From assembly GCF_000428045.1 (NCBI RefSeq), contig NZ_ATZE01000014.1, positions 15,751 through 79,750 on the forward strand: 64,000 bases of DNA. The letters are read 5' to 3'. A model generated the notes under the pieces. That model made no database searches and had not been told where the DNA came from. It saw only the letters and a program-made list of their open reading frames with translations. Shown here piece after piece: positions 1 through 64,000 of the stretch. Every line of letters begins with the position of its first letter. Position 1 is the first letter of the stretch. This DNA is from Sedimenticola selenatireducens DSM 17993 (lineage in GTDB: Bacteria > Pseudomonadota > Gammaproteobacteria > Chromatiales > Chromatiaceae). The translations under genes were made by a program, and so were the position numbers.

Positions 1-149
1 AGCGAGTCGTAGCTCAGGAGGAAGGTCGTATTGCCGAACTGGGGATCGGATTGGTAAACCAGTTCAACAGGTACTGCCAGCGCGTTCCCGGCCGGCAGTA
101 AAGCAATCGCGAACACCACAGACACAAGGCTTCGTCGGACTATCCGCAC
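1..149 (-). CDS. N-terminus of a secreted protein (partial)
   Basis: The reverse strand holds an open frame running off the left edge. It starts with GTG at 147-149, preceded by a strong GGAGGT ribosome binding site at 155-160 (5-base spacer). The first residues are MRIVRRSLVSVVFAIALLPA followed by GNALA, a clear Sec signal peptide (basic n-region, hydrophobic core, A-x-A-like cleavage site). The mature part visible begins PVELVYQSDPQFGNTTF. The family is not recognised; short secreted repeats or surface-anchored proteins look like this, but too little is present to decide. The GTG start and the ribosome binding site are seen directly; secretion is inferred from the signal peptide. Confidence 0.6.
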   Translation of the reverse strand, partial: MRIVRRSLVSVVFAIALLPAGNALAVPVELVYQSDPQFGNTTFLLSYDS

Positions 150-525
150 AGAACACCTCCGAGATTCCCCGGACCGCAACGAGCAGCGGCCGTCTGTCGA
201 ATAGCGCGCATAAATTGAGCCAAAATCTTGAAGCCATTGTATTGGAAAGCATTTTTCGACGACCGGCATTGAGGTCCGTCCCGGACTGTAAAATTTTCCG
301 ACACTTCTTGTGATGAGTCCAACCCGCGATCCGGAATGCATTGGCAAAAAAGCGAACTGCCAAATGGGGCATCAAGCAGACCGATCTCAGCCTAACCGGC
401 TAGGACTGTTCATGGCCGGGAGCGCCTATTCGTTGACCCCAGTGTTTAGAGCATTCTGCCGGTTGAGGTGCTCGGTCCCGCAATGACCCTTCTTGGCCGA
501 AAGTAATCATGGAAGCGTTCTCTCA
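150..525. other. non-coding stretch upstream of the secreted protein
   Basis: No convincing gene is seen here on either strand; the open frames present overlap the start of the neighbouring secreted protein in another frame and lack ribosome binding sites. It presumably carries the promoter of that reverse-strand gene. A small dyad (agcc-taac-cggct) lies near 387-400. Confidence 0.4.
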
Positions 526-571
526 CCCACAAGAAAAAAGGCGAGCTTAAGCCCGCCTTTTTTCTTGTGGG
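526..571. terminator. bidirectional rho-independent terminator
   Basis: A perfect 18-bp inverted repeat (arms 526-543 and 554-571, 10-base loop). The arms contain A6 and T6 tracts, so it works as a T-tailed hairpin in either direction. It lies 21 bases beyond the stop codon of nrdJb on the reverse strand and most likely ends that transcript. Confidence 0.85.
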
Positions 572-591
572 TTTCCGTTACCTGGCTCAGA

Positions 592-1281
592 TCATCCGCA
601 TTTGGAATCACCACAGTTGAGGCAGGTCAGGCAGCCGTCCATCATGATGGCGGCCTTGGTGTTGCATTTTTTGCAGAGTTGGGCGCCTTCTGGGAAGTCA
701 CTGGCGTGCTCCTTGTCGCGCAGGTTAATCGACTCTTCGTACTGGGCGCGTTTTTCATCTATCAGTTTCTGCTGGTGCTCGTCCGGACCCTCTTCCTTGA
801 GCAGGCCGATCATGACCAGGTGGCAGTGAATGGCATCACCGATCTCGGCCACCAGTGAGGGCATGTATTTGCCGCCTTTCTTGAAATAGCCACCGCTGGG
901 ATCGAAAACCGAACGCAGCTCTTCCACCAGGAAGGTGACGTCGCCACCCTTGCGGAACACCGCTGAGATGATTCGGGTCAGGGCAACAATCCACTGGAAG
1001 TGGTCCATGTTCTTGGAGTTGATGAACACCTCATAGGGACGGCGTACCTCATGCTCGGTACCATGGTTGAGGATAATGTCATTGATGGTGACATAGAGCG
1101 CATGTTCGGAAAGCGGCGTGCTGATCTTGTAGGTGGAGCCGAACAGCATCTCCGGACGCGCCACCTTCTCATGCATGTGGATGATATTGCTTTCCGGTGC
1201 CTTCGCCTCAACGGGCGCTGGAGCCTCTTCCTCTTTGGCGACACTGTAGCCTACGATTTTACTGTCAATCTTGATTGCCAT
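592..1281 (-). CDS. nrdJb: class II ribonucleotide reductase, small C-terminal part NrdJb
   Basis: This 229-residue protein corresponds to the C-terminal region of adenosylcobalamin-dependent ribonucleotide reductases. The central part (about residues 45-150) matches the TSCPD-type region, including HALYVTINDIILNHG and FRKGGDVTFLVEELRSVFDP. The end carries a Cys-rich tail, LCKKCNTKAAIMMDGCLTCL then NCGDSKCG, with the cysteines that shuttle electrons to the active site and/or bind metal. It follows nrdJa by 90 bases on the same strand. A two-gene NrdJ is known from Pseudomonas aeruginosa, where NrdJa holds the catalytic barrel and NrdJb the reducing tail. A strong terminator follows the stop codon. 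Confidence 0.85.
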   Translation of the reverse strand: MAIKIDSKIVGYSVAKEEEAPAPVEAKAPESNIIHMHEKVARPEMLFGSTYKISTPLSEHALYVTINDIILNHGTEHEVRRPYEVFINSKNMDHFQWIVALTRIISAVFRKGGDVTFLVEELRSVFDPSGGYFKKGGKYMPSLVAEIGDAIHCHLVMIGLLKEEGPDEHQQKLIDEKRAQYEESINLRDKEHASDFPEGAQLCKKCNTKAAIMMDGCLTCLNCGDSKCG

Positions 1282-1371
1282 ATTACTTAACCCTGTCAGC
1301 GGATACTGAGCGGTTGAATCCTCTGTGTCAGACCTGAGTCTGGTACTTTCTGTCTGGTCTGTTACCCCGGT

Positions 1372-3528
1372 CTAGAATTTACCGTAGTAACCCTCTTTCA
1401 TGGCATCGAACAGGTTGGCGGCGGTGTGTATCTCGCCGTCATATTCGATCTCCTCATTACCCTTGGCCTCGATTTCGGTGCCGTCTTCCAGGGTGAACTT
1501 ATAGGTGGTGTTGGCCAGGTCCTCTTCCTTCACCAGCACGCCCTGGAACGCCTCCGGATTGAAGCGGAAGGTGGTGCAGCCTTTCAGTCCCTGCTCATAG
1601 GCGTAGAGATAGATATCCTTGAACGCATCGTAATCGAAATCGGTCGGTACGTTGGCCGTTTTGGAGATGGATGAGTCGATCCATTTCTGTGCCGCCGCCT
1701 GTACATCCACATGCTGCTTGGGCGTGATCTTGTCCGCGGTGATGAAGTATTCCGGCAACTGTTTATCCGCTTCATCGGAGTAGGGCATCGCCTCCTTGTT
1801 GATCAGTTCCCGATAGGCCAGCAGTTCAAAGCTGAACACATCCACCTTCTCCTTGCTCTTCTTGCCTTCGCGGATGATGTTGCGCGCATAGTGGTGGGCA
1901 AAGCTCGGTTCAATACCGTTACTGGCGTTGTTGGCCAGTGACAGGGAGATGGTGCCGGTCGGGGCGATGGAGCTGTGGTGGGTGAAGCGGCAGCCATCCT
2001 CGGCGATCTGCTCGACCAGAGCGGGGTTCTCGGCGGCAATCTGCTGCATGTAGCGGCTGTATCTGGCATGCAGGATCTTGCCCTTAATCTTATCGCCGAC
2101 TTTCCAGTTATCCACGGCCATTTCCGGGCGCTGGGTCAGCATCTCCTTGGTGATGGTGAACTCCTGCTCCATGATTGGAGCAGGGCCTTTTTCCCGGGCC
2201 AGATCGAGCCCGGTCTGCCAGCCAACCATCGCCAGCTCTTTGGTCACTTTCTCGGTGAAGCGCAGTGAGGCGGCGTCGCCGTACTGCATGCCCAGCATGG
2301 TCATGGCGGAACCCAGCCCCAGATAGCCCATGCCATGACGCCGTTTGCGTTCAATCTCTTTGCGCTGCTCTTCCAGCGGCAGTCCATTGATCTCCACCAC
2401 GTTGTCCAGCATGCGGGTAAACACGGCCACCACCTCGCGGAATTCCGCCCAGTCGAAGGTGGCCTCCTTGGTAAAGGCATTGCGGACAAACTTGGTCAGA
2501 TTGACCGAACCCAGCAGACAGGCGCCATAGGGGGGCAGGGGCTGTTCGCCACAGGGATTTGTGGCACGCACGTTTTCGCAGAACCAGTTGTTGTTCATCT
2601 CATTGACCTTGTCAATCAGGATGAAACCGGGTTCGGCGTAGTCATAGGTGGAGGACATGATGACATCCCACAACCTTTGTGCGCGGATGGTCTTGTAAAT
2701 CTTGCAGGCCACCCGGGTGCCGGTTTCGTCAACAATGAAACCGTTCTTGTAGGGCCATTCGCGCCAGATGATCTGTTTACTGTCAGTCAGATCGATATTG
2801 TCTTCCTGCAATTCTTTTTCCGAGATAGGGAAGGCGAGGTCCCACTGGGCGTCCTGCTTGACTGCTTCCATAAACTCTTCGGTAATCAGCAGCGAGAGAT
2901 TGAATTGACGCAGGCGTCCGGCTTCACGCTTGGCGCGGATAAAATCCATGACATCGGGGTGCCCCACATCGAAAGTGGCCATCTGGGCACCTCGGCGTCC
3001 ACCGGCGGATGAGACGGTGAAGCACATCTTGTCGTAGATATCCATGAACGAGAGGGGACCGGAGGTGTAGGCGCCGGCACCGCTGACATAGGCTCCTCGT
3101 GGGCGCAGGGTGGAGAATTCGTAGCCGATGCCGCAACCCGCTTTCAGGGTCAGTCCCGCCTCGTGCACCTTGCCGAGGATCTCGTCCATGGAGTCATAGA
3201 TGGTGCCGGACACGGTGCAGTTGATGGTTGATGTGGCCGGTTTATGTTCCAGGGCACCGGCATTGGAGGTGATACGGCCAGCCGGGATGGCGCCACGCCG
3301 CAGGGCCCAGAGAAAACGCTCGCCCCACTCTTGCTGTAGTTCGGGGGTCAGTTCTATATCGGCCAGTGCCTTGGCGACCCGCTGGTAGGTGCCATCTATG
3401 TCCTGGTCTACGGGGGTGCCGTCCTTTGTTTTCAACCGGTACTTGGTATTCCAGATATCGAGTGAGGCGGGTTGCAAGGGAATCTCCACGGCGGCAGTGG
3501 GTACAGCTTTGAGGTGGGCGCTTTTCAT
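1372..3528 (-). CDS. nrdJa: class II ribonucleotide reductase catalytic part NrdJa (B12-dependent)
   Basis: A 718-residue catalytic subunit that reduces ribonucleotides to deoxyribonucleotides using adenosylcobalamin, so it needs no oxygen. Visible signatures are the first redox cysteine region (TSTINCTVSG, about residue 100), the substrate loop SSAGGRRGAQMATFDVGHPD, and the catalytic Asn-Cys-Glu motif ATNPCGEQPLPPYGACLLGS near residue 330. A late motif GTISLSLANNASNGIEPSF matches the phosphate-binding/allosteric loop. The protein ends YYGKF, without the Cys tail that is encoded separately in nrdJb. The start ATG has a moderate AAGGA site 10 bases upstream. NrdR boxes lie about 230 and 400 bases upstream, so NrdR repression is expected. 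Confidence 0.9.
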   Translation of the reverse strand: MKSAHLKAVPTAAVEIPLQPASLDIWNTKYRLKTKDGTPVDQDIDGTYQRVAKALADIELTPELQQEWGERFLWALRRGAIPAGRITSNAGALEHKPATSTINCTVSGTIYDSMDEILGKVHEAGLTLKAGCGIGYEFSTLRPRGAYVSGAGAYTSGPLSFMDIYDKMCFTVSSAGGRRGAQMATFDVGHPDVMDFIRAKREAGRLRQFNLSLLITEEFMEAVKQDAQWDLAFPISEKELQEDNIDLTDSKQIIWREWPYKNGFIVDETGTRVACKIYKTIRAQRLWDVIMSSTYDYAEPGFILIDKVNEMNNNWFCENVRATNPCGEQPLPPYGACLLGSVNLTKFVRNAFTKEATFDWAEFREVVAVFTRMLDNVVEINGLPLEEQRKEIERKRRHGMGYLGLGSAMTMLGMQYGDAASLRFTEKVTKELAMVGWQTGLDLAREKGPAPIMEQEFTITKEMLTQRPEMAVDNWKVGDKIKGKILHARYSRYMQQIAAENPALVEQIAEDGCRFTHHSSIAPTGTISLSLANNASNGIEPSFAHHYARNIIREGKKSKEKVDVFSFELLAYRELINKEAMPYSDEADKQLPEYFITADKITPKQHVDVQAAAQKWIDSSISKTANVPTDFDYDAFKDIYLYAYEQGLKGCTTFRFNPEAFQGVLVKEEDLANTTYKFTLEDGTEIEAKGNEEIEYDGEIHTAANLFDAMKEGYYGKF

Positions 3529-3713
3529 GTCACATAAATCCTTCGGCTCTTATATTTATATGATTTATTGTCCTGTACGCCTGAATCCAGCCTCTCGGTA
3601 CCGGGGCGCGCAATCACATACTGCTTCAAGTGTAATACTTGGTTACTTCGTAGGGTGTCGCTCAATGCATAGGCACCGGGCATTTGTAAAAGAATAATCT
3701 GTTCTCATGGTCG

Positions 3714-3729
3714 CTCCTATATATTGTAG
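3714..3729. promoter_or_regulatory. degenerate third NrdR-like half box
   Basis: The right half (tatattgt) matches an NrdR box but the left half does not. It sits exactly 42 bases (four helical turns) from the box at 3756-3771, the in-phase spacing typical of tandem NrdR sites, which is the main reason to list it. Confidence 0.35.
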
Positions 3730-3755
3730 CTTTACTTTCCGTGTTTGGCATGAAA

Positions 3756-3771
3756 ACACAATATGTTGTGT
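3756..3771. promoter_or_regulatory. NrdR box
   Basis: The 16-base near-palindrome acacaatatgttgtgt matches the NrdR consensus acaCwAtATaTwGtgt, differing only in the centre. It lies 228 bases upstream of the nrdJa start. NrdR is the ATP/dATP-sensing repressor of ribonucleotide reductase operons. Confidence 0.8.
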
Positions 3772-3925
3772 TTTGGTGTGTGAAGATTAGGGCTGCTCGC
3801 TACCGCTGTCAAGCCTGCTTATGGAGTATAAGGTAAATCTAATAATTAATAAAAACAGTAACTTATGATTGGCTTTTGGCTTCAAGATCATGATAAGTCA
3901 CGGAAAAAAAAGGAAATTCAAGAAA

Positions 3926-3941
3926 ACACAATATATTGTGT
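3926..3941. promoter_or_regulatory. NrdR box (perfect palindrome)
   Basis: The sequence acacaatatattgtgt is a perfect NrdR consensus palindrome. It lies 170 bases from the box at 3756-3771 and about 400 bases from nrdJa. The remaining 3529-4062 stretch holds no convincing gene; it is A/T-rich and is probably the promoter region. Confidence 0.8.
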
Positions 3942-3998
3942 TTTTGCTGAATTTATTCACAACAGTTAGTGGGTATCGCCGGATGTGTCGCGGAGTAT

Positions 3999-4037
3999 CC
4001 ACCTGCGCCAGCACCCTGTATGGGCAGGCGCAGGTGG
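3999..4037 (-). terminator. strong hairpin downstream of the sulfur globule gene
   Basis: An 11-bp perfect stem (ccacctgcgcc / ggcgcaggtgg, arms 3999-4009 and 4027-4037) begins 26 bases after the reverse-strand stop at 4063. There is no T-run behind it, so it may stabilise the message 3' end rather than act as a classical terminator. Confidence 0.5.
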
Positions 4038-4062
4038 TCTTACTGAAGTGTTGAGCCGAGGA

Positions 4063-4365
4063 TTATTTAGTTGCGTCCTCGGGTTTAGCTGTAGCAGGCT
4101 GCTGTGGAGCGGCGGGTAAATAGGGAGTGCCATAGTAGGGGTAGTAGCCGTAGGGTGCATAACCATACCCATGTCCATATGGCGGGTAACCACCATAATA
4201 CGGATAGCCACCGTAGTACGGATAGCCGCCCCACGGTCCCCCGGACCACGGGCCACCCCAGCCGTCCCATGGACCCCATCCCCAAAATGCGTTTGCAGAT
4301 AATGGTGCCATAGCCGCAGAGGTGGCTATGAGTGCAGCAGTAAGAACTCGACTTATCTTAATCAT
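4063..4365 (-). CDS. sulfur globule envelope protein (SgpC/CV3-like)
   Basis: A 100-residue secreted protein. Residues 1-25 form a Sec signal peptide ending PLSANA, and the mature protein is a Gly/Tyr/Pro/Trp repeat (GGYPYYGGYPYYGGYPPYGH and similar), then a short Ala/Pro/Lys tail. This composition is that of the structural proteins that coat periplasmic sulfur globules in purple sulfur bacteria and sulfur-oxidising symbionts. The start chosen is the ATG at 4363-4365, which follows a GGAGGG site and gives a clean signal peptide; an ATG 14 codons upstream would add a basic arginine-rich leader. It is divergent from the hydrogenase maturation gene. Assignment to a particular Sgp subtype is tentative. 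Confidence 0.75.
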   Translation of the reverse strand: MIKISRVLTAALIATSAAMAPLSANAFWGWGPWDGWGGPWSGGPWGGYPYYGGYPYYGGYPPYGHGYGYAPYGYYPYYGTPYLPAAPQQPATAKPEDATK

Positions 4366-4515
4366 GTCATCCCTCCGATTAGGTCGTCTGAAAAGGAATT
4401 GTCGCAACGTTAGAATAATAGCTTTAGTCTTAGGCGGTTTTGATAGAGATCATATAGTTAGTAGTAAATAATAAATTAATATACATGTAATTAATATTTA
4501 TCAGGATGACCCAAG

Positions 4516-5001
4516 GTGAGCAAGATAAAAACAACCCTGGTGCTGGGCGTTGGCAATAACCTGCTAACGGATGAGGGGGTGGGCATTCATGTCATCAATC
4601 GGTTACAGGAACAGTTTCCGCACAAAGAGTCTGTCACCTTTGTTGATGGCGGCACATTGAGTTTCTCACTGGCCGGATTGTTGGCTGAGCATGATCAGTT
4701 GATTGTGGTGGATGCCGCCAGGACAGGCGGCAGCCCTGGCAGTGTGGTCTGCTATGAGGGCAGTGATATGGATCGCTACCTGACGGGCAATCGGCAAAGT
4801 GTGCATGAGGTGAGTCTTACTGACTTGTTGGATATTGCCCGTCTCTCTGACCATTACCCGGAAAAACGGGCGCTGGTGGGGATTGAACCGGGAAGCCTGG
4901 ACTGGGGGGAAAAGCCTTCGGACCCGGTTGCCAAGGCGATACCATCAGCAGTGCGCATGGTGGTCGATTTGATTGACCGTTGGGGAGTCGATGGCGATTG
5001 A
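4516..5001 (+). CDS. hynD: [NiFe] hydrogenase maturation endopeptidase (HynD/HyaD family)
   Basis: A 161-residue protease that removes the C-terminal peptide of the hydrogenase large subunit after nickel insertion. The nickel-sensing residues of the family are visible: Glu20 in GVGNNLLTDEGVG, Asp66 in LIVVDAART and His97 in SVHEVSLTDLL. Length matches HyaD/HupD/HybD. It starts with GTG, with a weak AGGA site about 10 bases upstream. Its expected substrate is the HynL tail encoded 4 kb downstream (cleavage after the DPCIACAVH motif). It is separated by 185 bases from the hydrogenase operon proper and shares the intergenic region at 4366-4515 with the divergent sulfur globule gene. Confidence 0.88.
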   Translation: MSKIKTTLVLGVGNNLLTDEGVGIHVINRLQEQFPHKESVTFVDGGTLSFSLAGLLAEHDQLIVVDAARTGGSPGSVVCYEGSDMDRYLTGNRQSVHEVSLTDLLDIARLSDHYPEKRALVGIEPGSLDWGEKPSDPVAKAIPSAVRMVVDLIDRWGVDGD

Positions 5002-5121
5002 TCGGACCAGTCTCCGGTCTGTTCCTCATACTTCTCAGCGCACTTCTGTGCGAACAGCTATGTATACTAAGTTGCTGTTATTACGCATTAAAGAATAATT
5101 TTAAAGAAAGCAAAAGGTAAC

Positions 5122-5135
5122 GTGATCTGGGTCAT
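5122..5135 (+). promoter_or_regulatory. candidate FNR/ANR box
   Basis: The sequence gtgatctgggtcat matches the FNR/ANR pattern TTGAT-N4-(A/G)TCAA at 12 of 14 positions. A possible -10 element (gatagt, 5156-5161) follows at the spacing of a class II activator site, placing a start near 5168. This would put hydrogenase structural genes under anaerobic control, as inferred for other uptake hydrogenases. Confidence 0.5.
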
Positions 5136-5186
5136 CATAGATTTTTCTCAATAGGGATAGTCTTGAGACAAAGGATAAATAAGTAT

Positions 5187-5627
5187 ATGAGCGTATTCGA
5201 TCAAACGGATTCTGAATCGATCCCAAGTCCAGAGATGCCTTACATGACGCACATGACACACAATACCCTGCCATTGTTGAATGAGGTACGGCATGCGTTG
5301 AAACGGCTGGTACGGACCGGTGAATCCACTATTATTGACCTGCGCGCCATCCCGTTTGGACCGGGTGATGAGGAGCATCTGCTTGACCTGTTGGGTCAGG
5401 GTGAGGTGATGGCGACCTTGGACGCCTTGGGTAAAACGACTGTCAAGGAGTCCCGCTTCAGTGGCGTCTGGATAGTGGATCATTACAATAGCGAAGCTGA
5501 GCGCATCGCGTTTCAGATCGAAGTGATTGAAATCCCGGAACTCTTGCGCGCCCAGGCAGATGACATGTATGAAAGCCTCGAGAAACTGGATACAGTGCTG
5601 GATGTCGAGATGCACAGACCGGAGTGA
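5187..5627 (+). CDS. HupH/HyaF-like hydrogenase expression protein
   Basis: A 146-residue protein matching the C-terminal domain of HupH/HyaF (LLGQGEVMATLDALGKTTVK, then ESRFSGVWIVDHYN and a conserved IEVIEIPELLRAQ). Members help assemble Fe-S clusters in the small subunit or act as hydrogenase-specific chaperones. It is about half the length of typical HyaF, so this is a one-domain version. An upstream TTG at 5163 is open, but the ATG at 5187 is chosen because AAAGGA lies 11 bases before it and the predicted transcript start near 5168 would exclude the TTG. It sits 109 bases upstream of hynS and is probably the first gene of that operon. Confidence 0.75.
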   Translation: MSVFDQTDSESIPSPEMPYMTHMTHNTLPLLNEVRHALKRLVRTGESTIIDLRAIPFGPGDEEHLLDLLGQGEVMATLDALGKTTVKESRFSGVWIVDHYNSEAERIAFQIEVIEIPELLRAQADDMYESLEKLDTVLDVEMHRPE

Positions 5628-5736
5628 GAGGCAGGTGTAGAACGCATAGCAGGTGATCGCGGCGGACGATATTCGATCGTGATGAAAAGAAAAACAGAGG
5701 CTCAACAGAAATCGGTATTTAGATAAGGGAGGTAAC

Positions 5737-6828
5737 ATGGCTGAAAAAAGCACCCTGGGTGACAGCCTGAGGCGTCACGGGGTTTCAAGACGCGGTTTTC
5801 TGAAGTTTTGTACTGCAACCGCCTCACTCATGGCGTTGCCGCCAACCATGGTCCCCGCCATTGCGGCGGCCCTGGAAAAGGCGAAACGCCCGTCGGTCAT
5901 CTGGCTCTCTTTCCAGGAGTGCACCGGCTGCACGGAATCATTGACCCGCAGTCACTCCCCATCAGTTGAGAGTCTGATATTCGATCATATCTCCCTGGAC
6001 TATCACCACACCCTGCAGGCGGCGGCCGGTGAGGCGGCTGAGGCGGCCCGGGAAGCGGCCATGCATGAGAACAAGGGGAAGTACATCCTGGTGGTGGATG
6101 GTTCTATTCCTTTGGGCGATCCGGGATACTCCACTATCGCCGGTATCAGCAATCTGCAGATGCTGGAAGAGACCGCAAAGGATGCGGCGGCCATTGTCGC
6201 CGTGGGTACCTGCGCGGCCTTTGGCGGTTTGCCACAGGCCAATCCCAATCCCACCGGTGCGGTTTCTGTTTCGGATATCATCACGGACAAACCGATTATC
6301 AACGTCTCCGGATGCCCGCCGATTCCTACCGTGATCACCGGCGTGTTGGCGCATTTTCTCACCTTTGGCAGCATCCCTGAACTGGATCAGTACAACCGTC
6401 CCAAGGTGTTCTATGGCCAGAGCATCCATGATCGCTGCTATCGCCGTCCCTTCTATGACAAAGGCCTGTTTGCCGAGACCTTTGATGACGAAGGGGCAAA
6501 GGCCGGGTGGTGTCTCTACAAACTTGGCTGTAAAGGCCCGATGACCTATAACGCCTGCGCCACCACCAAGTGGAATCAGGGAACCAGTTGGCCGGTTGAG
6601 TCCGGGCACGGTTGCCTGGGCTGTTCCGAGCCCCGCTTCTGGGATGCGGGCGGTTTCTACAATGCGCTCTCGGTCCCGATCAGCGACAATTCACAGACAG
6701 TGGCATTTGCCGCCGCCGCCGGCTTGGCACTGGGTGCCGCTGCCGCGGGCCTCAACTACAAGAAAAAGGATGAGGCACGGAAGGCGCACGGTACCGTCAC
6801 GATTGACGATCTGGAGAAATCATCATGA
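5737..6828 (+). CDS. hynS: [NiFe] hydrogenase small subunit HynS (Tat-exported)
   Basis: A 363-residue Fe-S electron-transfer subunit of a periplasmic uptake hydrogenase. The twin-arginine signal VSRRGFLKF at residues 17-24 is followed by a hydrophobic stretch, so the folded HynSL pair is exported by Tat. Cys62 and Cys65 in ECTGCTES begin the proximal 4Fe-4S site; GTCAAFGG and NVSGCPPIP add further ligands, and a CGXXH-rich distal/medial region (HDRCYRRPFYD, CLYKLGCKGPMTYNAC, GCLGCSEPRFWD) follows. A C-terminal hydrophobic helix (AFAAAAGLALGAAAAGLNYK) anchors it in the membrane. The GGGAGG site is 6 bases before ATG. The stop overlaps the isp1 start (ATGA). Confidence 0.95.
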   Translation: MAEKSTLGDSLRRHGVSRRGFLKFCTATASLMALPPTMVPAIAAALEKAKRPSVIWLSFQECTGCTESLTRSHSPSVESLIFDHISLDYHHTLQAAAGEAAEAAREAAMHENKGKYILVVDGSIPLGDPGYSTIAGISNLQMLEETAKDAAAIVAVGTCAAFGGLPQANPNPTGAVSVSDIITDKPIINVSGCPPIPTVITGVLAHFLTFGSIPELDQYNRPKVFYGQSIHDRCYRRPFYDKGLFAETFDDEGAKAGWCLYKLGCKGPMTYNACATTKWNQGTSWPVESGHGCLGCSEPRFWDAGGFYNALSVPISDNSQTVAFAAAAGLALGAAAAGLNYKKKDEARKAHGTVTIDDLEKSS

Positions 6829-7487
6829 ATGAATCGATGGACTTTCTCATCTGGACAAAGGGCACGGCATTCGATATCGCCGTTACCATTTTCGTCATCG
6901 GCGTTATCCTGAGGTTGTTTGAGATTATCTCCCTGGGTCGCAAGCAGAGCCTGGCCGAAGCGAAGGGCACTGAATTTGGCCCTGGGATGAAAACAATCTT
7001 CTCAAGATCCGTTCCGGATCTGGGTACGTTCAGAAGACAGCCACTTACCGTGGTGACCGGCTACATGTTCCATATCGGCCTGTTTGTCAGCCTGTTTCTG
7101 TTTGTACCCCACATTGAACTGTTTCGGGCCACCTTTGGCTTCGGTTGGCCTGGCCTGCCGACGCCGGTCGTGGATGCGGCTGCCGTGCTTGCCATTGTCG
7201 GGCTGCTGGCCGGTCTTTGGCACCGCATCATGAACCCGGTGATGCAGAAGATCACCACCTGGGAGGACTGGCTGGTCTGGGCACTGACGTTCCTGCCAAT
7301 CATTACCGGCTATCTGGCGTATCACCGCATGGTAAATCCATACCCGGTGATTCTTGGTCTGCATATCCTGAGTGTAGAGGCGCTGATGATAGCCTTCCCG
7401 TTCACCAAGCTGATGCACACGTTCACTGTTTTTCTTTCGCGCTGGTACAACGGTGCGATGAGCGGCCGTCGGGGGGTTGAATCATGA
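6825..7487 (+). CDS. isp1: Isp1, cytochrome b-type membrane subunit
   Basis: A 220-residue membrane protein of the NarI/DsrM-like cytochrome b family with about five transmembrane segments. Histidines in helices (YMFHIGLF, ALWHRIMN-type, AYHRM, LGLHILS) are candidates for haem b ligands. In Isp-type hydrogenases Isp1 and Isp2 lie between hynS and hynL and carry electrons between the hydrogenase and the quinone pool, as first described for the purple bacterium Thiocapsa roseopersicina. It overlaps hynS by four bases and isp2 by four bases, so the three are translationally coupled. Confidence 0.9.
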   Translation: MNESMDFLIWTKGTAFDIAVTIFVIGVILRLFEIISLGRKQSLAEAKGTEFGPGMKTIFSRSVPDLGTFRRQPLTVVTGYMFHIGLFVSLFLFVPHIELFRATFGFGWPGLPTPVVDAAAVLAIVGLLAGLWHRIMNPVMQKITTWEDWLVWALTFLPIITGYLAYHRMVNPYPVILGLHILSVEALMIAFPFTKLMHTFTVFLSRWYNGAMSGRRGVES

Positions 7488-8770
7488 GTGAAGCCACACT
7501 TGAACGGGGTATCAACGCCCTGAAGGAACAGATCGATGCACCCGTTGCCGCCTTCTTTTCCAGTTGTGTCAGTTGCGGCATGTGTGCAGAGGCGTGCCTT
7601 TTCTATACCGAAACCGGAGATCCGAAATACACGCCGATCTACAAGCTGGAGCCACTACGCAGGGTCTGGGAATCCGAGTACACCCTGATCGGCAAGGTAA
7701 AAAAGGCCTTGGGTCTGCACAAACCTGTGACCGATGAGATGCTGGAGGAGTGGCAGGAACTGCTCTATGACAGCTGCACCATGTGCGCCCGTTGCTCCAT
7801 GATCTGTCCGGTCGGCAATGATATCGCCTACATGATACGCAAAACCCGCGAAGGCATGGTGGCCTCGGGTAATGCACCGGAAGGGGTTAAGGGCGCATCC
7901 ATCCGGGCAGTCACTATCGGTAGTCCCATGGGGGTCAAGCTCAGCGCCCTGGAGGCGCAGATCAAGCATATCGAGGCGGACAGTGGCCTGAAGATTCCCA
8001 TGGATGTGGAGGGTGCCGATTACCTGGCGTTGCTCTCCTCCATGGAGATCATGAACTTTCCCGAGTACCTGGAAGGGCTGGCGAAAATCTTCAAGCAGGC
8101 CGGTGTCAGCTGGACGCTCTGTTCCACGGCGTTTGAGGCCACCAACTCCGGCATCCAAATCGGTTCCAGCGATATTGCCCGCACCCTGGTGCAGCGCATT
8201 GTCGATGGCGCGGAGCGGCTGAAAGTGAAAAATGTCATCAGCCCGGAGTGTGGTCACGCCTACACGGCCATTCGCTGGGAAGGCCCCAATCTGATCGGGC
8301 GACCATTCCCGTTCCGGGTGGTGCATATCCTGGAACTGCTGGACGAGTTGCGAGCGGCGGGACGGATCAAGACCAAGGGTCTTGAGACGGAGCGCCATAC
8401 CTTCCATGATCCCTGTTCCCTGGTTAGAAAGGGTGGCGTGATTGATGAGCCACGGCGCCTGATGGATATGGTAACCAGCAATTTTGTCGATATGAAAGAC
8501 CGCGGCACGCTGGCCTGGTGCTGTGGCGGTGGTGGTGGCGTCTCCAGTAATGAAGACGCGGATGAACTGCGCATCAAGGCATTCAAGAAAAAGCGGGATC
8601 AGATCGCGGAGACAGGTGCCGATGTACTGGTAACCGCCTGTGCCAACTGCCGGCTGGTCATTGAGGAGGGACTCGAGGAGTACAATATCGAGATGCCGAT
8701 TGTCGGCCTTTCCGAGATGATTGCCGATCACCTGGTAGTGGATGAGACGCCACCAGAAACGAAAAAATAA
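7484..8770 (+). CDS. isp2: Isp2, HdrD/DsrK-like Fe-S subunit
   Basis: A 428-residue cytoplasmic Fe-S protein. Two 4Fe-4S motifs (CVSCGMCAEAC near residue 27 and CTMCARCSMICPVG near residue 105) are followed by two CCG-type domains: the first has PECGHAY and DPCSLVRKGG, the second CCGGGGGVSS and CANCR. This is the HdrD/DsrK/GlpC architecture that handles thiols, disulfides or quinones. With Isp1 it is expected to oxidise electrons from HynS and pass them to quinone or to a thiol/sulfur pathway. A hairpin (8778-8802) separates it from hynL. Confidence 0.9.
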   Translation: MSEATLERGINALKEQIDAPVAAFFSSCVSCGMCAEACLFYTETGDPKYTPIYKLEPLRRVWESEYTLIGKVKKALGLHKPVTDEMLEEWQELLYDSCTMCARCSMICPVGNDIAYMIRKTREGMVASGNAPEGVKGASIRAVTIGSPMGVKLSALEAQIKHIEADSGLKIPMDVEGADYLALLSSMEIMNFPEYLEGLAKIFKQAGVSWTLCSTAFEATNSGIQIGSSDIARTLVQRIVDGAERLKVKNVISPECGHAYTAIRWEGPNLIGRPFPFRVVHILELLDELRAAGRIKTKGLETERHTFHDPCSLVRKGGVIDEPRRLMDMVTSNFVDMKDRGTLAWCCGGGGGVSSNEDADELRIKAFKKKRDQIAETGADVLVTACANCRLVIEEGLEEYNIEMPIVGLSEMIADHLVVDETPPETKK

Positions 8771-8777
8771 TGCGGGA

Positions 8778-8802
8778 CCTTCCGCTCCCAGTGAGCGGAA
8801 GG
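8778..8802 (+). other. intercistronic hairpin between isp2 and hynL
   Basis: A perfect 9-bp stem (ccttccgct / agcggaagg) with a 7-base loop lies 8 bases after the isp2 stop. There is no T-run, so it is not an obvious terminator. It could protect the upstream message or set a different level for hynL. Confidence 0.5.
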
Positions 8803-8881
8803 CCGATCATAAAGATTGCAGCAGCGCCATGAGCGCGAAGCTCCGTCCAGTCAATCGGGACGGCTAAGGGAGAACAGAGAT

Positions 8882-10603
8882 ATGAGCGAACGCATTGTCG
8901 TTGACCCGATCACACGTATTGAGGGTCACCTGCGTATTGAAGCGCAGATGGATGGCAACAATATCGGCCAGGCCTACTCATCCGGCACCATGGTGCGCGG
9001 CATTGAAACCATTTTGAAGGGGCGTGATCCACGCGATGCCTGGGCCTATGTGCAGCGCATCTGCGGTGTCTGCACGCTGGTGCATGGTATGGCCTCCATA
9101 CGCGCGGTGGAGGATGCGCTGAATTATGAGATTCCCAAAAATGCCCAGCTGATCAGAAATCTGATGATCGGTGCACAGTATATTCATGATCACGTGATGC
9201 ACTTCTATCATCTGCACGCCCTGGACTGGGTGGATGTGGTTTCGGCCCTGAGTGCCGATCCCAAGGCGACCTCCGAACTGGCTCAGTCCCTCAGCAACTG
9301 GCCAAAGTCCTCGCCGGGTTACTTCTCGGACATGAAGAAGAAGCTAAAGGGCTTTGTCGATGGCGGCCAGCTGGGCATCTTTTCCAAGGCCTACTGGGGC
9401 CATCCGGCCTATAAGCTGCCGCCTGAAGCCAACCTGATGGCGGTCTCGCACTATCTGGAAGCGCTTACCTGGCAGCGGGATGTGGCCAAGTTGCATACTA
9501 TTTTTGGCGGCAAGAATCCGCACCCCAACTTCCTGGTCGGCGGCGTTGCGTCGCCGATCGATCTCAATTCCGATTCTGCCATCAATGCCAAGAAGCTCTC
9601 ACAGGTGCAGGACATCATTACCCAGATGCGTGCATTTGTTGATCAGGTGTATCTGCCCGACACGCTGGCCGTGGCTTCTTTCTACAAGGACTGGTTCAAG
9701 CGGGGCGAGGGTCTGGGCAATTTCATGTGCTATGGCGATCTGCCTTCCACCAGCATGAGTGATCCGTCCGGCTTCCTGTTCCCGGCTGGGGTGATTCTGA
9801 ATCGTGATCTGAGCACCATTCACGAAGTCGATGTCCATGACGCCTCGCAGATCCAGGAGTACGTCAAACACTCCTGGTACGATTATGACGAAGGCAAGGA
9901 GAAGGGCCTGCATCCCTATGATGGCGAGACAAACCTGAATTACACCGGGCCCAAACCACCCTATAAGCATCTGGATGTGGAGCAGGCCTACTCCTGGTTG
10001 AAATCACCACGCTGGAAGAACAACTCCATGGAAGTGGGGCCGCTAGCCAGGGTATTGTTGCTCTATGCCAAGGGACATGAGCCGACCAAAGAGCTGGCCG
10101 CCTTTGCCTTGAAGACGTTGGATGTACCGATCGAGGCACTCTTCTCAACCCTGGGTAGAACCGCTGCCCGTACCCTGGAGTCGAAGATTCTGGCTGATGG
10201 CATGCAGGGTTGGTATAACGATCTGGTTGCCAACATCAAGGCTGGGGACAGCAAGACTTTCAATGACAAACTGTGGGATCCATCTTCCTGGCCAAGTGAG
10301 TGCCAGGGTGCGGGTTACATGGAGGCTCCGCGCGGTGCGTTGGGTCACTGGATTGTGATCAAGGATACCAAGATCAAAAACTATCAGGCGGTAGTACCAT
10401 CCACCTGGAATGCCGGCCCGAGAGACAATGAAGGCAAGGCGGGTGCCTATGAAGCGGCACTGCAGGACAATCACCAGTTGCATGACCCGAAGCAACCGCT
10501 CGAGATTCTACGCACTATCCACAGTTTTGACCCCTGTATTGCCTGTGCGGTACATCTGTCAGATGAAGATGGCGAAGAGATGGTACAGGTAAAGGTTACC
10601 TGA
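8882..10603 (+). CDS. hynL: [NiFe] hydrogenase large subunit HynL
   Basis: A 573-residue catalytic subunit that holds the Ni-Fe(CN)2CO site and splits hydrogen. The N-terminal cysteine motif RICGVCTLVHG (Cys61 and Cys64) and the C-terminal motif DPCIACAVH (Cys552, Cys555, His558) supply the four Ni-binding cysteines. Fifteen residues follow His558 and should be removed by HynD. The start is the ATG at 8882 after GGGAGAACAGAGAT; a longer open frame extends 22 codons upstream but has no family match. It carries no signal of its own and would be exported by Tat bound to HynS. Gene order hynS-isp1-isp2-hynL is diagnostic for Isp hydrogenases. Confidence 0.95.
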   Translation: MSERIVVDPITRIEGHLRIEAQMDGNNIGQAYSSGTMVRGIETILKGRDPRDAWAYVQRICGVCTLVHGMASIRAVEDALNYEIPKNAQLIRNLMIGAQYIHDHVMHFYHLHALDWVDVVSALSADPKATSELAQSLSNWPKSSPGYFSDMKKKLKGFVDGGQLGIFSKAYWGHPAYKLPPEANLMAVSHYLEALTWQRDVAKLHTIFGGKNPHPNFLVGGVASPIDLNSDSAINAKKLSQVQDIITQMRAFVDQVYLPDTLAVASFYKDWFKRGEGLGNFMCYGDLPSTSMSDPSGFLFPAGVILNRDLSTIHEVDVHDASQIQEYVKHSWYDYDEGKEKGLHPYDGETNLNYTGPKPPYKHLDVEQAYSWLKSPRWKNNSMEVGPLARVLLLYAKGHEPTKELAAFALKTLDVPIEALFSTLGRTAARTLESKILADGMQGWYNDLVANIKAGDSKTFNDKLWDPSSWPSECQGAGYMEAPRGALGHWIVIKDTKIKNYQAVVPSTWNAGPRDNEGKAGAYEAALQDNHQLHDPKQPLEILRTIHSFDPCIACAVHLSDEDGEEMVQVKVT

Positions 10604-10708
10604 CGTCTCAGGGAGTCGGCTGGTCTCCTCTCCCGGGACGGGGGAGGGACCATTTCGGCTGTCCGTTCATCTCCTTCCCAGTTTAGAACAGAACCTAAAA
10701 GCAATTTC

Positions 10709-11539
10709 ATGAAACAGTCCAGCAGTATCGCCATCAAGCGCGATGGCATAGAATCGCCGGTATCGTCAGAACCCAGGAATAGCGGCTATCACAGCCAAAA
10801 GGCCGATATCTTTATCCGGGCCATTATCTGGGGATTCGTCGGCAGTATCTTCGGCGGGCTCTATATTGGCTTTGTCAGTATGTTAACGCCGCTTATTGCC
10901 AGTGAACTGGCAATCATTCCGGCAGCGGCGTTTGCCGGTGCGGTGGGCGCGGCATTCTACGGCTCTTTCCAGGTGGCGATCATTGGTACGCTCGCCGGTT
11001 CCGCTTCCGGTATTGCCTACCTGATTCTCGCTGAGAATCTGCAACTCAATGAAATGGCGGCGGTTTCCCTGATGGCGGGTGTTGTTGCCGGCTTCACCTA
11101 TGGAAATACCCACAGTGAGGTGAGTGGAGCGTTGATGAAGGCACTGACCGGACTGGTTGCAGGTGCGCTTGCCGGCATCGTGCTCTGGGCGTTTGTCCAG
11201 GCTGGCGCTGCTTTTAATAGTTACTTTACCGCTGCCGTACTGGTGCCGGTTACCGGAACTTTCTACATCTATGGGGTATTTAAGATAATCAGCAGGCTGG
11301 ATTGCCGATTGCCTCTGTCAATGGTTGGTTCCCTTGTAGCGGCTGCGCTCTCAGTGGTGGTGGCGGGTAGCGTTTGGTCCGTGCATGAGGCGATGCTGGC
11401 AAGCTACGAACTGGCGGAGTCGTCGATTCACCACGTCGGTTTCAAGCAGATTATGGGGGCGATTCTGGGTGGCACAACAGGCGGGCTGATTGCTGGTGGA
11501 CTATATGCCTGGGTGGGTCTGAAGTGGCTTGATCGATGA
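10709..11539 (+). CDS. uncharacterised Gly/Ala-rich membrane protein after hynL
   Basis: A 276-residue protein with a polar N-terminus of about 35 residues and roughly seven to eight hydrophobic segments rich in Gly and Ala (for example IFGGLYIGFVSML, AAAFAGAVGAAFYGSF, AGVVAGFTYG, LVAGALAGIVL, AILGGTTGGLIAGGLY). The repeated small-residue helices suggest internal duplication. There is a His pair (SSIHHVGF) near the last helix, but no haem-binding or Fe-S motif. It follows hynL in the same direction after 105 bases and is probably cotranscribed. The family is not recognised; a role in hydrogenase membrane attachment or nickel handling is a guess from position only. Confidence 0.7.
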   Translation: MKQSSSIAIKRDGIESPVSSEPRNSGYHSQKADIFIRAIIWGFVGSIFGGLYIGFVSMLTPLIASELAIIPAAAFAGAVGAAFYGSFQVAIIGTLAGSASGIAYLILAENLQLNEMAAVSLMAGVVAGFTYGNTHSEVSGALMKALTGLVAGALAGIVLWAFVQAGAAFNSYFTAAVLVPVTGTFYIYGVFKIISRLDCRLPLSMVGSLVAAALSVVVAGSVWSVHEAMLASYELAESSIHHVGFKQIMGAILGGTTGGLIAGGLYAWVGLKWLDR

Positions 11540-11806
11540 CCGGGTGCCTTCCTGTTCAATAACCGGACTGATGCCGCCACGGCGGTAAAAATGCCTGCGG
11601 GACTATTCCGGACGGTGATCACGATTCCACGCTGTCCATTCTGCGAACGCATGCCATTCCCGAGGATCACCTTTTAGCTGGGAATTTGGCATATGGGGTT
11701 GAACTCTGGTGCTCGTCAGTGGTCAATCATCCTGGGTTCGGTAACAGGCAAAGGTTCAGATTAAGAATGTGTGCCTCCCCAATGATGTAATCATACTGGT
11801 TTAATA

Positions 11807-12235
11807 ATGCGGCCAACTAACGACACAACAGGTGAGCTACCCCGGCAATCGCACGGGGTGATGGCTGTCATGTTGGCGTTGCTGTGGCTGTGGTCGAACA
11901 CTCTGTTTGCCGCCTGGTGTGCGGATGTAAACAACCACTGGCAATACCTGGAACCGGATCAAGCCAGCCAGTACGCCACGGATTCAATTGAACATCATCA
12001 GAACGTCTGCCTGAACGCGGCGGCGAACCCGCCTCTGATGGTGGCCAGTAAAAAACCCCTTGCGGATGATGAGGATTCCCGTTCGCCAGGTCTGTCGGCG
12101 GTTACAGCGACCGACGTTAAGCTGCCCCAAGGGTTCGCGGTGGCTGTACTCCAGGTACATCCGCAATCTTCCACGATCCCCGCTCCTCCGCTCTACCTGC
12201 TTTATCAGAAACTACTGCTTCCCTTCATGGCCTAG
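11807..12235 (+). CDS. small protein with N-terminal membrane anchor, unknown
   Basis: A 142-residue protein. After a short polar leader there is a hydrophobic segment (VMAVMLALLWLWSNTLFAAW) that looks like a signal peptide or anchor. The exported part has two cysteines (AAWCADV and HHQNVCLNAA) about 30 residues apart with histidines before the second, and ends PPLYLLYQKLLLPF. No weighty ribosome binding site is seen. Such short Cys/His proteins often accompany metal or cytochrome genes. Function unknown. Confidence 0.5.
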   Translation: MRPTNDTTGELPRQSHGVMAVMLALLWLWSNTLFAAWCADVNNHWQYLEPDQASQYATDSIEHHQNVCLNAAANPPLMVASKKPLADDEDSRSPGLSAVTATDVKLPQGFAVAVLQVHPQSSTIPAPPLYLLYQKLLLPFMA

Positions 12236-12416
12236 GGGCCGTTAGACCTTTTCTCGCTGTCCTGTGATTGCCACGGTAACTCCCGTCCGGCACTTTCAGT
12301 CAGGCGAACGGCCCCCGTATACAACACTCAATTAGAGACCGCCATCTGTCTCGCCCGGTGTCGGTCGCTGCTGATTATTGGAGCACAGTCGCTCCACCCT
12401 ATTGAAGGAAAGCAAC

Positions 12417-13541
12417 ATGATTCGTTGTATCTTGCATCGCGGATGCCTGAAGGCTGCCGCCACTCTCACCCTGGCCTTGGCACCGCTGGGTCTGTCCGCC
12501 GCCCCCCAAGTTGCGGTACCCACCGGTGAGGCCAATCGTGTGCTCATCATCGACAGCGCTATCGACCAGATCGTTGGGAAAATAGACGGTATTGCCAATA
12601 GCCATGGCCTGGCGTCTGGTCCGAACGGCACCCGTCTTTATGCCGGCAGTCTCAATGTGCGTACCGGTGACCAAACTCCGGCCAGACCGGCAGGCATGTC
12701 CGAGGATGAACATCGTTCACATCATGCCGCTGATGACGGGGCAAAGGCCGAGGTGACGGTCGGCACCGATATGGTGGGCACGGCCTATCAGATCGATGTG
12801 GCTGACAAGCGTATCCTGCGCCAGATTGATCTGCCGGGATCGATTCACCACACGCTCATTTCGACGGATGGACGTTACGGTATCTCCACCCATCCAGTCA
12901 CCGGACTGGTCAGCATAGTTGACCTTGAAACCGGTGCGTTGGTGATGAAACTCGCGACCGGAGCGGTGCCGAATTATATCGTAACGAAACGTGATGGCAG
13001 CAGGCTTTGGGTGAGTAATACAGGCAACAGCACAATCAGTGAAATCGATACCAGTCGCTGGATAGTGCTACGTAACCTGATTGTTGAGAAGGCACCGGAA
13101 CACATGGTGCTGTCGCCGGATGAGTCGAGCCTGTATGTCGTTGCCAATGGTGTTGGTCAGGTGGTCGAACTGGATATTGCCAGCGGTGAGGTGGTACGTC
13201 GCCATCCGGTGGGTCAGGATCTGCACGGTATCGATATCTCCGATGACGGCAGCCAGCTCTATGTGGCGGTGAGAGGTGACAACAAACTGGCTGCCATTCA
13301 ACTGTCGACGGGAGTCATTCGCACACTACCCCTGGGCCCGGAGCCCTATCACCTGGTCACGGTGAAGGATACGGGAAAGCTGTACGTTTCCAGTCGCAGG
13401 GACTCCAAATTATGGGTGGTCAGTCAGCGCGATCTAAAGCTTCTCAGTGAGATTCCAATAACCGGTATCGGCCATCAGATGGCTCTGCTGAACCAGGCAT
13501 CAGGGGTGGCAGTAGGCGAGGCGCAAGGTGACAAGCCATGA
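12417..13541 (+). CDS. secreted YVTN-type beta-propeller protein
   Basis: A 374-residue protein with a signal peptide (ATLTLALAPLGLSAAP) followed by repeated blades such as GANRVLIIDSAIDQIVGKI-like, SIVDLETGALVMKL and VVELDIASGEVVRR. These are seven-bladed propellers related to cytochrome cd1 and lactonase folds, with no haem motif. The start at 12417 follows AAGGAAAG; an earlier ATG at 12378 would precede the signal peptide by 13 residues. Its stop overlaps the ccmF start, so it is cotranscribed with the cytochrome c maturation genes. Its ligand or partner is unknown; a periplasmic scaffold or metal-binding role is possible. Confidence 0.75.
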   Translation: MIRCILHRGCLKAAATLTLALAPLGLSAAPQVAVPTGEANRVLIIDSAIDQIVGKIDGIANSHGLASGPNGTRLYAGSLNVRTGDQTPARPAGMSEDEHRSHHAADDGAKAEVTVGTDMVGTAYQIDVADKRILRQIDLPGSIHHTLISTDGRYGISTHPVTGLVSIVDLETGALVMKLATGAVPNYIVTKRDGSRLWVSNTGNSTISEIDTSRWIVLRNLIVEKAPEHMVLSPDESSLYVVANGVGQVVELDIASGEVVRRHPVGQDLHGIDISDDGSQLYVAVRGDNKLAAIQLSTGVIRTLPLGPEPYHLVTVKDTGKLYVSSRRDSKLWVVSQRDLKLLSEIPITGIGHQMALLNQASGVAVGEAQGDKP

Positions 13542-15532
13542 TTCCGGAGGCTGGTCAATTTGCACTGCTGCTGGCACTGACCCTGGCTCTCTTACAGGGG
13601 ACCTTTCCGTTGTGGGGTGCCCGGACGGGAAACCAGGGCTGGATTGCCCTGGCCCGGCCGGCGGCCTGGGGACAATGCCTGTTTTTAACCATTTCGTTGG
13701 CTGCATTGACGCAGTCATTCATCACCAATGATTTCTCGGTGATCTATGTAGCATCCAATTCCAACTCACAACTGCCGTTGATCTATCGCATCACCGCAGT
13801 CTGGGGCGGTCATGAGGGATCGTTGTTGTTGTGGGCCTGGATACTGAGTGTCTGGGGGGTGGCGGTCAGCCTTTATAGTCGCAGCTTGCCACGCGACATG
13901 CTGGCCAGAGTGTTGGGTGTGATGGGCCTGGTGGGGTGCGGTTTCCTGCTGTTTCTGGCATTCACGTCAAACCCGTTCGACCGCCTGGCACTGCCGCCCA
14001 TTGAAGGGCGCGATCTGAATCCACTGTTGCAGGACCCCGGTCTGATTTTGCATCCACCGCTGCTGTACATGGGCTATGTCGGTTTTTCAGTTGCATTTTC
14101 CTTTGCCGTGGCGGCGCTGTTGAGTGGACAGCTGGATGCCGTCTGGGCGCGTTGGTCACGACCCTGGACCACGCTGGCGTGGGTTTTCCTTACCGCCGGC
14201 ATCATGATCGGAAGCTGGTGGGCATACTATGAGCTCGGCTGGGGGGGATGGTGGTTCTGGGATCCGGTGGAAAACTCCTCGTTCATGCCATGGTTGGCGG
14301 GTACCGCGCTGATCCATTCACTGGCGGTGACCGAGAAGCGGGGGATGTTCAGGAGCTGGACGGTATTACTGGCGATTCTTACCTTTTCGCTCAGCCTGCT
14401 GGGCACCTTCCTGGTGCGCTCCGGCGTGCTGACCTCGGTGCATGCCTTTGCCAGCGATCCGGGGCGGGGTATCTTTGTTCTGGCATTGCTGACACTGACT
14501 GTTGGCGGCTCGCTGATGCTCTATGCCTGGCGTGCGCCAAAGATGAAAAGTGCAGGTAAGTTTCAACTTTTTTCCCGCGAAACCTTCCTGCTGGCCAATA
14601 ACTTGGTACTGATCGTGGTGACCGCCACGGTGTTGCTCGGCACCCTCTATCCGCTGGCAATGGATGCGTTGGGTGGTGGTAAAATTTCGGTTGGACCACC
14701 CTATTTCAACAGTGTGTTCATTCCGCTGATGGTGCCGTTGGTCTTTCTGACCGGCATCGGTCCGCTGGTGCGCTGGAAACAGGATAACCCCGCTGAGGTG
14801 GCCCGCCGCGTGCGCCCGCTGTTGCTGGTTGCCGTTGTGCTCGGCGTAATACTTGCCTTTCTGGCAACCGGTACCCTGCGTCCCGGGACCGCCTTCGGGC
14901 TGATGTTGGCCTTGTGGCTGGCGCTTACCACCATTCAGGAGTTGCATCGGCATGCCGGATCCCGAGGCGGCTATTGGCAGGGTTTGCGTAGTCTGCCACG
15001 CCATCGTTACGGGATGTTGTCGGCTCATTTCGGGCTTGCGGTAAGCGTTGTCGGTATCACACTGGCCAGCGGCTATAGTGTCGAACGGGATGTGCGCGTG
15101 GTACCGGGTGACCGGGTTGCCGTCGCAGAGTATGTCTTCCAGTTCGACCAGTTGGAGGAGCGTCAGGGTCCGAACTATAGCGCGGTGGTTTTTCCAGTAC
15201 GCATCAGCCGTGACGGCAGTGAATTTTCCCAGTTACGCGCCGAAAAACGTAACTACGGTACCGGTCGCCAGCCGATGACGGAAGCGGCCATCTTGCCCGG
15301 ATTGTTTCGCGATCTCTATGTGGCTATGGGGGAGCCGTTAGAGGGTGGAGCCTGGGCGGTACGTGTCTATTACAAACCCTTTGTTCGCTGGATCTGGTTA
15401 GGTGCCTTACTGATGATGTTGGGCGGATTCCTGGCCGCCACCGATCGTCGCTATCGACTCTCCCGGCGTCGTGCCGTTGAAGATCTGCCGACGGACGTCG
15501 GTTCGGTTTTGATCAAGGAGGGACGCTCATGA
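13538..15532 (+). CDS. ccmF: cytochrome c haem lyase subunit CcmF
   Basis: A 664-residue polytopic membrane protein (about 15 helices) that attaches haem to apocytochromes c in System I. The diagnostic WWD domain is GWGGWWFWDPVENSSFMPWL near residue 235, and histidines for haem b (HEGSLLLW, HPPLLYMGY) are present. The usual periplasmic domain (RDVRVVPGDRV, QRQ-like) precedes the last helix. The length matches the family. Start overlaps the preceding propeller gene; stop overlaps ccmH. Confidence 0.95.
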   Translation: MIPEAGQFALLLALTLALLQGTFPLWGARTGNQGWIALARPAAWGQCLFLTISLAALTQSFITNDFSVIYVASNSNSQLPLIYRITAVWGGHEGSLLLWAWILSVWGVAVSLYSRSLPRDMLARVLGVMGLVGCGFLLFLAFTSNPFDRLALPPIEGRDLNPLLQDPGLILHPPLLYMGYVGFSVAFSFAVAALLSGQLDAVWARWSRPWTTLAWVFLTAGIMIGSWWAYYELGWGGWWFWDPVENSSFMPWLAGTALIHSLAVTEKRGMFRSWTVLLAILTFSLSLLGTFLVRSGVLTSVHAFASDPGRGIFVLALLTLTVGGSLMLYAWRAPKMKSAGKFQLFSRETFLLANNLVLIVVTATVLLGTLYPLAMDALGGGKISVGPPYFNSVFIPLMVPLVFLTGIGPLVRWKQDNPAEVARRVRPLLLVAVVLGVILAFLATGTLRPGTAFGLMLALWLALTTIQELHRHAGSRGGYWQGLRSLPRHRYGMLSAHFGLAVSVVGITLASGYSVERDVRVVPGDRVAVAEYVFQFDQLEERQGPNYSAVVFPVRISRDGSEFSQLRAEKRNYGTGRQPMTEAAILPGLFRDLYVAMGEPLEGGAWAVRVYYKPFVRWIWLGALLMMLGGFLAATDRRYRLSRRRAVEDLPTDVGSVLIKEGRS

Positions 15533-16038
15533 TGCCATCATTAAGTGTTAGAGAATTTAGCAAAATGGCGTTGCTGCTGTTGCTGCTGTCAGGTTCTGGA
15601 ATAGTGATGGCATCAACGCATGGTGCGGATCTTTATCCTTTTGAAGAACCGGAGCAACAGGCGCGCTTCTGGGAACTGACCACGCAGTTGCGATGCCTGG
15701 TCTGCCAGAACCAGAATATCGCCGAGTCCAACGCTGATCTGGCCAAAGACATTCGCGATACCTTGTATCAACAGATCCGTGCCGGAGCGTCGGATGAAGA
15801 GGTTATCGAGTTCATGGTGGCGCGATATGGCGATTTTGTACTTTTCCGTCCACCGCTGAGGGCCTCCACCTTGTTGTTATGGGTGGGGCCTTTCCTGCTC
15901 GGTGTGCTGGGGATTGGTGGATTATGGTATCTGGTCGCCGGCATTGCCCGCCGTCCAGAGACTGATGAACTGACCCGTGAGGAACGCGCACGGCTCAAAA
16001 CATTAATGAGCGATACGCATAGGGGGACTTCCAGATGA
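15529..16038 (+). CDS. ccmH: cytochrome c maturation thiol protein CcmH/CycL
   Basis: A 169-residue periplasmic, membrane-anchored thioredoxin-like reductant for apocytochrome c. The active-site motif LRCLVCQNQN is present at about residue 58, in the family-typical context QNIAESNADLAKDIR. A signal peptide (ALLLLLLSGSGIVMAS) and a C-terminal transmembrane helix (TLLLWVGPFLLGVLGIGGLW) are visible. Overlaps both ccmF and ccmI. Confidence 0.92.
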   Translation: MMPSLSVREFSKMALLLLLLSGSGIVMASTHGADLYPFEEPEQQARFWELTTQLRCLVCQNQNIAESNADLAKDIRDTLYQQIRAGASDEEVIEFMVARYGDFVLFRPPLRASTLLLWVGPFLLGVLGIGGLWYLVAGIARRPETDELTREERARLKTLMSDTHRGTSR

Positions 16039-16925
16039 TGTTGTTCTGGGTTACAGCCGTAGCGATGGTGATTACGGCCCTCGCATTTGTATTAACACCG
16101 TTGTTGCGATCACAGGCAGTGACGATAACGTCCCGCGGGGCGCTTAATATTGCCATGCATGAGGACCGTCTCAAGGAGTTGGAGAGTGATTTGCGGGAAG
16201 GACGCATGGATCAGTCCTACTACACCGCGGCTAAACGTGAACTGGAACGGGAACTGCTTGATGATCTTGGTCAGGCTGTTCCCGCAATACCTGCACGCAG
16301 CTCACGGTCGTGGTGGTATTCGGCCACCGCTATTGCGTTGATCGTGCCTGTACTGGCGACTGCCGGTTATTGGCGGCTGGGAAACTACGCATTGATTGAT
16401 GGTCAACAGTCGACGCAAATGCGCCAGATGCCGACACTGGATGAGTTGGCCGAGCAGCTCGCCCGGCGTGTTACCCAACAACCGGATGATGCGCCCGCAT
16501 GGGAGTTGCTTGGGCAGTCATACCTGGCGATGGAACGTTACAGTCAAGCGGTCGATGCTTATTCCCGTGCCTATGAACTGGTGAACGATAAACCTGACCT
16601 GCTGGCCGGCTACGCCGAAGCTCTGTCGATGGTCGATGAGGCGGGGATCAATGGTCGCGCCATGGAATTTATCAATACGGCATTATCCCTGGATCCGAAG
16701 CAGCCGAAGGCGTTGTGGCTCTCGGGGATCGGCGCCTATCAGCGCGGTGCGCTGGAAGAAGCGGTCGGGACCTGGGAGCGTCTGATCACCCTGTTGCCAG
16801 CTGACAGCAAAAATGCTGACACGGTGAACGGAGCCATTGTGGATATCCGTCGCGAACTTGCCGAAAAGTCACTAGTGTCACAAACGTCGCAGACACCACC
16901 GGCCACCGGGAGGACTTCCGAATGA
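16035..16925 (+). CDS. ccmI: cytochrome c maturation chaperone CcmI (TPR)
   Basis: A 296-residue protein with two N-terminal membrane segments (MLFWVTAVAMVITALAFVL and ATAIALIVPVLATAGYW) and a periplasmic TPR domain (DAPAWELLGQSYLAMERYSQ and following helices). CcmI hands apocytochrome c to CcmFH. The charged segment ELESDLREGRMDQSYYTAAK between helices is typical. Confidence 0.9.
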   Translation: MMLFWVTAVAMVITALAFVLTPLLRSQAVTITSRGALNIAMHEDRLKELESDLREGRMDQSYYTAAKRELERELLDDLGQAVPAIPARSSRSWWYSATAIALIVPVLATAGYWRLGNYALIDGQQSTQMRQMPTLDELAEQLARRVTQQPDDAPAWELLGQSYLAMERYSQAVDAYSRAYELVNDKPDLLAGYAEALSMVDEAGINGRAMEFINTALSLDPKQPKALWLSGIGAYQRGALEEAVGTWERLITLLPADSKNADTVNGAIVDIRRELAEKSLVSQTSQTPPATGRTSE

Positions 16926-17338
16926 CGAACCCTGCATACCGACAGCGTAAAACCGATGACGGGACGGATGGTGTTGTGTCCACGGATAGCGACGCCGGAG
17001 AAGATATATTGATACTGGAGAAGAGTGTCGTGAATGATTCCATCGCCAGCCAGAACCAGGGGCGTCCCCTCCGACGTGATCTCTATCTGTTGTTGCGTCA
17101 CTGGTTGTCGCAGCGTCGCGTTCAGCTGGCGCTGGGCGCGGTGCTGCTGGGATTGGGGGCCTGGTTTAACTGGGAGTGGTTGGTGGCAGCTGGCATGGCC
17201 CCCCTGATCCTCGCGTTTGCACCTTGTGCGGTGATGTGCCTGATGGGCATGTGCATGCACAAGGGCGACGGCAAGGGGGGTTGTCACGGCTCGGGTGACA
17301 AGGACAAATCAGGGCCATCTTCCGGCCAGGATAGCTGA
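16922..17338 (+). CDS. small membrane protein with Cys/Met/His-rich tail
   Basis: A 138-residue protein of unknown function. A polar N-terminus is followed by two hydrophobic segments (VQLALGAVLLGLGAWF and WLVAAGMAPLILAFAPCAVM). The end is rich in Cys, Met, His and Lys (CLMGMCMHKGDGKGGCHGSG), a composition that suggests soft-metal binding. It overlaps ccmI by four bases and so belongs to the maturation operon. A hairpin follows the stop. Confidence 0.7.
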   Translation: MTNPAYRQRKTDDGTDGVVSTDSDAGEDILILEKSVVNDSIASQNQGRPLRRDLYLLLRHWLSQRRVQLALGAVLLGLGAWFNWEWLVAAGMAPLILAFAPCAVMCLMGMCMHKGDGKGGCHGSGDKDKSGPSSGQDS

Positions 17339-17345
17339 GGAAACC

Positions 17346-17366
17346 GCCCGGGGATCTTCCCCGGGC
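17346..17366 (+). terminator. hairpin after the ccm operon
   Basis: An 8-bp perfect GC-rich stem (gcccgggg / ccccgggc) with a 5-base loop lies 8 bases after the stop. The following sequence is pyrimidine-rich but has only a weak T-run (ttattttcc). Confidence 0.6.
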
Positions 17367-17399
17367 ATCCTGCTTCCTTATTTTCCGCTAAGATCCGGT

Positions 17400-17433
17400 A
17401 TCAGCCTGCACTATCTCGATAGTGCAGGCTGAT
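17400..17433 (-). terminator. perfect 15-bp hairpin after ccmG
   Basis: Arms 17400-17414 and 17419-17433 pair perfectly with a 4-base loop, starting 10 bases beyond the reverse-strand ccmG stop. No clear T-run follows on the reverse strand. Together with the hairpin at 17346-17366 it insulates the two convergent transcripts. Confidence 0.55.
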
Positions 17434-17442
17434 AAACCACCA

Positions 17443-17994
17443 TCATTGCGTCAACTCCTTTGCCGGTTCCTGCTCCAGCCGGGTAAGCAGGGGGCGAATT
17501 TTCTGTTCGAGAATCTCGCGATTGATAGGTCCGATCTGCTTGTAACGGATGTTTCCCTGCTTGTCGATGACGAACGTCTCAGGCACACCGTAGACACCCC
17601 AGTTTATGCCACTGAGTCCTGGAAAATCATGGGCAATCTCCACGTAGGGATCACCCAGTTCGGCCAGCCACTCCAGCGCGTCCTCACGCTTGTCCTTGTA
17701 GTTGAAACCATAGAGGGGATACTCGCCTTCACGGGCAAACTCCATCCACAGGGGGTGTTCATCGCGGCAAGCGGTACACCAGCTGGCAAAGACGTTATAG
17801 AGTGAAACCTTGCCGTCGAATATCTCGTTGGTAAAACGTTTCTCCGGGTCGCGTAGCGTTGGCAGATCAAATGTGGGTACGGGTTTGTCGATCAGGGCGG
17901 ATGGAATCTCACGCGGGTTCAGAAACAGCCCTCGTCCGAACAGAATTACCAGTAGCAAGAACAATCCAAGTGGTATCAGATGGCGGTATGTCAC
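17443..17994 (-). CDS. ccmG: thiol:disulfide interchange protein CcmG/DsbE
   Basis: A 183-residue thioredoxin-fold protein anchored by an N-terminal helix (IPLGLFLLLVILFGRGLFL). The active site is ASWCTACRDEHP near residue 75, and the family insertion (INWGVYGVPETFVIDKQG) with cis-Pro GVPET follows. It keeps apocytochrome c cysteines or CcmH reduced for haem attachment. Unusually it is on the opposite strand, convergent with ccmF-H-I, rather than between ccmF and ccmH. Confidence 0.92.
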   Translation of the reverse strand: MTYRHLIPLGLFLLLVILFGRGLFLNPREIPSALIDKPVPTFDLPTLRDPEKRFTNEIFDGKVSLYNVFASWCTACRDEHPLWMEFAREGEYPLYGFNYKDKREDALEWLAELGDPYVEIAHDFPGLSGINWGVYGVPETFVIDKQGNIRYKQIGPINREILEQKIRPLLTRLEQEPAKELTQ

Positions 17995-18077
17995 GGTACA
18001 TCTCCAATAGTCAATTGATTGGCGACAGCTGAACTGTCGCCATTAGGCCCGGTTGCCGGGCGAATAGGGACGGCAAA

Positions 18078-18419
18078 TCAATGGATGATTGGAGGTCGGT
18101 GCGGCGGTCGGTTGAATCGTTGTGATGGGTGGCGATCGGCCGGGGGGAAGAGGGCGCGGGTTGCCACTGTGGCGAGGTGGTTTAACTTCGGTGCGCCGGG
18201 AGTAGAAGCGCAGATCGAGCAGGTTATCCCGCCGGCGCTATGTCCGGGACAGCAGTCAGTGGCGACAGGTGTTATGGATGTTGCTTGCATGCCGGTATCG
18301 ACAGAAGAGAGGACCCCACCTTGGGCGATGGGCGCATGCAGAATGATGACTGCCAGGATAAGCAACATCAATGTCATGTGACGGTACAGACAGATTACAG
18401 AATGGCCGGCGCATGCCAT
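18078..18419 (-). CDS. small secreted Cys/His protein (metal-resistance-like)
   Basis: A 113-residue protein with a signal peptide (HMTLMLLILAVIILHAPIAQ) and a short exported region with Cys pairs: TDCCPGHS and CSICAST. Similar small proteins with CCxxH and CxxC elements sit next to copper and heavy-metal genes (DUF2946/CopL-like), and here it is beside a CusRS-type system. A GGAG site lies 11 bases before the start. The family call is tentative. Confidence 0.5.
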   Translation of the reverse strand: MACAGHSVICLYRHMTLMLLILAVIILHAPIAQGGVLSSVDTGMQATSITPVATDCCPGHSAGGITCSICASTPGAPKLNHLATVATRALFPPADRHPSQRFNRPPHRPPIIH

Positions 18420-18614
18420 GTAATGTTCTTCTCCAGACCCAGATACAGAACAGGTTTTTACGAGGTAGTCTCGCGTGCTTAAGCTGAGACCGTCTGTGGT
18501 GGTAATGGTTCATTCGGACGGCGTCGCGCGGAAGACACAGGCGCACTTTCATGTCTGGGTTGTGCAGGACAGAGCCAGTGTCACACTAATATATCCATAT
18601 TTCTGGATTTGGGG

Positions 18615-20072
18615 TCATGAGTCACCTGCCCGATCCTGCCGTGGCCTTCTCATCGACGCTGGCCGCTTGCGCAGCGCTATCTGGAATCTTGTGCACCCTT
18701 CTGCGGAGGCGACGTCAATCTTTCCCCCATGGGCGGTGACGATCGACTTGACGATGGCGAGCCCCAGCCCGACACCATCACCGCCGCGTTGTCTGGATAG
18801 GTCGATGCGATAGAAGCGGTCAAAGAGTTTCGGGAGATGCTCGGATGGTATTTCCGGGCCGGGGTTTTCGACAACGATACTGTTGTTGCCGGCGGTTGAT
18901 GTATCGAGTTTCACTCGCACGGTTCCACCAACCGGCGTATGGCGGATGGCGTTGGATAAGAGATTGCCCAGCGCACGCCGCAGCATGAGCCGGTCACCCG
19001 AGACCGTAGCGACACCTTCCAGCGTCAGTGCGATCCCGCGCTCTTCCGCCCAGCCATCGTAATATTCAAACAACGCATGCGCTTCATCGGCCAGATTCAC
19101 CTCCTCTATATTCTTGATCTGTGGGTGGTTGTCCGTCTGCGCCAGAAGCAGCATGTCGCCCACCATCTGAGCCATGCGCTCATATTCTTCCATGTTTGAA
19201 TAGAGTATTTCCCGGTACTCGTCGATGGTGCGCGCCCGTGAGAGCGCCACCTGGGTCTGGGTCATCAGGTTGGTGATGGGTGTGCGCAGCTCATGGGCGA
19301 TATCGGAGTTGAGGTCCGAAAGCCGGTGGAACGCCGCGTCCATGCGCTGCAGCATCTCGTTGAAGGAGACAGCAAGCTCCGTGAGTTCATACGGCACGGT
19401 TTCGGGCGGCAAGTGGGTGTTCAATTCATTGGCGCTGATGCGGCGAATCCGGGCGACGATATCGTGTAGCGGTGCATGGCTTTGCCGTACTGCGACCCAT
19501 CCCAAAAGGCTTACAATAGCAACACAACTGGCGATCATGAACCACAAGGTGCGGCGAAAGGCGGCTAGAAAATGCAGGTGTGCTTCGATCGGTGCCGCGA
19601 TCACGAGGGTATAGGGCCCGTTGGCCGCGGGTGCGACTTCGCGCACGAGCTGAATCAATGCAGTGTACGTGTGGTTTGCAACCTGCCACTGGTTCACCAC
19701 CTTACCTTCCGTCTCCCGACCCGCGGCCGTTGCGATGGCGGAGAGATCTGGCCCCGGGCTGGCATACACCGTCTGTCCATCCTTGTTGACTACATACAGT
19801 GAGGCGTTGTGATGGCCCACCAGGATATCGTCAAGGCGTTGTTTGAGTTGTGTGACATCGCCCGGCGTACGGAAGCCGGACAGCATGTCGTGCGCGGCGC
19901 GGGCAATAATTTCAAGTTCGCTGGTATCTTCCGCCGCAAAATGGCGTTCCGTGGATTGACTGATGATCCAACCGAACACGGCAAAGACGATGGCTGCTGT
20001 GACGCCGAACAGCAATGTCAGGCGTAGCGTGAGCGACAGGGGACGGCGCATTCGGCGCATCTGGTCGCTCAA
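18615..20072 (-). CDS. heavy-metal-type sensor histidine kinase
   Basis: A 485-residue kinase with two membrane helices ([18 protein letters not shown] near residue 20 and [16 protein letters not shown] near residue 180) enclosing a periplasmic sensor region, then HAMP, HisKA ([20 protein letters not shown], His near residue 270), and HATPase ([14 protein letters not shown] and [13 protein letters not shown]). This is the CusS/CopS architecture that senses periplasmic copper or silver. It starts with TTG overlapping the regulator stop by TTGA; an ATG four codons later is possible. About 195 bases between it and the next reverse-strand gene hold nothing recognisable. Confidence 0.85.
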
Positions 20073-20752
20073 CCCTCGCCCGAGGTTTCGAGCATGTAGC
20101 CCATACCGCGTACCGTGTGAATGAGTTTGGGTTCAAACGGGTCGTCGATCTTGGAGCGCAGGCGCCGGATGGCGACGTCGATGACGTTGGTATCGCTGTC
20201 GAAGTTCATGTCCCAGACCTGGGAGGCGATCAGGGAGCGGGGCAGCACTTCGTCGTGGTGGCGTATCATGAGCTCCAGCAGTGCGAACTCCTTGGCGGTG
20301 AGCTGGATGCGCTGTCCTGCTCGGGTGACGCGCCGGCGCATCAGGTCAAGTTCTAGGTCGGCCACTCTCAGCATTGTTTCGGTTGCCGGGACGGCGCCGC
20401 GCCGCAACAGGGTGCGCACCCGGGCCAGCAATTCGGCGAAGGCAAAGGGCTTGACGAGATAGTCGTCGGCGCCGAGCTCCAGCCCCTTGACCCGGTCGTC
20501 CACGCTGTCGCGTGCGGTGAGAAACAGCACCGGGACCTTGTTGCCCGCCTCGCGTAGCGCCTGCAAGATCCGCCAGCCGTCAACGTCCGGCAGCAGGACA
20601 TCCAGGATGACCAGATCGTAGGACCCGGTCATGGCGAAGTGGTGTCCATCCAGTCCGTTGCGGGCGAGGTCCACCATTAAGCCGGCCTCAGTGAGTCCTT
20701 GCCTGAGGTACTCGCTGATCTTGGCTTCGTCCTCGACGATCAGTATTTTCAT
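20069..20752 (-). CDS. OmpR-family response regulator (CusR/CopR-like)
   Basis: A 227-residue regulator: receiver domain with phosphoacceptor Asp in [15 protein letters not shown] and Lys in DYLVKPFAF, then a winged-helix DNA-binding domain ([20 protein letters not shown] and [20 protein letters not shown]). It pairs with the adjacent kinase. A perfect dyad at 20879-20902, 127 bases upstream of its start, is a good candidate for its binding site. Confidence 0.88.
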
Positions 20753-21016
20753 ACGTGATCCTCGCTATGTCCGGTGAAATATAAAAAATGTAGCTCCCCG
20801 ATCCTGGTGCCTTGAGTTATGTGGCTTCAGCGATTTGGACATCAGATTACCCCCGACACTCTGTCTGGAAGATGACGTGACCATTACATCATTGTAATGG
20901 TCGCGTCACGCTGGGGACAGGGGTATTTCGTTACTGTGCCATAAGGTGGTCGGGTAGGACAGATTCGCTGCCGATGACACGAGACAATCGGATATGCGAC
21001 CGGAGGATAATCCGAG
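20753..21016. promoter_or_regulatory. intergenic regulatory region of the copper module
   Basis: No gene is seen between the regulator start and the remnant at 21017. It contains the dyad described separately; the rest is unremarkable. Confidence 0.5.
20879..20902. promoter_or_regulatory. CusR/CopR-type operator dyad
   Basis: Arms gaccattaca (20879-20888) and tgtaatggtc (20893-20902) are perfect reverse complements around a 4-base centre. The core ATTACA-N4-TGTAAT resembles sites of copper-responsive OmpR-type regulators. It lies between the divergent regulator and the Met-rich protein gene and could control both. Confidence 0.6.
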
Positions 21017-21146
21017 ATGAAGCGAAGTTTACAACCTTCCCTACATGCATAGCGGGCGCGACATGGAACAGGAATCCCGGCATATGGAGGGCATGTCGCA
21101 TGATGGGTATGACGTCAATGTCGGCCGACCAGCAAGTAGTATCTGA
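21017..21146 (+). pseudogene. possible cupredoxin-like gene remnant
   Basis: A GGAGGA site at 21002-21007 precedes an ATG (MKRSLQPSLHA) that stops after 11 codons. In another frame from 21045 the text reads MHSGRDMEQESRHMEGMSHD then GYDVNVGRPASSI before a stop. The Met/His-rich segment followed by a G-x-P motif resembles the linker before the cupredoxin domain of secreted copper proteins. If right, the gene has lost its cupredoxin fold by frameshift and deletion. Only a short stretch supports this. Confidence 0.35.
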
Positions 21147-21224
21147 TCCACCCGGGCCATGGCCATGTGATGTTGGCCATCCCTATGAGCGAAGTATATC
21201 AATGGTAACTGGAGGTAATTGACA

Positions 21225-21641
21225 ATGAAATACACAACTCTACTGTTCGGTGCGCTTATGGTGGCCAGCATGGCAACATCGGCCGCACAGCATGTTGGCG
21301 GCATGATGAACATGCAGGACCGCATGCAGAATATGGACCGCATGATGGAACAGGCCGGCAAGACCGACGATCAAGGCAAGCACATGGAACTGATGCAGCA
21401 GCACATGAAGGAGATGCGCGAGACCATGGGTCAGATGAACGAGATGATGGGTGGCCGCCAGCAGATGATGCAGCAGATGGGTGGCGGCATGATGGGCGGT
21501 GGCATGATGGGTAAAGCCGGCGAAGGGGCCGGCAAGGGTATGTCGCCTGACATGATGCAGCAACGCATGGATATGATGCAGATGATGATGGATCAGATGA
21601 TGGAGCACCAGCAGGAATACGAGCGTATGCCACATCGTTGA
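21225..21641 (+). CDS. Met-rich periplasmic protein (copper-binding-like)
   Basis: A 138-residue secreted protein with about 25 percent methionine. A signal peptide (TTLLFGALMVASMATSAA) is followed by repeats such as MNMQDRMQNMDRMM, GGGMMGGGMMG and MDMMQMMMDQMMEHQQE. Met clusters of this type bind Cu(I) or Ag(I) in the periplasm. The ATG at 21225 is chosen because GGAGGT lies 8 bases upstream; the TTG two codons earlier is too close. It is downstream of the operator dyad. Confidence 0.75.
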   Translation: MKYTTLLFGALMVASMATSAAQHVGGMMNMQDRMQNMDRMMEQAGKTDDQGKHMELMQQHMKEMRETMGQMNEMMGGRQQMMQQMGGGMMGGGMMGKAGEGAGKGMSPDMMQQRMDMMQMMMDQMMEHQQEYERMPHR

Positions 21642-21710
21642 GTCGAGTCTGTTGGGATGCGGACGGTATGACTGCCGCCCGTGTTCCAGCACATCGCATG
21701 GGTGAACACC

Positions 21711-21971
21711 ATGAGTGAACCTGACCACGTACAGCACAGCCCCCCGCCGACCGGCAGCTTCTGGCGATCCCGGGCCGGGATAGTGCTGATTGTCTTCACC
21801 GTTATTGCAGGCCTGCTGCTGGCTTACGAACACCGGGCCCATCTTTTGATCGGAAACGGACTGCTGTTGGTATTGCTCGCATTCTGTGTCGGCATACATT
21901 TCTTCATGCACGGGGGGCACGGCGGCCGTGGCGGCGGAGACCAAGGCCCGGATGACGGAGACCGCCCGTGA
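21711..21971 (+). CDS. DUF2933-like small membrane protein
   Basis: An 86-residue protein with two transmembrane segments (GIVLIVFTVIAGLLLAY and LLIGNGLLLVLLAFCVGIHF) and a His/Gly tail (FFMHGGHGGRGGG). DUF2933-type proteins are frequent beside copper-resistance genes. The start is at MSEPDHV; an earlier ATG at 21681 is possible. Stop overlaps the next gene (GTGA). Confidence 0.7.
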   Translation: MSEPDHVQHSPPPTGSFWRSRAGIVLIVFTVIAGLLLAYEHRAHLLIGNGLLLVLLAFCVGIHFFMHGGHGGRGGGDQGPDDGDRP

Positions 21972-22615
21972 CCGCCCCCGCTTATGGTCTTTGGATACTG
22001 GTGATCGTCAACTCGGCTATTTTCATCCTGTTCGCCTTCAGCTTTTTCAAACCGCAGACCGAGCGCGACTGGCGATCCTTCGGCGCCTTTTCGGCGTTTC
22101 TGGTGGCCCTGTTCACCGAGATGTACGGCTATCCGCTGACTATCTATTTCCTCTCCGGCTGGCTGCAGAGCCGCTATCCCGAGGTGGACTGGCTGACGCA
22201 TGACGCCGGACACATCCTGGAGATGCTGTTCGGCTCGAAGGCCAATCCACACTTCGGGCCGTTTCATGTCCTGAGCATGGTTTTCATCGGCGGTGGCTTC
22301 TGGCTGCTGGCCGTGGCCTGGCGAGTGCTCTATGCAGCGCAGAAGACCAACAGGCTGGCGGTGAGCGGGCCTTATGCGTGGATACGGCATCCGCAATATG
22401 TCGCCTTCATCCTGATTATGTTCGGCTTTCTCTTGCAGTGGCCGACGATTCTCACGCTGCTCATGTTCCCGGTGCTGGTCTACATGTACGTGTGCCTGGC
22501 CAAACGCGAGGAGGAGGCAGGTAAGGATGTTGGTGGAGCGTATACCCGCTACGCCGCGGTGACGCCGGCGTTTGTCCCACGTCTGACGCAACTGTTGGCG
22601 GGATTGCGTCAGTAA
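21968..22615 (+). CDS. isoprenylcysteine carboxyl methyltransferase-like membrane protein
   Basis: A 215-residue polytopic membrane protein. The C-terminal part has the conserved signature VSGPYAWIRHPQYVAFILIM and a terminal EEEAGKDVGGAYTRYAAVTP region that matches the ICMT/PEMT-like methyltransferase fold (SAM-binding RHPxY). Bacterial members are often in copper or metal clusters but their substrate is unknown. It begins with GTG overlapping the DUF2933-like gene by four bases. Confidence 0.75.
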   Translation: MTAPAYGLWILVIVNSAIFILFAFSFFKPQTERDWRSFGAFSAFLVALFTEMYGYPLTIYFLSGWLQSRYPEVDWLTHDAGHILEMLFGSKANPHFGPFHVLSMVFIGGGFWLLAVAWRVLYAAQKTNRLAVSGPYAWIRHPQYVAFILIMFGFLLQWPTILTLLMFPVLVYMYVCLAKREEEAGKDVGGAYTRYAAVTPAFVPRLTQLLAGLRQ

Positions 22616-22626
22616 AGGAGGTATGT

Positions 22627-22926
22627 ATGGAAGGTTTACTGTGGTTTCTTATTCTCGGCGGACTGTTCTATTTCATGATGCGTTTCGGTTGCGGGGCGCA
22701 CATGGTGCACGGTCACGGTGGACGTGGCGGGCATGCAGGCCACGGCAACGGCGAAGGCGAGCATAGCGATCCCGTCTGCGGCATGACGGTGGCGGCGGAC
22801 CAGGGTTACGGCAAGATGCACCAGGGCATGCTGTACCGTTTTTGCAGCCGCAACTGCCTGGACAAGTTCGAAGCCGATCCCGGCAAGTACCTGAAACCCA
22901 CCGGCGACACGGGAGGTGCGACATGA
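22627..22926 (+). CDS. membrane-anchored YHS-domain protein
   Basis: A 99-residue protein: N-terminal helix (EGLLWFLILGGLFYFMMRFG), a His/Gly linker, then a YHS domain (SDPVCGMTVAADQGYGKMHQ, then FCSRNCLDKFEADPGKY). The cysteines of VCGM and CSRNC form the metal site of the family, which is found in copper and arsenic resistance and in some P-type ATPases. Strong GGAGGT site. The first of three YHS genes in the window. Confidence 0.85.
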   Translation: MEGLLWFLILGGLFYFMMRFGCGAHMVHGHGGRGGHAGHGNGEGEHSDPVCGMTVAADQGYGKMHQGMLYRFCSRNCLDKFEADPGKYLKPTGDTGGAT

Positions 22927-23213
22927 AACCGGGCATCTCCCTGATCGCGGTGGGTCACGCCTCCAGCCTGTTTCTGGCCATCACCTTTGCCTTGTGTGTG
23001 GCGTTTGATCTGCTGTTTCCTGCAAATGCCATGTACCAGACCTGGCAGGGACTGCTGCCGGGTTTCGAGTGGATCAGCTGGCAGAGCTTTTTCCTGGGCC
23101 TGATCGAAAGCTACGGCTATGGCTGGTATTTCACCCTGGTCTGGGTGCCTATTTACAACCTGTTTGCCACGCGCAGTGCTGCCGGGAAACGCCTGCGCCA
23201 GGAGAGAGGATAG
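22923..23213 (+). CDS. DUF5676-like small membrane protein
   Basis: A 96-residue protein with two transmembrane helices (SLFLAITFALCVAFDLLF and SFFLGLIESYGYGWYFTLVW). The conserved Gly-Trp-Tyr pattern and length fit the DUF5676 family. The start at 22923 overlaps the YHS gene stop by four bases. Function unknown; the neighbourhood is copper-related. Confidence 0.7.
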   Translation: MKPGISLIAVGHASSLFLAITFALCVAFDLLFPANAMYQTWQGLLPGFEWISWQSFFLGLIESYGYGWYFTLVWVPIYNLFATRSAAGKRLRQERG

Positions 23214-23215
23214 TT

Positions 23216-24346
23216 GTGACGGAGAACATCCCTGTCGAGATCGCCGGCGCCGGGCCGGCCGGGTTGGCGGCTGCCATTACCCTGGCGCGTGCGGGACGCC
23301 CGGTCATTGTGCATGAGGCACAGCCCGAAGTGGGATGCCGCTTCAAGTGCGACCTGCAGGGACTGGAGAACTGGACCACCCGGCAGGATGCCTTGGTGGT
23401 TTTGCAGGAACTGGGGATCACCACCGACTTCAAGCGACTTCCCTGTCACCATGGTACCGCCTTCGACGCCTGGGGCCAGGCATACGGCATCGACAGCCAC
23501 GAGCCGTTGTTTTACATGGTGGAACGCGGTCACGGCCCGGACACGCTGGATACCGCGTTGTTTCACCAGGCACTTGCGCTGGGTGCAGAGGTGCGCTTCA
23601 ACAGCCGGGTGCAGCACGTGCAGGGACCGGCCATCTTCGACACCGGCCCGAAGGCGGCCGATGCCATCGCCGTTGGATACCACTTCGACACCCGCATGCC
23701 GGATGGTTTCTGGGCGATCTGTGACGATACCCTTGCACCGCAGGGCTATGCCTATTTGCTGGTCATGGGCGGCAAAGGGACGGTGAAGAGCTGCATGTTC
23801 ACCGGCTTCAAGCAAGAGGCGCACTATGTACAGCGCACTGTCGAGGCATTCAAACACCTGGTCGGACTGGAGATGATTGATCCCCGTCCGCACGGCGGGG
23901 TGGGGAATTTCCGCATCCCGCTCACCGCGCGCTCGGGGGCGCATGCGGTGGTGGGTGAACAGGCCGGCTTCCAGGACACCCTGTGGGGATTCGGGATGCG
24001 ATCGGCCGTCATCTCGGGGGTGCTGGCTGCCCGCAGTCTGCTGGAAGGGAGCGACTACGACAGGCTATGGCAGCGGATGCTGGGCGAACTGATGGCAACG
24101 GCGGTGTTGAACCGCGCCCTGTACGGTCTGTTGGGTAACCGTGGTTATCGTTGGCTGCTACGCCACCGGGAAAACCACTCGGACGCACGCGAGCTATTGC
24201 ACCGCTACTACCACCCGTCGTACGTCAAGCGCTTGCTCGCGCCGCTGGCGCGGCGGCGTTTCCAGAGCCAACGCAAGGACGAGAGTTGCAACCACGTCGA
24301 TTGCAGTTGTGTCTGGTGCCGCCATGGCCGCGAATTGCATACATAA
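23216..24346 (+). CDS. FAD-dependent oxidoreductase
   Basis: A 376-residue flavoprotein of the geranylgeranyl-reductase-like class. The dinucleotide-binding motif VEIAGAGPAGLAAAITLARA opens the protein at residue 7, and a second FAD motif (GDxxGF-like) is around VGEQAGFQDTLWGFGMRSA. The C-terminus ends with cysteines (CNHVDCSCVWCRHGRELHT). Start is GTG at 23216 after GGAGAGAGGA, 3 bases behind the previous stop, so the genes are coupled. Substrate unknown. Confidence 0.78.
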   Translation: MTENIPVEIAGAGPAGLAAAITLARAGRPVIVHEAQPEVGCRFKCDLQGLENWTTRQDALVVLQELGITTDFKRLPCHHGTAFDAWGQAYGIDSHEPLFYMVERGHGPDTLDTALFHQALALGAEVRFNSRVQHVQGPAIFDTGPKAADAIAVGYHFDTRMPDGFWAICDDTLAPQGYAYLLVMGGKGTVKSCMFTGFKQEAHYVQRTVEAFKHLVGLEMIDPRPHGGVGNFRIPLTARSGAHAVVGEQAGFQDTLWGFGMRSAVISGVLAARSLLEGSDYDRLWQRMLGELMATAVLNRALYGLLGNRGYRWLLRHRENHSDARELLHRYYHPSYVKRLLAPLARRRFQSQRKDESCNHVDCSCVWCRHGRELHT

Positions 24347-24426
24347 TGTCGTGACCAAGAGCGGACTAAAAGCAGACTTGCTGATCAATACACACAGGCC
24401 CGCAATGTGCGGGTAAGGAGGGCATC

Positions 24427-26115
24427 ATGAGCCGCGAGTTCATCCACTCGGAGCGTATCGCCTACTTCACCATGGAGATTGCGCTGCGGGCGGACATTCC
24501 CACCTACAGCGGGGGACTGGGTGTGCTCGCCGGCGACACCGTGCGCTCGGCTGCCGATCTGGAGCTGCCGCTGGTCACTGTGAGTCTTGCCAGCCGCGCC
24601 GGTTATTTTCGCCAGCGCATCGATGAGGCCGGCCACCAGTGTGAGGCGCCCGATCCCTGGGATCCGGCCATCCTGGCTCGGCCGCTGCAGGCGCGGGTTG
24701 CCGTACCCATCGAGGGACGGGATGTCTGGGTGGGTGGTTGGCTCTATGTCCTGGAAGGCCACATGGGTGGCCGCCAGCCGGTGATCATGCTGGACACAGA
24801 TCTGGTGGAGAATGCTCAGGCGGATCGCGAGCTGACCCACTATTTGTACGGTGGCGACGAGACCTACCGGCTGAAGCAGGAGATCGTGCTTGGAATCGGC
24901 GGCGCACGCATGCTCCACGCCCTGGGCTTCAAAGTGCGCCAATATCACATGAACGAAGGCCATTCCGCGCTCCTATGCCTGGAGTTGTTGAACCGTTATG
25001 CCTACCCGAGCGAGGAGTTGCGCCCGGAAGATATTCCCTATGACATCCCGCGTGTGCGCGAGCGGTGCAATTTCACCACCCACACCCCTGTGGAAGCCGG
25101 CCATGACAAGTTTCCCTATGGGCTGGTGCAGCGGGTGCTGGGGGATTTTGTGGACCTGGCGACATTACAGCGACTGGCAGGCGGGGACCAGCTGAACATG
25201 ACCCGGCTGGCGCTCAACAGCAGCGAGTATGTCAATGGTGTCGCCAAACGCCATGCGGAAACCTCGCGGCGCCTGTTTCCCGGCTACCGGGTACGGGCCG
25301 TCACCAACGGCGTGCATCCCTTCGCCTGGACGCATGCGGCGTTCGCCAGGCTTTACGACGAGCATCTGCAGGGCTGGTGCCATGAACCGGAACTGCTGGT
25401 GCGGGCCGATTGCTGCATTAGCGACGATGCCATCCGGGAGGCACATCTGCAGGCCAAACAGGCACTGGTCGAGCAGGTGCAAACGGTGACCGGCACCAGC
25501 CTCGATCCCGGCGTGTTTACCTTGGGATTCGCGCGGCGCATGACCGCCTACAAACGCCCGGATCTCCTGTTTTCCGACCTGGATCGCCTCAGGGCAATCG
25601 CCCACCAGCGGCCGTTTCAGATCCTGCTGGCGGGTAAGGCACATCCCCATGACCAGAGCGGCAAGCGCGCCATCGAGGCGATTCACGGGTACATCCGCGA
25701 ACTGGCCGGTACCGTGCCGGTGGTGTTCCTGCCCAACTATGACATGGCAATCGCCGCGGCTATGGTGTCCGGTGTCGATGTCTGGCTCAACACGCCCCTG
25801 CCACCCTGGGAGGCCTCAGGCACCAGCGGCATGAAGGCGGCCTTCAATGGCGTGCCCAACTTGAGCGTGCTGGATGGCTGGTGGTCCGAGGGCCGGATCG
25901 AGGGGATTACCGGGTGGGGTATCGGGGATGGCGGGCCGGGCGAGAACGATGCGGTCGCGCTCTATGACAAGCTCGAGCAGGTGGTGTTGCCCCTGTACTA
26001 CGAAAACCGTTCGGGTTGGATTGCGGTGATGAAGGGCGCCATTGCCAAGAACGCCTCGTTTTTCAACAGCCACCGCATGATCCGTCGCTACACCAGCGAC
26101 GCCTATATGCGCTGA
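24427..26115 (+). CDS. glgP: alpha-glucan (glycogen) phosphorylase, short form
   Basis: A 562-residue enzyme that releases glucose-1-phosphate from glycogen with pyridoxal phosphate. Motifs are FTMEIALRADIPTYSGGLG at the start, QYHMNEGHSALLCLELL, the substrate region TNGVHPFAWTH, and the PLP-lysine segment EASGTSGMKAAFNGVPNL near residue 465. It is the shorter GT35 form without the usual N-terminal extension. AAGGAGG site is 6 bases before ATG. Confidence 0.9.
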   Translation: MSREFIHSERIAYFTMEIALRADIPTYSGGLGVLAGDTVRSAADLELPLVTVSLASRAGYFRQRIDEAGHQCEAPDPWDPAILARPLQARVAVPIEGRDVWVGGWLYVLEGHMGGRQPVIMLDTDLVENAQADRELTHYLYGGDETYRLKQEIVLGIGGARMLHALGFKVRQYHMNEGHSALLCLELLNRYAYPSEELRPEDIPYDIPRVRERCNFTTHTPVEAGHDKFPYGLVQRVLGDFVDLATLQRLAGGDQLNMTRLALNSSEYVNGVAKRHAETSRRLFPGYRVRAVTNGVHPFAWTHAAFARLYDEHLQGWCHEPELLVRADCCISDDAIREAHLQAKQALVEQVQTVTGTSLDPGVFTLGFARRMTAYKRPDLLFSDLDRLRAIAHQRPFQILLAGKAHPHDQSGKRAIEAIHGYIRELAGTVPVVFLPNYDMAIAAAMVSGVDVWLNTPLPPWEASGTSGMKAAFNGVPNLSVLDGWWSEGRIEGITGWGIGDGGPGENDAVALYDKLEQVVLPLYYENRSGWIAVMKGAIAKNASFFNSHRMIRRYTSDAYMR

Positions 26116-26135
26116 CCCCAGAGGAGGATTTGATT

Positions 26136-26351
26136 ATGCCCGGGCATGAGCAACAAGCAATGTCAATGGAACTCTCCGTATCGCTGCGTGCCCGGCAGGC
26201 ACCGGCGCGAGGCAATGAAGCGGCATCAGGCACAACAGGTACGGTCCCGCAGCGCTGCTCACCAGACCATCGGGATGGAGCCGACGCCGGCGGGGGAGCA
26301 ATCATCGTTATTCCATCAATACACCGAACCAGAAGGAGCACAATCCTATGA
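26136..26351 (+). CDS. small uncertain open frame
   Basis: A 71-residue frame with a good AGAGGAGGA site, starting MPGHEQQAMSMELSVSLRAR and overlapping the next start (ATGA). It has no recognisable domain and a composition unlike its neighbours, so it may be a leftover of a deleted gene rather than a functional one. Confidence 0.3.
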   Translation: MPGHEQQAMSMELSVSLRARQAPARGNEAASGTTGTVPQRCSPDHRDGADAGGGAIIVIPSIHRTRRSTIL

Positions 26352-26554
26352 ACAAACAGACCCTAAACAAGATCGCCAAGGCCCACAAGCTTGATCCGAG
26401 CAAGTTCGACAAGGTCGGTTTGATTCGCAATATTCAGCGCCGAGAGGGAAATTTTGATTGCTTCGCGAAGGCCTATGACGGCTATTGCGATCAGTCGGCG
26501 TGCCTGTGGCGGGACGACTGTCTGCCACTGGCGGCGGCTGGAGACGCGGGCTGA
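26348..26554 (+). CDS. small SAP-like/Cys-rich protein
   Basis: A 68-residue protein with an N-terminal helical region (KIAKAHKLDPSKFDKVGLIR) resembling a SAP-type DNA-binding helix pair, then a conserved Cys pattern (EGNFDCFAKAYDGYCDQSAC, LWRDDCL). Proteins of this kind are annotated only as small conserved genes. Role unknown. Confidence 0.6.
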   Translation: MNKQTLNKIAKAHKLDPSKFDKVGLIRNIQRREGNFDCFAKAYDGYCDQSACLWRDDCLPLAAAGDAG

Positions 26555-26574
26555 AGCACGGAATCGAACGGGCC

Positions 26575-27876
26575 ATGGACTTCTCTCTTGTTCCAGCCTC
26601 CAGCACGACCCGCGCCTGGCAGATCGTGCAACGCGTGTTCCGCGATTACCAGGGCAGCTTGGCGGTGCGCCTGTGGGACGGGGGTACGTTGAGCTTCGGG
26701 GCAGGGGTGCCTGACGTCACCCTGATTGTTCGTGAACCCCGCCTGTTGCGTGAGCTGATTCTGTTCCGTGATCCGTTACGATTGGCCGAGGCGTACTTTC
26801 AGGGTGGGTTGGACGTCGAGGGTGACCTCTACACGGCCCTGGAAATGAAGGACCGGCTTCAGACCCTGAACCTGTCCGCCTTTGAGAAGGCGGGCTTTCT
26901 GTGTGCAGCGCTGTTCCTCGGTGGTGCATCCGCTTCCCTCAATGCGGCATCGGCACGGCGTAACTTCCTCGCCTTGTGGCCGTGGCGCGTTCATTCGAAA
27001 GGTGGGAGCCGCCAGGCCATCGCCTTCCACTACGACGTCTCCAACGCCTTCTACCGGCTGTGGCTCGACGCGCAGATGGTCTACTCCTGTGCTTATTTCG
27101 AGACCCCGGATGACAGTCTGGACCAGGCACAGCGCAACAAGCTGGAGTATATCTGTCGCAAGCTGCGACTCAAGCCCGGTGACCGCCTGCTTGATATTGG
27201 CTGCGGCTGGGGTGCGCTGATCTGCTGGGCGGCGAAACATTACGGGGTCCAGGCGCATGGCATTACCCTGAGCCAAAATCAGTATGACCATGCTCGAAAA
27301 AAAATTGGGAATGAGAATTTGCAGGACAGGGTCACCGTGGAACTCAGGGACTATCGTGAGCTGCAAGGGGAAGCCCACTACGACAAGATCGTCAGTGTCG
27401 GCATGTTCGAGCACGTCGGTCTCAGAAACCTGCCGTGCTATTTCGATATCGCCCGGAGTCTGTTGAAACCGGGTGGACTGTTCCTCAATCACGGTATCAC
27501 CCAGGACCGGGAAGGCTGGGGCGGGACCGTGGGCACGCGCTTCATCAACCGGTATGTATTCCCGGACGGCGAACTGGATACGGTCGGCAACGTGCAACGC
27601 GCCATGGAGCAGACCGGCTTCGAGATCCTCGATGTGGAAGGGCTGCGGCGGCATTACGCCCTGACGCTGCGGCACTGGGTCGGCCGGCTCGAGAGGGGCA
27701 GGGCCGAGGCACTGCGGCAGGTCCCGCAGTCCATCTATCGTATTTGGCGCCTGTACATGGCGGCCTGTGCGCTGCAGTTCGAGCAGGGTGATATCGGCGT
27801 GTACCAGATCCTTGCTGCCAATAGGGACGGCGGGCCGGCGCGGGTGCCGCTGACGCGGCGGGATCTGTATGTCTGA
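26575..27876 (+). CDS. cfa: cyclopropane-fatty-acyl-phospholipid synthase
   Basis: A 433-residue SAM-dependent enzyme that methylenates unsaturated phospholipid acyl chains. The SAM site is LLDIGCGWGALICWAAKHYG near residue 205; the substrate-specific motifs HYDVSNAFYRLWLD, MVYSCAYF and SVGMFEHVG (active-site Glu) are intact, and the C-terminal RHWVGRLERGRAEAL follows. The start is ambiguous; ATG at 26575 begins right before the SLVPASS region and avoids overlap with the SAP-like gene. Confidence 0.9.
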   Translation: MDFSLVPASSTTRAWQIVQRVFRDYQGSLAVRLWDGGTLSFGAGVPDVTLIVREPRLLRELILFRDPLRLAEAYFQGGLDVEGDLYTALEMKDRLQTLNLSAFEKAGFLCAALFLGGASASLNAASARRNFLALWPWRVHSKGGSRQAIAFHYDVSNAFYRLWLDAQMVYSCAYFETPDDSLDQAQRNKLEYICRKLRLKPGDRLLDIGCGWGALICWAAKHYGVQAHGITLSQNQYDHARKKIGNENLQDRVTVELRDYRELQGEAHYDKIVSVGMFEHVGLRNLPCYFDIARSLLKPGGLFLNHGITQDREGWGGTVGTRFINRYVFPDGELDTVGNVQRAMEQTGFEILDVEGLRRHYALTLRHWVGRLERGRAEALRQVPQSIYRIWRLYMAACALQFEQGDIGVYQILAANRDGGPARVPLTRRDLYV

Positions 27877-27898
27877 CGGGTCGCAAGAGGAATAGCCA

Positions 27899-28228
27899 GT
27901 GACATTTATGATTTTCAGCTTGAACGGCCATGAGCGCATGCCATTGGAGAAGGTATTCAAAGAGCGGATGGTCGAAAAAACCGAAGCGATTGCAATGGAA
28001 CGCCCCATCGAGGAATTGGGGCACCAGGGCACATCGGAACAGCATGACCGGCAATATTCAGTCGCGCAGGCTTACCACGCGGTCGAACAGTTGCCGACAA
28101 ACTCTTCAGTGCTGTTGGCTGAACAGGTGATGACGGCGCCGGTAGTGACCTCTACGCCCGAGATGAGGATCTCGGATGCGTTGCAGAACGTGATGACATT
28201 TTTTTCTCTACCCCCCCAGGAGACAGCG
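27899..28228 (+). pseudogene. truncated CBS-domain gene fused in frame to YHS
   Basis: A GTG start with a GAGG site opens a frame encoding an N-terminus (FMIFSLNGHERMPLEKVFKE) and the first half of a CBS domain (EQVMTAPVVTSTPEMRISDA). Instead of the rest of the CBS pair, the frame runs on into the YHS protein gene. The missing CBS half and second CBS domain suggest a deletion joined the two genes. Confidence 0.55.
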
Positions 28229-28426
28229 ATGAAACACCAGGACAGTGAAAGAACCTTCAAGGACCCAGTTTGCGGCATGGAGGTCAGCCGCCTGAGTGCG
28301 GTCGAGGCGTACGACTATCAGGGCAAGACCTATTACTTCTGTTCAGGGCACTGCCGAGAGGTGTTCGAGGCGGAGCCGGAGAAGCACCTTCGGCATCACC
28401 GCCAGCATGGGGTGAAGCGGAAGTAA
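28229..28426 (+). CDS. YHS-domain protein
   Basis: A 65-residue YHS protein starting at MKHQDSERTFKDPVCGMEV with a GGAG site directly upstream. The metal-binding pattern KDPVCGMEV and CSGHCREVFEAEPEKH is intact. It can be read either alone or as the C-terminal part of the fusion with the CBS remnant. Confidence 0.7.
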   Translation: MKHQDSERTFKDPVCGMEVSRLSAVEAYDYQGKTYYFCSGHCREVFEAEPEKHLRHHRQHGVKRK

Positions 28427-28480
28427 GCGGTGGCTGCGATATCAGTAGGCGGGAGTTCACCGCGAACGAGGTGATACAGG

Positions 28481-28714
28481 ATGGCTCAACGTCGTTTCTA
28501 CAATAGTCTGTTGAGCGAGAGGCTGCGCTACACGGCATTTCTGTTGCTAATGGGCATCGGCTTCATCTTTCGTTTTGCTGCCGTGTCACCTTGGCTCAAA
28601 GTCATGCCGCTGCCGCTGCCGCTGCCATTTGTGGCGGTCTCTGCCGATATCCTGGCCTGGTTTCTCACCCAGTGGAATCCATTTTATGCCTACACGGAGG
28701 AGAACCCCATATGA
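28481..28714 (+). CDS. small membrane protein
   Basis: A 77-residue protein with two hydrophobic segments (YTAFLLLMGIGFIFRFAAV and PLPLPFVAVSADILAWFL). It overlaps the beta-CASP gene by four bases. Not recognised. Confidence 0.55.
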   Translation: MAQRRFYNSLLSERLRYTAFLLLMGIGFIFRFAAVSPWLKVMPLPLPLPFVAVSADILAWFLTQWNPFYAYTEENPI

Positions 28715-30066
28715 GAATCACCTTTCTGGGCGGAACTGAAACGGTTACCGGTTCCAAATACTTAGTGGAAAGCGGTGCAACGCGGATCCTGGTGGATTGC
28801 GGCCTGTTTCAGGGGTACAAGAGGTTGCGTGAACGCAACTGGCAACCCCTGCCGCTGGATCTCAACCAACTCGATGGGATCGTTTTGACCCATGCACACC
28901 TGGACCACTCCGGTTATATTCCGAGGCTGAGTCAGCAGGGCTATCGGAAACCGGTTTTTACCCATCCTGCCACGAAAGCCCTGTGCGGTATTTTGTTACC
29001 GGACAGCGGCCGCATTCAGGAGGAAGACGCTAGATTCCATGCACGTCACAGACTGGGCAAACACGCGTTCCCTCAGCCTTTGTACGACCGTGCCGCCGCC
29101 GGGCGCTCTCTGGAGCTGTTCAAACCGGTGGAATTTGGTGAAATCTTTTCGATAGGGAGTATCAAGCTGCATTTGCAGGCGGCCGGGCATATCCTGGGTG
29201 CGGGCAGTCTGATCGTCGAGGCCGAAGGCAAGCGTGTCGGGTTTTCCGGCGACGTGGGCAGACCGGACGATGTGCTGATGAATCCTCCCGACCCGCTGCC
29301 CGACCTGGACTTGTTGCTGCTGGAGTCCACCTATGGCAATCGCCGGCATGCGGAAACCGATCCGCTCGATCAGCTCGCCACCATCGTTAACGAAACGGTC
29401 GGAAAGGGCGGCGCTCTGCTGATACCGAGTTTTGCCGTGGGACGCGCGCAGGCCCTGCAGCACCTGCTGGCCACGCTGAAGCAGACAGGCCGTATTGCCG
29501 ATTTGCCAGTGTATCTGGACAGCCCCATGGCCGTCAGCGTGGCGGACATTTATTGCCGGTATTCCGCCCAACACCGTCTGAGTCATGACCAGTGCCACCA
29601 CATGTGCGAGCTGGCCACCTACACGCGCGGCGTGGAGGAATCCAAGGCACTGGCCGGGCAGCGCTTTCCTCATATCATCATCGCCGGCAGCGGCATGGCC
29701 ACCGGTGGTCGTATTCTGCATCACCTCAAACGGTTGTTGCGGGACCATCGCACCCTGGTGCTGTTTACCGGTTATCAGGCCGGCGGTACGCGCGGCGCGA
29801 AAATGTTGTCCGGTGCGGAAAGCGTAAAGATTCACGGTGAATGGGTCCCCGTCAAGGCCCGTATTGAGGTGATTCACGGGTTATCGGGACATGCCGATTA
29901 TGTGGAGATCCAGCATTGGCTCGCGCGCTCACAACTGACAGAGAACACGGCCATCAAGCTGGTGCACGGTGAGCCGGAATCGTTGGAGGCCATGCGCGAT
30001 CATTTGCGACGAACGACACGTTATGGTGTCGAAGTGGCAAGTTACCAAAGTATCTTGAGCCTGTAA
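28711..30066 (+). CDS. beta-CASP metallo-beta-lactamase-fold hydrolase
   Basis: A 451-residue metal-dependent hydrolase of the RNA/DNA-processing beta-CASP group. Zn motifs HAHLDHSGYIPRL (near residue 55), SGDVGRPDD, ESTYGNRRH, the beta-CASP DSPMAVSVADIY region and LSGHADYVEIQHW are all present, along with the terminal LVHGEPESL. In bacteria such proteins are RNA-metabolising or stress-related. The longer frame beginning at 28591 is not used. Confidence 0.85.
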   Translation: MRITFLGGTETVTGSKYLVESGATRILVDCGLFQGYKRLRERNWQPLPLDLNQLDGIVLTHAHLDHSGYIPRLSQQGYRKPVFTHPATKALCGILLPDSGRIQEEDARFHARHRLGKHAFPQPLYDRAAAGRSLELFKPVEFGEIFSIGSIKLHLQAAGHILGAGSLIVEAEGKRVGFSGDVGRPDDVLMNPPDPLPDLDLLLLESTYGNRRHAETDPLDQLATIVNETVGKGGALLIPSFAVGRAQALQHLLATLKQTGRIADLPVYLDSPMAVSVADIYCRYSAQHRLSHDQCHHMCELATYTRGVEESKALAGQRFPHIIIAGSGMATGGRILHHLKRLLRDHRTLVLFTGYQAGGTRGAKMLSGAESVKIHGEWVPVKARIEVIHGLSGHADYVEIQHWLARSQLTENTAIKLVHGEPESLEAMRDHLRRTTRYGVEVASYQSILSL

Positions 30067-30102
30067 TGGTTAATGCTCTGAATTGATGGAGGCGGCTTAC
30101 AT

Positions 30103-30300
30103 GTGAAAGTTGACGGTAACATCCTGCTGTTCAACAGCGGCGGTTCCACCCGGAAGTTTCAACTGCTTGTGGCGGGTCCCGGGCATCGAGGAACGAATAT
30201 CCACAGCCGATTCCAGCCTGGCGGCCCATGTGATTCCGGTCGACGAGGTGGCGCTCATTGCAGGGGGCACCCGACGCTGTCTGAGCACGGCGCTGGTGCA
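30103..30300 (+). pseudogene. ackA: acetate kinase remnant with internal deletion
   Basis: From the GTG at 30103 the frame reads NILLFNSGGSTRKFQLL, a degenerate version of the acetate kinase start (NxGSSSxKFxL). About 65 bases later, in another frame, follows GIEERISTADSSLAAHVIPV and DEVALIAGGTRRCL, which matches the C-terminus of acetate kinases (IPTxEExxIAxxxxR). The ~330 residues in between, including the catalytic core, are absent. Its place directly before phosphoketolase, a usual partner of acetate kinase, supports the reading. Confidence 0.7.
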
Positions 30301-30338
30301 GGACATTCACTTTCCCACGTCAAAGGGAGGAGATGATC

Positions 30339-32753
30339 ATGGAGCAAAGACAGCAAGCCGAGAAAGCCGATGCAGATGTGATGGCGGGCCCGCTGGCCGC
30401 AGACGAATTACACGGTATGGACGCCTACTGGCGGGCGGCTAATTACCTGTCGGTGGGACAGATCTACCTGCTGGATAATCCATTGCTTACCAAGCCGCTC
30501 ACCCTTGCACATGTCAAGCCGCGGCTACTGGGGCACTGGGGGACGACACCCGGGTTGAATTTCATCTACACGCACCTGAACCGGGTGATCAAGGCGCACG
30601 ATCTCAGCGTCATCTATGTGGCGGGGCCCGGTCATGGCGGTCCGGGGCTGGTCGCCAACACCTGGCTGGAAGGCAGTTACAGCGAGTTGTACCCCAATGT
30701 TTCACAGGACGCGGTGGGCATGCAGCGGCTGTTCAGGCAGTTCTCGTTCCCGGGCGGCGTGCCGAGTCACGTTTCACCGGAGACCCCTGGGTCCATTCAT
30801 GAAGGCGGCGAGCTCGGTTATGCACTGTCCCATGCCTATGGCGCGGTGTTCGACAATCCGGACCTGATTGCCGCCTGCGTGGTGGGCGACGGCGAGGCCG
30901 AGACCGGGCCACTCGCTGCCGCTTGGCACTCCAACAAGTTTCTCAACCCCGCGCAGGATGGCGCGGTGCTGCCCATCCTGCACCTGAACGGTTACAAGAT
31001 CGCCAACCCCACCGTGTTGGCGCGCATCAGTCGCGAGGAGTTGGAGAGCCTGTTTATCGGTTACGGTTACCAACCCTATGTGGTCGAGGGCGCCGAACCC
31101 GAGCATATGCACCAGATCATGGCGGCGACTCTGGATTCGGTGATCGCCGAGATCCAAACGATCCAGCACGCCGCGCGCAATCAAGGTACAACCGAACGAC
31201 CGCGCTGGCCGATGATTATTCTGCGTACCCCCAAGGGTTGGACCGGTCCGAAAGAAGTCGATGGCAAGCAGACCGAGGGTAGCTGGCGCTCGCATCAGGT
31301 ACCCTTTGCGGAACTTGCCGACAAACCGGATCACCTCCGCCTGCTCGATGAATGGATGAAGAGCTATCGTCCCCAAGAACTGTTTGATGAGAACGGTGGA
31401 TTGCGGCCGGAACTGGCCGAGTTGGCGCCGCAGGGTGAGCGGCGCATGGGCGCCAATCCCCATGCCAACGGCGGACTGTTGCTTAAGGATCTGCAGCTAC
31501 CGGAGTTCCGTGACTATGCGGTCGCGGTGACCAGTCCCGGCGCGATACAGGCGGAATCGACCCGGGTCATGGGCGGCTGGCTGCGCGACGTAATGAAGCT
31601 GAACCTGGATGCGCGGAATTTTCGCGTGATGGGACCGGATGAGACCAACTCCAACCGCCTCGGGGCCATGTTCGAGGTGACCAATCGTGCCTGGATGGCC
31701 GAGAGGCTACCGGAGGACGATCATCTCGCGCCTGACGGGCGGGTGATGGAGATCCTCTCCGAGCACACCTGCCAGGGCTGGCTGGAGGGCTATCTGCTCA
31801 CCGGTCGCCACGGCCTGTTCTCCTGTTACGAGGCCTTTATCCACATTATCGACTCCATGTTTAATCAGCACGCCAAGTGGCTCAAGGTGACCAACGACGA
31901 AATCCCCTGGCGCCGTCCCATTGCCTCACTCAACTATTTGCTGACCTCGCACGTCTGGCGTCAGGACCACAATGGCTTCTCGCATCAGGATCCCGGCTTT
32001 ATCGATCACGTGGTGAACAAGAAGGCTGACGTGATCCGCGTCTATCTGCCGCCCGACGCCAATACGCTGCTGTGTGTCACCGACTGCTGCCTGCGCTCGC
32101 GCAATTTCGTTAACGTGATTGTGGCCGGTAAACAGCTGCAACCCCAGTGGCTGGACATGGATGCGGCGATCAGACATTGCACGGCCGGTATCGGCATCTG
32201 GGAGTGGGCCAGTAATGACCAGGGCAGTGAACCGGATGTGGTGATGGCCTGTGCCGGCGATGTGCCGACTCTGGAGACGCTTGCGGCGGTAGAGATCCTG
32301 CGCCACCAGCTGCCGGAACTCAAGGTGCGGGTGATCAACGTGGTGGATCTCATGACGTTGCAGGACAAAGAAGAGCATCCTCACGGGCTCTCACACAAGG
32401 ATTTCGATACCCTGTTTACCACTGCCCGGCCAATCATCTTCGCCTATCACGGCTATCCCTGGCTGATCCATCGCCTGACCTACCGGCGCACCAACCACAA
32501 GAACCTGCATGTGCGCGGCTACAAGGAGGAGGGTACCACCACCACCCCATTCGACATGGTGGTGCGTAATGACATGGATCGTTTTCACCTGGTGGCGGAC
32601 GTCATAGATCGCGTGCCCCAATTGGGTTCCACCGCGGCCTATCTCAATCAGTGGCTGCGCGACAAACATATCGAGCACCGGCAATACATCACCGAGCACG
32701 GCGTGGATATGCCGGAGGTGGCGCAATGGCAGTGGGGCAAGACCCAAGGCTGA
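30339..32753 (+). CDS. xfp: phosphoketolase
   Basis: An 804-residue thiamine-diphosphate enzyme that splits xylulose-5-phosphate or fructose-6-phosphate to acetyl phosphate. Motifs include [20 protein letters not shown], the TPP motif [20 protein letters not shown], and the C-terminal [12 protein letters not shown]. Full-length. The ATG at 30339 is 8 bases after GGGAGG; an ATG two codons earlier is too close. Acetyl phosphate made here would normally feed acetate kinase, whose gene upstream is reduced to a remnant. Confidence 0.93.
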
Positions 32754-32783
32754 ACCATGCACTATTCAGGTTGGTTGATAATG

Positions 32784-32928
32784 AGGAGCGAGCGCAATAA
32801 CAGGTATTTACAACCCCGAATTGGCGGATCCGCGTCGCCTGATGCCCCGGCTCATGGATGCCTGCACTTCGCCGCACGACAAGCATCCTTCATGCTTTTG
32901 CGAGGAGATGATCGATGCAGCGGGCTAA
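32784..32928 (+). other. unassigned open frame in remnant zone
   Basis: A frame reads ITGIYNPELADPRRLMPRLM, then CTSPHDKHPSCFCEEMIDAA before a stop. It has a protein-like composition but no start and no recognised family. It may be the end of another deleted gene. Confidence 0.3.
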
Positions 32929-32929
32929 C

Positions 32930-33173
32930 CAGTGCCGACGGCCATTAACTGGCGTCAGCTATATGGGGTGGCCGTGGTGACGGGATCGGTTTCACCATGA
33001 GCCTGTTTATCGTCGGCCTGGCGTACTCCAATCCGGAAACCTTCCACCGCGCGCGGCTGAGCGACATGGACGGTTCGATTTTCTCGGCCATCGGTGGCGG
33101 CGCGGTACGGTGGTCGGCACATCATCAGTGGCTCAAGGCGGCGCCGAAGCAAGTGGAGCCGTTTCCACGATAA
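32930..33173 (+). pseudogene. nhaA: NhaA sodium/proton antiporter remnant
   Basis: Text in one frame (AINWRQLYGVAVV) runs into another (GIGFTMSLFIVGLAY then DMDGSIFSAIGGG), together matching the C-terminal end of NhaA, where the conserved string is WRQLYGVxxxxGIGFTMSLFI. A one-base deletion near 32975 breaks the frame and the first ~300 residues are missing. Not functional. Confidence 0.7.
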
Positions 33174-33289
33174 TCGCATGGCCTACGGCTCCCAGGTAAA
33201 GAGGAGGGGCAGATGACGATCCGCAGCGTATGCACGCGAGCTTTTCCCGATCGGCGGCCGGGCACCTCGGGGCCAAGGAGGAACATGCC

Positions 33290-33409
33290 ATGAACACGCG
33301 AACAGAGGCAACGGGGCTCACGACGGCCGAGACCCGGGCACGGCTGGTCGAGTACGGTGAAAACACCATAGCGAAACGAGTCAATCCCTGGCACAAGTTT
33401 CTCGCCACT
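33290..33409 (+). pseudogene. P-type cation ATPase N-terminus remnant
   Basis: After AAGGAGG the ATG at 33290 opens a frame encoding TGLTTAETRARLVEYGENTI and AKRVNPWHKFL, the start of cation-transporting P-type ATPases (GLT..EA..RL..YGPN). The homology then ends and another gene tail begins. All catalytic domains are lost. Confidence 0.65.
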
Positions 33410-33416
33410 CGCCCGG

Positions 33417-33779
33417 CGCGCCGGCTTCCGCTACATCATCGCGCCGTCCTTTCTGTCCATGGCGGGGGGGGTGTTGCCCGCCGTGACCGATCCGAACTGG
33501 ATTATGCTGCTGGTCGGATTGTTCGCTGCCGGCTCTGGGATCCTGGTCCCGATGCTGGCGTACCGGGCTTCGTTGAACGCCGGCGCACCCCAGGGAGCGG
33601 TGCTGGGCAAGCAGACCGCCGCCAGCCTGGGCCAGGGGTTCGGTTCGGGCGCGGCCGGTTGGCTGTACGGTATCGCCATCGAGGCGCCGTTCTGGTTGAC
33701 GGCGGCGGCGTTGTTGTTGATTGGGGCGTTGGTTGGCCTTGCGCGTCCCCCTAACAATCAACTAAGTGCAGGCGACTAA
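33417..33779 (+). pseudogene. MFS transporter C-terminus remnant
   Basis: The frame gives RYIIAPSFLSMAGGVLPAVT, NWIMLLVGLFAAGSGILVPM and ASLGQGFGSGAAGWLYGIAI, which fits the last three or four helices of a major facilitator transporter. It begins only a few bases after the P-type ATPase remnant, in a different frame. No start of its own. Confidence 0.6.
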
Positions 33780-33818
33780 TCGCTCATAGCAGCTTTATTA
33801 AGATACAGGGTATTTGCA

Positions 33819-33840
33819 ATGGAGCATCCAGTACTCACCA
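33819..33840 (+). repeat. 22-bp direct repeat, left copy
   Basis: A perfect copy of the first 22 coding bases of the Kef-like gene (beginning atggagcatcc, ending actcacca), repeated at 35964-35985. The bases on either side differ. Immediately to the right begins the IS256 fragment. Confidence 0.8.
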
Positions 33841-34243
33841 TCGTTGAACATCGGCAGACGCGTCTGCCGCTTGGGAATCATTTGGGGCTCAAACTTGCCG
33901 TTACGGTCCCGGGGCACATCCAGGGTCAACGCGCCCTGTTCTCCTTTGAGAGTTTTGGCGCTATAGCCATAACAGCTGTTGCCGGTGTTGTGGCCTGCCG
34001 TGGCGTGCCGGGGATAGCCAAGATGGTCGGTCATCTCACCTTCGAGCATGGGCTCAAAGGCATTTTGCTGGAGCTGCAGGGTCAGTTCGGCAAGCTGTTC
34101 TGGCGTCTTGACCGCCTTGACCAGTTCTTCCAGCTGGGACGAGAGAGAGTCTTGTTTTTTGGTTCTTCTGCGCATGCGTCTTTTTCTTTATTATCAAGGG
34201 CATGGGACTTTGAGCAGTTACACAATTTAATTTACAGTCTCTC
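33841..34243 (-). mobile_element. IS256-family element fragment
   Basis: The reverse strand encodes the first ~110 residues of an IS256-type transposase (EPMLEGEMTDHLGYPRHATA, TGNSCYGYSAKTLKGEQGAL, LDVPRDRNGKFEPQMIPKRQ), starting at 34175. The frame loses homology at 33841, where the 22-bp repeat starts, so the DDE domain is missing. Upstream at about 34205-34243 lies a sequence typical of an IS256 end (gactgtaaattaaattgtgt on the reverse strand). Dead element. Confidence 0.8.
34205..34243. repeat. IS256 terminal inverted repeat (5' end)
   Basis: The reverse strand reads gagactgtaaattaaattgt then gtaactgctcaaagtcc, resembling IS256-family ends. It marks the outer boundary of the fragment; no matching second end was found near 35900. 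Confidence 0.5.
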
Positions 34244-34326
34244 AGCGAGTGAAGCCTGGCTGTCCGGCTCCGATCGTTCACGCATTTCCCTAAAACCAGT
34301 ATATTTTCCTCCAGGAGTGAGTCCAC

Positions 34327-35667
34327 ATGGATGAGCATTCAGCACACGAAGCCGACATCAAGAAAGGCAGCATCTCCCTTCTCGGAGGGATTGCAATGGG
34401 CACCGGCGTCATGATCGGCGCGGGCATCTTTGCGCTCACCGGTCAGATAGCGGAGCTCGCAGGACCGCTCTTTCCGCTTTCCTTCGTCGCCGGCGCTCTG
34501 GTGACGGCGCTCGCCGCCTACAGCTATATCAAAATGTCCAACGCTTGGCCGTCCTCAGGCGGGATCGCCATGATCCTGCAAAAGGCTTACGGTCCTGGTG
34601 TCGTAGCGGCCTCGGCTTCGCTGCTTATGGCGCTCTCGATGGTGATCAACGAAAGCCTGGTCGCGCGTACATTCGCGACCTATGTCCTGCGGCCCTTCGA
34701 TCTTGAGAAAAATGGTCTCCTGATTTCAGCGCTCGCGCTCGCTCTCATCGTCTTTGCCTTTTTCGTGAACGCGGCCGGCAACCGATCGGTCAGCGGCTTC
34801 TCGCTTTTCATGTCCGCAATCAAGATCGGCGGCATCGCGATTTTCGCCATCGCCGCGATTTGGGCGAGCGGGTTGTCCTCGGGAGCGTTCGCAGAACCTA
34901 TCTCTTTGTCGACGGCCGACGCGCTGCTTGCTTCGGTGGCGTTCTCCATTCTTGCCTTCAAGGGCTTCACGACCATCACCAATAGCGGCGGCGAAATTGT
35001 CGACCCGCATCGCAATGTCGGGAGGACTATCCTCTATTCTATCGCCATTTGCATCGTGATCTACTTGCTCGTCGCGATCGCCGTCGGCTCCAGTCTCAAT
35101 ATCTCCGAAATCGTCGAGGCGCGCGACACATCGCTGGCGGCAGCAGCGCGCCCTGCCCTTGGCGACATTGGCTTTTATTTCACCATTGCGATCGCGATTT
35201 CGGCAACGACCTCGGGTGTTATCGCGAGCGTCTTCGCCGTTTCTCGAATGCTCACGATGCTGACCGAAATGAAGATGATCCCGCACAGCCATTTCGGCAT
35301 GAAAGGCGGCATCCGCAGCCATATGCTGCTCTATACGGTAGTTATTGCCGGCACGCTGGCAGTCCTGTTCGATCTTTCGCGTATCGCATCGCTCGGCGCC
35401 TTCTTCTATCTGGTGATGGACATGCTGGTGCATTGGGGCGTCTTCCACGGTCTGCGTGAGGAAATTGGTGCGCGGGCCTCGGTGCTCCTCGCCGCTCTCG
35501 CCGCGGACGCCGTCGTGCTCGCCGCATTCACCGCGGCGAAATTGCAGAGCGATCCTGCCGTTGTCACTTACGCAGTGATCGGTATCAGTGTCGTTTTTAT
35601 GCTAGAACGGGTCTTTCTCTCCCGCAGGCGCTCATCGAGCTCCTCCTCCGATGAGCATACCCATTGA
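34327..35667 (+). CDS. APC-family amino acid permease
   Basis: A 446-residue membrane protein with about 12 helices. The start (GGIAMGTGVMIGAGIFALTG) is the substrate-binding first helix of the amino acid-polyamine-organocation superfamily. GGIAMILQKAYGPGV and AFKGFTTITNSGGEIVDPHR are also typical. The substrate is unknown. It has a CAGGAG site. Its codon use (many TCG, GCG, ATC, AAT codons) differs from its neighbours, which suggests transfer from another lineage. It lies between the 22-bp repeats. Confidence 0.85.
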   Translation: MDEHSAHEADIKKGSISLLGGIAMGTGVMIGAGIFALTGQIAELAGPLFPLSFVAGALVTALAAYSYIKMSNAWPSSGGIAMILQKAYGPGVVAASASLLMALSMVINESLVARTFATYVLRPFDLEKNGLLISALALALIVFAFFVNAAGNRSVSGFSLFMSAIKIGGIAIFAIAAIWASGLSSGAFAEPISLSTADALLASVAFSILAFKGFTTITNSGGEIVDPHRNVGRTILYSIAICIVIYLLVAIAVGSSLNISEIVEARDTSLAAAARPALGDIGFYFTIAIAISATTSGVIASVFAVSRMLTMLTEMKMIPHSHFGMKGGIRSHMLLYTVVIAGTLAVLFDLSRIASLGAFFYLVMDMLVHWGVFHGLREEIGARASVLLAALAADAVVLAAFTAAKLQSDPAVVTYAVIGISVVFMLERVFLSRRRSSSSSSDEHTH

Positions 35668-35963
35668 TGTTAGCGCTTCTCTCCGCGCACCATCGCCCTC
35701 ATCAATGTTTTGCATCGGCTGTAATAAAACGCTCACTCCCGCGTTTTTCTTTTTCTGGCGGCTTATCCGGCAGCACGTTCCCACGGCTTCCGGCGGCGCG
35801 AAAATGGGGGCGAGTTTGCTTGGGTCGATAAAGAGCGCATTGTAAATCGCAGCGCGACCGAGCTGGTCAGCTTGGTGGTGCGCCGGCACGACAGTTTCAC
35901 TGCTGATTGAGAGTCAACTATCTATCACCTGTTAATGGGTTAAATGCAAAAAAGGGTTACATG
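35668..35963. other. intergenic stretch with an unassigned open frame
   Basis: Between the permease and the Kef-like gene no clear gene is seen. One forward frame ending at 35910 reads GGEFAWVDKERIVNRSATEL and VSLVVRRHDSFTAD, protein-like but unrecognised and without a start. It could be the tail of a lost gene. Confidence 0.35.
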
Positions 35964-35985
35964 ATGGAGCATCCAGTACTCACCA
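35964..35985 (+). repeat. 22-bp direct repeat, right copy
   Basis: Identical to 33819-33840. Here it is the genuine start of the Kef-like gene. The two copies bracket the IS256 fragment and the permease (2.1 kb), which is too long to be an IS256 target duplication (8-9 bp). Confidence 0.8.
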
Positions 35986-36935
35986 GTGTCATCGGTCTTC
36001 TAGCTGCCTCCGTGGCGTTGCTGGCCCTGTTCGAGCGCATGGGGCTGCCGATTTTACTGGCTTATTTGCTGGTCGGGATAGTTCTGGGCCCCGCTGGCCT
36101 TTCCTGGATACCTCATACCGAGGATCTGCATTTCCTCGCCGAGTTCGGGGTGGTGCTGCTGCTTTTCACCATCGGCCTGGAGTTCTCTGTGGGCAAGCTC
36201 TGGACCTTGCGCAGACATGTGTTCGGACTCGGTGGCGCCCAAGTGGTGGTCACTGCTGCGCTCGGTGCTCTGTTGGCCTGGGGAGTGGGGCTCGCTCCGG
36301 GCGCGGCCTTCGTGGTGGGTGGGGCGCTGGCGCTATCCTCGACGGCGGTGGTGTCACGCGAGCTCAGTCGCAGGGATGAACTCGGACAGCCGCACGGTCG
36401 TCTTTCGGTGGCGGTGTTGATCTTTCAAGACCTGGCCGTTGTCCCTTTCCTGATCCTGATCCCGGTACTGGCCGACGACTCGGGGAATGGTGTTTGGGGC
36501 GCGATCGGATGGGCCCTGTTGACCGGTGCCATTGTCATCGCGCTGATGATGGCGGCGGGCCGGTGGATGTTACGGCCGATATTTCGGTGGATTGCCGAAC
36601 GCGGTTCAGAAGAGCTGTTCACGTTGACGGCGCTGTTGTTTGCACTCGCAGCGTCATGGTTGACTGAGTTCGCGGGATTGTCATTGGCCCTGGGAGCTTT
36701 TCTCGCCGGCGTGATGCTCAGCGAGACCGAGTACAGGCATCGTCTCAGTGAAGAGATCCGACCGTTTCGTGATGTGTTGCTGGGATTCTTTTTTGTAGTG
36801 ATAGGCATGATGCTGGACCTGGCCGCGGTGGGAGCGCTGTTGCCGTGGGTGTTGCTGGCGTTGGCGATTGAACGGCACCACATGGCAAATAACCAATGGA
36901 GGACACAACCATGGGACCTAGCAGTGAAAAAGTAA
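35964..36935 (+). pseudogene. truncated Kef/CPA2-type potassium/proton antiporter
   Basis: The 323-residue frame encodes the antiporter core: VGIVLGPAGLSWI, FGVVLLLFTIGLEFSVGKLW, AALALSSTAVVSRELSRRDE-type and FQDLAVVPFLILIPVL. Normal members exceed 550 residues and carry an RCK/TrkA-N domain. Here helices end at LLPWVLLALAIER and the frame continues into unrelated sequence (HHMANNQWRT) that overlaps the next gene's ribosome binding site. The loss of the C-terminus points to a deletion. It may still make a membrane protein but is probably non-functional. Confidence 0.7.
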
Positions 36936-37420
36936 AAGACCCGGTGTGCCACATGTGGGTGGCGCCGGAGCAGTTCGCGATTAGCTATCAGGGCATGGAC
37001 TTCGCGTTCTGCTCGCAGCAGTGCAAGGACCGCTTCCTGGCCAATCCACACCTGTATATCGGTGTGCCAGGCGCACCGGCGCCGAAGCAGGAAGGGCAGG
37101 AGGTGTTCAAGCGCCGCCGGCTGCGCCTGGAAACACCCTTGTCGGACGTCCACGCGCAGCAGGTCACCGAGCAACTCCTCGCGATGATGGGGGTGTACTC
37201 GGTAGACATTGATGCGGGCGAACTGACCATCACCTACGATCTCCTGCAGGCGACCGCCGAGCAGATCGAGGCGACCCTGCAGCAGGCGGGCGCGTGTCTG
37301 GGCGAGGGCTGGAGTGAGAGGCTGCGCCGCGCCTTCGTCCACTACCTGGAAGAGAACGAGGTGGCGAACCGGGAGGTACAACCCGGTCCTCACGGGCACG
37401 GCGGGCATCACCGTGACTGA
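36911..37420 (+). CDS. YHS plus HMA-like domain protein
   Basis: A 169-residue protein with an N-terminal YHS domain (VKDPVCHMWVAPEQFAISYQ, then FCSQQCKDRFLANPHLY) followed by a ferredoxin-like fold resembling heavy-metal-associated domains (RLRLETPLSDVHAQQVTEQL, AMMGVYSVDIDAGELTITYD) but without CxxC. The tail is Gly/His-rich (GPHGHGGHHRD). GGAGG lies 8 bases before ATG. The third YHS gene of the window; its start overlaps the truncated Kef-like frame. Confidence 0.7.
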   Translation: MGPSSEKVKDPVCHMWVAPEQFAISYQGMDFAFCSQQCKDRFLANPHLYIGVPGAPAPKQEGQEVFKRRRLRLETPLSDVHAQQVTEQLLAMMGVYSVDIDAGELTITYDLLQATAEQIEATLQQAGACLGEGWSERLRRAFVHYLEENEVANREVQPGPHGHGGHHRD

Positions 37421-37468
37421 AACATGTGCTGTGACTGGCGTGTCCTATGGGGCTTGGGTCCCAGGATC

Positions 37469-38653
37469 ATGACGCTAAAGCAAGAGAATCTTGCACAAGG
37501 CTGCGCCGTCGAACACGCCCCCGTTTCGACATCGCAAATAATGCCTGCGATGAGCACCCCGCTGGCATCCATTTTTGGCAGCGGGTTTCTGGTGATTGTT
37601 CCCGTGCTGGCCAGCAGTGTGGGGCCGTACTCGGTGTGGGCGATGATGGCGGTCGCCTTTGTCGCGTTCCATATTGGCGCTATTGTGCGCCACAATATTC
37701 TCTGTGCCGAGCCGGTGCTGGCAGCGGGCAATCAACCTGTGACACTCATGCTCGAACGGTTGTCGGACGTGGCGTTGGTTGCGGCTTACGTGGTGTCCGT
37801 ATGCCTCTATATTCATATCCTGAGCGCCTTCGTGCTCGGGGCTTTCGAGCTGGATTCGGGTTTCAACAAGAGTCTGCTCACCACGTTAGTGATTGGAGTG
37901 ATAACCGTTGTCGGGATGACGGGTGGTTTGCAACTGTTGGAGCGCCTGGAACGCTGGGCCCTGTACCTGACCATCCTGATTCTGGCACTGCTGCTGGGCG
38001 GGTTCGCCGTTCATGACGTCAACAGCTTTCTGGACACGGGGCGGTTCGCGCTGCCGAATCTGCCACAACGTTCCGGCTGGGAAATGGTGACCATGGTGGC
38101 CGGCACCCTGATTGTCGTACAGGGTTTCGAAACCCCGCGTTATCTCGGCAGCCGTTTCGACACCTGGACCCGGATCCGGGCCTCGCGCTGGTCGCAGTAT
38201 GTGTCTCTCGCGATCTACGTCGCCTTCGTGGCTCTGGCACTTCCTATCGTGCCGGTGCTGAGCGGGCACTATGCCGACAACAGCCTGATCCGGCTGGCCG
38301 CGGCAGTATCGGTGCTGCTATCGATGCCGCTGATCCTGGCCGCCGGCCTGTCGCAGTTCTCCGCCGCGGTGGCGGATACCCTGGCAGCCGCGGCGAATCT
38401 GGAGGAGGTCACACGCCGGCGTATGACTCAGCGCTGGGGCTATCTGTTGGTCGGCGCCGCCGCCATGGTGCTGGCCTGGACGGGTTCGACCTTTACGGTG
38501 ATCGCACTGGCGTCGCGCGCCTTCGCCCTGTACTACCTGTTGCAGTGCCTGGTGGCCTTATCAGTGTGCAACAACCACCGCGAACGGGCGCGCTTCTTCC
38601 TGGTGGCGTCGGCGTTGGCTTTTGTCCTGTTGTTTGCCGTGCCGGTCGGTTGA
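37469..38653 (+). CDS. polytopic membrane transporter, APC-like
   Basis: A 394-residue protein with about 11 helices and no obvious signature. Segments such as SIFGSGFLVIVPVLASSVGP, GGLQLLERLERWALYLTILI and the APC-like discontinuous helices suggest an amino-acid or ion transporter of the APC superfamily. The start at MTLKQEN is chosen after an AGGA; an ATG at 37424 gives 15 more residues and lies 4 bases after the YHS gene. Substrate unknown. Confidence 0.6.
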   Translation: MTLKQENLAQGCAVEHAPVSTSQIMPAMSTPLASIFGSGFLVIVPVLASSVGPYSVWAMMAVAFVAFHIGAIVRHNILCAEPVLAAGNQPVTLMLERLSDVALVAAYVVSVCLYIHILSAFVLGAFELDSGFNKSLLTTLVIGVITVVGMTGGLQLLERLERWALYLTILILALLLGGFAVHDVNSFLDTGRFALPNLPQRSGWEMVTMVAGTLIVVQGFETPRYLGSRFDTWTRIRASRWSQYVSLAIYVAFVALALPIVPVLSGHYADNSLIRLAAAVSVLLSMPLILAAGLSQFSAAVADTLAAAANLEEVTRRRMTQRWGYLLVGAAAMVLAWTGSTFTVIALASRAFALYYLLQCLVALSVCNNHRERARFFLVASALAFVLLFAVPVG

Positions 38654-38710
38654 TCGGCGGCGACTCGCAGCACAATGGAGTCTGATGAACATGTTACATG
38701 ACACAACCAT

Positions 38711-40831
38711 ATGACTGACACTGCCAACCCCGGGAATGCTTTCGTGATACAGCCCGGCGCGCCATTGCCGCTGGGCGCCTGTGAACGCTGCGGCGGGGTG
38801 AACTTCGCGCTGTTCAGCCGCCATGCGGAGCAGGTGACGCTGCTGTTGTTCGATGCACCGACAGACGAGGCGCCCTGCCGAACGTTGGACCTGCAGCCGA
38901 TGCTACATCGCACCGGCGACATCTGGCATGCCTGGATCGAGGGCCTCGGCCAGGGCACGATCTATGCGTGGCGCGTGGATGGCCCGTACCAGCCGGAGCA
39001 GGGGCATCGCTTCAATTACCACAAGGTGCTAATCGATCCTTACGCCGCTGCGCTGGTGGGGACGGATTGTTGGGATTTCGCCTGCGCCTGCGGATATGAG
39101 TCGGCGTCGGAGGTGGACGACCGGTCTTTTTCCAAAGAAGACAACACCCGCCGGCAGGCCAAATGCCTGGTTTGCGACGGTGCCTTCGACCGGCGGGGCG
39201 GTCAGCGGCCCCGTCACGCGTGGACGGATACCGTCATCTACGAAACCCATGTGCGCGGCTTCACCGTACACCCGTCCGCCGGCGTGGCGCATCCCGGGAC
39301 CTATCTGGGGCTCATCGAACAGATCCCGTATTTGCAGGAACTGGGCATCACCGCCGTCGAGCTGCTACCGGTGCAGGAGTTCTTTGAGGGCGAACTGGTG
39401 CGCGACAACCCGCGGAGCGGCGAACGCCTGCGCAACTACTGGGGCTACAGCACGGTGGCCTTCTTTGCCCCCAAGGAAAGTTATTCCAGTCGCCGTGAGC
39501 CGGGCTGTCAATTGACCGAGTTCAAGACCATGGTCAGGGCGCTGCATCGCGCCGGGATCGAGGTCATCCTCGATATCGTGTTCAATCATACGGCGGAGGG
39601 CAACGAAATCGGTCCCACATTAAACTTTCGCGGCCTGGACAATCGTATTTATTACTTGCTCGAAGAGGACCGGCATTTTTACAAGAACTACTCCGGCACT
39701 GGCAACACGCTCAACTGCAATCATCCGGTTGTACGCGACTTCATTCTCGATTGCCTGCGCCATTGGGTCATCGATATGCAGGTGGGCGGTTTTCGATTCG
39801 ATCTGGCTTCGGTGCTGGGCCGCGACGTGCACGGCAATCTCCTGGCCAATCCGCCCTTGCTGGAACGCATCGCCGAGGACCCGGTGCTGCGTGACGTCAA
39901 GCTCATTGCCGAGGCCTGGGATGCCGGTGGCGCTTACCAGGTGGGCAGTTTCCCGGGACAGCGCTGGTCCGAGTGGAACGGGCGGTTCCGCGATGACGTG
40001 CGCCGCTTCTGGCGCGGCGACGCCGGCATGACCGGCGCCCTGGCCAGCCGCCTGTGCGACAGCGCGGATATCTATCAGTACGGCGGCAAACAGCCGGTCA
40101 GCAGTATCAATTTTGTGACCTGTCACGACGGTTTCACCCTGAATGATCTGGTCAGCTACCGGGGCAAGCACAACGAGAGCAATGGTGACAACAATGCCGA
40201 CGGCGATAACCATAACCACAGCGACAACTATGGGATTGAGGGCACCACCGACGATCCGGCCATCGAAGCAGTGCGCCAGCGCCAGATCAAAAATTTCATC
40301 GCCACCTTATTGGTTTCCCGTGGCGTGCCCATGTTGCTCGGCGGGGACGAGTTTCGTCGTAGCCAGGACGGCAACAACAATGCCTATTGCCAGGACAATG
40401 AAACGTCCTGGTATGACTGGGACCTGTTGCAGCGACATCAGGAGATCTTTCGCTTCACCCGCGAAATGATTGCCTTGCGCAAGCGCCATGAAGCGCTGCG
40501 TCGGGAGACCTTTTTTACAAGCGCTGACATTCGCTGGTTCAGCCCAGATGGCGACACGCCTCAGTGGAATAGGGGCGACCGCAGACTCGGTTGTGTTATC
40601 GATGCATCGGACCGCGCAGCGTCGTTACTGTGTCTGCTGTTCAATGCGGGACCGGATCGGGCCGAGTTCGTGTTGCCGCCGCCCCTCAGCGACTGTCCAT
40701 GGCGGGTTGCCGTGGATACCGCGCGGGCGTCCCCGCAGGATATCAGCCCCCCGGGTGGAGAGCCGTTGCTGCAGGAGCCAGGATGGTATCGTATGGAAAG
40801 CCGTTCCCTGGTGATCCTGGTCAGTGGGTAG
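38711..40831 (+). CDS. glgX: glycogen debranching enzyme
   Basis: A 706-residue GH13 enzyme that removes branches from phosphorylase-trimmed glycogen. An N-terminal CBM48 region (FSRHAEQVTLLLFDAP) precedes the barrel: DIVFNHTAEGN, catalytic Asp in VGGFRFDLASVLGRD, Glu in LIAEAWDAGGAYQVG and Asp in NFVTCHDGFTLNDLV. It complements GlgP 13 kb upstream in the same island. Confidence 0.92.
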   Translation: MTDTANPGNAFVIQPGAPLPLGACERCGGVNFALFSRHAEQVTLLLFDAPTDEAPCRTLDLQPMLHRTGDIWHAWIEGLGQGTIYAWRVDGPYQPEQGHRFNYHKVLIDPYAAALVGTDCWDFACACGYESASEVDDRSFSKEDNTRRQAKCLVCDGAFDRRGGQRPRHAWTDTVIYETHVRGFTVHPSAGVAHPGTYLGLIEQIPYLQELGITAVELLPVQEFFEGELVRDNPRSGERLRNYWGYSTVAFFAPKESYSSRREPGCQLTEFKTMVRALHRAGIEVILDIVFNHTAEGNEIGPTLNFRGLDNRIYYLLEEDRHFYKNYSGTGNTLNCNHPVVRDFILDCLRHWVIDMQVGGFRFDLASVLGRDVHGNLLANPPLLERIAEDPVLRDVKLIAEAWDAGGAYQVGSFPGQRWSEWNGRFRDDVRRFWRGDAGMTGALASRLCDSADIYQYGGKQPVSSINFVTCHDGFTLNDLVSYRGKHNESNGDNNADGDNHNHSDNYGIEGTTDDPAIEAVRQRQIKNFIATLLVSRGVPMLLGGDEFRRSQDGNNNAYCQDNETSWYDWDLLQRHQEIFRFTREMIALRKRHEALRRETFFTSADIRWFSPDGDTPQWNRGDRRLGCVIDASDRAASLLCLLFNAGPDRAEFVLPPPLSDCPWRVAVDTARASPQDISPPGGEPLLQEPGWYRMESRSLVILVSG

Positions 40832-41592
40832 ATGTGTTCGGTGATGAGCGACTTGGATGTGGGTTGTTTTGTCCCGGATAAAGAGGGCGGGTATGTGGTG
40901 ATGTTTGAAAAAGACAAAGACAGTGATCGAAACCCGGGCGCACTTGGTTGCCAGCCCGGCGAGTGGGGTGATTGTGTACCTGCGTTGGCGCCGTCTCACC
41001 ACGGCTTTGAGCTGTTCACGGAAGGCGATGACCTGTATCGGGTAATGCTGACTGCTATTGCCAGCACAAGGTGGTCGGTCGAGCTGGATAGTTATATCTT
41101 CGCGGACGACGAAGTCGGTCGGTGGTTCGCCGAGGCGCTCGCCGATCGGGCGCGCGCGGGCAATTGTTCGATGCCTTCTGGCGCGGGCAGCGGCGTTGGT
41201 TACCGGATAGCGCTTCGAGCGACAGTATCCTGGTACACAACCATACCCGGACATGCCGCCATCGGCTGCGCTGTATCTATGCGGATGCCTTCGCCGCCGG
41301 CGTCCGCATCTATGCGTATCTGCCACAGGTGTTGCACGCCAAGACGTTCGCAGTGGATGGCGAATGGGCGATGCTCGGCACCGCCAATCTGGATTCTCTC
41401 AGCCTGTTTGTTAACTATGAGCTCAACCTGGTGACGCGGGACCCTGAATTGTCAGCGAAGCTGGAGCAACAGTTTTTGGGAGATATGGATGATTCAGTGC
41501 GCATTCAGCCTGCGCGCTGGGGAAAGACGCGATTGGCTGGCGCGTTTGTCCGAGGCAGTGGCTTGGATGGCGCGGCGCTGGCTATAGGGTAG
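40832..41592 (+). pseudogene. phospholipase D-family (cardiolipin synthase-like) remnant
   Basis: The first frame gives FELFTEGDDLYRVMLTAIAS and VELDSYIFADDEVGRWFAEA, the N-terminus of PLD-type synthases, then breaks near 41160. A second frame from about 41290 carries a single HKD motif, HAKTFAVDGEWAMLGTANLD, and the C-terminal YELNLVTRDPELSAKLEQ. The first HKD motif and about 100 residues between are missing. Begins directly at the glgX stop. Confidence 0.7.
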
Positions 41593-42122
41593 GTGGTGAC
41601 TGGAGTGTTCAGATGAAGGCAACCGGTCGGCGAAGGATCTTGGTATTGTGATCGGGTGCCGCTCTGGATGACGACGGGGTTGTTGTTGACAGGCGGTCTG
41701 GTCGGCTTGATGGTCAGGCAAGGTGCGCGGTGTACAGTTGGACATCAAGAACCTGCCGAAAACTATCCGATATTTGACAGGGTTTTCATTCCAACAGTTA
41801 TGTTGATCAGTATCAATGAAGGTGTCGCTACTAAGCGTAGATTGTATCGCTTCCGATGGACGCGCAGTACGTTTATACCGTACCCTTCCCTGGTCCTGGT
41901 TCCTATATGGCAGCCTTCACTAGTGACGCTGCCATGGGTCAACCCGATACGAATGACACAGGGGTGCGTTTCCATGGGTCACGGTAATGAAAGTGGGGTC
42001 CGGGCAGACCATGAGGCATCGTTTTATGCCTCAGTGATCATGCACACGGTACACTGGCATTCCGTCATTATCACTTTAAAGAGTTACAGGCTTCCGACTT
42101 ATCTTGTAAAAAGGCGAGGAAT
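41593..42122. other. stretch without a clear gene
   Basis: No supported gene is seen. A short hydrophobic frame near 41656 (WMTTGLLLTGGLVGLMVRQG) may be debris. A perfect 8-bp hairpin (tgaggcat / atgcctca, 42012-42033) lies before lemA. Confidence 0.4.
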
Positions 42123-42719
42123 ATGGATACCACAGTAATCGTTGTTCTGGTTGTCATTGCGCTGATCATTTTTTATGTGATCGGGATATTTAATAAACTG
42201 GTTACGCTGAAGAATCGCTACCAGAATGCCTTTGCACAGATCGAGGTGCAGTTAAAGCGACGTTACGACCTGATACCCAATCTTATCGAGACCGCCAAGG
42301 GCTATATCAAGCATGAACGTGAAACCCTGGAGGCCGTGGTTGAGGCGCGTAATGTGGCGCAAAATATGTTGTCAACAGCGGCAGCTGATCCGGGCAATGC
42401 CGAGGCGATAAAGGACCTGAGCGGTGCCGAAGGCAAACTGGCTGGCGCCTTGATGAACTTTAATATGGTTATGGAAGCCTATCCGGACCTCAAGGCCAAT
42501 CAGAATATGATGCAGTTAAGCGAAGAACTTATCTCCACCGAGAATAAGGTCTCTTTCTCACGGCAGGCCTTTAACGACCAGGTGATGGCCTATAATACCT
42601 ATAAGCAGACGTTCCCACCCGTATACTTTGCAGAACGGTTCGGTCATGCACAGGATGCGACCTTGCTGGAATTTGAAGACACGGCGGCCATACAGGCAGC
42701 ACCAAAAGTCTCGTTCTAG
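42123..42719 (+). CDS. lemA: LemA family protein
   Basis: A 198-residue membrane-anchored coiled-coil protein with a single N-terminal helix ([17 protein letters not shown]) and the LemA core ([35 protein letters not shown]). Length fits. LemA genes are commonly followed by membrane peptidases, as here. Function is poorly known. Confidence 0.9.
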
Positions 42720-42746
42720 TTACTGTATTTTATTCTGACGTTTGAT

Positions 42747-44702
42747 ATGAATTTCTTTGAATCACAGGATCGTGTGCACAAGAACACGTTCCAGCTTGTT
42801 TTGCTGTTTACGTTGGCGGTGATTACCCTGATCATCATGACCAATCTCCTGGTCATGGTGGCGTTTGGTTATATTAATAGTGAACAACTTCAAGGCGGTG
42901 ATACTTTACTTCAGCAAATGGACTGGCAGACCTTTGCTGCAGTCAGCGCCGGTGTCGGTGTCGTGGTGCTGGTGGGCAGTCTCTACAAGATCATGGCCCT
43001 GTCGGCCGGTGGAAAGGTTGTTGCTGAATCGCTGGGTGGGCAATTGATCCCGCAAAATACTGATGATCTTAAGCAGCGCAAATTGTTGAATGTGGTTGAA
43101 GAAATGGCCATCGCTTCTGGCACACCGGCACCACCTGTTTATCTGCTTGCAGACGAACCGTGCGTTAATGCCTTTGCGGCCGGTTTCTCACCACGCGATG
43201 CCGTTATCGGCGTGACCCAGGGGACCATTGATCATCTAAGTCGTGATCAGCTGCAGGGCGTTATTGCCCATGAGTTCAGCCATATTTTTAATGGCGATAT
43301 GCGGCTGAATATCCGCTTGATCGGAGTGCTGAACGGTATCCTGATCATCGGCCTTGCCGGCTACTATTTGTTGTATTCCACTTCTTATTCGAGGCACGGG
43401 CGGAGTAGCGATAAAAGCGCGGGCGGAATACTCGCACTGGCAATTGGACTCATGGTTATCGGTTTTACCGGTACTTTTTTTGGCAACCTGATCAAGGCAG
43501 CGGTAAGTCGGCAACGGGAATATCTGGCGGACGCCACGGCGGTTCAGTTTACTCGTAATCCGGACGGGATTGCGGGCGCATTGAAGAGAATCGGCGGACT
43601 TGAATCTGGATCCAAAGTAGAAAACCCCGGCGCACCGGAAGTCAGCCACGCCTTTTTTGCCCAGGGCGTTTCGGGTTTGATGCAATCGTTGGCCGCCACG
43701 CATCCACCGCTGGCGAAACGTATCCTGCGCATCGATCCCCAGTGGGATGGCAAATTTGACGTCTCCGACAAGCCCGACTCACCCCGGGAGGGTGGTCAGG
43801 GCCATGGGGGGGAGGGCGAGCAAAAAGAAACCATAACACGAGAAGAGCTTGCCAAAAATGTCGCCGCTGTTGTCACCGGTGCCGCCATGGCCGATGTCGC
43901 CAATGCGATTGATCAAATCGGTAACCCGAAACTGGAAACTATAAACCACGCTCGCACTCTGCTGGCAGAGTTGCCCACGGTTATCAAAGAGACAGCCCGT
44001 GAGCCCTATGGTGCCCGTGCGGTTATTTATTCCCTGTTGCTCGATCCGGGGCGTGAAGTTCGGCGCAGGCAACTGGAACATTTGCGGACGTATGCTGATC
44101 CGGATGTTTTTGTGTTGACGGAGAAATTACTGGCGGAAATGGATGGCCTGGATATTAAATACCGGTTGCCGATCATTGATATCGCCATACCGGCGCTCAA
44201 ACAGTTATCACTTGATCAATACAAGGCTTTCAGGAACAACCTTGTTACATTAATTGAAGCGGATTCCAGGGTTGATCTGCTGGAGTGGTCGCTTCAGAAG
44301 ATTCTGTTTAGCCATCTGGATGGGCAGTTCTTCAAGCTGACGCACACGAAACCACACTATTCTCACCTTGGGCAGCTCAAACAGGAAATTGAACTGATTT
44401 TCTCGGTAATGGCCTACGCCGGTCAGCAGGATCAATATGATATAGAAGAAGCCTTTAGTGCTGCAGTGAAAATGCTGGGAATAAGCGGGCTTCAATTAGT
44501 GGAAAAAAATAAAATCACGCTTTCAGTTCTGGATCGTGCCCTGCAAGAACTTGAAAAGTTGAAACCCATGGCCAAGCCGCGACTCCTGAAGGCCTGTGCC
44601 GCCAGTATCATGCGTGACCAAAAAATATTGCCTGTTGAAGCTGAATTATTACGTGCTTTTTCGAGTGTCCTTGAATGTCCCATGCCGCCGATAGTTCCGT
44701 GA
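42747..44702 (+). CDS. M48 family membrane metallopeptidase with C-terminal extension
   Basis: A 651-residue protease. Two helices at the N-terminus, the zinc motif HEFSHIF in VIAHEFSHIFNGDM near residue 175 and the third ligand in EYLADATAV follow the HtpX/M48 pattern, with further helices around residues 195-250. After residue 330 there is a 320-residue extension with no recognised domain, predicted helical. It is twice the size of HtpX. It pairs with lemA 27 bases upstream. Confidence 0.85.
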   Translation: MNFFESQDRVHKNTFQLVLLFTLAVITLIIMTNLLVMVAFGYINSEQLQGGDTLLQQMDWQTFAAVSAGVGVVVLVGSLYKIMALSAGGKVVAESLGGQLIPQNTDDLKQRKLLNVVEEMAIASGTPAPPVYLLADEPCVNAFAAGFSPRDAVIGVTQGTIDHLSRDQLQGVIAHEFSHIFNGDMRLNIRLIGVLNGILIIGLAGYYLLYSTSYSRHGRSSDKSAGGILALAIGLMVIGFTGTFFGNLIKAAVSRQREYLADATAVQFTRNPDGIAGALKRIGGLESGSKVENPGAPEVSHAFFAQGVSGLMQSLAATHPPLAKRILRIDPQWDGKFDVSDKPDSPREGGQGHGGEGEQKETITREELAKNVAAVVTGAAMADVANAIDQIGNPKLETINHARTLLAELPTVIKETAREPYGARAVIYSLLLDPGREVRRRQLEHLRTYADPDVFVLTEKLLAEMDGLDIKYRLPIIDIAIPALKQLSLDQYKAFRNNLVTLIEADSRVDLLEWSLQKILFSHLDGQFFKLTHTKPHYSHLGQLKQEIELIFSVMAYAGQQDQYDIEEAFSAAVKMLGISGLQLVEKNKITLSVLDRALQELEKLKPMAKPRLLKACAASIMRDQKILPVEAELLRAFSSVLECPMPPIVP

Positions 44703-44711
44703 CCCGGCCGA

Positions 44712-45714
44712 GTGAGCCGGTGCCGCTTGGCGTTTATGAACACTGTGGCGGGGCGAGTTGAAGAAGGACATCTGTACGATGAGTTAAAGCGATTACGTAA
44801 GGAAAACAAGCGCTTGACGAAGGAGCGCGATATCCTAAAAAGGCGGTGGCGTACTTTGCGAAGGAAAGCTTGTGAAGTACGCATTCATCAAAAAGCACCG
44901 TGAATTCTTTTCTGTCGAGCGAATGTGCCGGATGTTGGAGGTGTCGAGGAGTGCGTTCGATAACTGGCTGGTGCAGCCTGAAAGAAAGCGCAGCCAGGAA
45001 CACTGACGCCTGGGCGCCAAGGTGTCCGAGATCCACCAGAAAGCCGTAAGACATACGGAGTACGTCGCATCAGGGAAGCGTTGACGGAGCAAGGGGAATC
45101 GCCAAGCTGCCCTCGTGTACGCCGCCTGATGAAGCAGCAGAAGGTGGAGGTCAAGACCAAACGGGAATTCAAGGCAACCACGGATTCCAAGCACGGTCTG
45201 CCGGTCGCACCGAATCGGCTGGAACGTCAATTTCAGGTGGACGCGTCAAATAAGGCATATGTTGGCGACATCGCCTACATTCGCACCGATGAGGGCGGCC
45301 GTCCTCATCGACCTGTATTCCAGGGCTGTAGTCGGTTAGCCGATGTCGGAACGCATCAATGCCCAGTTGGCCAATGACGCGTTGATGATGGCCATCTGGA
45401 AGCGCCGGCCTGGGGCTGGATTGATCGTGCACAGTGATCGTGGTAGCCAGTACGCGTCAGCGTTGTATCAAAAGACGCTCCCGCAGCAGGGATTTGTCTG
45501 CAGCATGAGCCGTAAAGGAAATGGCGGGGATACAGAGAGTTTCTTTCACACCCTGAAGACGGAGTTAACCCACCATTGCCGATACCGGACTAAAGAGGAG
45601 GCTAAGAAGGAGATATTCGAGTATGAGGTGTTCTATAACCGCCAGAGACGCCACTCAACTATCGGCTACCAGAGCCCTATGGATTTTGAACAAAGGCGCC
45701 GAAAAGTTGCGTGA
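44712..45714 (+). pseudogene. IS3-family transposase remnant
   Basis: The parts of an OrfA/OrfB pair are present in pieces: OrfA end (DELKRLRKENKRLTKERDIL), OrfB start (KYAFIKKHREFFSVERMCRM), middle (DSKHGLPVAPNRLERQF then YVGDIAYIRTDEGG) and end (MSERINAQLANDALMMAIWK, HSDRGSQYAS, NRQRRHSTIGYQSP). Several frameshifts and stops separate them. The DDE triad parts are visible but the gene cannot make one product. The OrfA 5' end is missing. Confidence 0.8.
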
Positions 45715-45992
45715 TTTTTTGTCCGGAAAAGTCTTGCTACATCATTTTACCGTGGTAGTGATTATCCGGGCAGATTGGAACGCCTCCCTTGGGTACCGTG
45801 TGCGAAGTGACAGCAGAATCTCGCGTTTGCCTATGCACTCTCGAAGAGTGGCGGGGACAGCGCGTCTGAAGTAGAAAATGCCGTGTCAGCGAAGAAGATA
45901 AGATGGTATGAACATAGCGGCTCCAGGTTTTGGAACCGCTGCCTTTTTGTAGCAGCTTGTTGTATCACGGCTATTGTTGAGAGGGTATAAAT
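45715..45992. other. stretch between IS remnant and tRNA
   Basis: It includes the presumed right end of the IS element (a tttttgtccggaaaag string just after the transposase stop) but no second inverted repeat was resolved. No gene is seen. Confidence 0.4.
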
Positions 45993-46020
45993 AAAAAACC
46001 CTCTGATAAATCAGAGGGTT
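45993..46020 (-). terminator. rho-independent terminator of tRNA-Leu
   Basis: On the reverse strand a perfect 10-bp stem (aaccctctga / tcagagggtt, arms 45997-46006 and 46011-46020) is followed by a T-run. It lies directly behind the tRNA 3' end. Confidence 0.9.
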
Positions 46021-46025
46021 ATGTA

Positions 46026-46112
46026 TGGTGCCGAGGAGAGGACTTGAACCTCCACGGGGTTGCCCCCACTAGCACCTGAAGCTAGCGTGTCTACCAATTT
46101 CACCACCTCGGC
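46026..46112 (-). tRNA. tRNA-Leu (anticodon CAG)
   Basis: An 87-base reverse-strand tRNA with acceptor gccgagg/cctcggc, D arm ATTGGTAGACACG, anticodon loop ttCAGgt between ctagc/gctag, a long variable arm typical of Leu, T loop GGTTCAAGTCC, and an encoded CCA (46026-46028). Confidence 0.95.
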
Positions 46113-46234
46113 TTTTCCGGTCTGGCCGCTGTTGATTGCGCTCACATTCCAGAGGCCGCGAACTTTACAGCGACATTTAATCCTTGTCAACGGTACAATG
46201 GCATTTCAATTAAACAAAATTCAGGGAATATCCT

Positions 46235-48649
46235 TTGAGCAGAAGTTCAGGTAAGAAAACAGCAAAAAATGCGGATCCGCATCATATCCGGGAGGCGAAA
46301 AAATACGCCAACCCGATACCCAGTCGAGAGTTTATTCTCCAGCACCTGGCGTCCGCCGGTGTGCCCATGGCCCAGCAGGAATTGGCCTCACAGCTCGCGC
46401 TGCACAATGATGATGATCTGGAAGCATTGCGCCGGCGACTCAATGCCATGGAGCGCGACGGCCAGGTGGTACGCAATCGCAATGGCGCGCTGTGCATTGT
46501 CAACAGCAAGGATCTGATCGCCGGCCGCGTCATCGGGCATCCCGATGGTTTTGGTTTTCTGCGCCCGGACGAGGGTGGTGAGGATCTGTTTGTATCGCCC
46601 CGCCAAATGCGTCAGTTGCTGCACAATGATCGGGCTGTGGTCCGGGTGGTGGGGCTGGACCGGCGTGGCCGCAAGGAGGCGGCGGTGGTCGAGGTGCTGG
46701 AGCGGGGGAATCAGCTGGTGGTCGGTCGTCTTTATATGGACCAGGGCGTCGGTTTCGTGGTGCCGGATAATAAACGACTGCATCAGGACATTGTGATTCC
46801 CGAGGATAATTTTAATGATGCCGGCCATGGTCAGATGGTGGTGGCCGAGATTGTCCAGCAGCCGACCAAGCGCACCCAGCCCATCGGCAGAATCAAGGAT
46901 GTACTCGGGGAACACATGGCCCCCGGTATGGAAACCGACGTGGCGATCCGAACCCATCAATTGCCCCTCGAGTGGCCGGATGAGGTGCAGCAGGAGATCG
47001 CCCATCTGGGGCGTGAAGTCGATGAAGGCGCCAAGCAGGGGCGGGTCGATTTGCGCCATCTGCCATTGGTCACCATCGATGGCGCGGATGCCCGGGATTT
47101 TGATGATGCGGTCTACTGCGAAGCCAAACCCAAGGGCTGGCGTCTGCTGGTCTGTATTGCTGATGTTTCCAGCTATGTAAAACCCGGTAGCGCCCTGGAT
47201 CGGGAGGCGAAGTTGCGGGGCAACTCGGTCTATTTTCCCGACCGGGTGATACCGATGCTCCCCGAGGTGCTCTCCAATGGGCTCTGCTCGCTCAATCCGG
47301 CGGTCGATCGCCTCTGCATGACCTGTGAACTCTATGTCAACAAGGAGGGGGTGGTGACCCGGTCGCGCTTCTTTGAGGCGGTCATGCGCTCCCAGGCGCG
47401 CCTGACCTATGATCAGGTGGCGGAGATGCTGATCGAGGGCGACCCTGAACTTTGCACCACCCATGCCGAGTTACTCCCTCATCTGCACCAGCTGTATGCG
47501 CTTTTCCAGGTTCTGCGGGTGGCGCGGAGTGAGCTGGGGGCCATTGATTTCGATACCACCGAAACCCGTATTCTGTTCAATCAGGAGCACAAGGTGGAGC
47601 GGATCGTACCGGTGGTGCGCAACGATGCCCACCGGCTGATCGAGGAGTGCATGCTGGCGGCCAATGTGGCGGCGGCGCGTTTCCTGCTGCGCAAGAAACT
47701 GCCGGCGCTGTATCGTAATCATGACGGGCCGCAAGCAGAGAAATTACTGGATCTAAAGGAGTTTCTGGGCGAGATGGGTCTCAGGCTGCCCGGCGGCGAA
47801 AAGCCGCAGACCCGTGACTATGCGGAGTTGCTCGACCAGGTGCGTGACCGCCCCGATTCCCATCTGATCCAGACTGTGCTGCTGCGCTCGCTGTCGCAGG
47901 CGGTCTACAGCGCGGAAAATCAGGGTCATTTCGGGCTCTCTTTTGCCGCCTATACCCACTTTACCTCACCCATTCGTCGCTATCCGGATCTGATTGTCCA
48001 TCGCGCCATTCGGCATCTGCTGAAGGGCGGGACGCTGGAGGATTTTGACTACTCCCAGACCGAGCTGCAGGGGCTGGGTGAACACTGTTCAGCCACCGAG
48101 CGCCGTGCCGATGAAGCGACCCGGGATGTCACCTCCTGGCTCAAGTGCGAGTACATGATGGACAAGATCGGTGAAGAGTTCGTCGGCATCATTACCTCGG
48201 TCACCTCGTTCGGCATCTTTGTCGAACTGGACGAGATCTATGTCGATGGCCTGGTGCACATCACCGCACTGGATAATGACTATTATCATTTTGACCCGGT
48301 GGGCCACCGGTTGACCGGCGAGCGATCCGGCATGGTCTACCGCCTGGGTGATCAGGTGAAGATACAGGTGGCGGCGGTGAATCTGGACGACCGCAAGATC
48401 GACTTCACCCTGGTGGAGGCGGTGGGTGCCAAGGCAAAGTCCAGGCGCAGGAAAAAGGCTGCTTCTGAACCGGCAGGTGAAACCAAGCCTCGGGACAGTG
48501 CCGGGAAAAACGGCAAGAAGCCGGCCAGCAGCCGTGCTGCGGCATCGGCTGTGAAGGATAAAAAGCCTGTCAGCCGGAAACAGGGTGACAAGCCGACCGG
48601 GCGGAAGCGGCGCGGCCCGGGAAAGCGTGGAAAATCCAAGGCCGAATAG
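46235..48649 (+). CDS. rnr: exoribonuclease RNase R
   Basis: An 804-residue 3'-5' exonuclease that degrades structured RNA. N-terminal winged helix (EFILQHLASAGVPMAQQELA), cold-shock domains, the RNB catalytic core (DGADARDFDDAVYCEAKPKG with clustered Asp) and an S1 domain (VGIITSVTSFGIFVELDEIY), then a Lys/Arg/Ser-rich tail of about 75 residues. It starts with TTG after AGGGA. rlmB follows directly, the common gammaproteobacterial order. Confidence 0.95.
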   Translation: MSRSSGKKTAKNADPHHIREAKKYANPIPSREFILQHLASAGVPMAQQELASQLALHNDDDLEALRRRLNAMERDGQVVRNRNGALCIVNSKDLIAGRVIGHPDGFGFLRPDEGGEDLFVSPRQMRQLLHNDRAVVRVVGLDRRGRKEAAVVEVLERGNQLVVGRLYMDQGVGFVVPDNKRLHQDIVIPEDNFNDAGHGQMVVAEIVQQPTKRTQPIGRIKDVLGEHMAPGMETDVAIRTHQLPLEWPDEVQQEIAHLGREVDEGAKQGRVDLRHLPLVTIDGADARDFDDAVYCEAKPKGWRLLVCIADVSSYVKPGSALDREAKLRGNSVYFPDRVIPMLPEVLSNGLCSLNPAVDRLCMTCELYVNKEGVVTRSRFFEAVMRSQARLTYDQVAEMLIEGDPELCTTHAELLPHLHQLYALFQVLRVARSELGAIDFDTTETRILFNQEHKVERIVPVVRNDAHRLIEECMLAANVAAARFLLRKKLPALYRNHDGPQAEKLLDLKEFLGEMGLRLPGGEKPQTRDYAELLDQVRDRPDSHLIQTVLLRSLSQAVYSAENQGHFGLSFAAYTHFTSPIRRYPDLIVHRAIRHLLKGGTLEDFDYSQTELQGLGEHCSATERRADEATRDVTSWLKCEYMMDKIGEEFVGIITSVTSFGIFVELDEIYVDGLVHITALDNDYYHFDPVGHRLTGERSGMVYRLGDQVKIQVAAVNLDDRKIDFTLVEAVGAKAKSRRRKKAASEPAGETKPRDSAGKNGKKPASSRAAASAVKDKKPVSRKQGDKPTGRKRRGPGKRGKSKAE

Positions 48650-48727
48650 ATGGCATATATCAGGCTGCTGCGTGTTAGATGTAGTCATCTTTTGTCCGGT
48701 TTTATGTGGTGTTTGTAGAGGTTGTAA

Positions 48728-49483
48728 ATGAGTGAGAATCAGCTGGTTGCCGGGTTGCACAGTGTCAGAACGGCGCTGAAGCACGGCGCTGGATCACTGT
48801 TGGATATATGGGTCGAGGGGGCGCGCAAGCAGGACAGGCGTATGCGCGAAGTGATCGGCCTGGCTCGAGAATCCGCTGTTCCGGTAACCTACGTGAGCCG
48901 TGAGCAGTTGGACGAAATGACTGAGGGATCAAATCACCAGGGGGTTGCGGCGCGTACCCGGGTTCCCTCATCTCTGGATGAAAAAGCCCTGGAAGAACTG
49001 CTTGCCGGGCTGGATGTTCCGCCTTTTCTGTTGATCCTGGATGGCGTTCAGGATCCGCACAATCTGGGTGCCTGTCTGCGCAGTGCGGATGCAACAGGGA
49101 TACATGCGGTGATTGCTCCCAAGGACCGTTCGGTGGGATTGACCCCGACGGCCTGCAAGGTAGCCAGTGGAGCCGCTGAAACCGTCCCTTTTATTCAGGT
49201 AACCAATCTGGCACGGACGTTGAAAGGGTTGCAGTCCGAGCACGGGGTGTGGCTGGTGGGCACGGCCGGGGAAGCCGAGACTCCGCTCTATGACGCCGAC
49301 CTGAAGGGACCGCTCGGTATTGTGATGGGTGGCGAGGAGAAAGGCATGCGCCGACTGACCCGGGAATCCTGTGATCTGTTGGTGAAACTGCCCATGGCCG
49401 GGGCTGTTGAAAGCCTGAATGTAGCCGTGGCCGCGGGCATCTGTCTGTTTGAGTCGGTCAGGCAGAGGAAAATGACCAGTTAG
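48728..49483 (+). CDS. rlmB: 23S rRNA (guanosine-2'-O-)-methyltransferase RlmB
   Basis: A 251-residue SpoU/TrmD-fold enzyme that methylates G2251 of 23S rRNA. Motifs DGVQDPHNLGACLRSADATG, GIVMGGEEKGMRRLTRESCD and KLPMAGAVESLNVAVAAGIC define the knot. N-terminal L30e-like substrate-binding domain present. Follows rnr by 78 bases. Confidence 0.95.
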   Translation: MSENQLVAGLHSVRTALKHGAGSLLDIWVEGARKQDRRMREVIGLARESAVPVTYVSREQLDEMTEGSNHQGVAARTRVPSSLDEKALEELLAGLDVPPFLLILDGVQDPHNLGACLRSADATGIHAVIAPKDRSVGLTPTACKVASGAAETVPFIQVTNLARTLKGLQSEHGVWLVGTAGEAETPLYDADLKGPLGIVMGGEEKGMRRLTRESCDLLVKLPMAGAVESLNVAVAAGICLFESVRQRKMTS

Positions 49484-49625
49484 GTGGCCGGTAGTGCTCG
49501 CCCTTATTGCATGTCTCGGGGTGGCGATGTAGAATCCGCGGTTTCCTGGCGTGGAGGTGCCTCCGCGCTTTACTCCTTGCCTCACCATAATAAATGGGAG
49601 GCTCTATTATCCGAAAGGGGAAATA

Positions 49626-50045
49626 ATGAGACACTACGAAGTTGTGTTTATGGTCCATCCGGACCAGAGTGACCAGGTTTCCGGCATGATTGAGCGCTAT
49701 CGCTCACTAATCGAGACAGATGGTGGCCGTATTCACCGTCTGGAAGACTGGGGACGCCGTCAGCTCGCCTATCCAATTCAAAAGCTGCACAAGGCCCATT
49801 ACGTACTCATGAATATTGAGTGCAGCGCGGCGGTTCTCGAGGAGCTTGAGAGCGTGTTCCGCTACAACGACGCCATCCTGCGTAACATGGTCATCAAGTG
49901 CGACTCTGCCATTACAGAGGCTTCACCGCTGGTAAAATCCCAGGATGATCGTGATGACTCCTCCAGATCCTCATCCGACGACGCTTCTGATGATGAAGAT
50001 GGCGACGAAGATGACGATGATAATGAGGCCGCCGCATCGGCCTGA
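49626..50045 (+). CDS. rpsF: 30S ribosomal protein bS6
   Basis: A 139-residue ribosomal protein ([18 protein letters not shown]) with the core ending near residue 100, followed by a very acidic tail ([18 protein letters not shown]). The start follows AAAGGGGAAATA; the upstream in-frame extension is not coding. Tail length is greater than E. coli S6. Confidence 0.95.
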
Positions 50046-50123
50046 TCAGGCCATGGTTCGCGGAATTATCTGGTCGTCCGATGAGACATCACCAGTTTAA
50101 ATGAATTGAATAGAGAGATTGAT

Positions 50124-50348
50124 ATGTCACGTTTTTTCCGTCGCAGAAGATACTGCCGTTTTACCGCTGAAGGGATCACTGAGATTGATTACAAAGATCT
50201 CAACCTGCTGAAGGCCTACGTCAGCGAAACCGGCAAGATTGTGCCAAGCCGCATCACCGGTACCAAAGCCAAATATCAGCGTCAGTTGGCCACAGCCATT
50301 AAGCGCGCGCGTTACCTGGCGCTGCTGCCGTACACCGACAGCCACTGA
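50124..50348 (+). CDS. rpsR: 30S ribosomal protein bS18
   Basis: A 74-residue protein starting [17 protein letters not shown] with the typical core [20 protein letters not shown] and [19 protein letters not shown]. bS18 binds next to bS6 on the 30S platform. It is second in the rpsF-rpsR-rplI cluster. Confidence 0.95.
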
Positions 50349-50422
50349 GGCTGTCTTTTACCCGCGTTCATTGTTTTGTTGAATGATCGCGGACACTGTT
50401 TGAAATTGCCGGGTTGGAGTAA

Positions 50423-51343
50423 ATGCGGGTTTTAGCATCCTTTGTGATGCGGGGTGTTCCACAGGCGGTGATGTTGACCATCCTGTTGGCGGCTCTGTCA
50501 CTGCTTATTCCGCCGGCAAGTATACTCAGCACTTCCGTCGTGGCCCTGGTCACTCTGCGGAAGGGAACTGTACCCGGAGCCCTTATTTTGGGGCTTGCCA
50601 CCGCCATCAGTGGCGGGATCGCGCTGCTGGCATTGGGCGGGGTCAATCTGGCCATCGGATTTCTGATCCTGATGTGGCTGCCGGTCTGGTTGCTGGCCGT
50701 GCTGCTCCGGTCCAGCCGGTCCTTGGCCCTGGCGATTGTGGGTGCAATGGTTCTCGGTTTTGTGATGCTCGGTGGACAGTTTATACAGTCTGCCGATCCA
50801 GTGGCTGATTGGAAAGCACTGCTGGGTCCCTTTGTGGAGTCGCTGGCTGATGCACAACTGGTAGAGGGCAGCCAGCAAGCGGCACTGGTCGCGCTGATGG
50901 CAAGCTGGATGCCGGGTATTGTCGCTGCAGGCTTTTTTCTGCAGTTGACAGTGTCCCTGCTTCTGGCGCGCTGGTGGCAGGCGCTGCTGTATAACCCGGG
51001 TGGTTTTCGCGCCGAGTTTCATCAGCTGAGATTGCCCAAGGTGCTATCAATAGCCCTGTTGTTGGCGGTGCTGCCGATGTGGATGCGGAGCGGAACCGAA
51101 GTGACAGTGGCGGAGTATGCCGTCATCCTGTTGGTGGTGGCATGGTTTATCCAGGGACTGGCGCTGGCACACGGGATTGTCGGAAAGCTGGGTTCAAGCA
51201 GTGGCTGGTTAATTGGCATATATCTGCTGCTGTTATTTGCCTTGCCGCATACGGTTATCGTACTGGCAATGGTTGGAATAGCAGACGCATGGTTTGATTT
51301 CAGGGCACGCCTGGGACCCCGTGGTCCAGGACAGGCGAGCTGA
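50423..51343 (+). CDS. DUF2232-type membrane protein
   Basis: A 306-residue polytopic protein (about eight helices) between rpsR and rplI, a position where gammaproteobacteria often carry a DUF2232-family gene. GGTTGGAG site before ATG. Its function is unknown. Confidence 0.75.
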
Positions 51344-51374
51344 AGATTTAATACCTGTTACAGGGGAAATAACG

Positions 51375-51827
51375 ATGGAAGTTATTCTGTTAGAGAAAGT
51401 AGATAACCTGGGTGGTCTGGGTGATAAGGTCAACGTGAAGTCCGGTTACGGTCGCAACTTCCTGATTCCTACCGGAAAGGCCATAACTGCAACCAAGAGC
51501 AACGTGGCCGAGTTCGAGGCGCGTCGGGCGGAGCTGGAGAAGCAGGCGGCAGAAGCGCTGTCCGCTGCCGAGGCACGTAAGGCGAAGCTGGAAACTCTGA
51601 CCATCACCATCGAACGTAAAGCGGGTGATGAAGGTCGCCTGTTTGGTTCAGTCGGCACTGCGGATATCGCGGAGGCGACGGTGGCAGCCGGCGGTGAACT
51701 GGAGAAACGGGAAGTTCGACTTCCGGATGGTCCGTTCCATGCGACTGGTGAATTCGACGTGCAGGTTCACCTGCACACCGATGTGGATGCCACGCTCAAG
51801 ATCGTGATCAAGCCCGAAGTCGCCTGA
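51375..51827 (+). CDS. rplI: 50S ribosomal protein bL9
   Basis: A 150-residue protein starting [20 protein letters not shown] with the N-terminal RNA-binding domain, long connecting helix and C-terminal domain ([20 protein letters not shown]). Start after CAGGGGAAATAACG. A strong terminator follows. Confidence 0.95.
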
Positions 51828-51850
51828 TCAGGCGTCAAGGGTGACAGAAT

Positions 51851-51888
51851 AACGCCGGGACTGATGCTGTCGGTCCCGGCGTTTTTTT
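51851..51888 (+). terminator. rho-independent terminator after rplI
   Basis: An 11-bp perfect stem (aacgccgggac / gtcccggcgtt, arms 51851-51861 and 51873-51883) runs into seven T residues. Clean end of the rpsF-rplI cluster. Confidence 0.93.
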
Positions 51889-52021
51889 GTTCTGGGATGG
51901 CCGGGAGTGGCGTTGCCAGGCTTTTGTCCGTTGCCGGCTAAAAAAGTTGCTGAGGAATTCCAGCCAGCCACGTTTTGCCGTATCCTTTGGCTCTATATCG
52001 AAGCCAGACCATCAGAGACGC

Positions 52022-53425
52022 ATGCAAAATTCCGTTTTTCCTTCCGACATGCCCGATGAGAGCGGCATGACCGACCAGTTGCGGATTCCGCCGCACTCGA
52101 TTCAGGCGGAGCAGTCCGTACTGGGCGGCCTGATGCTGGATAATCAATCCTGGGACAACGTGGCTGACCGGGTTTCCGAAGGCGATTTCTATCGTCGTGA
52201 ACATCAACTGATCTTCCGTGCTATCGAAGTGTTGGCCGACCAGCAGCGACCCTTTGATGTCATCACCCTCTCAGAAGAACTGGGTCGCCACGGCCACTTG
52301 GAGAATGCAGGTGGCCTTGCCTACCTTGGTGGCCTGGCCAAGGATACTCCCAGTGCCGCCAATATCCGCGCCTATGCCGATATTGTGCGTGAGCGTTCGG
52401 TGATGCGACAGTTGATCCATGTCGGTAACGAGATCGCCGACAGTGGGTTTCATCCAGAGGGGCGCGACAGTTCGGAATTGCTGGATGCCGCCGAAAGCAA
52501 GGTCTTTGAGATCGCCGAAAAGGGTGCCAAGGGCAAGGGGGGATTTGAGGGTATCAAGTCGCTGCTGACCAAGGCGGTGGACAAGATCGAAACCCTGTTC
52601 GCCCAGGATCAGCCGATCACCGGTCTGAGTACCGGCTTTGCCGATCTTGACAAGATGACATCCGGACTGCAACCGGCGGATCTGGTGATCGTGGCCGGTC
52701 GCCCATCCATGGGCAAGACCACCTTTGCCATGAATGTAGCGGAGAACGTCGCCTTGCTGAGCGGAAAACCGGTAGCCGTCTTCAGTATGGAGATGCCGGG
52801 CGAGTCGTTGGCGATGCGCATGATGTCCTCCCTGGGGCGCATTAACCAGACCCGGGTGCGCACCGGCAAGCTGGAAGATGATGAATGGCCCCGGCTCACC
52901 TCGGCTGTGAGCATGCTGGCCGAGACGAAGTTCTATATCGATGATACGCCGGCCCTCAGCCCGCTGGAGGTGCGCGCCCGTGCCCGACGTCTGATGCGTG
53001 AACATGGGGAGCTGGGTCTGATCATGCTGGATTATTTGCAGCTCATGCAGGTGCCCGGGATGGGGGATAACCGCACCAATGAGATCTCCACCATCTCCCG
53101 CTCGCTGAAGGCGCTCGCCAAGGAGTTGAATGTCCCGGTGATCGCACTTTCCCAGCTTAACCGGAGTCTGGAGCAGCGCACCAACAAGCGGCCCATTATG
53201 TCGGATCTGCGCGAGTCGGGCGCCATCGAGCAGGATGCGGACCTGGTCGTCTTCATCTACCGCGATGAGGTCTATCATGAAGATAGTCCGGACAAAGGGA
53301 TCGCGGAGATCATTATCGGTAAACAGCGAAACGGCCCCATCGGCAGTGTCCGGCTGACCTTTCTGGGCGAGTACACCAAGTTTGAGAACTACGCCCATGA
53401 TGTCTATGGTGATTCCGGATACTGA
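52022..53425 (+). CDS. dnaB: replicative DNA helicase DnaB
   Basis: A 467-residue hexameric helicase. The N-terminal domain (IQAEQSVLGGLMLDNQSWDN), Walker A GRPSMGKTTFAMN near residue 230, Walker B and the sensor/arginine finger motifs (LSQLNRSLEQRTNKRPIMSD) are standard, with no intein. The start is uncertain: ATG at 52022 lies in a run of plausible codons and no strong site is seen; the upstream extension to 51887 is not coding. Confidence 0.95.
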   Translation: MQNSVFPSDMPDESGMTDQLRIPPHSIQAEQSVLGGLMLDNQSWDNVADRVSEGDFYRREHQLIFRAIEVLADQQRPFDVITLSEELGRHGHLENAGGLAYLGGLAKDTPSAANIRAYADIVRERSVMRQLIHVGNEIADSGFHPEGRDSSELLDAAESKVFEIAEKGAKGKGGFEGIKSLLTKAVDKIETLFAQDQPITGLSTGFADLDKMTSGLQPADLVIVAGRPSMGKTTFAMNVAENVALLSGKPVAVFSMEMPGESLAMRMMSSLGRINQTRVRTGKLEDDEWPRLTSAVSMLAETKFYIDDTPALSPLEVRARARRLMREHGELGLIMLDYLQLMQVPGMGDNRTNEISTISRSLKALAKELNVPVIALSQLNRSLEQRTNKRPIMSDLRESGAIEQDADLVVFIYRDEVYHEDSPDKGIAEIIIGKQRNGPIGSVRLTFLGEYTKFENYAHDVYGDSGY

Positions 53426-54501
53426 TGGGCCCCACTGCACGCATCGATCTCGCCGCGCTCGGGCATAATCTGCAAAAAGCCCGCGACTTTGTTCCGGGAA
53501 GCCGCATCTATGCAGTCATCAAGGCCAATGCCTACGGGCACGGAATGTTGCGGGTGGCGCCGTATCTGGTTGGCGCGGATGCCCTGGCGGTCGCCCGGGT
53601 CGAGGAGGCGGTAAAACTCCGCCAGGCCGGGGTAGATCGCCCGCTGTTGGTGCTGGAGGGGTTCTACGATGCCGCTGAACTGGAAGCGGCCGCACATTAT
53701 CAGCTTGAGGTGGCGGTTCATCAGCAGGAGCAGATAGATATGCTGCGCCAGCGGCGCCTGACCCATCCGCTCGTCTGCTGGCTGAAAGTGGACAGCGGTA
53801 TGCACCGCCTGGGATTCCAGCCGGCTGCGGTGGAGGCCGCCTGGCAGGCGCTTCAAAGTGATCCCTCTGTTGCCGCGGGGGTGCGTCTGATGACCCATCT
53901 CTCTTCGGCCGATGATCTCAATGACCCGGCCACCTCGACGCAGATTGCGACCTTCAGGCCTTTCGTAGAAAGGTTTCGCAGCCCGTGCTCCATCGCCAAT
54001 TCGGCCGGTATTATCGGCTGGCCGACGGCAAAGTCCGACTGGGTCAGACCCGGCATCATGCTCTATGGCGCGTCCCCGATGCTTGGGCAGACCGGTGAGC
54101 AGATCGGTCTGAAGCCGGTGATGACGCTGCAGAGCCGGCTGATCGCGATCAACCATTTTGCCAAGGGAAGTCCCATCGGTTATAGCGGTAACTGGGTCTG
54201 CCCGGAAAATATGCCGGTCGGTGTGGTTGCCGCGGGCTATGGCGATGGCTATCCGCGGCATGCCCCATCCGGCACCCCGGTACTTCTCAATGGCAGTCGG
54301 GTGCCGCTGATCGGGCGGGTGTCGATGGATATGCTGACTATTGATCTGCGCAGCCAGCGGGCTGCCAGGCTTGGCGATCCGGTGACCCTCTGGGGTGAGG
54401 GACTGCCGGCGGAGGTGGTTGCCGATCAGGCCGGGACCATCGCCTATGAGCTGTTCTGTGGAGTGACCCAACGGGTGCTGTTTGAAGAGATCAATGGATA
54501 G
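53425..54501 (+). CDS. alr: alanine racemase
   Basis: A 358-residue PLP enzyme that makes D-alanine for peptidoglycan. PLP-lysine motif AVIKANAYGHG near residue 33 and the catalytic Tyr region (MLYGASPML and PIGYSGNWV) are present. It overlaps dnaB by one base, the common dnaB-alr arrangement. Confidence 0.95.
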   Translation: MGPTARIDLAALGHNLQKARDFVPGSRIYAVIKANAYGHGMLRVAPYLVGADALAVARVEEAVKLRQAGVDRPLLVLEGFYDAAELEAAAHYQLEVAVHQQEQIDMLRQRRLTHPLVCWLKVDSGMHRLGFQPAAVEAAWQALQSDPSVAAGVRLMTHLSSADDLNDPATSTQIATFRPFVERFRSPCSIANSAGIIGWPTAKSDWVRPGIMLYGASPMLGQTGEQIGLKPVMTLQSRLIAINHFAKGSPIGYSGNWVCPENMPVGVVAAGYGDGYPRHAPSGTPVLLNGSRVPLIGRVSMDMLTIDLRSQRAARLGDPVTLWGEGLPAEVVADQAGTIAYELFCGVTQRVLFEEING

Positions 54502-54510
54502 GGGTAACGC

Positions 54511-55893
54511 ATGGCGGGCGTGAGCGGCAAGAAAGCTGGGAAATCCATCTATATCTGCACTGACTGCGGCGGTCAGTTTCAGAAATGGGCCGGACAGTGC
54601 GCCGATTGTAAGGGCTGGAATACCCTGCAGGAGTCGATTGCTCCTGCCGCTTCCCCGGCTGGCTCGCGCTTTGCCGGCTACGCGGGCGACGCCAACCAGA
54701 ATCAGATCCGCAATCTCGCTGATGTCTCACCGGAGCAACGCAGCGGTGAGCCCACCGGTCTGGCTGAACTGGATCGGGTCCTCGGTGGCGGACTTGTGGG
54801 TGGTTCGGTAGTCCTGATCGGGGGTGACCCGGGGATCGGGAAGTCGACTCTGCTGATCCAGACCATGGCCCAGTTGTCGGCCCGGCTCAAGACACTCTAC
54901 ATCAGTGGTGAAGAGTCTCCGGAACAGATCAGTTTAAGAGCCATGCGGCTTAGTTTGAACAGTGACGGATTACGGCTGCTGGCCGAGACCGGTGTCGAGC
55001 GAATTATTGCTCTGGCCCGGCAAGAAAGTCCGGCTGTCATGGTGGTGGATTCGATCCAGACTCTGTATACCGAGCAGCTGCAATCCGCCCCCGGATCCGT
55101 GGCCCAGGTCAGGGAGTCGGCCGCCCAGTTGGTGCGATTTGCCAAACAGACCGGCACTACCGTGTTTCTGGTCGGCCATGTAACAAAGGAGGGAGCACTG
55201 GCCGGTCCCCGGGTGCTGGAGCATATGGTGGATACCGTGCTCTATTTCGAGGGCGAGTCAGGCAGCCAGTTTCGTCTCATCCGTACCATCAAGAACCGTT
55301 TTGGTGCGGTCAATGAGCTGGGTGTTTTTGCCATGACGGATCGGGGGCTGCGCGAGGTGAATAACCCTTCCGCCATCTTTCTATCCCGCCATGGAGAGGC
55401 GGTCCCGGGCAGTGTGATCCTGGTGACGCGGGAGGGCAGTCGGCCACTGCTGGTGGAAGTACAGGCCCTGGTGGACGAGAGTCCGCTCGCCAATCCGCGC
55501 CGTGTCACCCTGGGCCTGGAGCAGAACCGGCTATCCATGCTGTTGGCGGTGCTGCACCGGCATACCGGTATTGCCATGTTTGATCAGGATGTTTATGTCA
55601 ACGTGGTTGGCGGAGTGAGGATTACCGAGACCGCCTCCGATCTGCCGCTGTTACTGTCCGTGCTCTCCAGTTTTCGGGACCGGGTGGTGCCTCGGGAACT
55701 GGTGGCTTTCGGTGAAGTGGGGCTGGCGGGTGAAATACGGCCTGTGCCGAATGGGCTGGAGCGGTTGCGGGAGGCCGCCAAGCACGGATTCAGTCGAGCT
55801 ATCGTGCCCCGTGCCAACGCGCCAAAAAAGGCGATTGATGGGATAGAGGTGTCTGCTGTTGATCGGCTGTCGGACGTGTTGGATCTGTTCTAG
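54511..55893 (+). CDS. radA: DNA repair protein RadA
   Basis: A 460-residue RecA-like recombination mediator. N-terminal zinc finger (CTDCGGQFQKWAGQCADC), Walker A GGDPGIGKSTL, KNRFG motif, and C-terminal Lon-like domain (GEVGLAGEIRPVPNGLERLR) are complete. It is 9 bases downstream of alr. Confidence 0.95.
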   Translation: MAGVSGKKAGKSIYICTDCGGQFQKWAGQCADCKGWNTLQESIAPAASPAGSRFAGYAGDANQNQIRNLADVSPEQRSGEPTGLAELDRVLGGGLVGGSVVLIGGDPGIGKSTLLIQTMAQLSARLKTLYISGEESPEQISLRAMRLSLNSDGLRLLAETGVERIIALARQESPAVMVVDSIQTLYTEQLQSAPGSVAQVRESAAQLVRFAKQTGTTVFLVGHVTKEGALAGPRVLEHMVDTVLYFEGESGSQFRLIRTIKNRFGAVNELGVFAMTDRGLREVNNPSAIFLSRHGEAVPGSVILVTREGSRPLLVEVQALVDESPLANPRRVTLGLEQNRLSMLLAVLHRHTGIAMFDQDVYVNVVGGVRITETASDLPLLLSVLSSFRDRVVPRELVAFGEVGLAGEIRPVPNGLERLREAAKHGFSRAIVPRANAPKKAIDGIEVSAVDRLSDVLDLF

Positions 55894-55919
55894 GCGTCTG
55901 TCGGCCAATCCCGACGCGT

Positions 55920-56285
55920 TTAGCCAAGCGCGGACAGTTCACGCTCCAGCGACGCGGTATCACCCAGATTCAGTTCCACCAGTCGACGCAGGTGACTAAT
56001 ACTCTCCATGTCGATATGCACGCAGTGCATCCCTATCTGTGCGTTCTCAAGGTGGGCGATCTGCGCCTCCATGTCTATAAAGATATCGTCACCGAGCCGG
56101 ATGTTGAGCAATACTGTGTCGCCGGATTTCCCGTTAAAGCCTGTCGCGGTTTCCAGTAGTGCGCCGTTCAGGGAGATATCGATCAGTTTACTGTGGAAAT
56201 GTTTGTTGTTGTGGGAAACGGTCACCGGGGCATCGAACAGTATCCGGTGAAAATTACGACGCTCATCTTTATCTACGGTGGTCAT
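55920..56285 (-). CDS. PilZ-domain protein
   Basis: A 121-residue protein with a single PilZ domain: the N-terminal arginines ERRNFHR and the DxSxxG motif DISLNGALLE bind cyclic di-GMP. The start at MTTVDKDERRNF is chosen since the upstream frame overlaps the FHA gene. It probably works in motility or biofilm control near the flagellar genes. Confidence 0.85.
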   Translation of the reverse strand: MTTVDKDERRNFHRILFDAPVTVSHNNKHFHSKLIDISLNGALLETATGFNGKSGDTVLLNIRLGDDIFIDMEAQIAHLENAQIGMHCVHIDMESISHLRRLVELNLGDTASLERELSALG

Positions 56286-56334
56286 GGCAATAATACCGGT
56301 CGCTGATTGCTGAAGGGGATGAACCTTGAGTCCA

Positions 56335-57021
56335 TCACATAGCGGCAGATTGTTCAATCTCCTCATGAAACCGCATTCTGATATTACCCATTTGGATTTC
56401 GTTGCCTTCCCGCAGGCGAACACAGCTGTTGCCGATGGATTGGTTGTTCACCTTGGGCGGGACATCGCCTTCCAGATGCGAGATGTAGTAACCGTCATTC
56501 CGGTGCGCAATCACTGCGCACTCATCACCGGTCAATCCGAGTCGGGTGAGTCCCCGTTGCAATGGAATGATTTTTCCCAGGTGTCTGCCGCTCAGAATCT
56601 GAATGGTTCCGGTAGGTAGTGTGTTAATGCAGTGAAGTAGTTGATCAAAGGCGTTTTTTGACACGCCTGGTTGCCGCCCTGGCTGATTGATTGAATGCAC
56701 ATTGTCTTTGAGGAAGGTCGGATTCAGGCCAATGGCGTTTTCTGAAAAGAAAAGCTCATGTTTGCCAATCTGGATAATATCCCCATGAGAAAGCTGGGTT
56801 GCTGTGGTGATTGGATGATGATTGACCCAGACCTTGTGGTCGTCAATTGGGGAGATATGGCACTGTTCGTTGTTCAGCGTGATTAGTGCATGCCGCTCGG
56901 CGACCGCCAGGCTTTCAATATGAATCCCGGCATCCGCGGCTCGGCCGATGGTGGCGGTTGTTTCACTCAGATTGTGCAGTCCGATGAAACGCCCTTTAAA
57001 GCATAAGGTTAACTTGGGCAT
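56335..57021 (-). CDS. FHA-domain protein
   Basis: A 228-residue cytoplasmic protein with FHA-like regions (TATIGRAADAGIHIESLAVA with ERHALITL, then GRHLGKIIPLQRGLTRLGLT). FHA domains bind phosphothreonine peptides. It lies directly upstream of the PilZ gene on the same strand. Partner unknown. Confidence 0.75.
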   Translation of the reverse strand: MPKLTLCFKGRFIGLHNLSETTATIGRAADAGIHIESLAVAERHALITLNNEQCHISPIDDHKVWVNHHPITTATQLSHGDIIQIGKHELFFSENAIGLNPTFLKDNVHSINQPGRQPGVSKNAFDQLLHCINTLPTGTIQILSGRHLGKIIPLQRGLTRLGLTGDECAVIAHRNDGYYISHLEGDVPPKVNNQSIGNSCVRLREGNEIQMGNIRMRFHEEIEQSAAM

Positions 57022-57261
57022 GGCAGTGATTATTGCTTTGATTGTCAGTTTTCAGAGAAAAAACATCACATTGGTGCTATGTTTAGCGGCCGGTGCGAAG
57101 CGGACTGAAGTTACTAATGTGAATTAAGTCACGATAATAGCATTGTGGGCGCAAAGGATACCGGGGCATTCGGTCTTGTTGCCGGACGGCCGTTAACCAA
57201 AGCGGGCCAGTAATCTGTTGCAATCCACTAGTGCGGCGAATCAGCGGGTGCCAGTTCTTCG
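57022..57261. other. intergenic region
   Basis: 240 bases between the FHA gene and the CorC-like gene; it must hold the FHA promoter. No gene or clear structure seen. Confidence 0.4.
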
Positions 57262-58533
57262 TTATGTTTCCGCCGGGTATTTTTGCGGCTGGATTCGAAC
57301 CATTCGGACCATATTGTCCTTGATCTGCAGAATCTCTACCGGATAGCCTGCCAGCAACAGGCTGGTACCGGGTTCAGGAATTGTCTCCATATATTCGATA
57401 ATCAAGCCGCTGATGGTCCGGGGGCCGTCAACCGGTAGCTCCCAATGATAGGTACGCACCAGTTCTTTAATATTGGCGCTACCGGAAACCAGAAAGCTGC
57501 CATCCTCCTGCGGTTGAACCTCCTGCACGCTATCTGCCGGGTCGGTACTGAATTCACCAACGATCTCTTCCAGCAGATCAACCAGAGTGACCAGGCCCAG
57601 CAGGTCACCGTACTCATCCACGATCATACCAATGCGCTGCTTTTTTCGTTGAAAGTTGATTAGCTGCCGATTGAGCGGGGTGCCCTCCGGTATGAAGTAG
57701 GGTGGGTCGCAGATTTCCCGAATGACTGCATGGGTCAGCTCGCCGTGGGTAAGCGCATGCATCGCCTTTCTGACATGAATGGTGCCCACGATATCATCGA
57801 TGCCGCCGTCAAATACGGGCAGGCGGGTATAGGCGCTGTTTTGTAACTGTTTGATGATCTCCTCTATTGGCTCTTCCAGATCGATACCGTCCACCTCGTT
57901 CCGGGGAATCATGATGTCTTCCACCGCCAGCTTCTCCAGGTCAAGAATACTGAGCAGCATTTTTTGATGGCGCTTTGGTATCATGGCGCCGGCTTCGATG
58001 ACTACCGTCCTCAGCTCCTCCTTGCTGAGAAACTGATCATCCATATCATCCGGTGAAACATTAAGTAATCGAAGGATCATATTGGCGATGCTGTTGACCA
58101 CCCAGACCAGCGGGTAGAGCAGCCGTAGCAGCGGGGTATAAACAAATGCCGCCGGAAACGCCAGTTGCTCCGGTTTCAGCGCGGCGAGGGTTTTTGGTGC
58201 CACTTCGGCAAAAATGAGAATCACCAGGGTTAGCAAAAAGGCCGCCACGGCTATCGCTGCCTCGCCGCCCAGACGCAGGGCGATTACCGTTGCCAGTGAC
58301 GAGGCCATGATATTGACGAAGTTGTTCCCAAGCAGAATCAATCCGATCAGCCTGTCGGGGCGCTCCAGTAGTTTGCTTGCCCGGACGGCGCCGTGATGCC
58401 CGATCTTGGAGAGATGGCGCAGGCGGTATCGGTTAAGTGTCATGAGGGCTGTTTCTGATCCGGAAAAGAACGCCGATAACAGAATCAGAAAAATGAGTAT
58501 GCCGAACAGCATACCGGTTGAGATGTCGCTCAA
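57262..58533 (-). CDS. CNNM/CorC-type membrane transporter with CBS domains
   Basis: A 423-residue protein: a DUF21 membrane region (ILIFLILLSAFFSGSETALM near the start), two CBS domains (VEDIMIPRNEVDGIDLEEPI, DEYGDLLGLVTLVDLLEEIV) and a CorC_HlyC domain at the end. Members are linked to Mg/Co export or membrane stress. The start is taken as TTG at 58533 with AAGG upstream, since the in-frame extension to 58596 is not typical. Confidence 0.85.
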   Translation of the reverse strand: MSDISTGMLFGILIFLILLSAFFSGSETALMTLNRYRLRHLSKIGHHGAVRASKLLERPDRLIGLILLGNNFVNIMASSLATVIALRLGGEAAIAVAAFLLTLVILIFAEVAPKTLAALKPEQLAFPAAFVYTPLLRLLYPLVWVVNSIANMILRLLNVSPDDMDDQFLSKEELRTVVIEAGAMIPKRHQKMLLSILDLEKLAVEDIMIPRNEVDGIDLEEPIEEIIKQLQNSAYTRLPVFDGGIDDIVGTIHVRKAMHALTHGELTHAVIREICDPPYFIPEGTPLNRQLINFQRKKQRIGMIVDEYGDLLGLVTLVDLLEEIVGEFSTDPADSVQEVQPQEDGSFLVSGSANIKELVRTYHWELPVDGPRTISGLIIEYMETIPEPGTSLLLAGYPVEILQIKDNMVRMVRIQPQKYPAET

Positions 58534-58670
58534 AGGACGCGCCTTCTGTAGTATAAAGTGAGTGTCATTTCTAAGCTGCCTGTTTTGTGATGTCAAGCCA
58601 GGTTGCTCTGAGTGTTGTGTGATCGGACATCGTATCAGCTGTCGCTATGGATATGCTTGGTGGAGGGGAT

Positions 58671-59255
58671 ATGCCAAATCAGCAGGATGATCAGAATTCC
58701 AGGGGAGTATCATTCAGCGGAACTATGCCGGTTCAATGGGAAGAGCGAACGCTGGACGGGCCATTAAGCCGACTGGAGACAGATGAGAAAAACGCACGCC
58801 TGCTGAAGGCCATGCTGGTCTCACAGGATCTGCAGTATGAATATGGTGACGAATCCGGAGATCGGGGAGTGGCCGATCTTGCCCGGGTTGAGGCCAAGCT
58901 CGATCTGTTGCTTGATATGGTTTCACAATTGTTGCGGAGTGAACAACAGGACGCGATACAAACGACGGTGGTTCTCTGGCTGACCGGAGCTTCATGGGTC
59001 AGCTCGGACGATCATTTGCCCTCGGTGGGCGAGCGGCTCTGGCTGGCTCTATACATTGATTCGCGCCTGGCTCAGCCACTCAGGCTACCGGTTCTGGTAA
59101 CGGATATCACAAGCCATGGTGGGACGTCACAGATCACTGTCGCGTTTGAATCACTTGATGAGCCGGTCGAAGACCTTCTGGGGAAGCTGATTTTTCGCCA
59201 GCATCGTCGCATGATCGCTCAGCAAAAGGCAGAAAAAAGATCCGGACCGGACTGA
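58671..59255 (+). CDS. atypical PilZ (tPilZ) protein
   Basis: A 194-residue protein of the tetrameric/atypical PilZ type: an N-terminal region, a coiled helix (ARVEAKLDLLLDMVSQLLRS) and a degenerate PilZ fold (SHGGTSQITVAFESLDEPVE) without the Arg motif. The start at 58671 follows GGAGGGG. Often a non-binding partner of true PilZ proteins. It precedes the flagellar regulator. Confidence 0.7.
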   Translation: MPNQQDDQNSRGVSFSGTMPVQWEERTLDGPLSRLETDEKNARLLKAMLVSQDLQYEYGDESGDRGVADLARVEAKLDLLLDMVSQLLRSEQQDAIQTTVVLWLTGASWVSSDDHLPSVGERLWLALYIDSRLAQPLRLPVLVTDITSHGGTSQITVAFESLDEPVEDLLGKLIFRQHRRMIAQQKAEKRSGPD

Positions 59256-59326
59256 AGGAATATTATTAATATATTCAGTAAATACAACAAGTAATAGCAA
59301 TTATCTTAAATAAAAATTAAAATGTA

Positions 59327-59349
59327 ATGCTAGCTATCTGTGCTAGCAT
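59327..59349. promoter_or_regulatory. dyad upstream of fleQ
   Basis: Arms atgctagc and gctagcat are perfect around a 7-base centre. It is in an A/T-rich leader 150 bases before fleQ and may be an operator or the terminator of the gene before. Confidence 0.4.
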
Positions 59350-59404
59350 CAATATTTATCAGGTATTTTCATGCAGTGTCAGCAGATTGATAAGCGACAA
59401 TATT

Positions 59405-59433
59405 TTGACAATTCACTCGTAAGCTGGTTAACT
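59405..59433 (+). promoter_or_regulatory. possible sigma-70 promoter of fleQ
   Basis: TTGACA (59405-59410) is followed after 17 bases by ttaact. The -35 is perfect but the -10 is weak. Confidence 0.3.
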
Positions 59434-59495
59434 CCTTGCCTCATGTGGTTTTTATCAGAACAGAGCAGTTTTATCGAGGGCCAGGGATATGGGCA

Positions 59496-60974
59496 ATGAA
59501 AGGTAAACTGTTAGAGGCCTTTGAAATGTTGCATAACGGTTGCTTGTTGCTAGTGGATTGTGATCAGGAACGAATAGATTATCTTCGTACCATATTCCAT
59601 TTTATCGACTATGAGCTGGAGACTGTAAGTGATTGGGCCTCGCTGAAGCAGCGGCTTACCGAGCGGGACAAGGATAAGTGCACTTCTGTGTTGATTGGCC
59701 CTGATTTTTCTTCGGATGAAAGGAAGCAGTTGATCGGTGTGATCAGGGAAGAAACGACCGATATTGCACTACTCCAGCTTTTGAGAAAAGATCAAACAAC
59801 CGCCAACGTGCACGTGGAGTCCCCCTGCATAGGTGCTGTTTCCATCCCCAGCCAGTATGAGGAGCTGATCGGCCTGTTGTACAAGGCACAACTGTTCCAG
59901 GAGAATTGCCAAAACAAAAGCAGCGGACAACGGCCGTTGGAGCTTTTCCGAAGCCTGTCCGGCAACAGTCGGGCGACCAAGCAGATCAACAAAATGATCG
60001 AACAAGTGGCCGATACCGAGGCCACGGTACTGATATTGGGTGAATCGGGGACCGGCAAAGAGGTGGTCGCGCGAAAGCTCCACTACAACTCATCGCGGCG
60101 TGGAAAGCCCTTCGTGCCGGTGAATTGCGGTGCTATACCGGCCGACCTGCTGGAGAGTGAGCTGTTTGGACATGAAAAGGGTGCCTTTACCGGCGCCATC
60201 AGTGCCAGGCAGGGTCGGTTTGAAATGGCCGATGGTGGCACCCTGTTTCTGGATGAAATCGGCGATATGAGTATGCCGATGCAGGTCAAGCTGTTGCGGG
60301 TTCTGCAGGAGCGTTCTTTTGAACGTGTCGGCAGCAACAAAACCATACAGTGCAACGTCAGGATCATTGCAGCTACCCACCGGAATCTTGAAGAGGCGAT
60401 CAAGGAAAATCGCTTCCGCGAGGACCTCTATTACAGGCTGAATGTATTTCCAATAGAAATGCCGCCTTTACGGGAGCGGCGCGATGATATCCCGGTACTG
60501 GTCAATGATCTGATTGCGCGAATTGAAAAAGAGAAGCGTGGATCAGTGCGGTTGACTCCGGCCGCGGTCATGGCGCTGACCCAATTTAAGTGGCCGGGAA
60601 ATGTCCGGGAACTGGCGAATCTTATTGAGCGGCTGGCCATCCTTTATCCCTACGGAATTGTTGATGTCAAGGATCTTCCGGAGAAGTTCCGGGTCGGTAT
60701 GACAATCAGCGAATCCACCGGTGACCTTCCCGAGGTGACTGTGTTGGGAGAAGAGTCTGGTGTGGTTGAGAGTGTTCCACGACTCCCTAATGAGGGGATT
60801 GACCTTAAAACCCATCTCAGTAACCTGGAGCTGAATCTGATCCGTCAGGCGTTGGATGAGTCTGATGGTGTAGTTGCCCATGCCGCCAAGCGCCTCAATA
60901 TGCGCAGAACAACTCTGGTCGAGAAGTTGCGCAAATTCGGTCTTCAGCGCACCCATGAAACGACAAATATTTGA
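59496..60974 (+). CDS. fleQ: flagellar master regulator FleQ (sigma-54 activator)
   Basis: A 492-residue enhancer-binding protein. The N-terminal receiver-like domain (NGCLLLVDCDQERIDYLRTI) is followed by AAA+ (Walker A GESGTGKEVVARKL, GAFTGA in GAFTGAISARQG, arginine finger) and a Fis-type HTH (AKRLNMRRTTLVEKLRKFGL). It switches on fleSR and other class II flagellar genes with sigma-54. Start at 59496 after an AGGGAT; earlier in-frame ATG at 59436 is possible. Confidence 0.92.
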   Translation: MKGKLLEAFEMLHNGCLLLVDCDQERIDYLRTIFHFIDYELETVSDWASLKQRLTERDKDKCTSVLIGPDFSSDERKQLIGVIREETTDIALLQLLRKDQTTANVHVESPCIGAVSIPSQYEELIGLLYKAQLFQENCQNKSSGQRPLELFRSLSGNSRATKQINKMIEQVADTEATVLILGESGTGKEVVARKLHYNSSRRGKPFVPVNCGAIPADLLESELFGHEKGAFTGAISARQGRFEMADGGTLFLDEIGDMSMPMQVKLLRVLQERSFERVGSNKTIQCNVRIIAATHRNLEEAIKENRFREDLYYRLNVFPIEMPPLRERRDDIPVLVNDLIARIEKEKRGSVRLTPAAVMALTQFKWPGNVRELANLIERLAILYPYGIVDVKDLPEKFRVGMTISESTGDLPEVTVLGEESGVVESVPRLPNEGIDLKTHLSNLELNLIRQALDESDGVVAHAAKRLNMRRTTLVEKLRKFGLQRTHETTNI

Positions 60975-61025
60975 CTAGCTCGTTTACAATAAAGCTAAGG
61001 CATTGAAAAATAATAAATAAAAAAA

Positions 61026-61042
61026 TTGGCATGTTATTTGTT
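61026..61042 (+). promoter_or_regulatory. sigma-54 promoter of fleS
   Basis: ttggcatgttatttgtt fits TGGCACG-N4-TTGCT with GG (61028-61029) and G-T in place of GC at -12 after 10 bases. It is 51 bases before the fleS start, as expected for a FleQ-dependent gene. Confidence 0.6.
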
Positions 61043-61093
61043 ATCTGATGATTAAGCGTGGGCTTTTACTCCGCAAGCGTCAAATAACGGTAC

Positions 61094-62329
61094 ATGCCAA
61101 TGGCAATGCAAAATAGTGTGCGACGTGAACAACTCGAAGATGCCTTCCAGATTTTTAATCAGGTGTCGGGACAGCTGGTTGATTCTTATCATCAGTTGCA
61201 GCAACAAGTTGTCCGCCTTACCAGTGAACTTTCCGAAGCCCGCAGCGAACGCCTGTTGCAGCTGGCGGAAAAGGAGTCATTGGCCAACCGCCTGGTCCAC
61301 CTGTTGGAAACCCTGCCTGCCGCCGTTGTCGTGTTGGATGGCGACGGTCTGGTCAAACAGATCAACTCTGCAGCGCGAGAGATATTCCCTGGCATCGAAG
61401 TCAATTGTGAGTGGCACCAGATACAACAGCGTCATTTTAAACCCGGTCAGGCGGAGGGTGAGCAGTTGCTCATATCCGGCCGACTGGTTTCGCTGACCCA
61501 GCGCTCCCTCGCCCCGGAGTCAGGAAGTATCCTGTTGCTTCTGGATGTCACGGAAGCGCGTCAGATGCAGGAGCGGATTTCCCGTAAACAACGGCTGAGT
61601 GTCATGGGTGAAATGGCGGCCCAACTGGCGCATCAGATCAGGACCCCACTTAGTTCGGCGTTGCTCTATACATCACACCTGTCACGCGATGACCTCTCTC
61701 GTCAGCAGCGCGAAAAATTTTCTACACGCTGTATTGAACGTCTGCACCACATGGAGAGTCAGGTGAACGACATGCTCAGCTTTGCGCGGGGAGGGCAGTT
61801 TGAGCTGACCCCACTCTCTGCCAATGAGCTGTTAATGGAACTGGTTCGGAATCTGGAGTTGCTCTGTCAGGAGCACGAAGCGGTTCTTGAATATCGAATT
61901 CAACTCGATGCGGATATCAGAATCAACGGAAACTCCGCAGCACTGTCGGGTGCCCTGTTGAATGTCGCACTGAATGCGCTACAGCAGAACGGTCGGATAC
62001 ATCTGAAGATTTATGCTGAAAGGCAGGCCGGGAATGTGCGGATCAGCATTAGCGATGACGGGGCCGGGATTAGTGTTGAAAACCAGCAGCGTATTTTTGA
62101 TCCTTTTTTTACCACTCGACCTGATGGCACCGGACTTGGTCTTGCCGTTGTCCAATCGGTCGTTCTGAGCCACCAGGGCAAGCTCACAGTAGAGAGCACG
62201 CCTGGTGAAGGTAGCTGTTTTTATATTCTTTTGCCGCTGTCAATGGATCATTGCGGAGAGCCGATCACTGCTCCCGAATGTCATGAAGAGAGTGGCTGCA
62301 AAACCGCAGTAGGAGTCCTGCATGAGTGA
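61094..62329 (+). CDS. fleS: flagellar sensor kinase FleS/FlrB
   Basis: A 411-residue cytoplasmic kinase with an N-terminal helix and PAS-like domain, HisKA (AQLAHQIRTPLSSALLYTSH, His near residue 180), and HATPase (NVALNALQQNG, GISVENQQRIFDPFFTTRPD). It has no membrane helices. FleS phosphorylates FleR. The start codon has several in-frame ATG alternatives. Stop overlaps fleR by 8 bases. Confidence 0.9.
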   Translation: MPMAMQNSVRREQLEDAFQIFNQVSGQLVDSYHQLQQQVVRLTSELSEARSERLLQLAEKESLANRLVHLLETLPAAVVVLDGDGLVKQINSAAREIFPGIEVNCEWHQIQQRHFKPGQAEGEQLLISGRLVSLTQRSLAPESGSILLLLDVTEARQMQERISRKQRLSVMGEMAAQLAHQIRTPLSSALLYTSHLSRDDLSRQQREKFSTRCIERLHHMESQVNDMLSFARGGQFELTPLSANELLMELVRNLELLCQEHEAVLEYRIQLDADIRINGNSAALSGALLNVALNALQQNGRIHLKIYAERQAGNVRISISDDGAGISVENQQRIFDPFFTTRPDGTGLGLAVVQSVVLSHQGKLTVESTPGEGSCFYILLPLSMDHCGEPITAPECHEESGCKTAVGVLHE

Positions 62330-63665
62330 TGCAACTGTTTTAATTGTTGAGGATGATGCAACTCTGCGTGAAGCGTTGTGCGACACCCTGGAGTTATCAG
62401 GCTATGGCGTGGTTTCCGCAATTGACGGGGAAAGTGCGCTTAAGGTGCTGGGTTCACAATCTGTTGGTCTGGTCATCAGCGATGTACAGATGCTTCCCAT
62501 GGATGGGCATCAGTTGCTTGCCAGGATCAAATCCCGTTTTCCGGCCATGCCGGTGCTGATGATGACCGCGTTCGGCAATATAGAAAAAGCGGTTGCAGCG
62601 ATGCGAAATGGTGCCACGGATTACCTGGCCAAACCGTTTGAGCCGGCACTTCTGATCGAAAAGGTGAAGGCTTGTATTAAGCATATTCAGCCGGTAGACG
62701 AACAGGTGATCGCTGAAGATATCCGTACCCGTGAACTGTTGGGTCTCGCGGGGCGCGTGGCCAGGAGCAGCGCGACAGTCTCGATCGGTGGCGAAAGTGG
62801 AACCGGTAAGGAGGTGTTTGCCCGGTATATTCATCGCCAGTCCCAATGCAGTGAAGGGCCTTTTGTGGCGATCAACTGCGCTGCCATACCGGACAATATG
62901 CTTGAGGCGATGCTGTTCGGTTATGAAAAAGGGGCTTATACAGGGGCTTATAATTCGGCCCCTGGAAAATTTGAGCAGGCACAGGATGGTACGCTGCTGT
63001 TGGATGAAGTCTCTGAAATGAGTTTGCCTCTACAGGCAAAACTGTTACGGGTGTTACAGGAAAGGGAGGTTGAACGGCTGGGTGGCCGCAAGGTGATCCC
63101 CCTTAACGTCAGAATATTGGCGACCACCAATCGAAATCTGCGGGAAGAGGTGGCTGCCGGCCGTTTCCGTGAGGATCTGTTCTATCGTCTGAATGTGTTT
63201 CCCCTGCATCTGTCGCCGCTGCGGGACAGGCCGCGGGATATCCTGCCGCTGGCGCGTTTTCTGCTTCGACGGATTTGCCATTCGCAAAAGATAGTTGAAC
63301 CGAGACTCTCACAGGAAGCGGAACAACGACTGTTGGGGCATAGCTGGCCGGGTAACGTCAGAGAGTTGGATAATGTGATGCAGCGCGCACTGATTCTCTG
63401 TGATGGCACTGAAATATCTCCCGATGCACTCTGCTTTGAAATGGATCTGGTCATGCCGCAACCCGTCCGTGAATCCAATGAGTCGGAGGCCAAAGGCTGT
63501 CTGAGCGATGACCTGCGGTCCATGGAGGAGCGCATGATCCTTGATGCGTTGCGTGAGGATCGTGGGAGTAGAAAAGAGGTTGCCGAGCGTCTCGGTATCA
63601 GTCAACGCACACTGCGTTACAAGATTGCGCGATTACGGGAGGCGGGTGTTGCCATTCCCCGGTGA
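62322..63665 (+). CDS. fleR: sigma-54 response regulator FleR/FlrC
   Basis: A 447-residue regulator with receiver domain (Asp in VISDVQMLPMDGH), AAA+ (Walker A GESGTGKEVFARYI) and HTH (VAERLGISQRTLRYKIARLR). The usual sigma-54 contact loop GAFTGA reads GAYTGA (GYEKGAYTGAYN), with Tyr for Phe. AGGAG site. It activates class III flagellar genes such as fliE, next in line. Confidence 0.92.
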   Translation: MSDATVLIVEDDATLREALCDTLELSGYGVVSAIDGESALKVLGSQSVGLVISDVQMLPMDGHQLLARIKSRFPAMPVLMMTAFGNIEKAVAAMRNGATDYLAKPFEPALLIEKVKACIKHIQPVDEQVIAEDIRTRELLGLAGRVARSSATVSIGGESGTGKEVFARYIHRQSQCSEGPFVAINCAAIPDNMLEAMLFGYEKGAYTGAYNSAPGKFEQAQDGTLLLDEVSEMSLPLQAKLLRVLQEREVERLGGRKVIPLNVRILATTNRNLREEVAAGRFREDLFYRLNVFPLHLSPLRDRPRDILPLARFLLRRICHSQKIVEPRLSQEAEQRLLGHSWPGNVRELDNVMQRALILCDGTEISPDALCFEMDLVMPQPVRESNESEAKGCLSDDLRSMEERMILDALREDRGSRKEVAERLGISQRTLRYKIARLREAGVAIPR

Positions 63666-63667
63666 TA

Positions 63668-63684
63668 TTGGTGCATTTTCTGCA
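63668..63684 (+). promoter_or_regulatory. sigma-54 promoter of fliE
   Basis: ttggtgcattttctgca has GG (63670-63671), a 10-base gap and GC (63682-63683), with good -24 and -12 surroundings. It lies 43 bases before the fliE start; fliE is a known FleR target. Confidence 0.65.
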
Positions 63685-63726
63685 TGCACTTGAATTCAGT
63701 GACACGGTTTTGACGGAATAGAGATA

Positions 63727-64000
63727 ATGACGACGACAAATATAGATCAAGTACTGGCCCAGATACGCACCATGTCCGCCCAGGCTGCGGCCACGCCCAA
63801 AGTGGCTGATGATCCTGCCGGGGCCAGCTTCGGGGATCTATTGACCCAGTCGATCAATCAGGTAAACGAAACCCAACAGCATGCCGGCGAGATGAAGCGA
63901 GCATTTGAGCTCGGTGCGGAAGATGTCAATCTGGCTGAGGTCATGGTAGCTGTCCAGAAGTCCAGTCTCTCTTTTGAAGCCATGCTTCAGGTCCGGAACA
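63727..64000 (+). CDS. fliE: flagellar hook-basal body protein FliE (partial)
   Basis: The first 91 residues of FliE are present: MTTTNIDQVLAQIRTMSAQA, the core GASFGDLLTQSINQVNETQQ, and the conserved NLAEVMVAVQKSSLSFEAML, VRN at the window edge. FliE joins the MS ring to the rod. The gene runs off the right edge a few codons before its end. Confidence 0.93.
   Translation, partial: MTTTNIDQVLAQIRTMSAQAAATPKVADDPAGASFGDLLTQSINQVNETQQHAGEMKRAFELGAEDVNLAEVMVAVQKSSLSFEAMLQVRN

Follow-up and report, generated by a model that had tools for sequence, protein, structure and literature searches.

A Gene Island of Sedimenticola selenatireducens Probably Acquired Horizontally and Reduced Piecemeal by Large Deletions

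The stretch of Sedimenticola selenatireducens DSM 17993 DNA analysed here (64,000 nucleotides; hereafter the window) carries an island that is best explained, with a probability of roughly 0.8, as a horizontally acquired block of genes from which the dispensable members have been removed piecemeal by large deletions, others being kept under purifying selection. An earlier note on this DNA had proposed shrinkage by large deletions, and the proposal is supported by relatives in which the affected genes are open or intact in matching order and in which the same genes have been deleted differently.

Gene Content and Remnants

Most of the fragmentary genes listed in the earlier note (seven of eight: CBS, ackA, nhaA, P-type ATPase, MFS, kef, and pld) are indeed remnants of large deletions (Table 1), the exception being a gene given as "cupredoxin?". 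The genes that it called intact (glgP, cfa, xfp, and glgX), together with the MBL hydrolase and the permease, are full-length or nearly so relative to homologues. Internal stop codons number zero over 10 remnant frames (980 codons), a count that is partly circular because the frame ends were picked by the analyst.

Table 1. Features of the island, in window coordinates (nt, nucleotide identity).
Feature	Position	Strand	Remarks
Island	20753..41600	+	mostly co-directional genes; intact ones interspersed with deletion remnants
FAD/NAD(P) oxidoreductase	23219..24346	+	intact
glgP-type alpha-glucan phosphorylase	24427..26115	+	full-length vs homologues
cfa (cyclopropane synthase)	26611..27876	+	conserved part; true start slightly upstream; 86% nt to G006
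CBS-domain gene	27908..28186	+	N-terminal remnant (~93 codons) vs L022 frame
YHS-domain gene	28229..28426	+	intact
Small membrane gene	28481..28714	+	remnant; open 255-codon frame in G451
MBL/beta-CASP hydrolase	28711..30066	+	intact; dN/dS 0.12 vs L022
ackA	30106..30318	+	remnant; ~23 N-terminal + 44 C-terminal codons; frames shifted at ~30176-30184
xfp phosphoketolase	30333..32753	+	intact; dN/dS 0.06 vs L022
YHS-SLOG gene	32815..32928	+	doubtful C-terminal scrap; by-eye resemblance to gene after xfp in L022
nhaA	32955..33173	+	C-terminal remnant, ~64-70 codons; PF06965 positions 333-371 of 374
P-type cation ATPase	33290..33403	+	N-terminal remnant, ~37 codons, joined to MFS; PF00690; full-length in G253
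MFS transporter	33402..33779	+	C-terminal remnant, 125 codons; 80% nt to G451
532-bp insert	33780..34311	-	absent from G451; N-terminal remnant of Mutator-type transposase (PF00872)
APC permease	34327..35667	+	intact; 94% nt to G451
227-bp insert	35723..35949		absent from G451; source not assigned
kef-type exchanger	35961..36864	+	N-terminal 301 codons; G451 frame ~395 codons
YHS-HMA gene	36896..37420	+	intact
glgX-type debranching enzyme	38711..40831	+	intact
pld/cardiolipin-synthase-like gene	40943..41592	+	~200 internal residues deleted; frame change near 41161

The CBS remnant and the YHS gene that follows it form one open frame, with ~33 unassigned bases at the joint between them; the homologue in L022 (602-1234) is a 211-codon frame with two CBS stretches. 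The pld deletion was judged against L098, a non-syntenic homologue, and the YHS-SLOG scrap has its best local match (E 0.01) in a locus other than L022, whose contig ends within that gene. The small membrane gene is a further remnant, absent from the earlier list of eight; relative to G451, where its homologue has no Pfam match, it has lost 420 bp in frame at an 11-12-bp imperfect repeat (28551-28562), and its C-terminus is missing too, the remnant ending just before the MBL gene.

No support for a cupredoxin fragment was obtained at either candidate place (24.3 kb and 21.0-21.1 kb). The earlier note gave this gene no coordinates, and for the candidate at 21.0-21.1 kb, which was the analyst's pick, Pfam gives no match at E 0.05 and none of the loci compared contains a convincing relative. 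The frame at 24.3 kb was rejected, as it is the shadow of the conserved C-terminus of the oxidoreductase, which is kept in the window as well as in four further loci.

Fuller Versions and Separate Deletions in Relatives

Comparison with relatives, which the earlier note had recommended, showed that several of the affected genes persist elsewhere in open or intact form and in matching order: L022 has CBS, G451 has kef and MFS (the latter an open 426-codon frame), and G253 has the ATPase after nhaA as well as ackA before xfp. Against L022 (79-89% nucleotide identity), the window lacks a block in each of CBS, ackA, and the YHS-MBL stretch. Against G451 (80-94% over the right half; nhaA, 71%), in addition to the loss in the small gene, it lacks ~277 bp at kef/YHS, where the deletion coincides with an imperfect repeat of 11 bp (36854-36864), and the 5' part of MFS. 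Two genes at 37.46 kb are present in G451 and absent from the window, reflecting either a gain in the former or a loss in the latter.

The relatives have in turn suffered deletions of their own. In G006, ackA bears an internal deletion different from that of the window, xfp has lost 2103 bp relative to G536 (with some 95 initial and 17 final codons left fused), glgP is reduced to a C-terminal remnant, and SAP is also lesioned. G451 has lost 2436 bp of the ATPase relative to G253, with the first ~15 codons remaining, and retains only the C-terminal part of nhaA, in an open 261-codon frame; ackA of L022 carries a 153-bp in-frame deletion relative to G253. The left ackA break of the window lies within ~10 bp of that in G006, so both losses may go back to a common initial step. 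The window, G006, G451, G253, L022, and G536 together offer the same genes in deleted and in more complete form for direct comparison.

These separate break points bear directly on the possibility that the island is an assembly artefact, produced when variants present in a mixed culture or metagenome were merged into one or linked as chimeras. The assembly of this genome (37 contigs, 2.5% estimated contamination) would permit such an error; nevertheless, like lesions occur in the same genes at other break points in independent genomes, including G451 (two contigs, listed as 100% complete), which makes an artefact unlikely and recurrent deletion likely. Moreover, no second near-identical version was found in the genome itself (searched with 20753-22000, 21600-27900, 32700-38700, and 33780-35960), and the neighbouring intact genes have normal dN/dS. 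The collapse of variants that the earlier note had offered as an option is accordingly considered very improbable.

Deletion Joints

Thirteen joints were examined, six in the window and seven in relatives; ten came from 15 candidate joints, and J3, J7, and J9 were included manually on the basis of gapped or two-reference comparisons. Recombination at short repeats, for which the earlier note had advised a microhomology search, is supported at three of the 13 (two of the six in the window), where imperfect direct repeats of 11-12 bp are found (p 0.003, 0.013, and 0.006; Fisher over 13 joints, p 0.0017), but not at most. Two others overlap by 4-5 bp, and the remaining eight have an overlap of ≤1 bp, none, or no clear register; short repeats therefore account for only some of the joints and offer no general explanation. 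True microhomology of 1-3 bp is not visible in these comparisons because the references are ~5-35% diverged at the joints. J3 and J7, which have no clean register, were scored against microhomology in the Fisher sum, and a smaller set (12 rows computed, 11 summed) gave p 0.0025. The count excludes a third joint in G536, which is gapped on the right at the joint itself (the alignments overlap by 12, ~6 bp being exact by eye), as well as two window inserts seen from G451 and two short joints (G055-C95/G253, 69 bp; L037/G519, 81 bp). At three of the 13 joints (pgm of G006 and two in G536), loss on one side and gain on the other are both possible.

The description of these deletions as running from gene end to gene end is overstated, as break points lie anywhere between 2% and 76% of the gene length. 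The related observation that joints fall close to the next ribosome binding site applies to CBS/YHS and small gene/MBL (≤~11 bp from the next start) and, more loosely, to kef/YHS-HMA (32-42 bp), but not to ackA, ATPase/MFS, or pld.

Alternative end joining, by which bacteria link DNA ends independently of Ku and which may or may not use short homology, is a possible route for the joints of the island. The deletions would have arisen by Ku-independent illegitimate recombination, some probably by replication slippage or annealing at short repeats and the rest by blunt or near-blunt joining; those that survived would be the ones leaving the following gene, with its ribosome binding site, untouched, and this would explain the tidy look. 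End joining of the Ku/LigD type after double-strand breaks might be read from the majority of joints, which are blunt, nearly blunt, or without a resolved register, and from the ~33 bases of filler at CBS/YHS. However, Ku (PF02735) has no match in this genome (the control search matched one of 14 genomes, B. subtilis), and this form of the end joining suggested in the earlier note is therefore disfavoured, to the point of being extremely unlikely.

Deletions adjacent to insertion sequences are likewise an improbable source of most joints, even though the island holds both a second insert and a Mutator-type transposase remnant, which we take to be IS256-like, and a 22-bp direct repeat next to that remnant duplicates the start of kef. 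The other joints show no transposase match (as judged by transposase genes), and the transposase insert has no second copy in the genome at E 1e-4.

Selection and Redundancy

Intact island genes have low dN/dS values (0.06-0.23), in favour of the main explanation. Against it, the remnants are not clearly relaxed by comparison (kef, 0.17; MFS, 0.20; ATPase, 0.24; CBS, 0.26; small gene, 0.33; ackA pieces, 0.19-0.43; nhaA, 0.60), as might be expected if the deletions happened recently or if the stubs retain some use. In the two families searched for redundancy, intact copies lie elsewhere in the genome (one of ackA, two of nhaA). Purifying selection on the neighbours, together with redundancy, is thus held to underlie the tidy look of the island.

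One use for the stubs would be translational coupling to the next gene, only coupling-preserving deletions surviving. The stub frame does reach the next start in six of eight cases (an arbitrary point inside cfa serving as the start for G006), but at the same joints all three frames reach it in three of the eight and two of the three frames in another three, with no clear excess over chance; the stub frames of L022 YHS and of ATPase/MFS in the window fall short. Coupling is hence an unlikely explanation.

Relation to Known Systems

Repeat-associated deletion and deletion-biased loss are both already known, and the pattern of the island is real and of a known kind. In Haloquadratum walsbyi, deletions have been described whose ends lie in direct repeats of 4-20 bp, the repeats varying slightly in several cases (PMC3119063). 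Truncated genes and terminal remnants of elements are common to both cases, and part of the joints of the island likewise show direct repeats; H. walsbyi, however, was studied through two nearly identical strains of a single archaeon, whereas the present loci are from diverged Gammaproteobacteria with imperfect repeats at a minority of joints. By the 4-20-bp measure, the 11-12-bp imperfect repeats and the 4-5-bp overlaps (three and two joints) are an imperfect fit, the other eight having no such repeat or no clear register. Among Salmonella pseudogenes with a single lesion, short deletions make up 141 of 346, point mutations 133 of 346, and insertions 17% (Kuo and Ochman, 2010; PMC2916853). 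Unneeded genes are removed by deletion in both settings, but the Salmonella lesions are mostly short deletions or point mutations, whereas those of the island take a large part of the gene (Kuo and Ochman, 2010; PMC2916853).

More tentatively, it is possible, if somewhat doubtful, that a single island family extends across Gammaproteobacteria and that independent lineages have repeatedly trimmed it at ackA, nhaA, and the P-type ATPase, large deletions being the means and point mutation playing hardly any part, as though every new host drops modules that it already owns. If so, the island would be a natural experiment on the choice of genes shed at arrival and on the chemistry of joining in a Ku-less host. 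Islands at several stages of erosion show the pruning of acquired modules, and with it which losses come first, how well redundancy predicts them, and which joining route operates in nature without Ku.

Distribution and Flanks

Matches of the island to other genomes form a mosaic, and most congeners are less similar to it than certain distant genomes are, as illustrated by the permease, whose closeness (94%) is to G451, a member of a different family. Among eight congeners, with two stretches as query, large matching blocks were found in G006 only; G001 and G002 gave short matches at 65-83% for the first stretch and mere short scraps for the second. Over the order, a long DNA query matched at least 133 of 210 genomes, an undercount of island relatives because xfp dominates and two candidates were scored per genome; over the class, 32760-33800 matched six of 369 genomes, the present one included. 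Among the plasmid matches listed, those to the first query (20 of 62) involve only xfp, glgX, or the permease and those to the second (40 of 102) only the permease; none of them covers 80% of the query, so these matches reveal no copy of the island on a plasmid. None of the paper titles listed concerns a named island that combines phosphoketolase and YHS genes. No tRNA lies inside the island, the sole tRNA of the 64-kb window being tRNA-Leu at 46026, and one truncated transposase frame was spotted by eye in the flanks.

Island Content and Deletions

Reading frames and Pfam matches across 20.7-42.2 kb of the window (source genome 4.59 Mb, 37 contigs) reveal intact genes, namely an oxidoreductase, glgP, cfa, MBL, xfp, an APC permease, YHS-HMA, and glgX, interspersed with frames whose match to a known family covers one end only. 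Seven of the eight genes described in an earlier note as terminal fragments (CBS, ackA, nhaA, ATPase, MFS, kef, and pld) hold up as deletion remnants, leaving the cupredoxin without support: the frame at 24.3 kb is a shadow of the oxidoreductase C-terminus, conserved in G006, L037, G034, and G055, and the 21.0-kb candidate has no convincing match in Pfam or the loci compared (the note gave no coordinates and possibly meant another place). Most or much of nhaA, ATPase, and MFS is gone, without a single syntenic reference; the other deletions are sized in the table.

Deletions and other features of the window, with the genomes or loci used as references
Feature	Window position	Observation	Reference
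Small gene (membrane gene remnant)	28481-28714	420 bp deleted, in frame	G451, with a 255-codon open frame
kef/YHS-HMA		277 bp deleted	G451
ackA		368 bp deleted	G006, itself already shortened
ackA		About 870 bp deleted	L022
CBS/YHS		About 383 bp net deleted	L022
CBS stub and YHS gene	27908-28426	One shared open frame; fusion protein possible
pld		About 200 residues deleted, frame changed	L098
Direct repeat	33819-33840, 35964-35985	22 bp, exact
Insert, permease/kef interval	35723-35949	227 bp	Absent from G451
Between YHS-HMA and next gene	37427-37463	Two additional frames in G451, one alpha/beta-hydrolase-like by eye	G451 24072-25755
Block outside island	13543-17060	About 3.5 kb missing between two aligned flanks in G006	G006 C14
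Transposase-like frame	45343-45714	Resembles part of IS3 type (by eye); near tRNA-Leu 46026

Related Islands

Comparison with relatives recovers blocks and fuller genes that are missing from the window. A sister island in the congener G006 aligns at 84-86% nucleotide identity across its longest blocks. L022 is a 9.2-kb MAG contig from an uncultured member of the Ectothiorhodospiraceae; it aligns from cfa to xfp at 79-89% and carries blocks absent from the window in the CBS and YHS-MBL stretches and within ackA. G451 (two contigs, another family) matches the right half, at 80-94% from MFS through the gene that precedes glgX, and at 71% for nhaA. In G253, the ackA frame is open and full-length, the xfp match and the ATPase are full-length, and the nhaA frame is open, with part of it masked by N; a long nhaA frame is also open in G519. 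Pieces of the same island type, two xfp genes among them, occur on contigs C83, C95, C80, and C100 of one MAG (G055).

The relatives are damaged as well. In G006, ackA retains about 24 N-terminal codons and a C-terminal part larger than the window's, and the proximity of the two left breaks suggests a possible common first step; xfp, intact in the window, has its first ~95 codons joined to its last ~17 at one place (2103 bp lost relative to G536), and elsewhere only its first codons follow an ackA remnant. L022 lacks 153 bp of ackA in frame (reference G253) and keeps about 20 codons of YHS, intact in the window. In G451, about 15 ATPase codons are left (2436 bp gone; reference G253), and nhaA is an open frame of 261 codons covering the C-terminal part only, its start apparently replaced by unrelated sequence. 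Such lesions speak against an artefact of one assembly, including the collapse of metagenomic variants that the earlier note had considered; judged from these sequences, the deletions are real and the erosion recurs across related islands. That the same genes were trimmed repeatedly in independent hosts is a possible but less likely reading of the six islands compared in detail.

Joints and Mechanism

Flank-alignment overlap at 13 joints (six in the window, seven in relatives; at three, G006 pgm and two in G536, either a gain or a loss is possible) was tested against randomly placed break points in the references concerned, under simulated divergence. Overlaps of 11-12 bp were found at three joints (window small gene, p 0.003; window kef/YHS, p 0.013; G006 SAP/cfa, p 0.006), where by hand count the repeat copies in the longer reference are identical at 9/11, 8/11, and 10/12 positions, and overlaps of 4-5 bp at two (one in G536, p 0.055; L022 ackA, p 0.036); in the other eight, overlap was 1 bp or less, absent, or of unclear register. 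Fisher's combination gives p 0.0017 over all 13 joints (0.0025 for 11 in a previous computation), with a rough null model and joints selected mainly for flanks that adjoin in whichever genome is shorter.

The mechanism proposed in the earlier note, end joining after double-strand breaks or recombination at short repeats, is half right. Slippage or annealing at short repeats may account for some joints; Ku-type end joining is disfavoured because Ku has zero matches in the source genome, and the remaining joints would have formed by another Ku-independent route. According to Kuo and Ochman (PMC2916853), single-lesion Salmonella pseudogenes carry mainly short deletions (141/346) and point mutations (133/346), unlike the large deletions here, although the island set was recognised through remnants and theirs required conserved flanking genes. 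Repeat-mediated deletions in Haloquadratum, with repeats of 4-20 bp and terminal remnants that can stay behind (PMC3119063), place the phenomenon among known kinds.

"Gene-end to gene-end" deletion proved too strong a description, since the break point lies about 2% along the gene at one extreme (the G451 ATPase) and 76% at the other (kef). Nor did a translational-coupling test find a clear excess. Because intact neighbours are under purifying selection (dN/dS: xfp 0.06, MBL 0.12, permease 0.16), deletions that spare them would persist, and the tidy look would then require no special mechanism. Remnant values, 0.17 (kef) to 0.60 (nhaA), exceed those of intact genes only in part, which fits recent deletion and is no proof of lost use. 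Redundancy is a plausible factor: of the two lost families searched, ackA has one intact copy elsewhere in the genome and nhaA two.

Inserts and Flanks

No second copy of the 227-bp insert occurs in the source genome, and none of the loci compared matches it convincingly. In the 22-bp repeat, the first kef codons are copied beside a transposase remnant, 2145 bp before the real kef start; in G451, a diverged version lies where kef begins. The block outside the island holds cytochrome c maturation-like genes (by reading) and may reflect either a gain or a loss.
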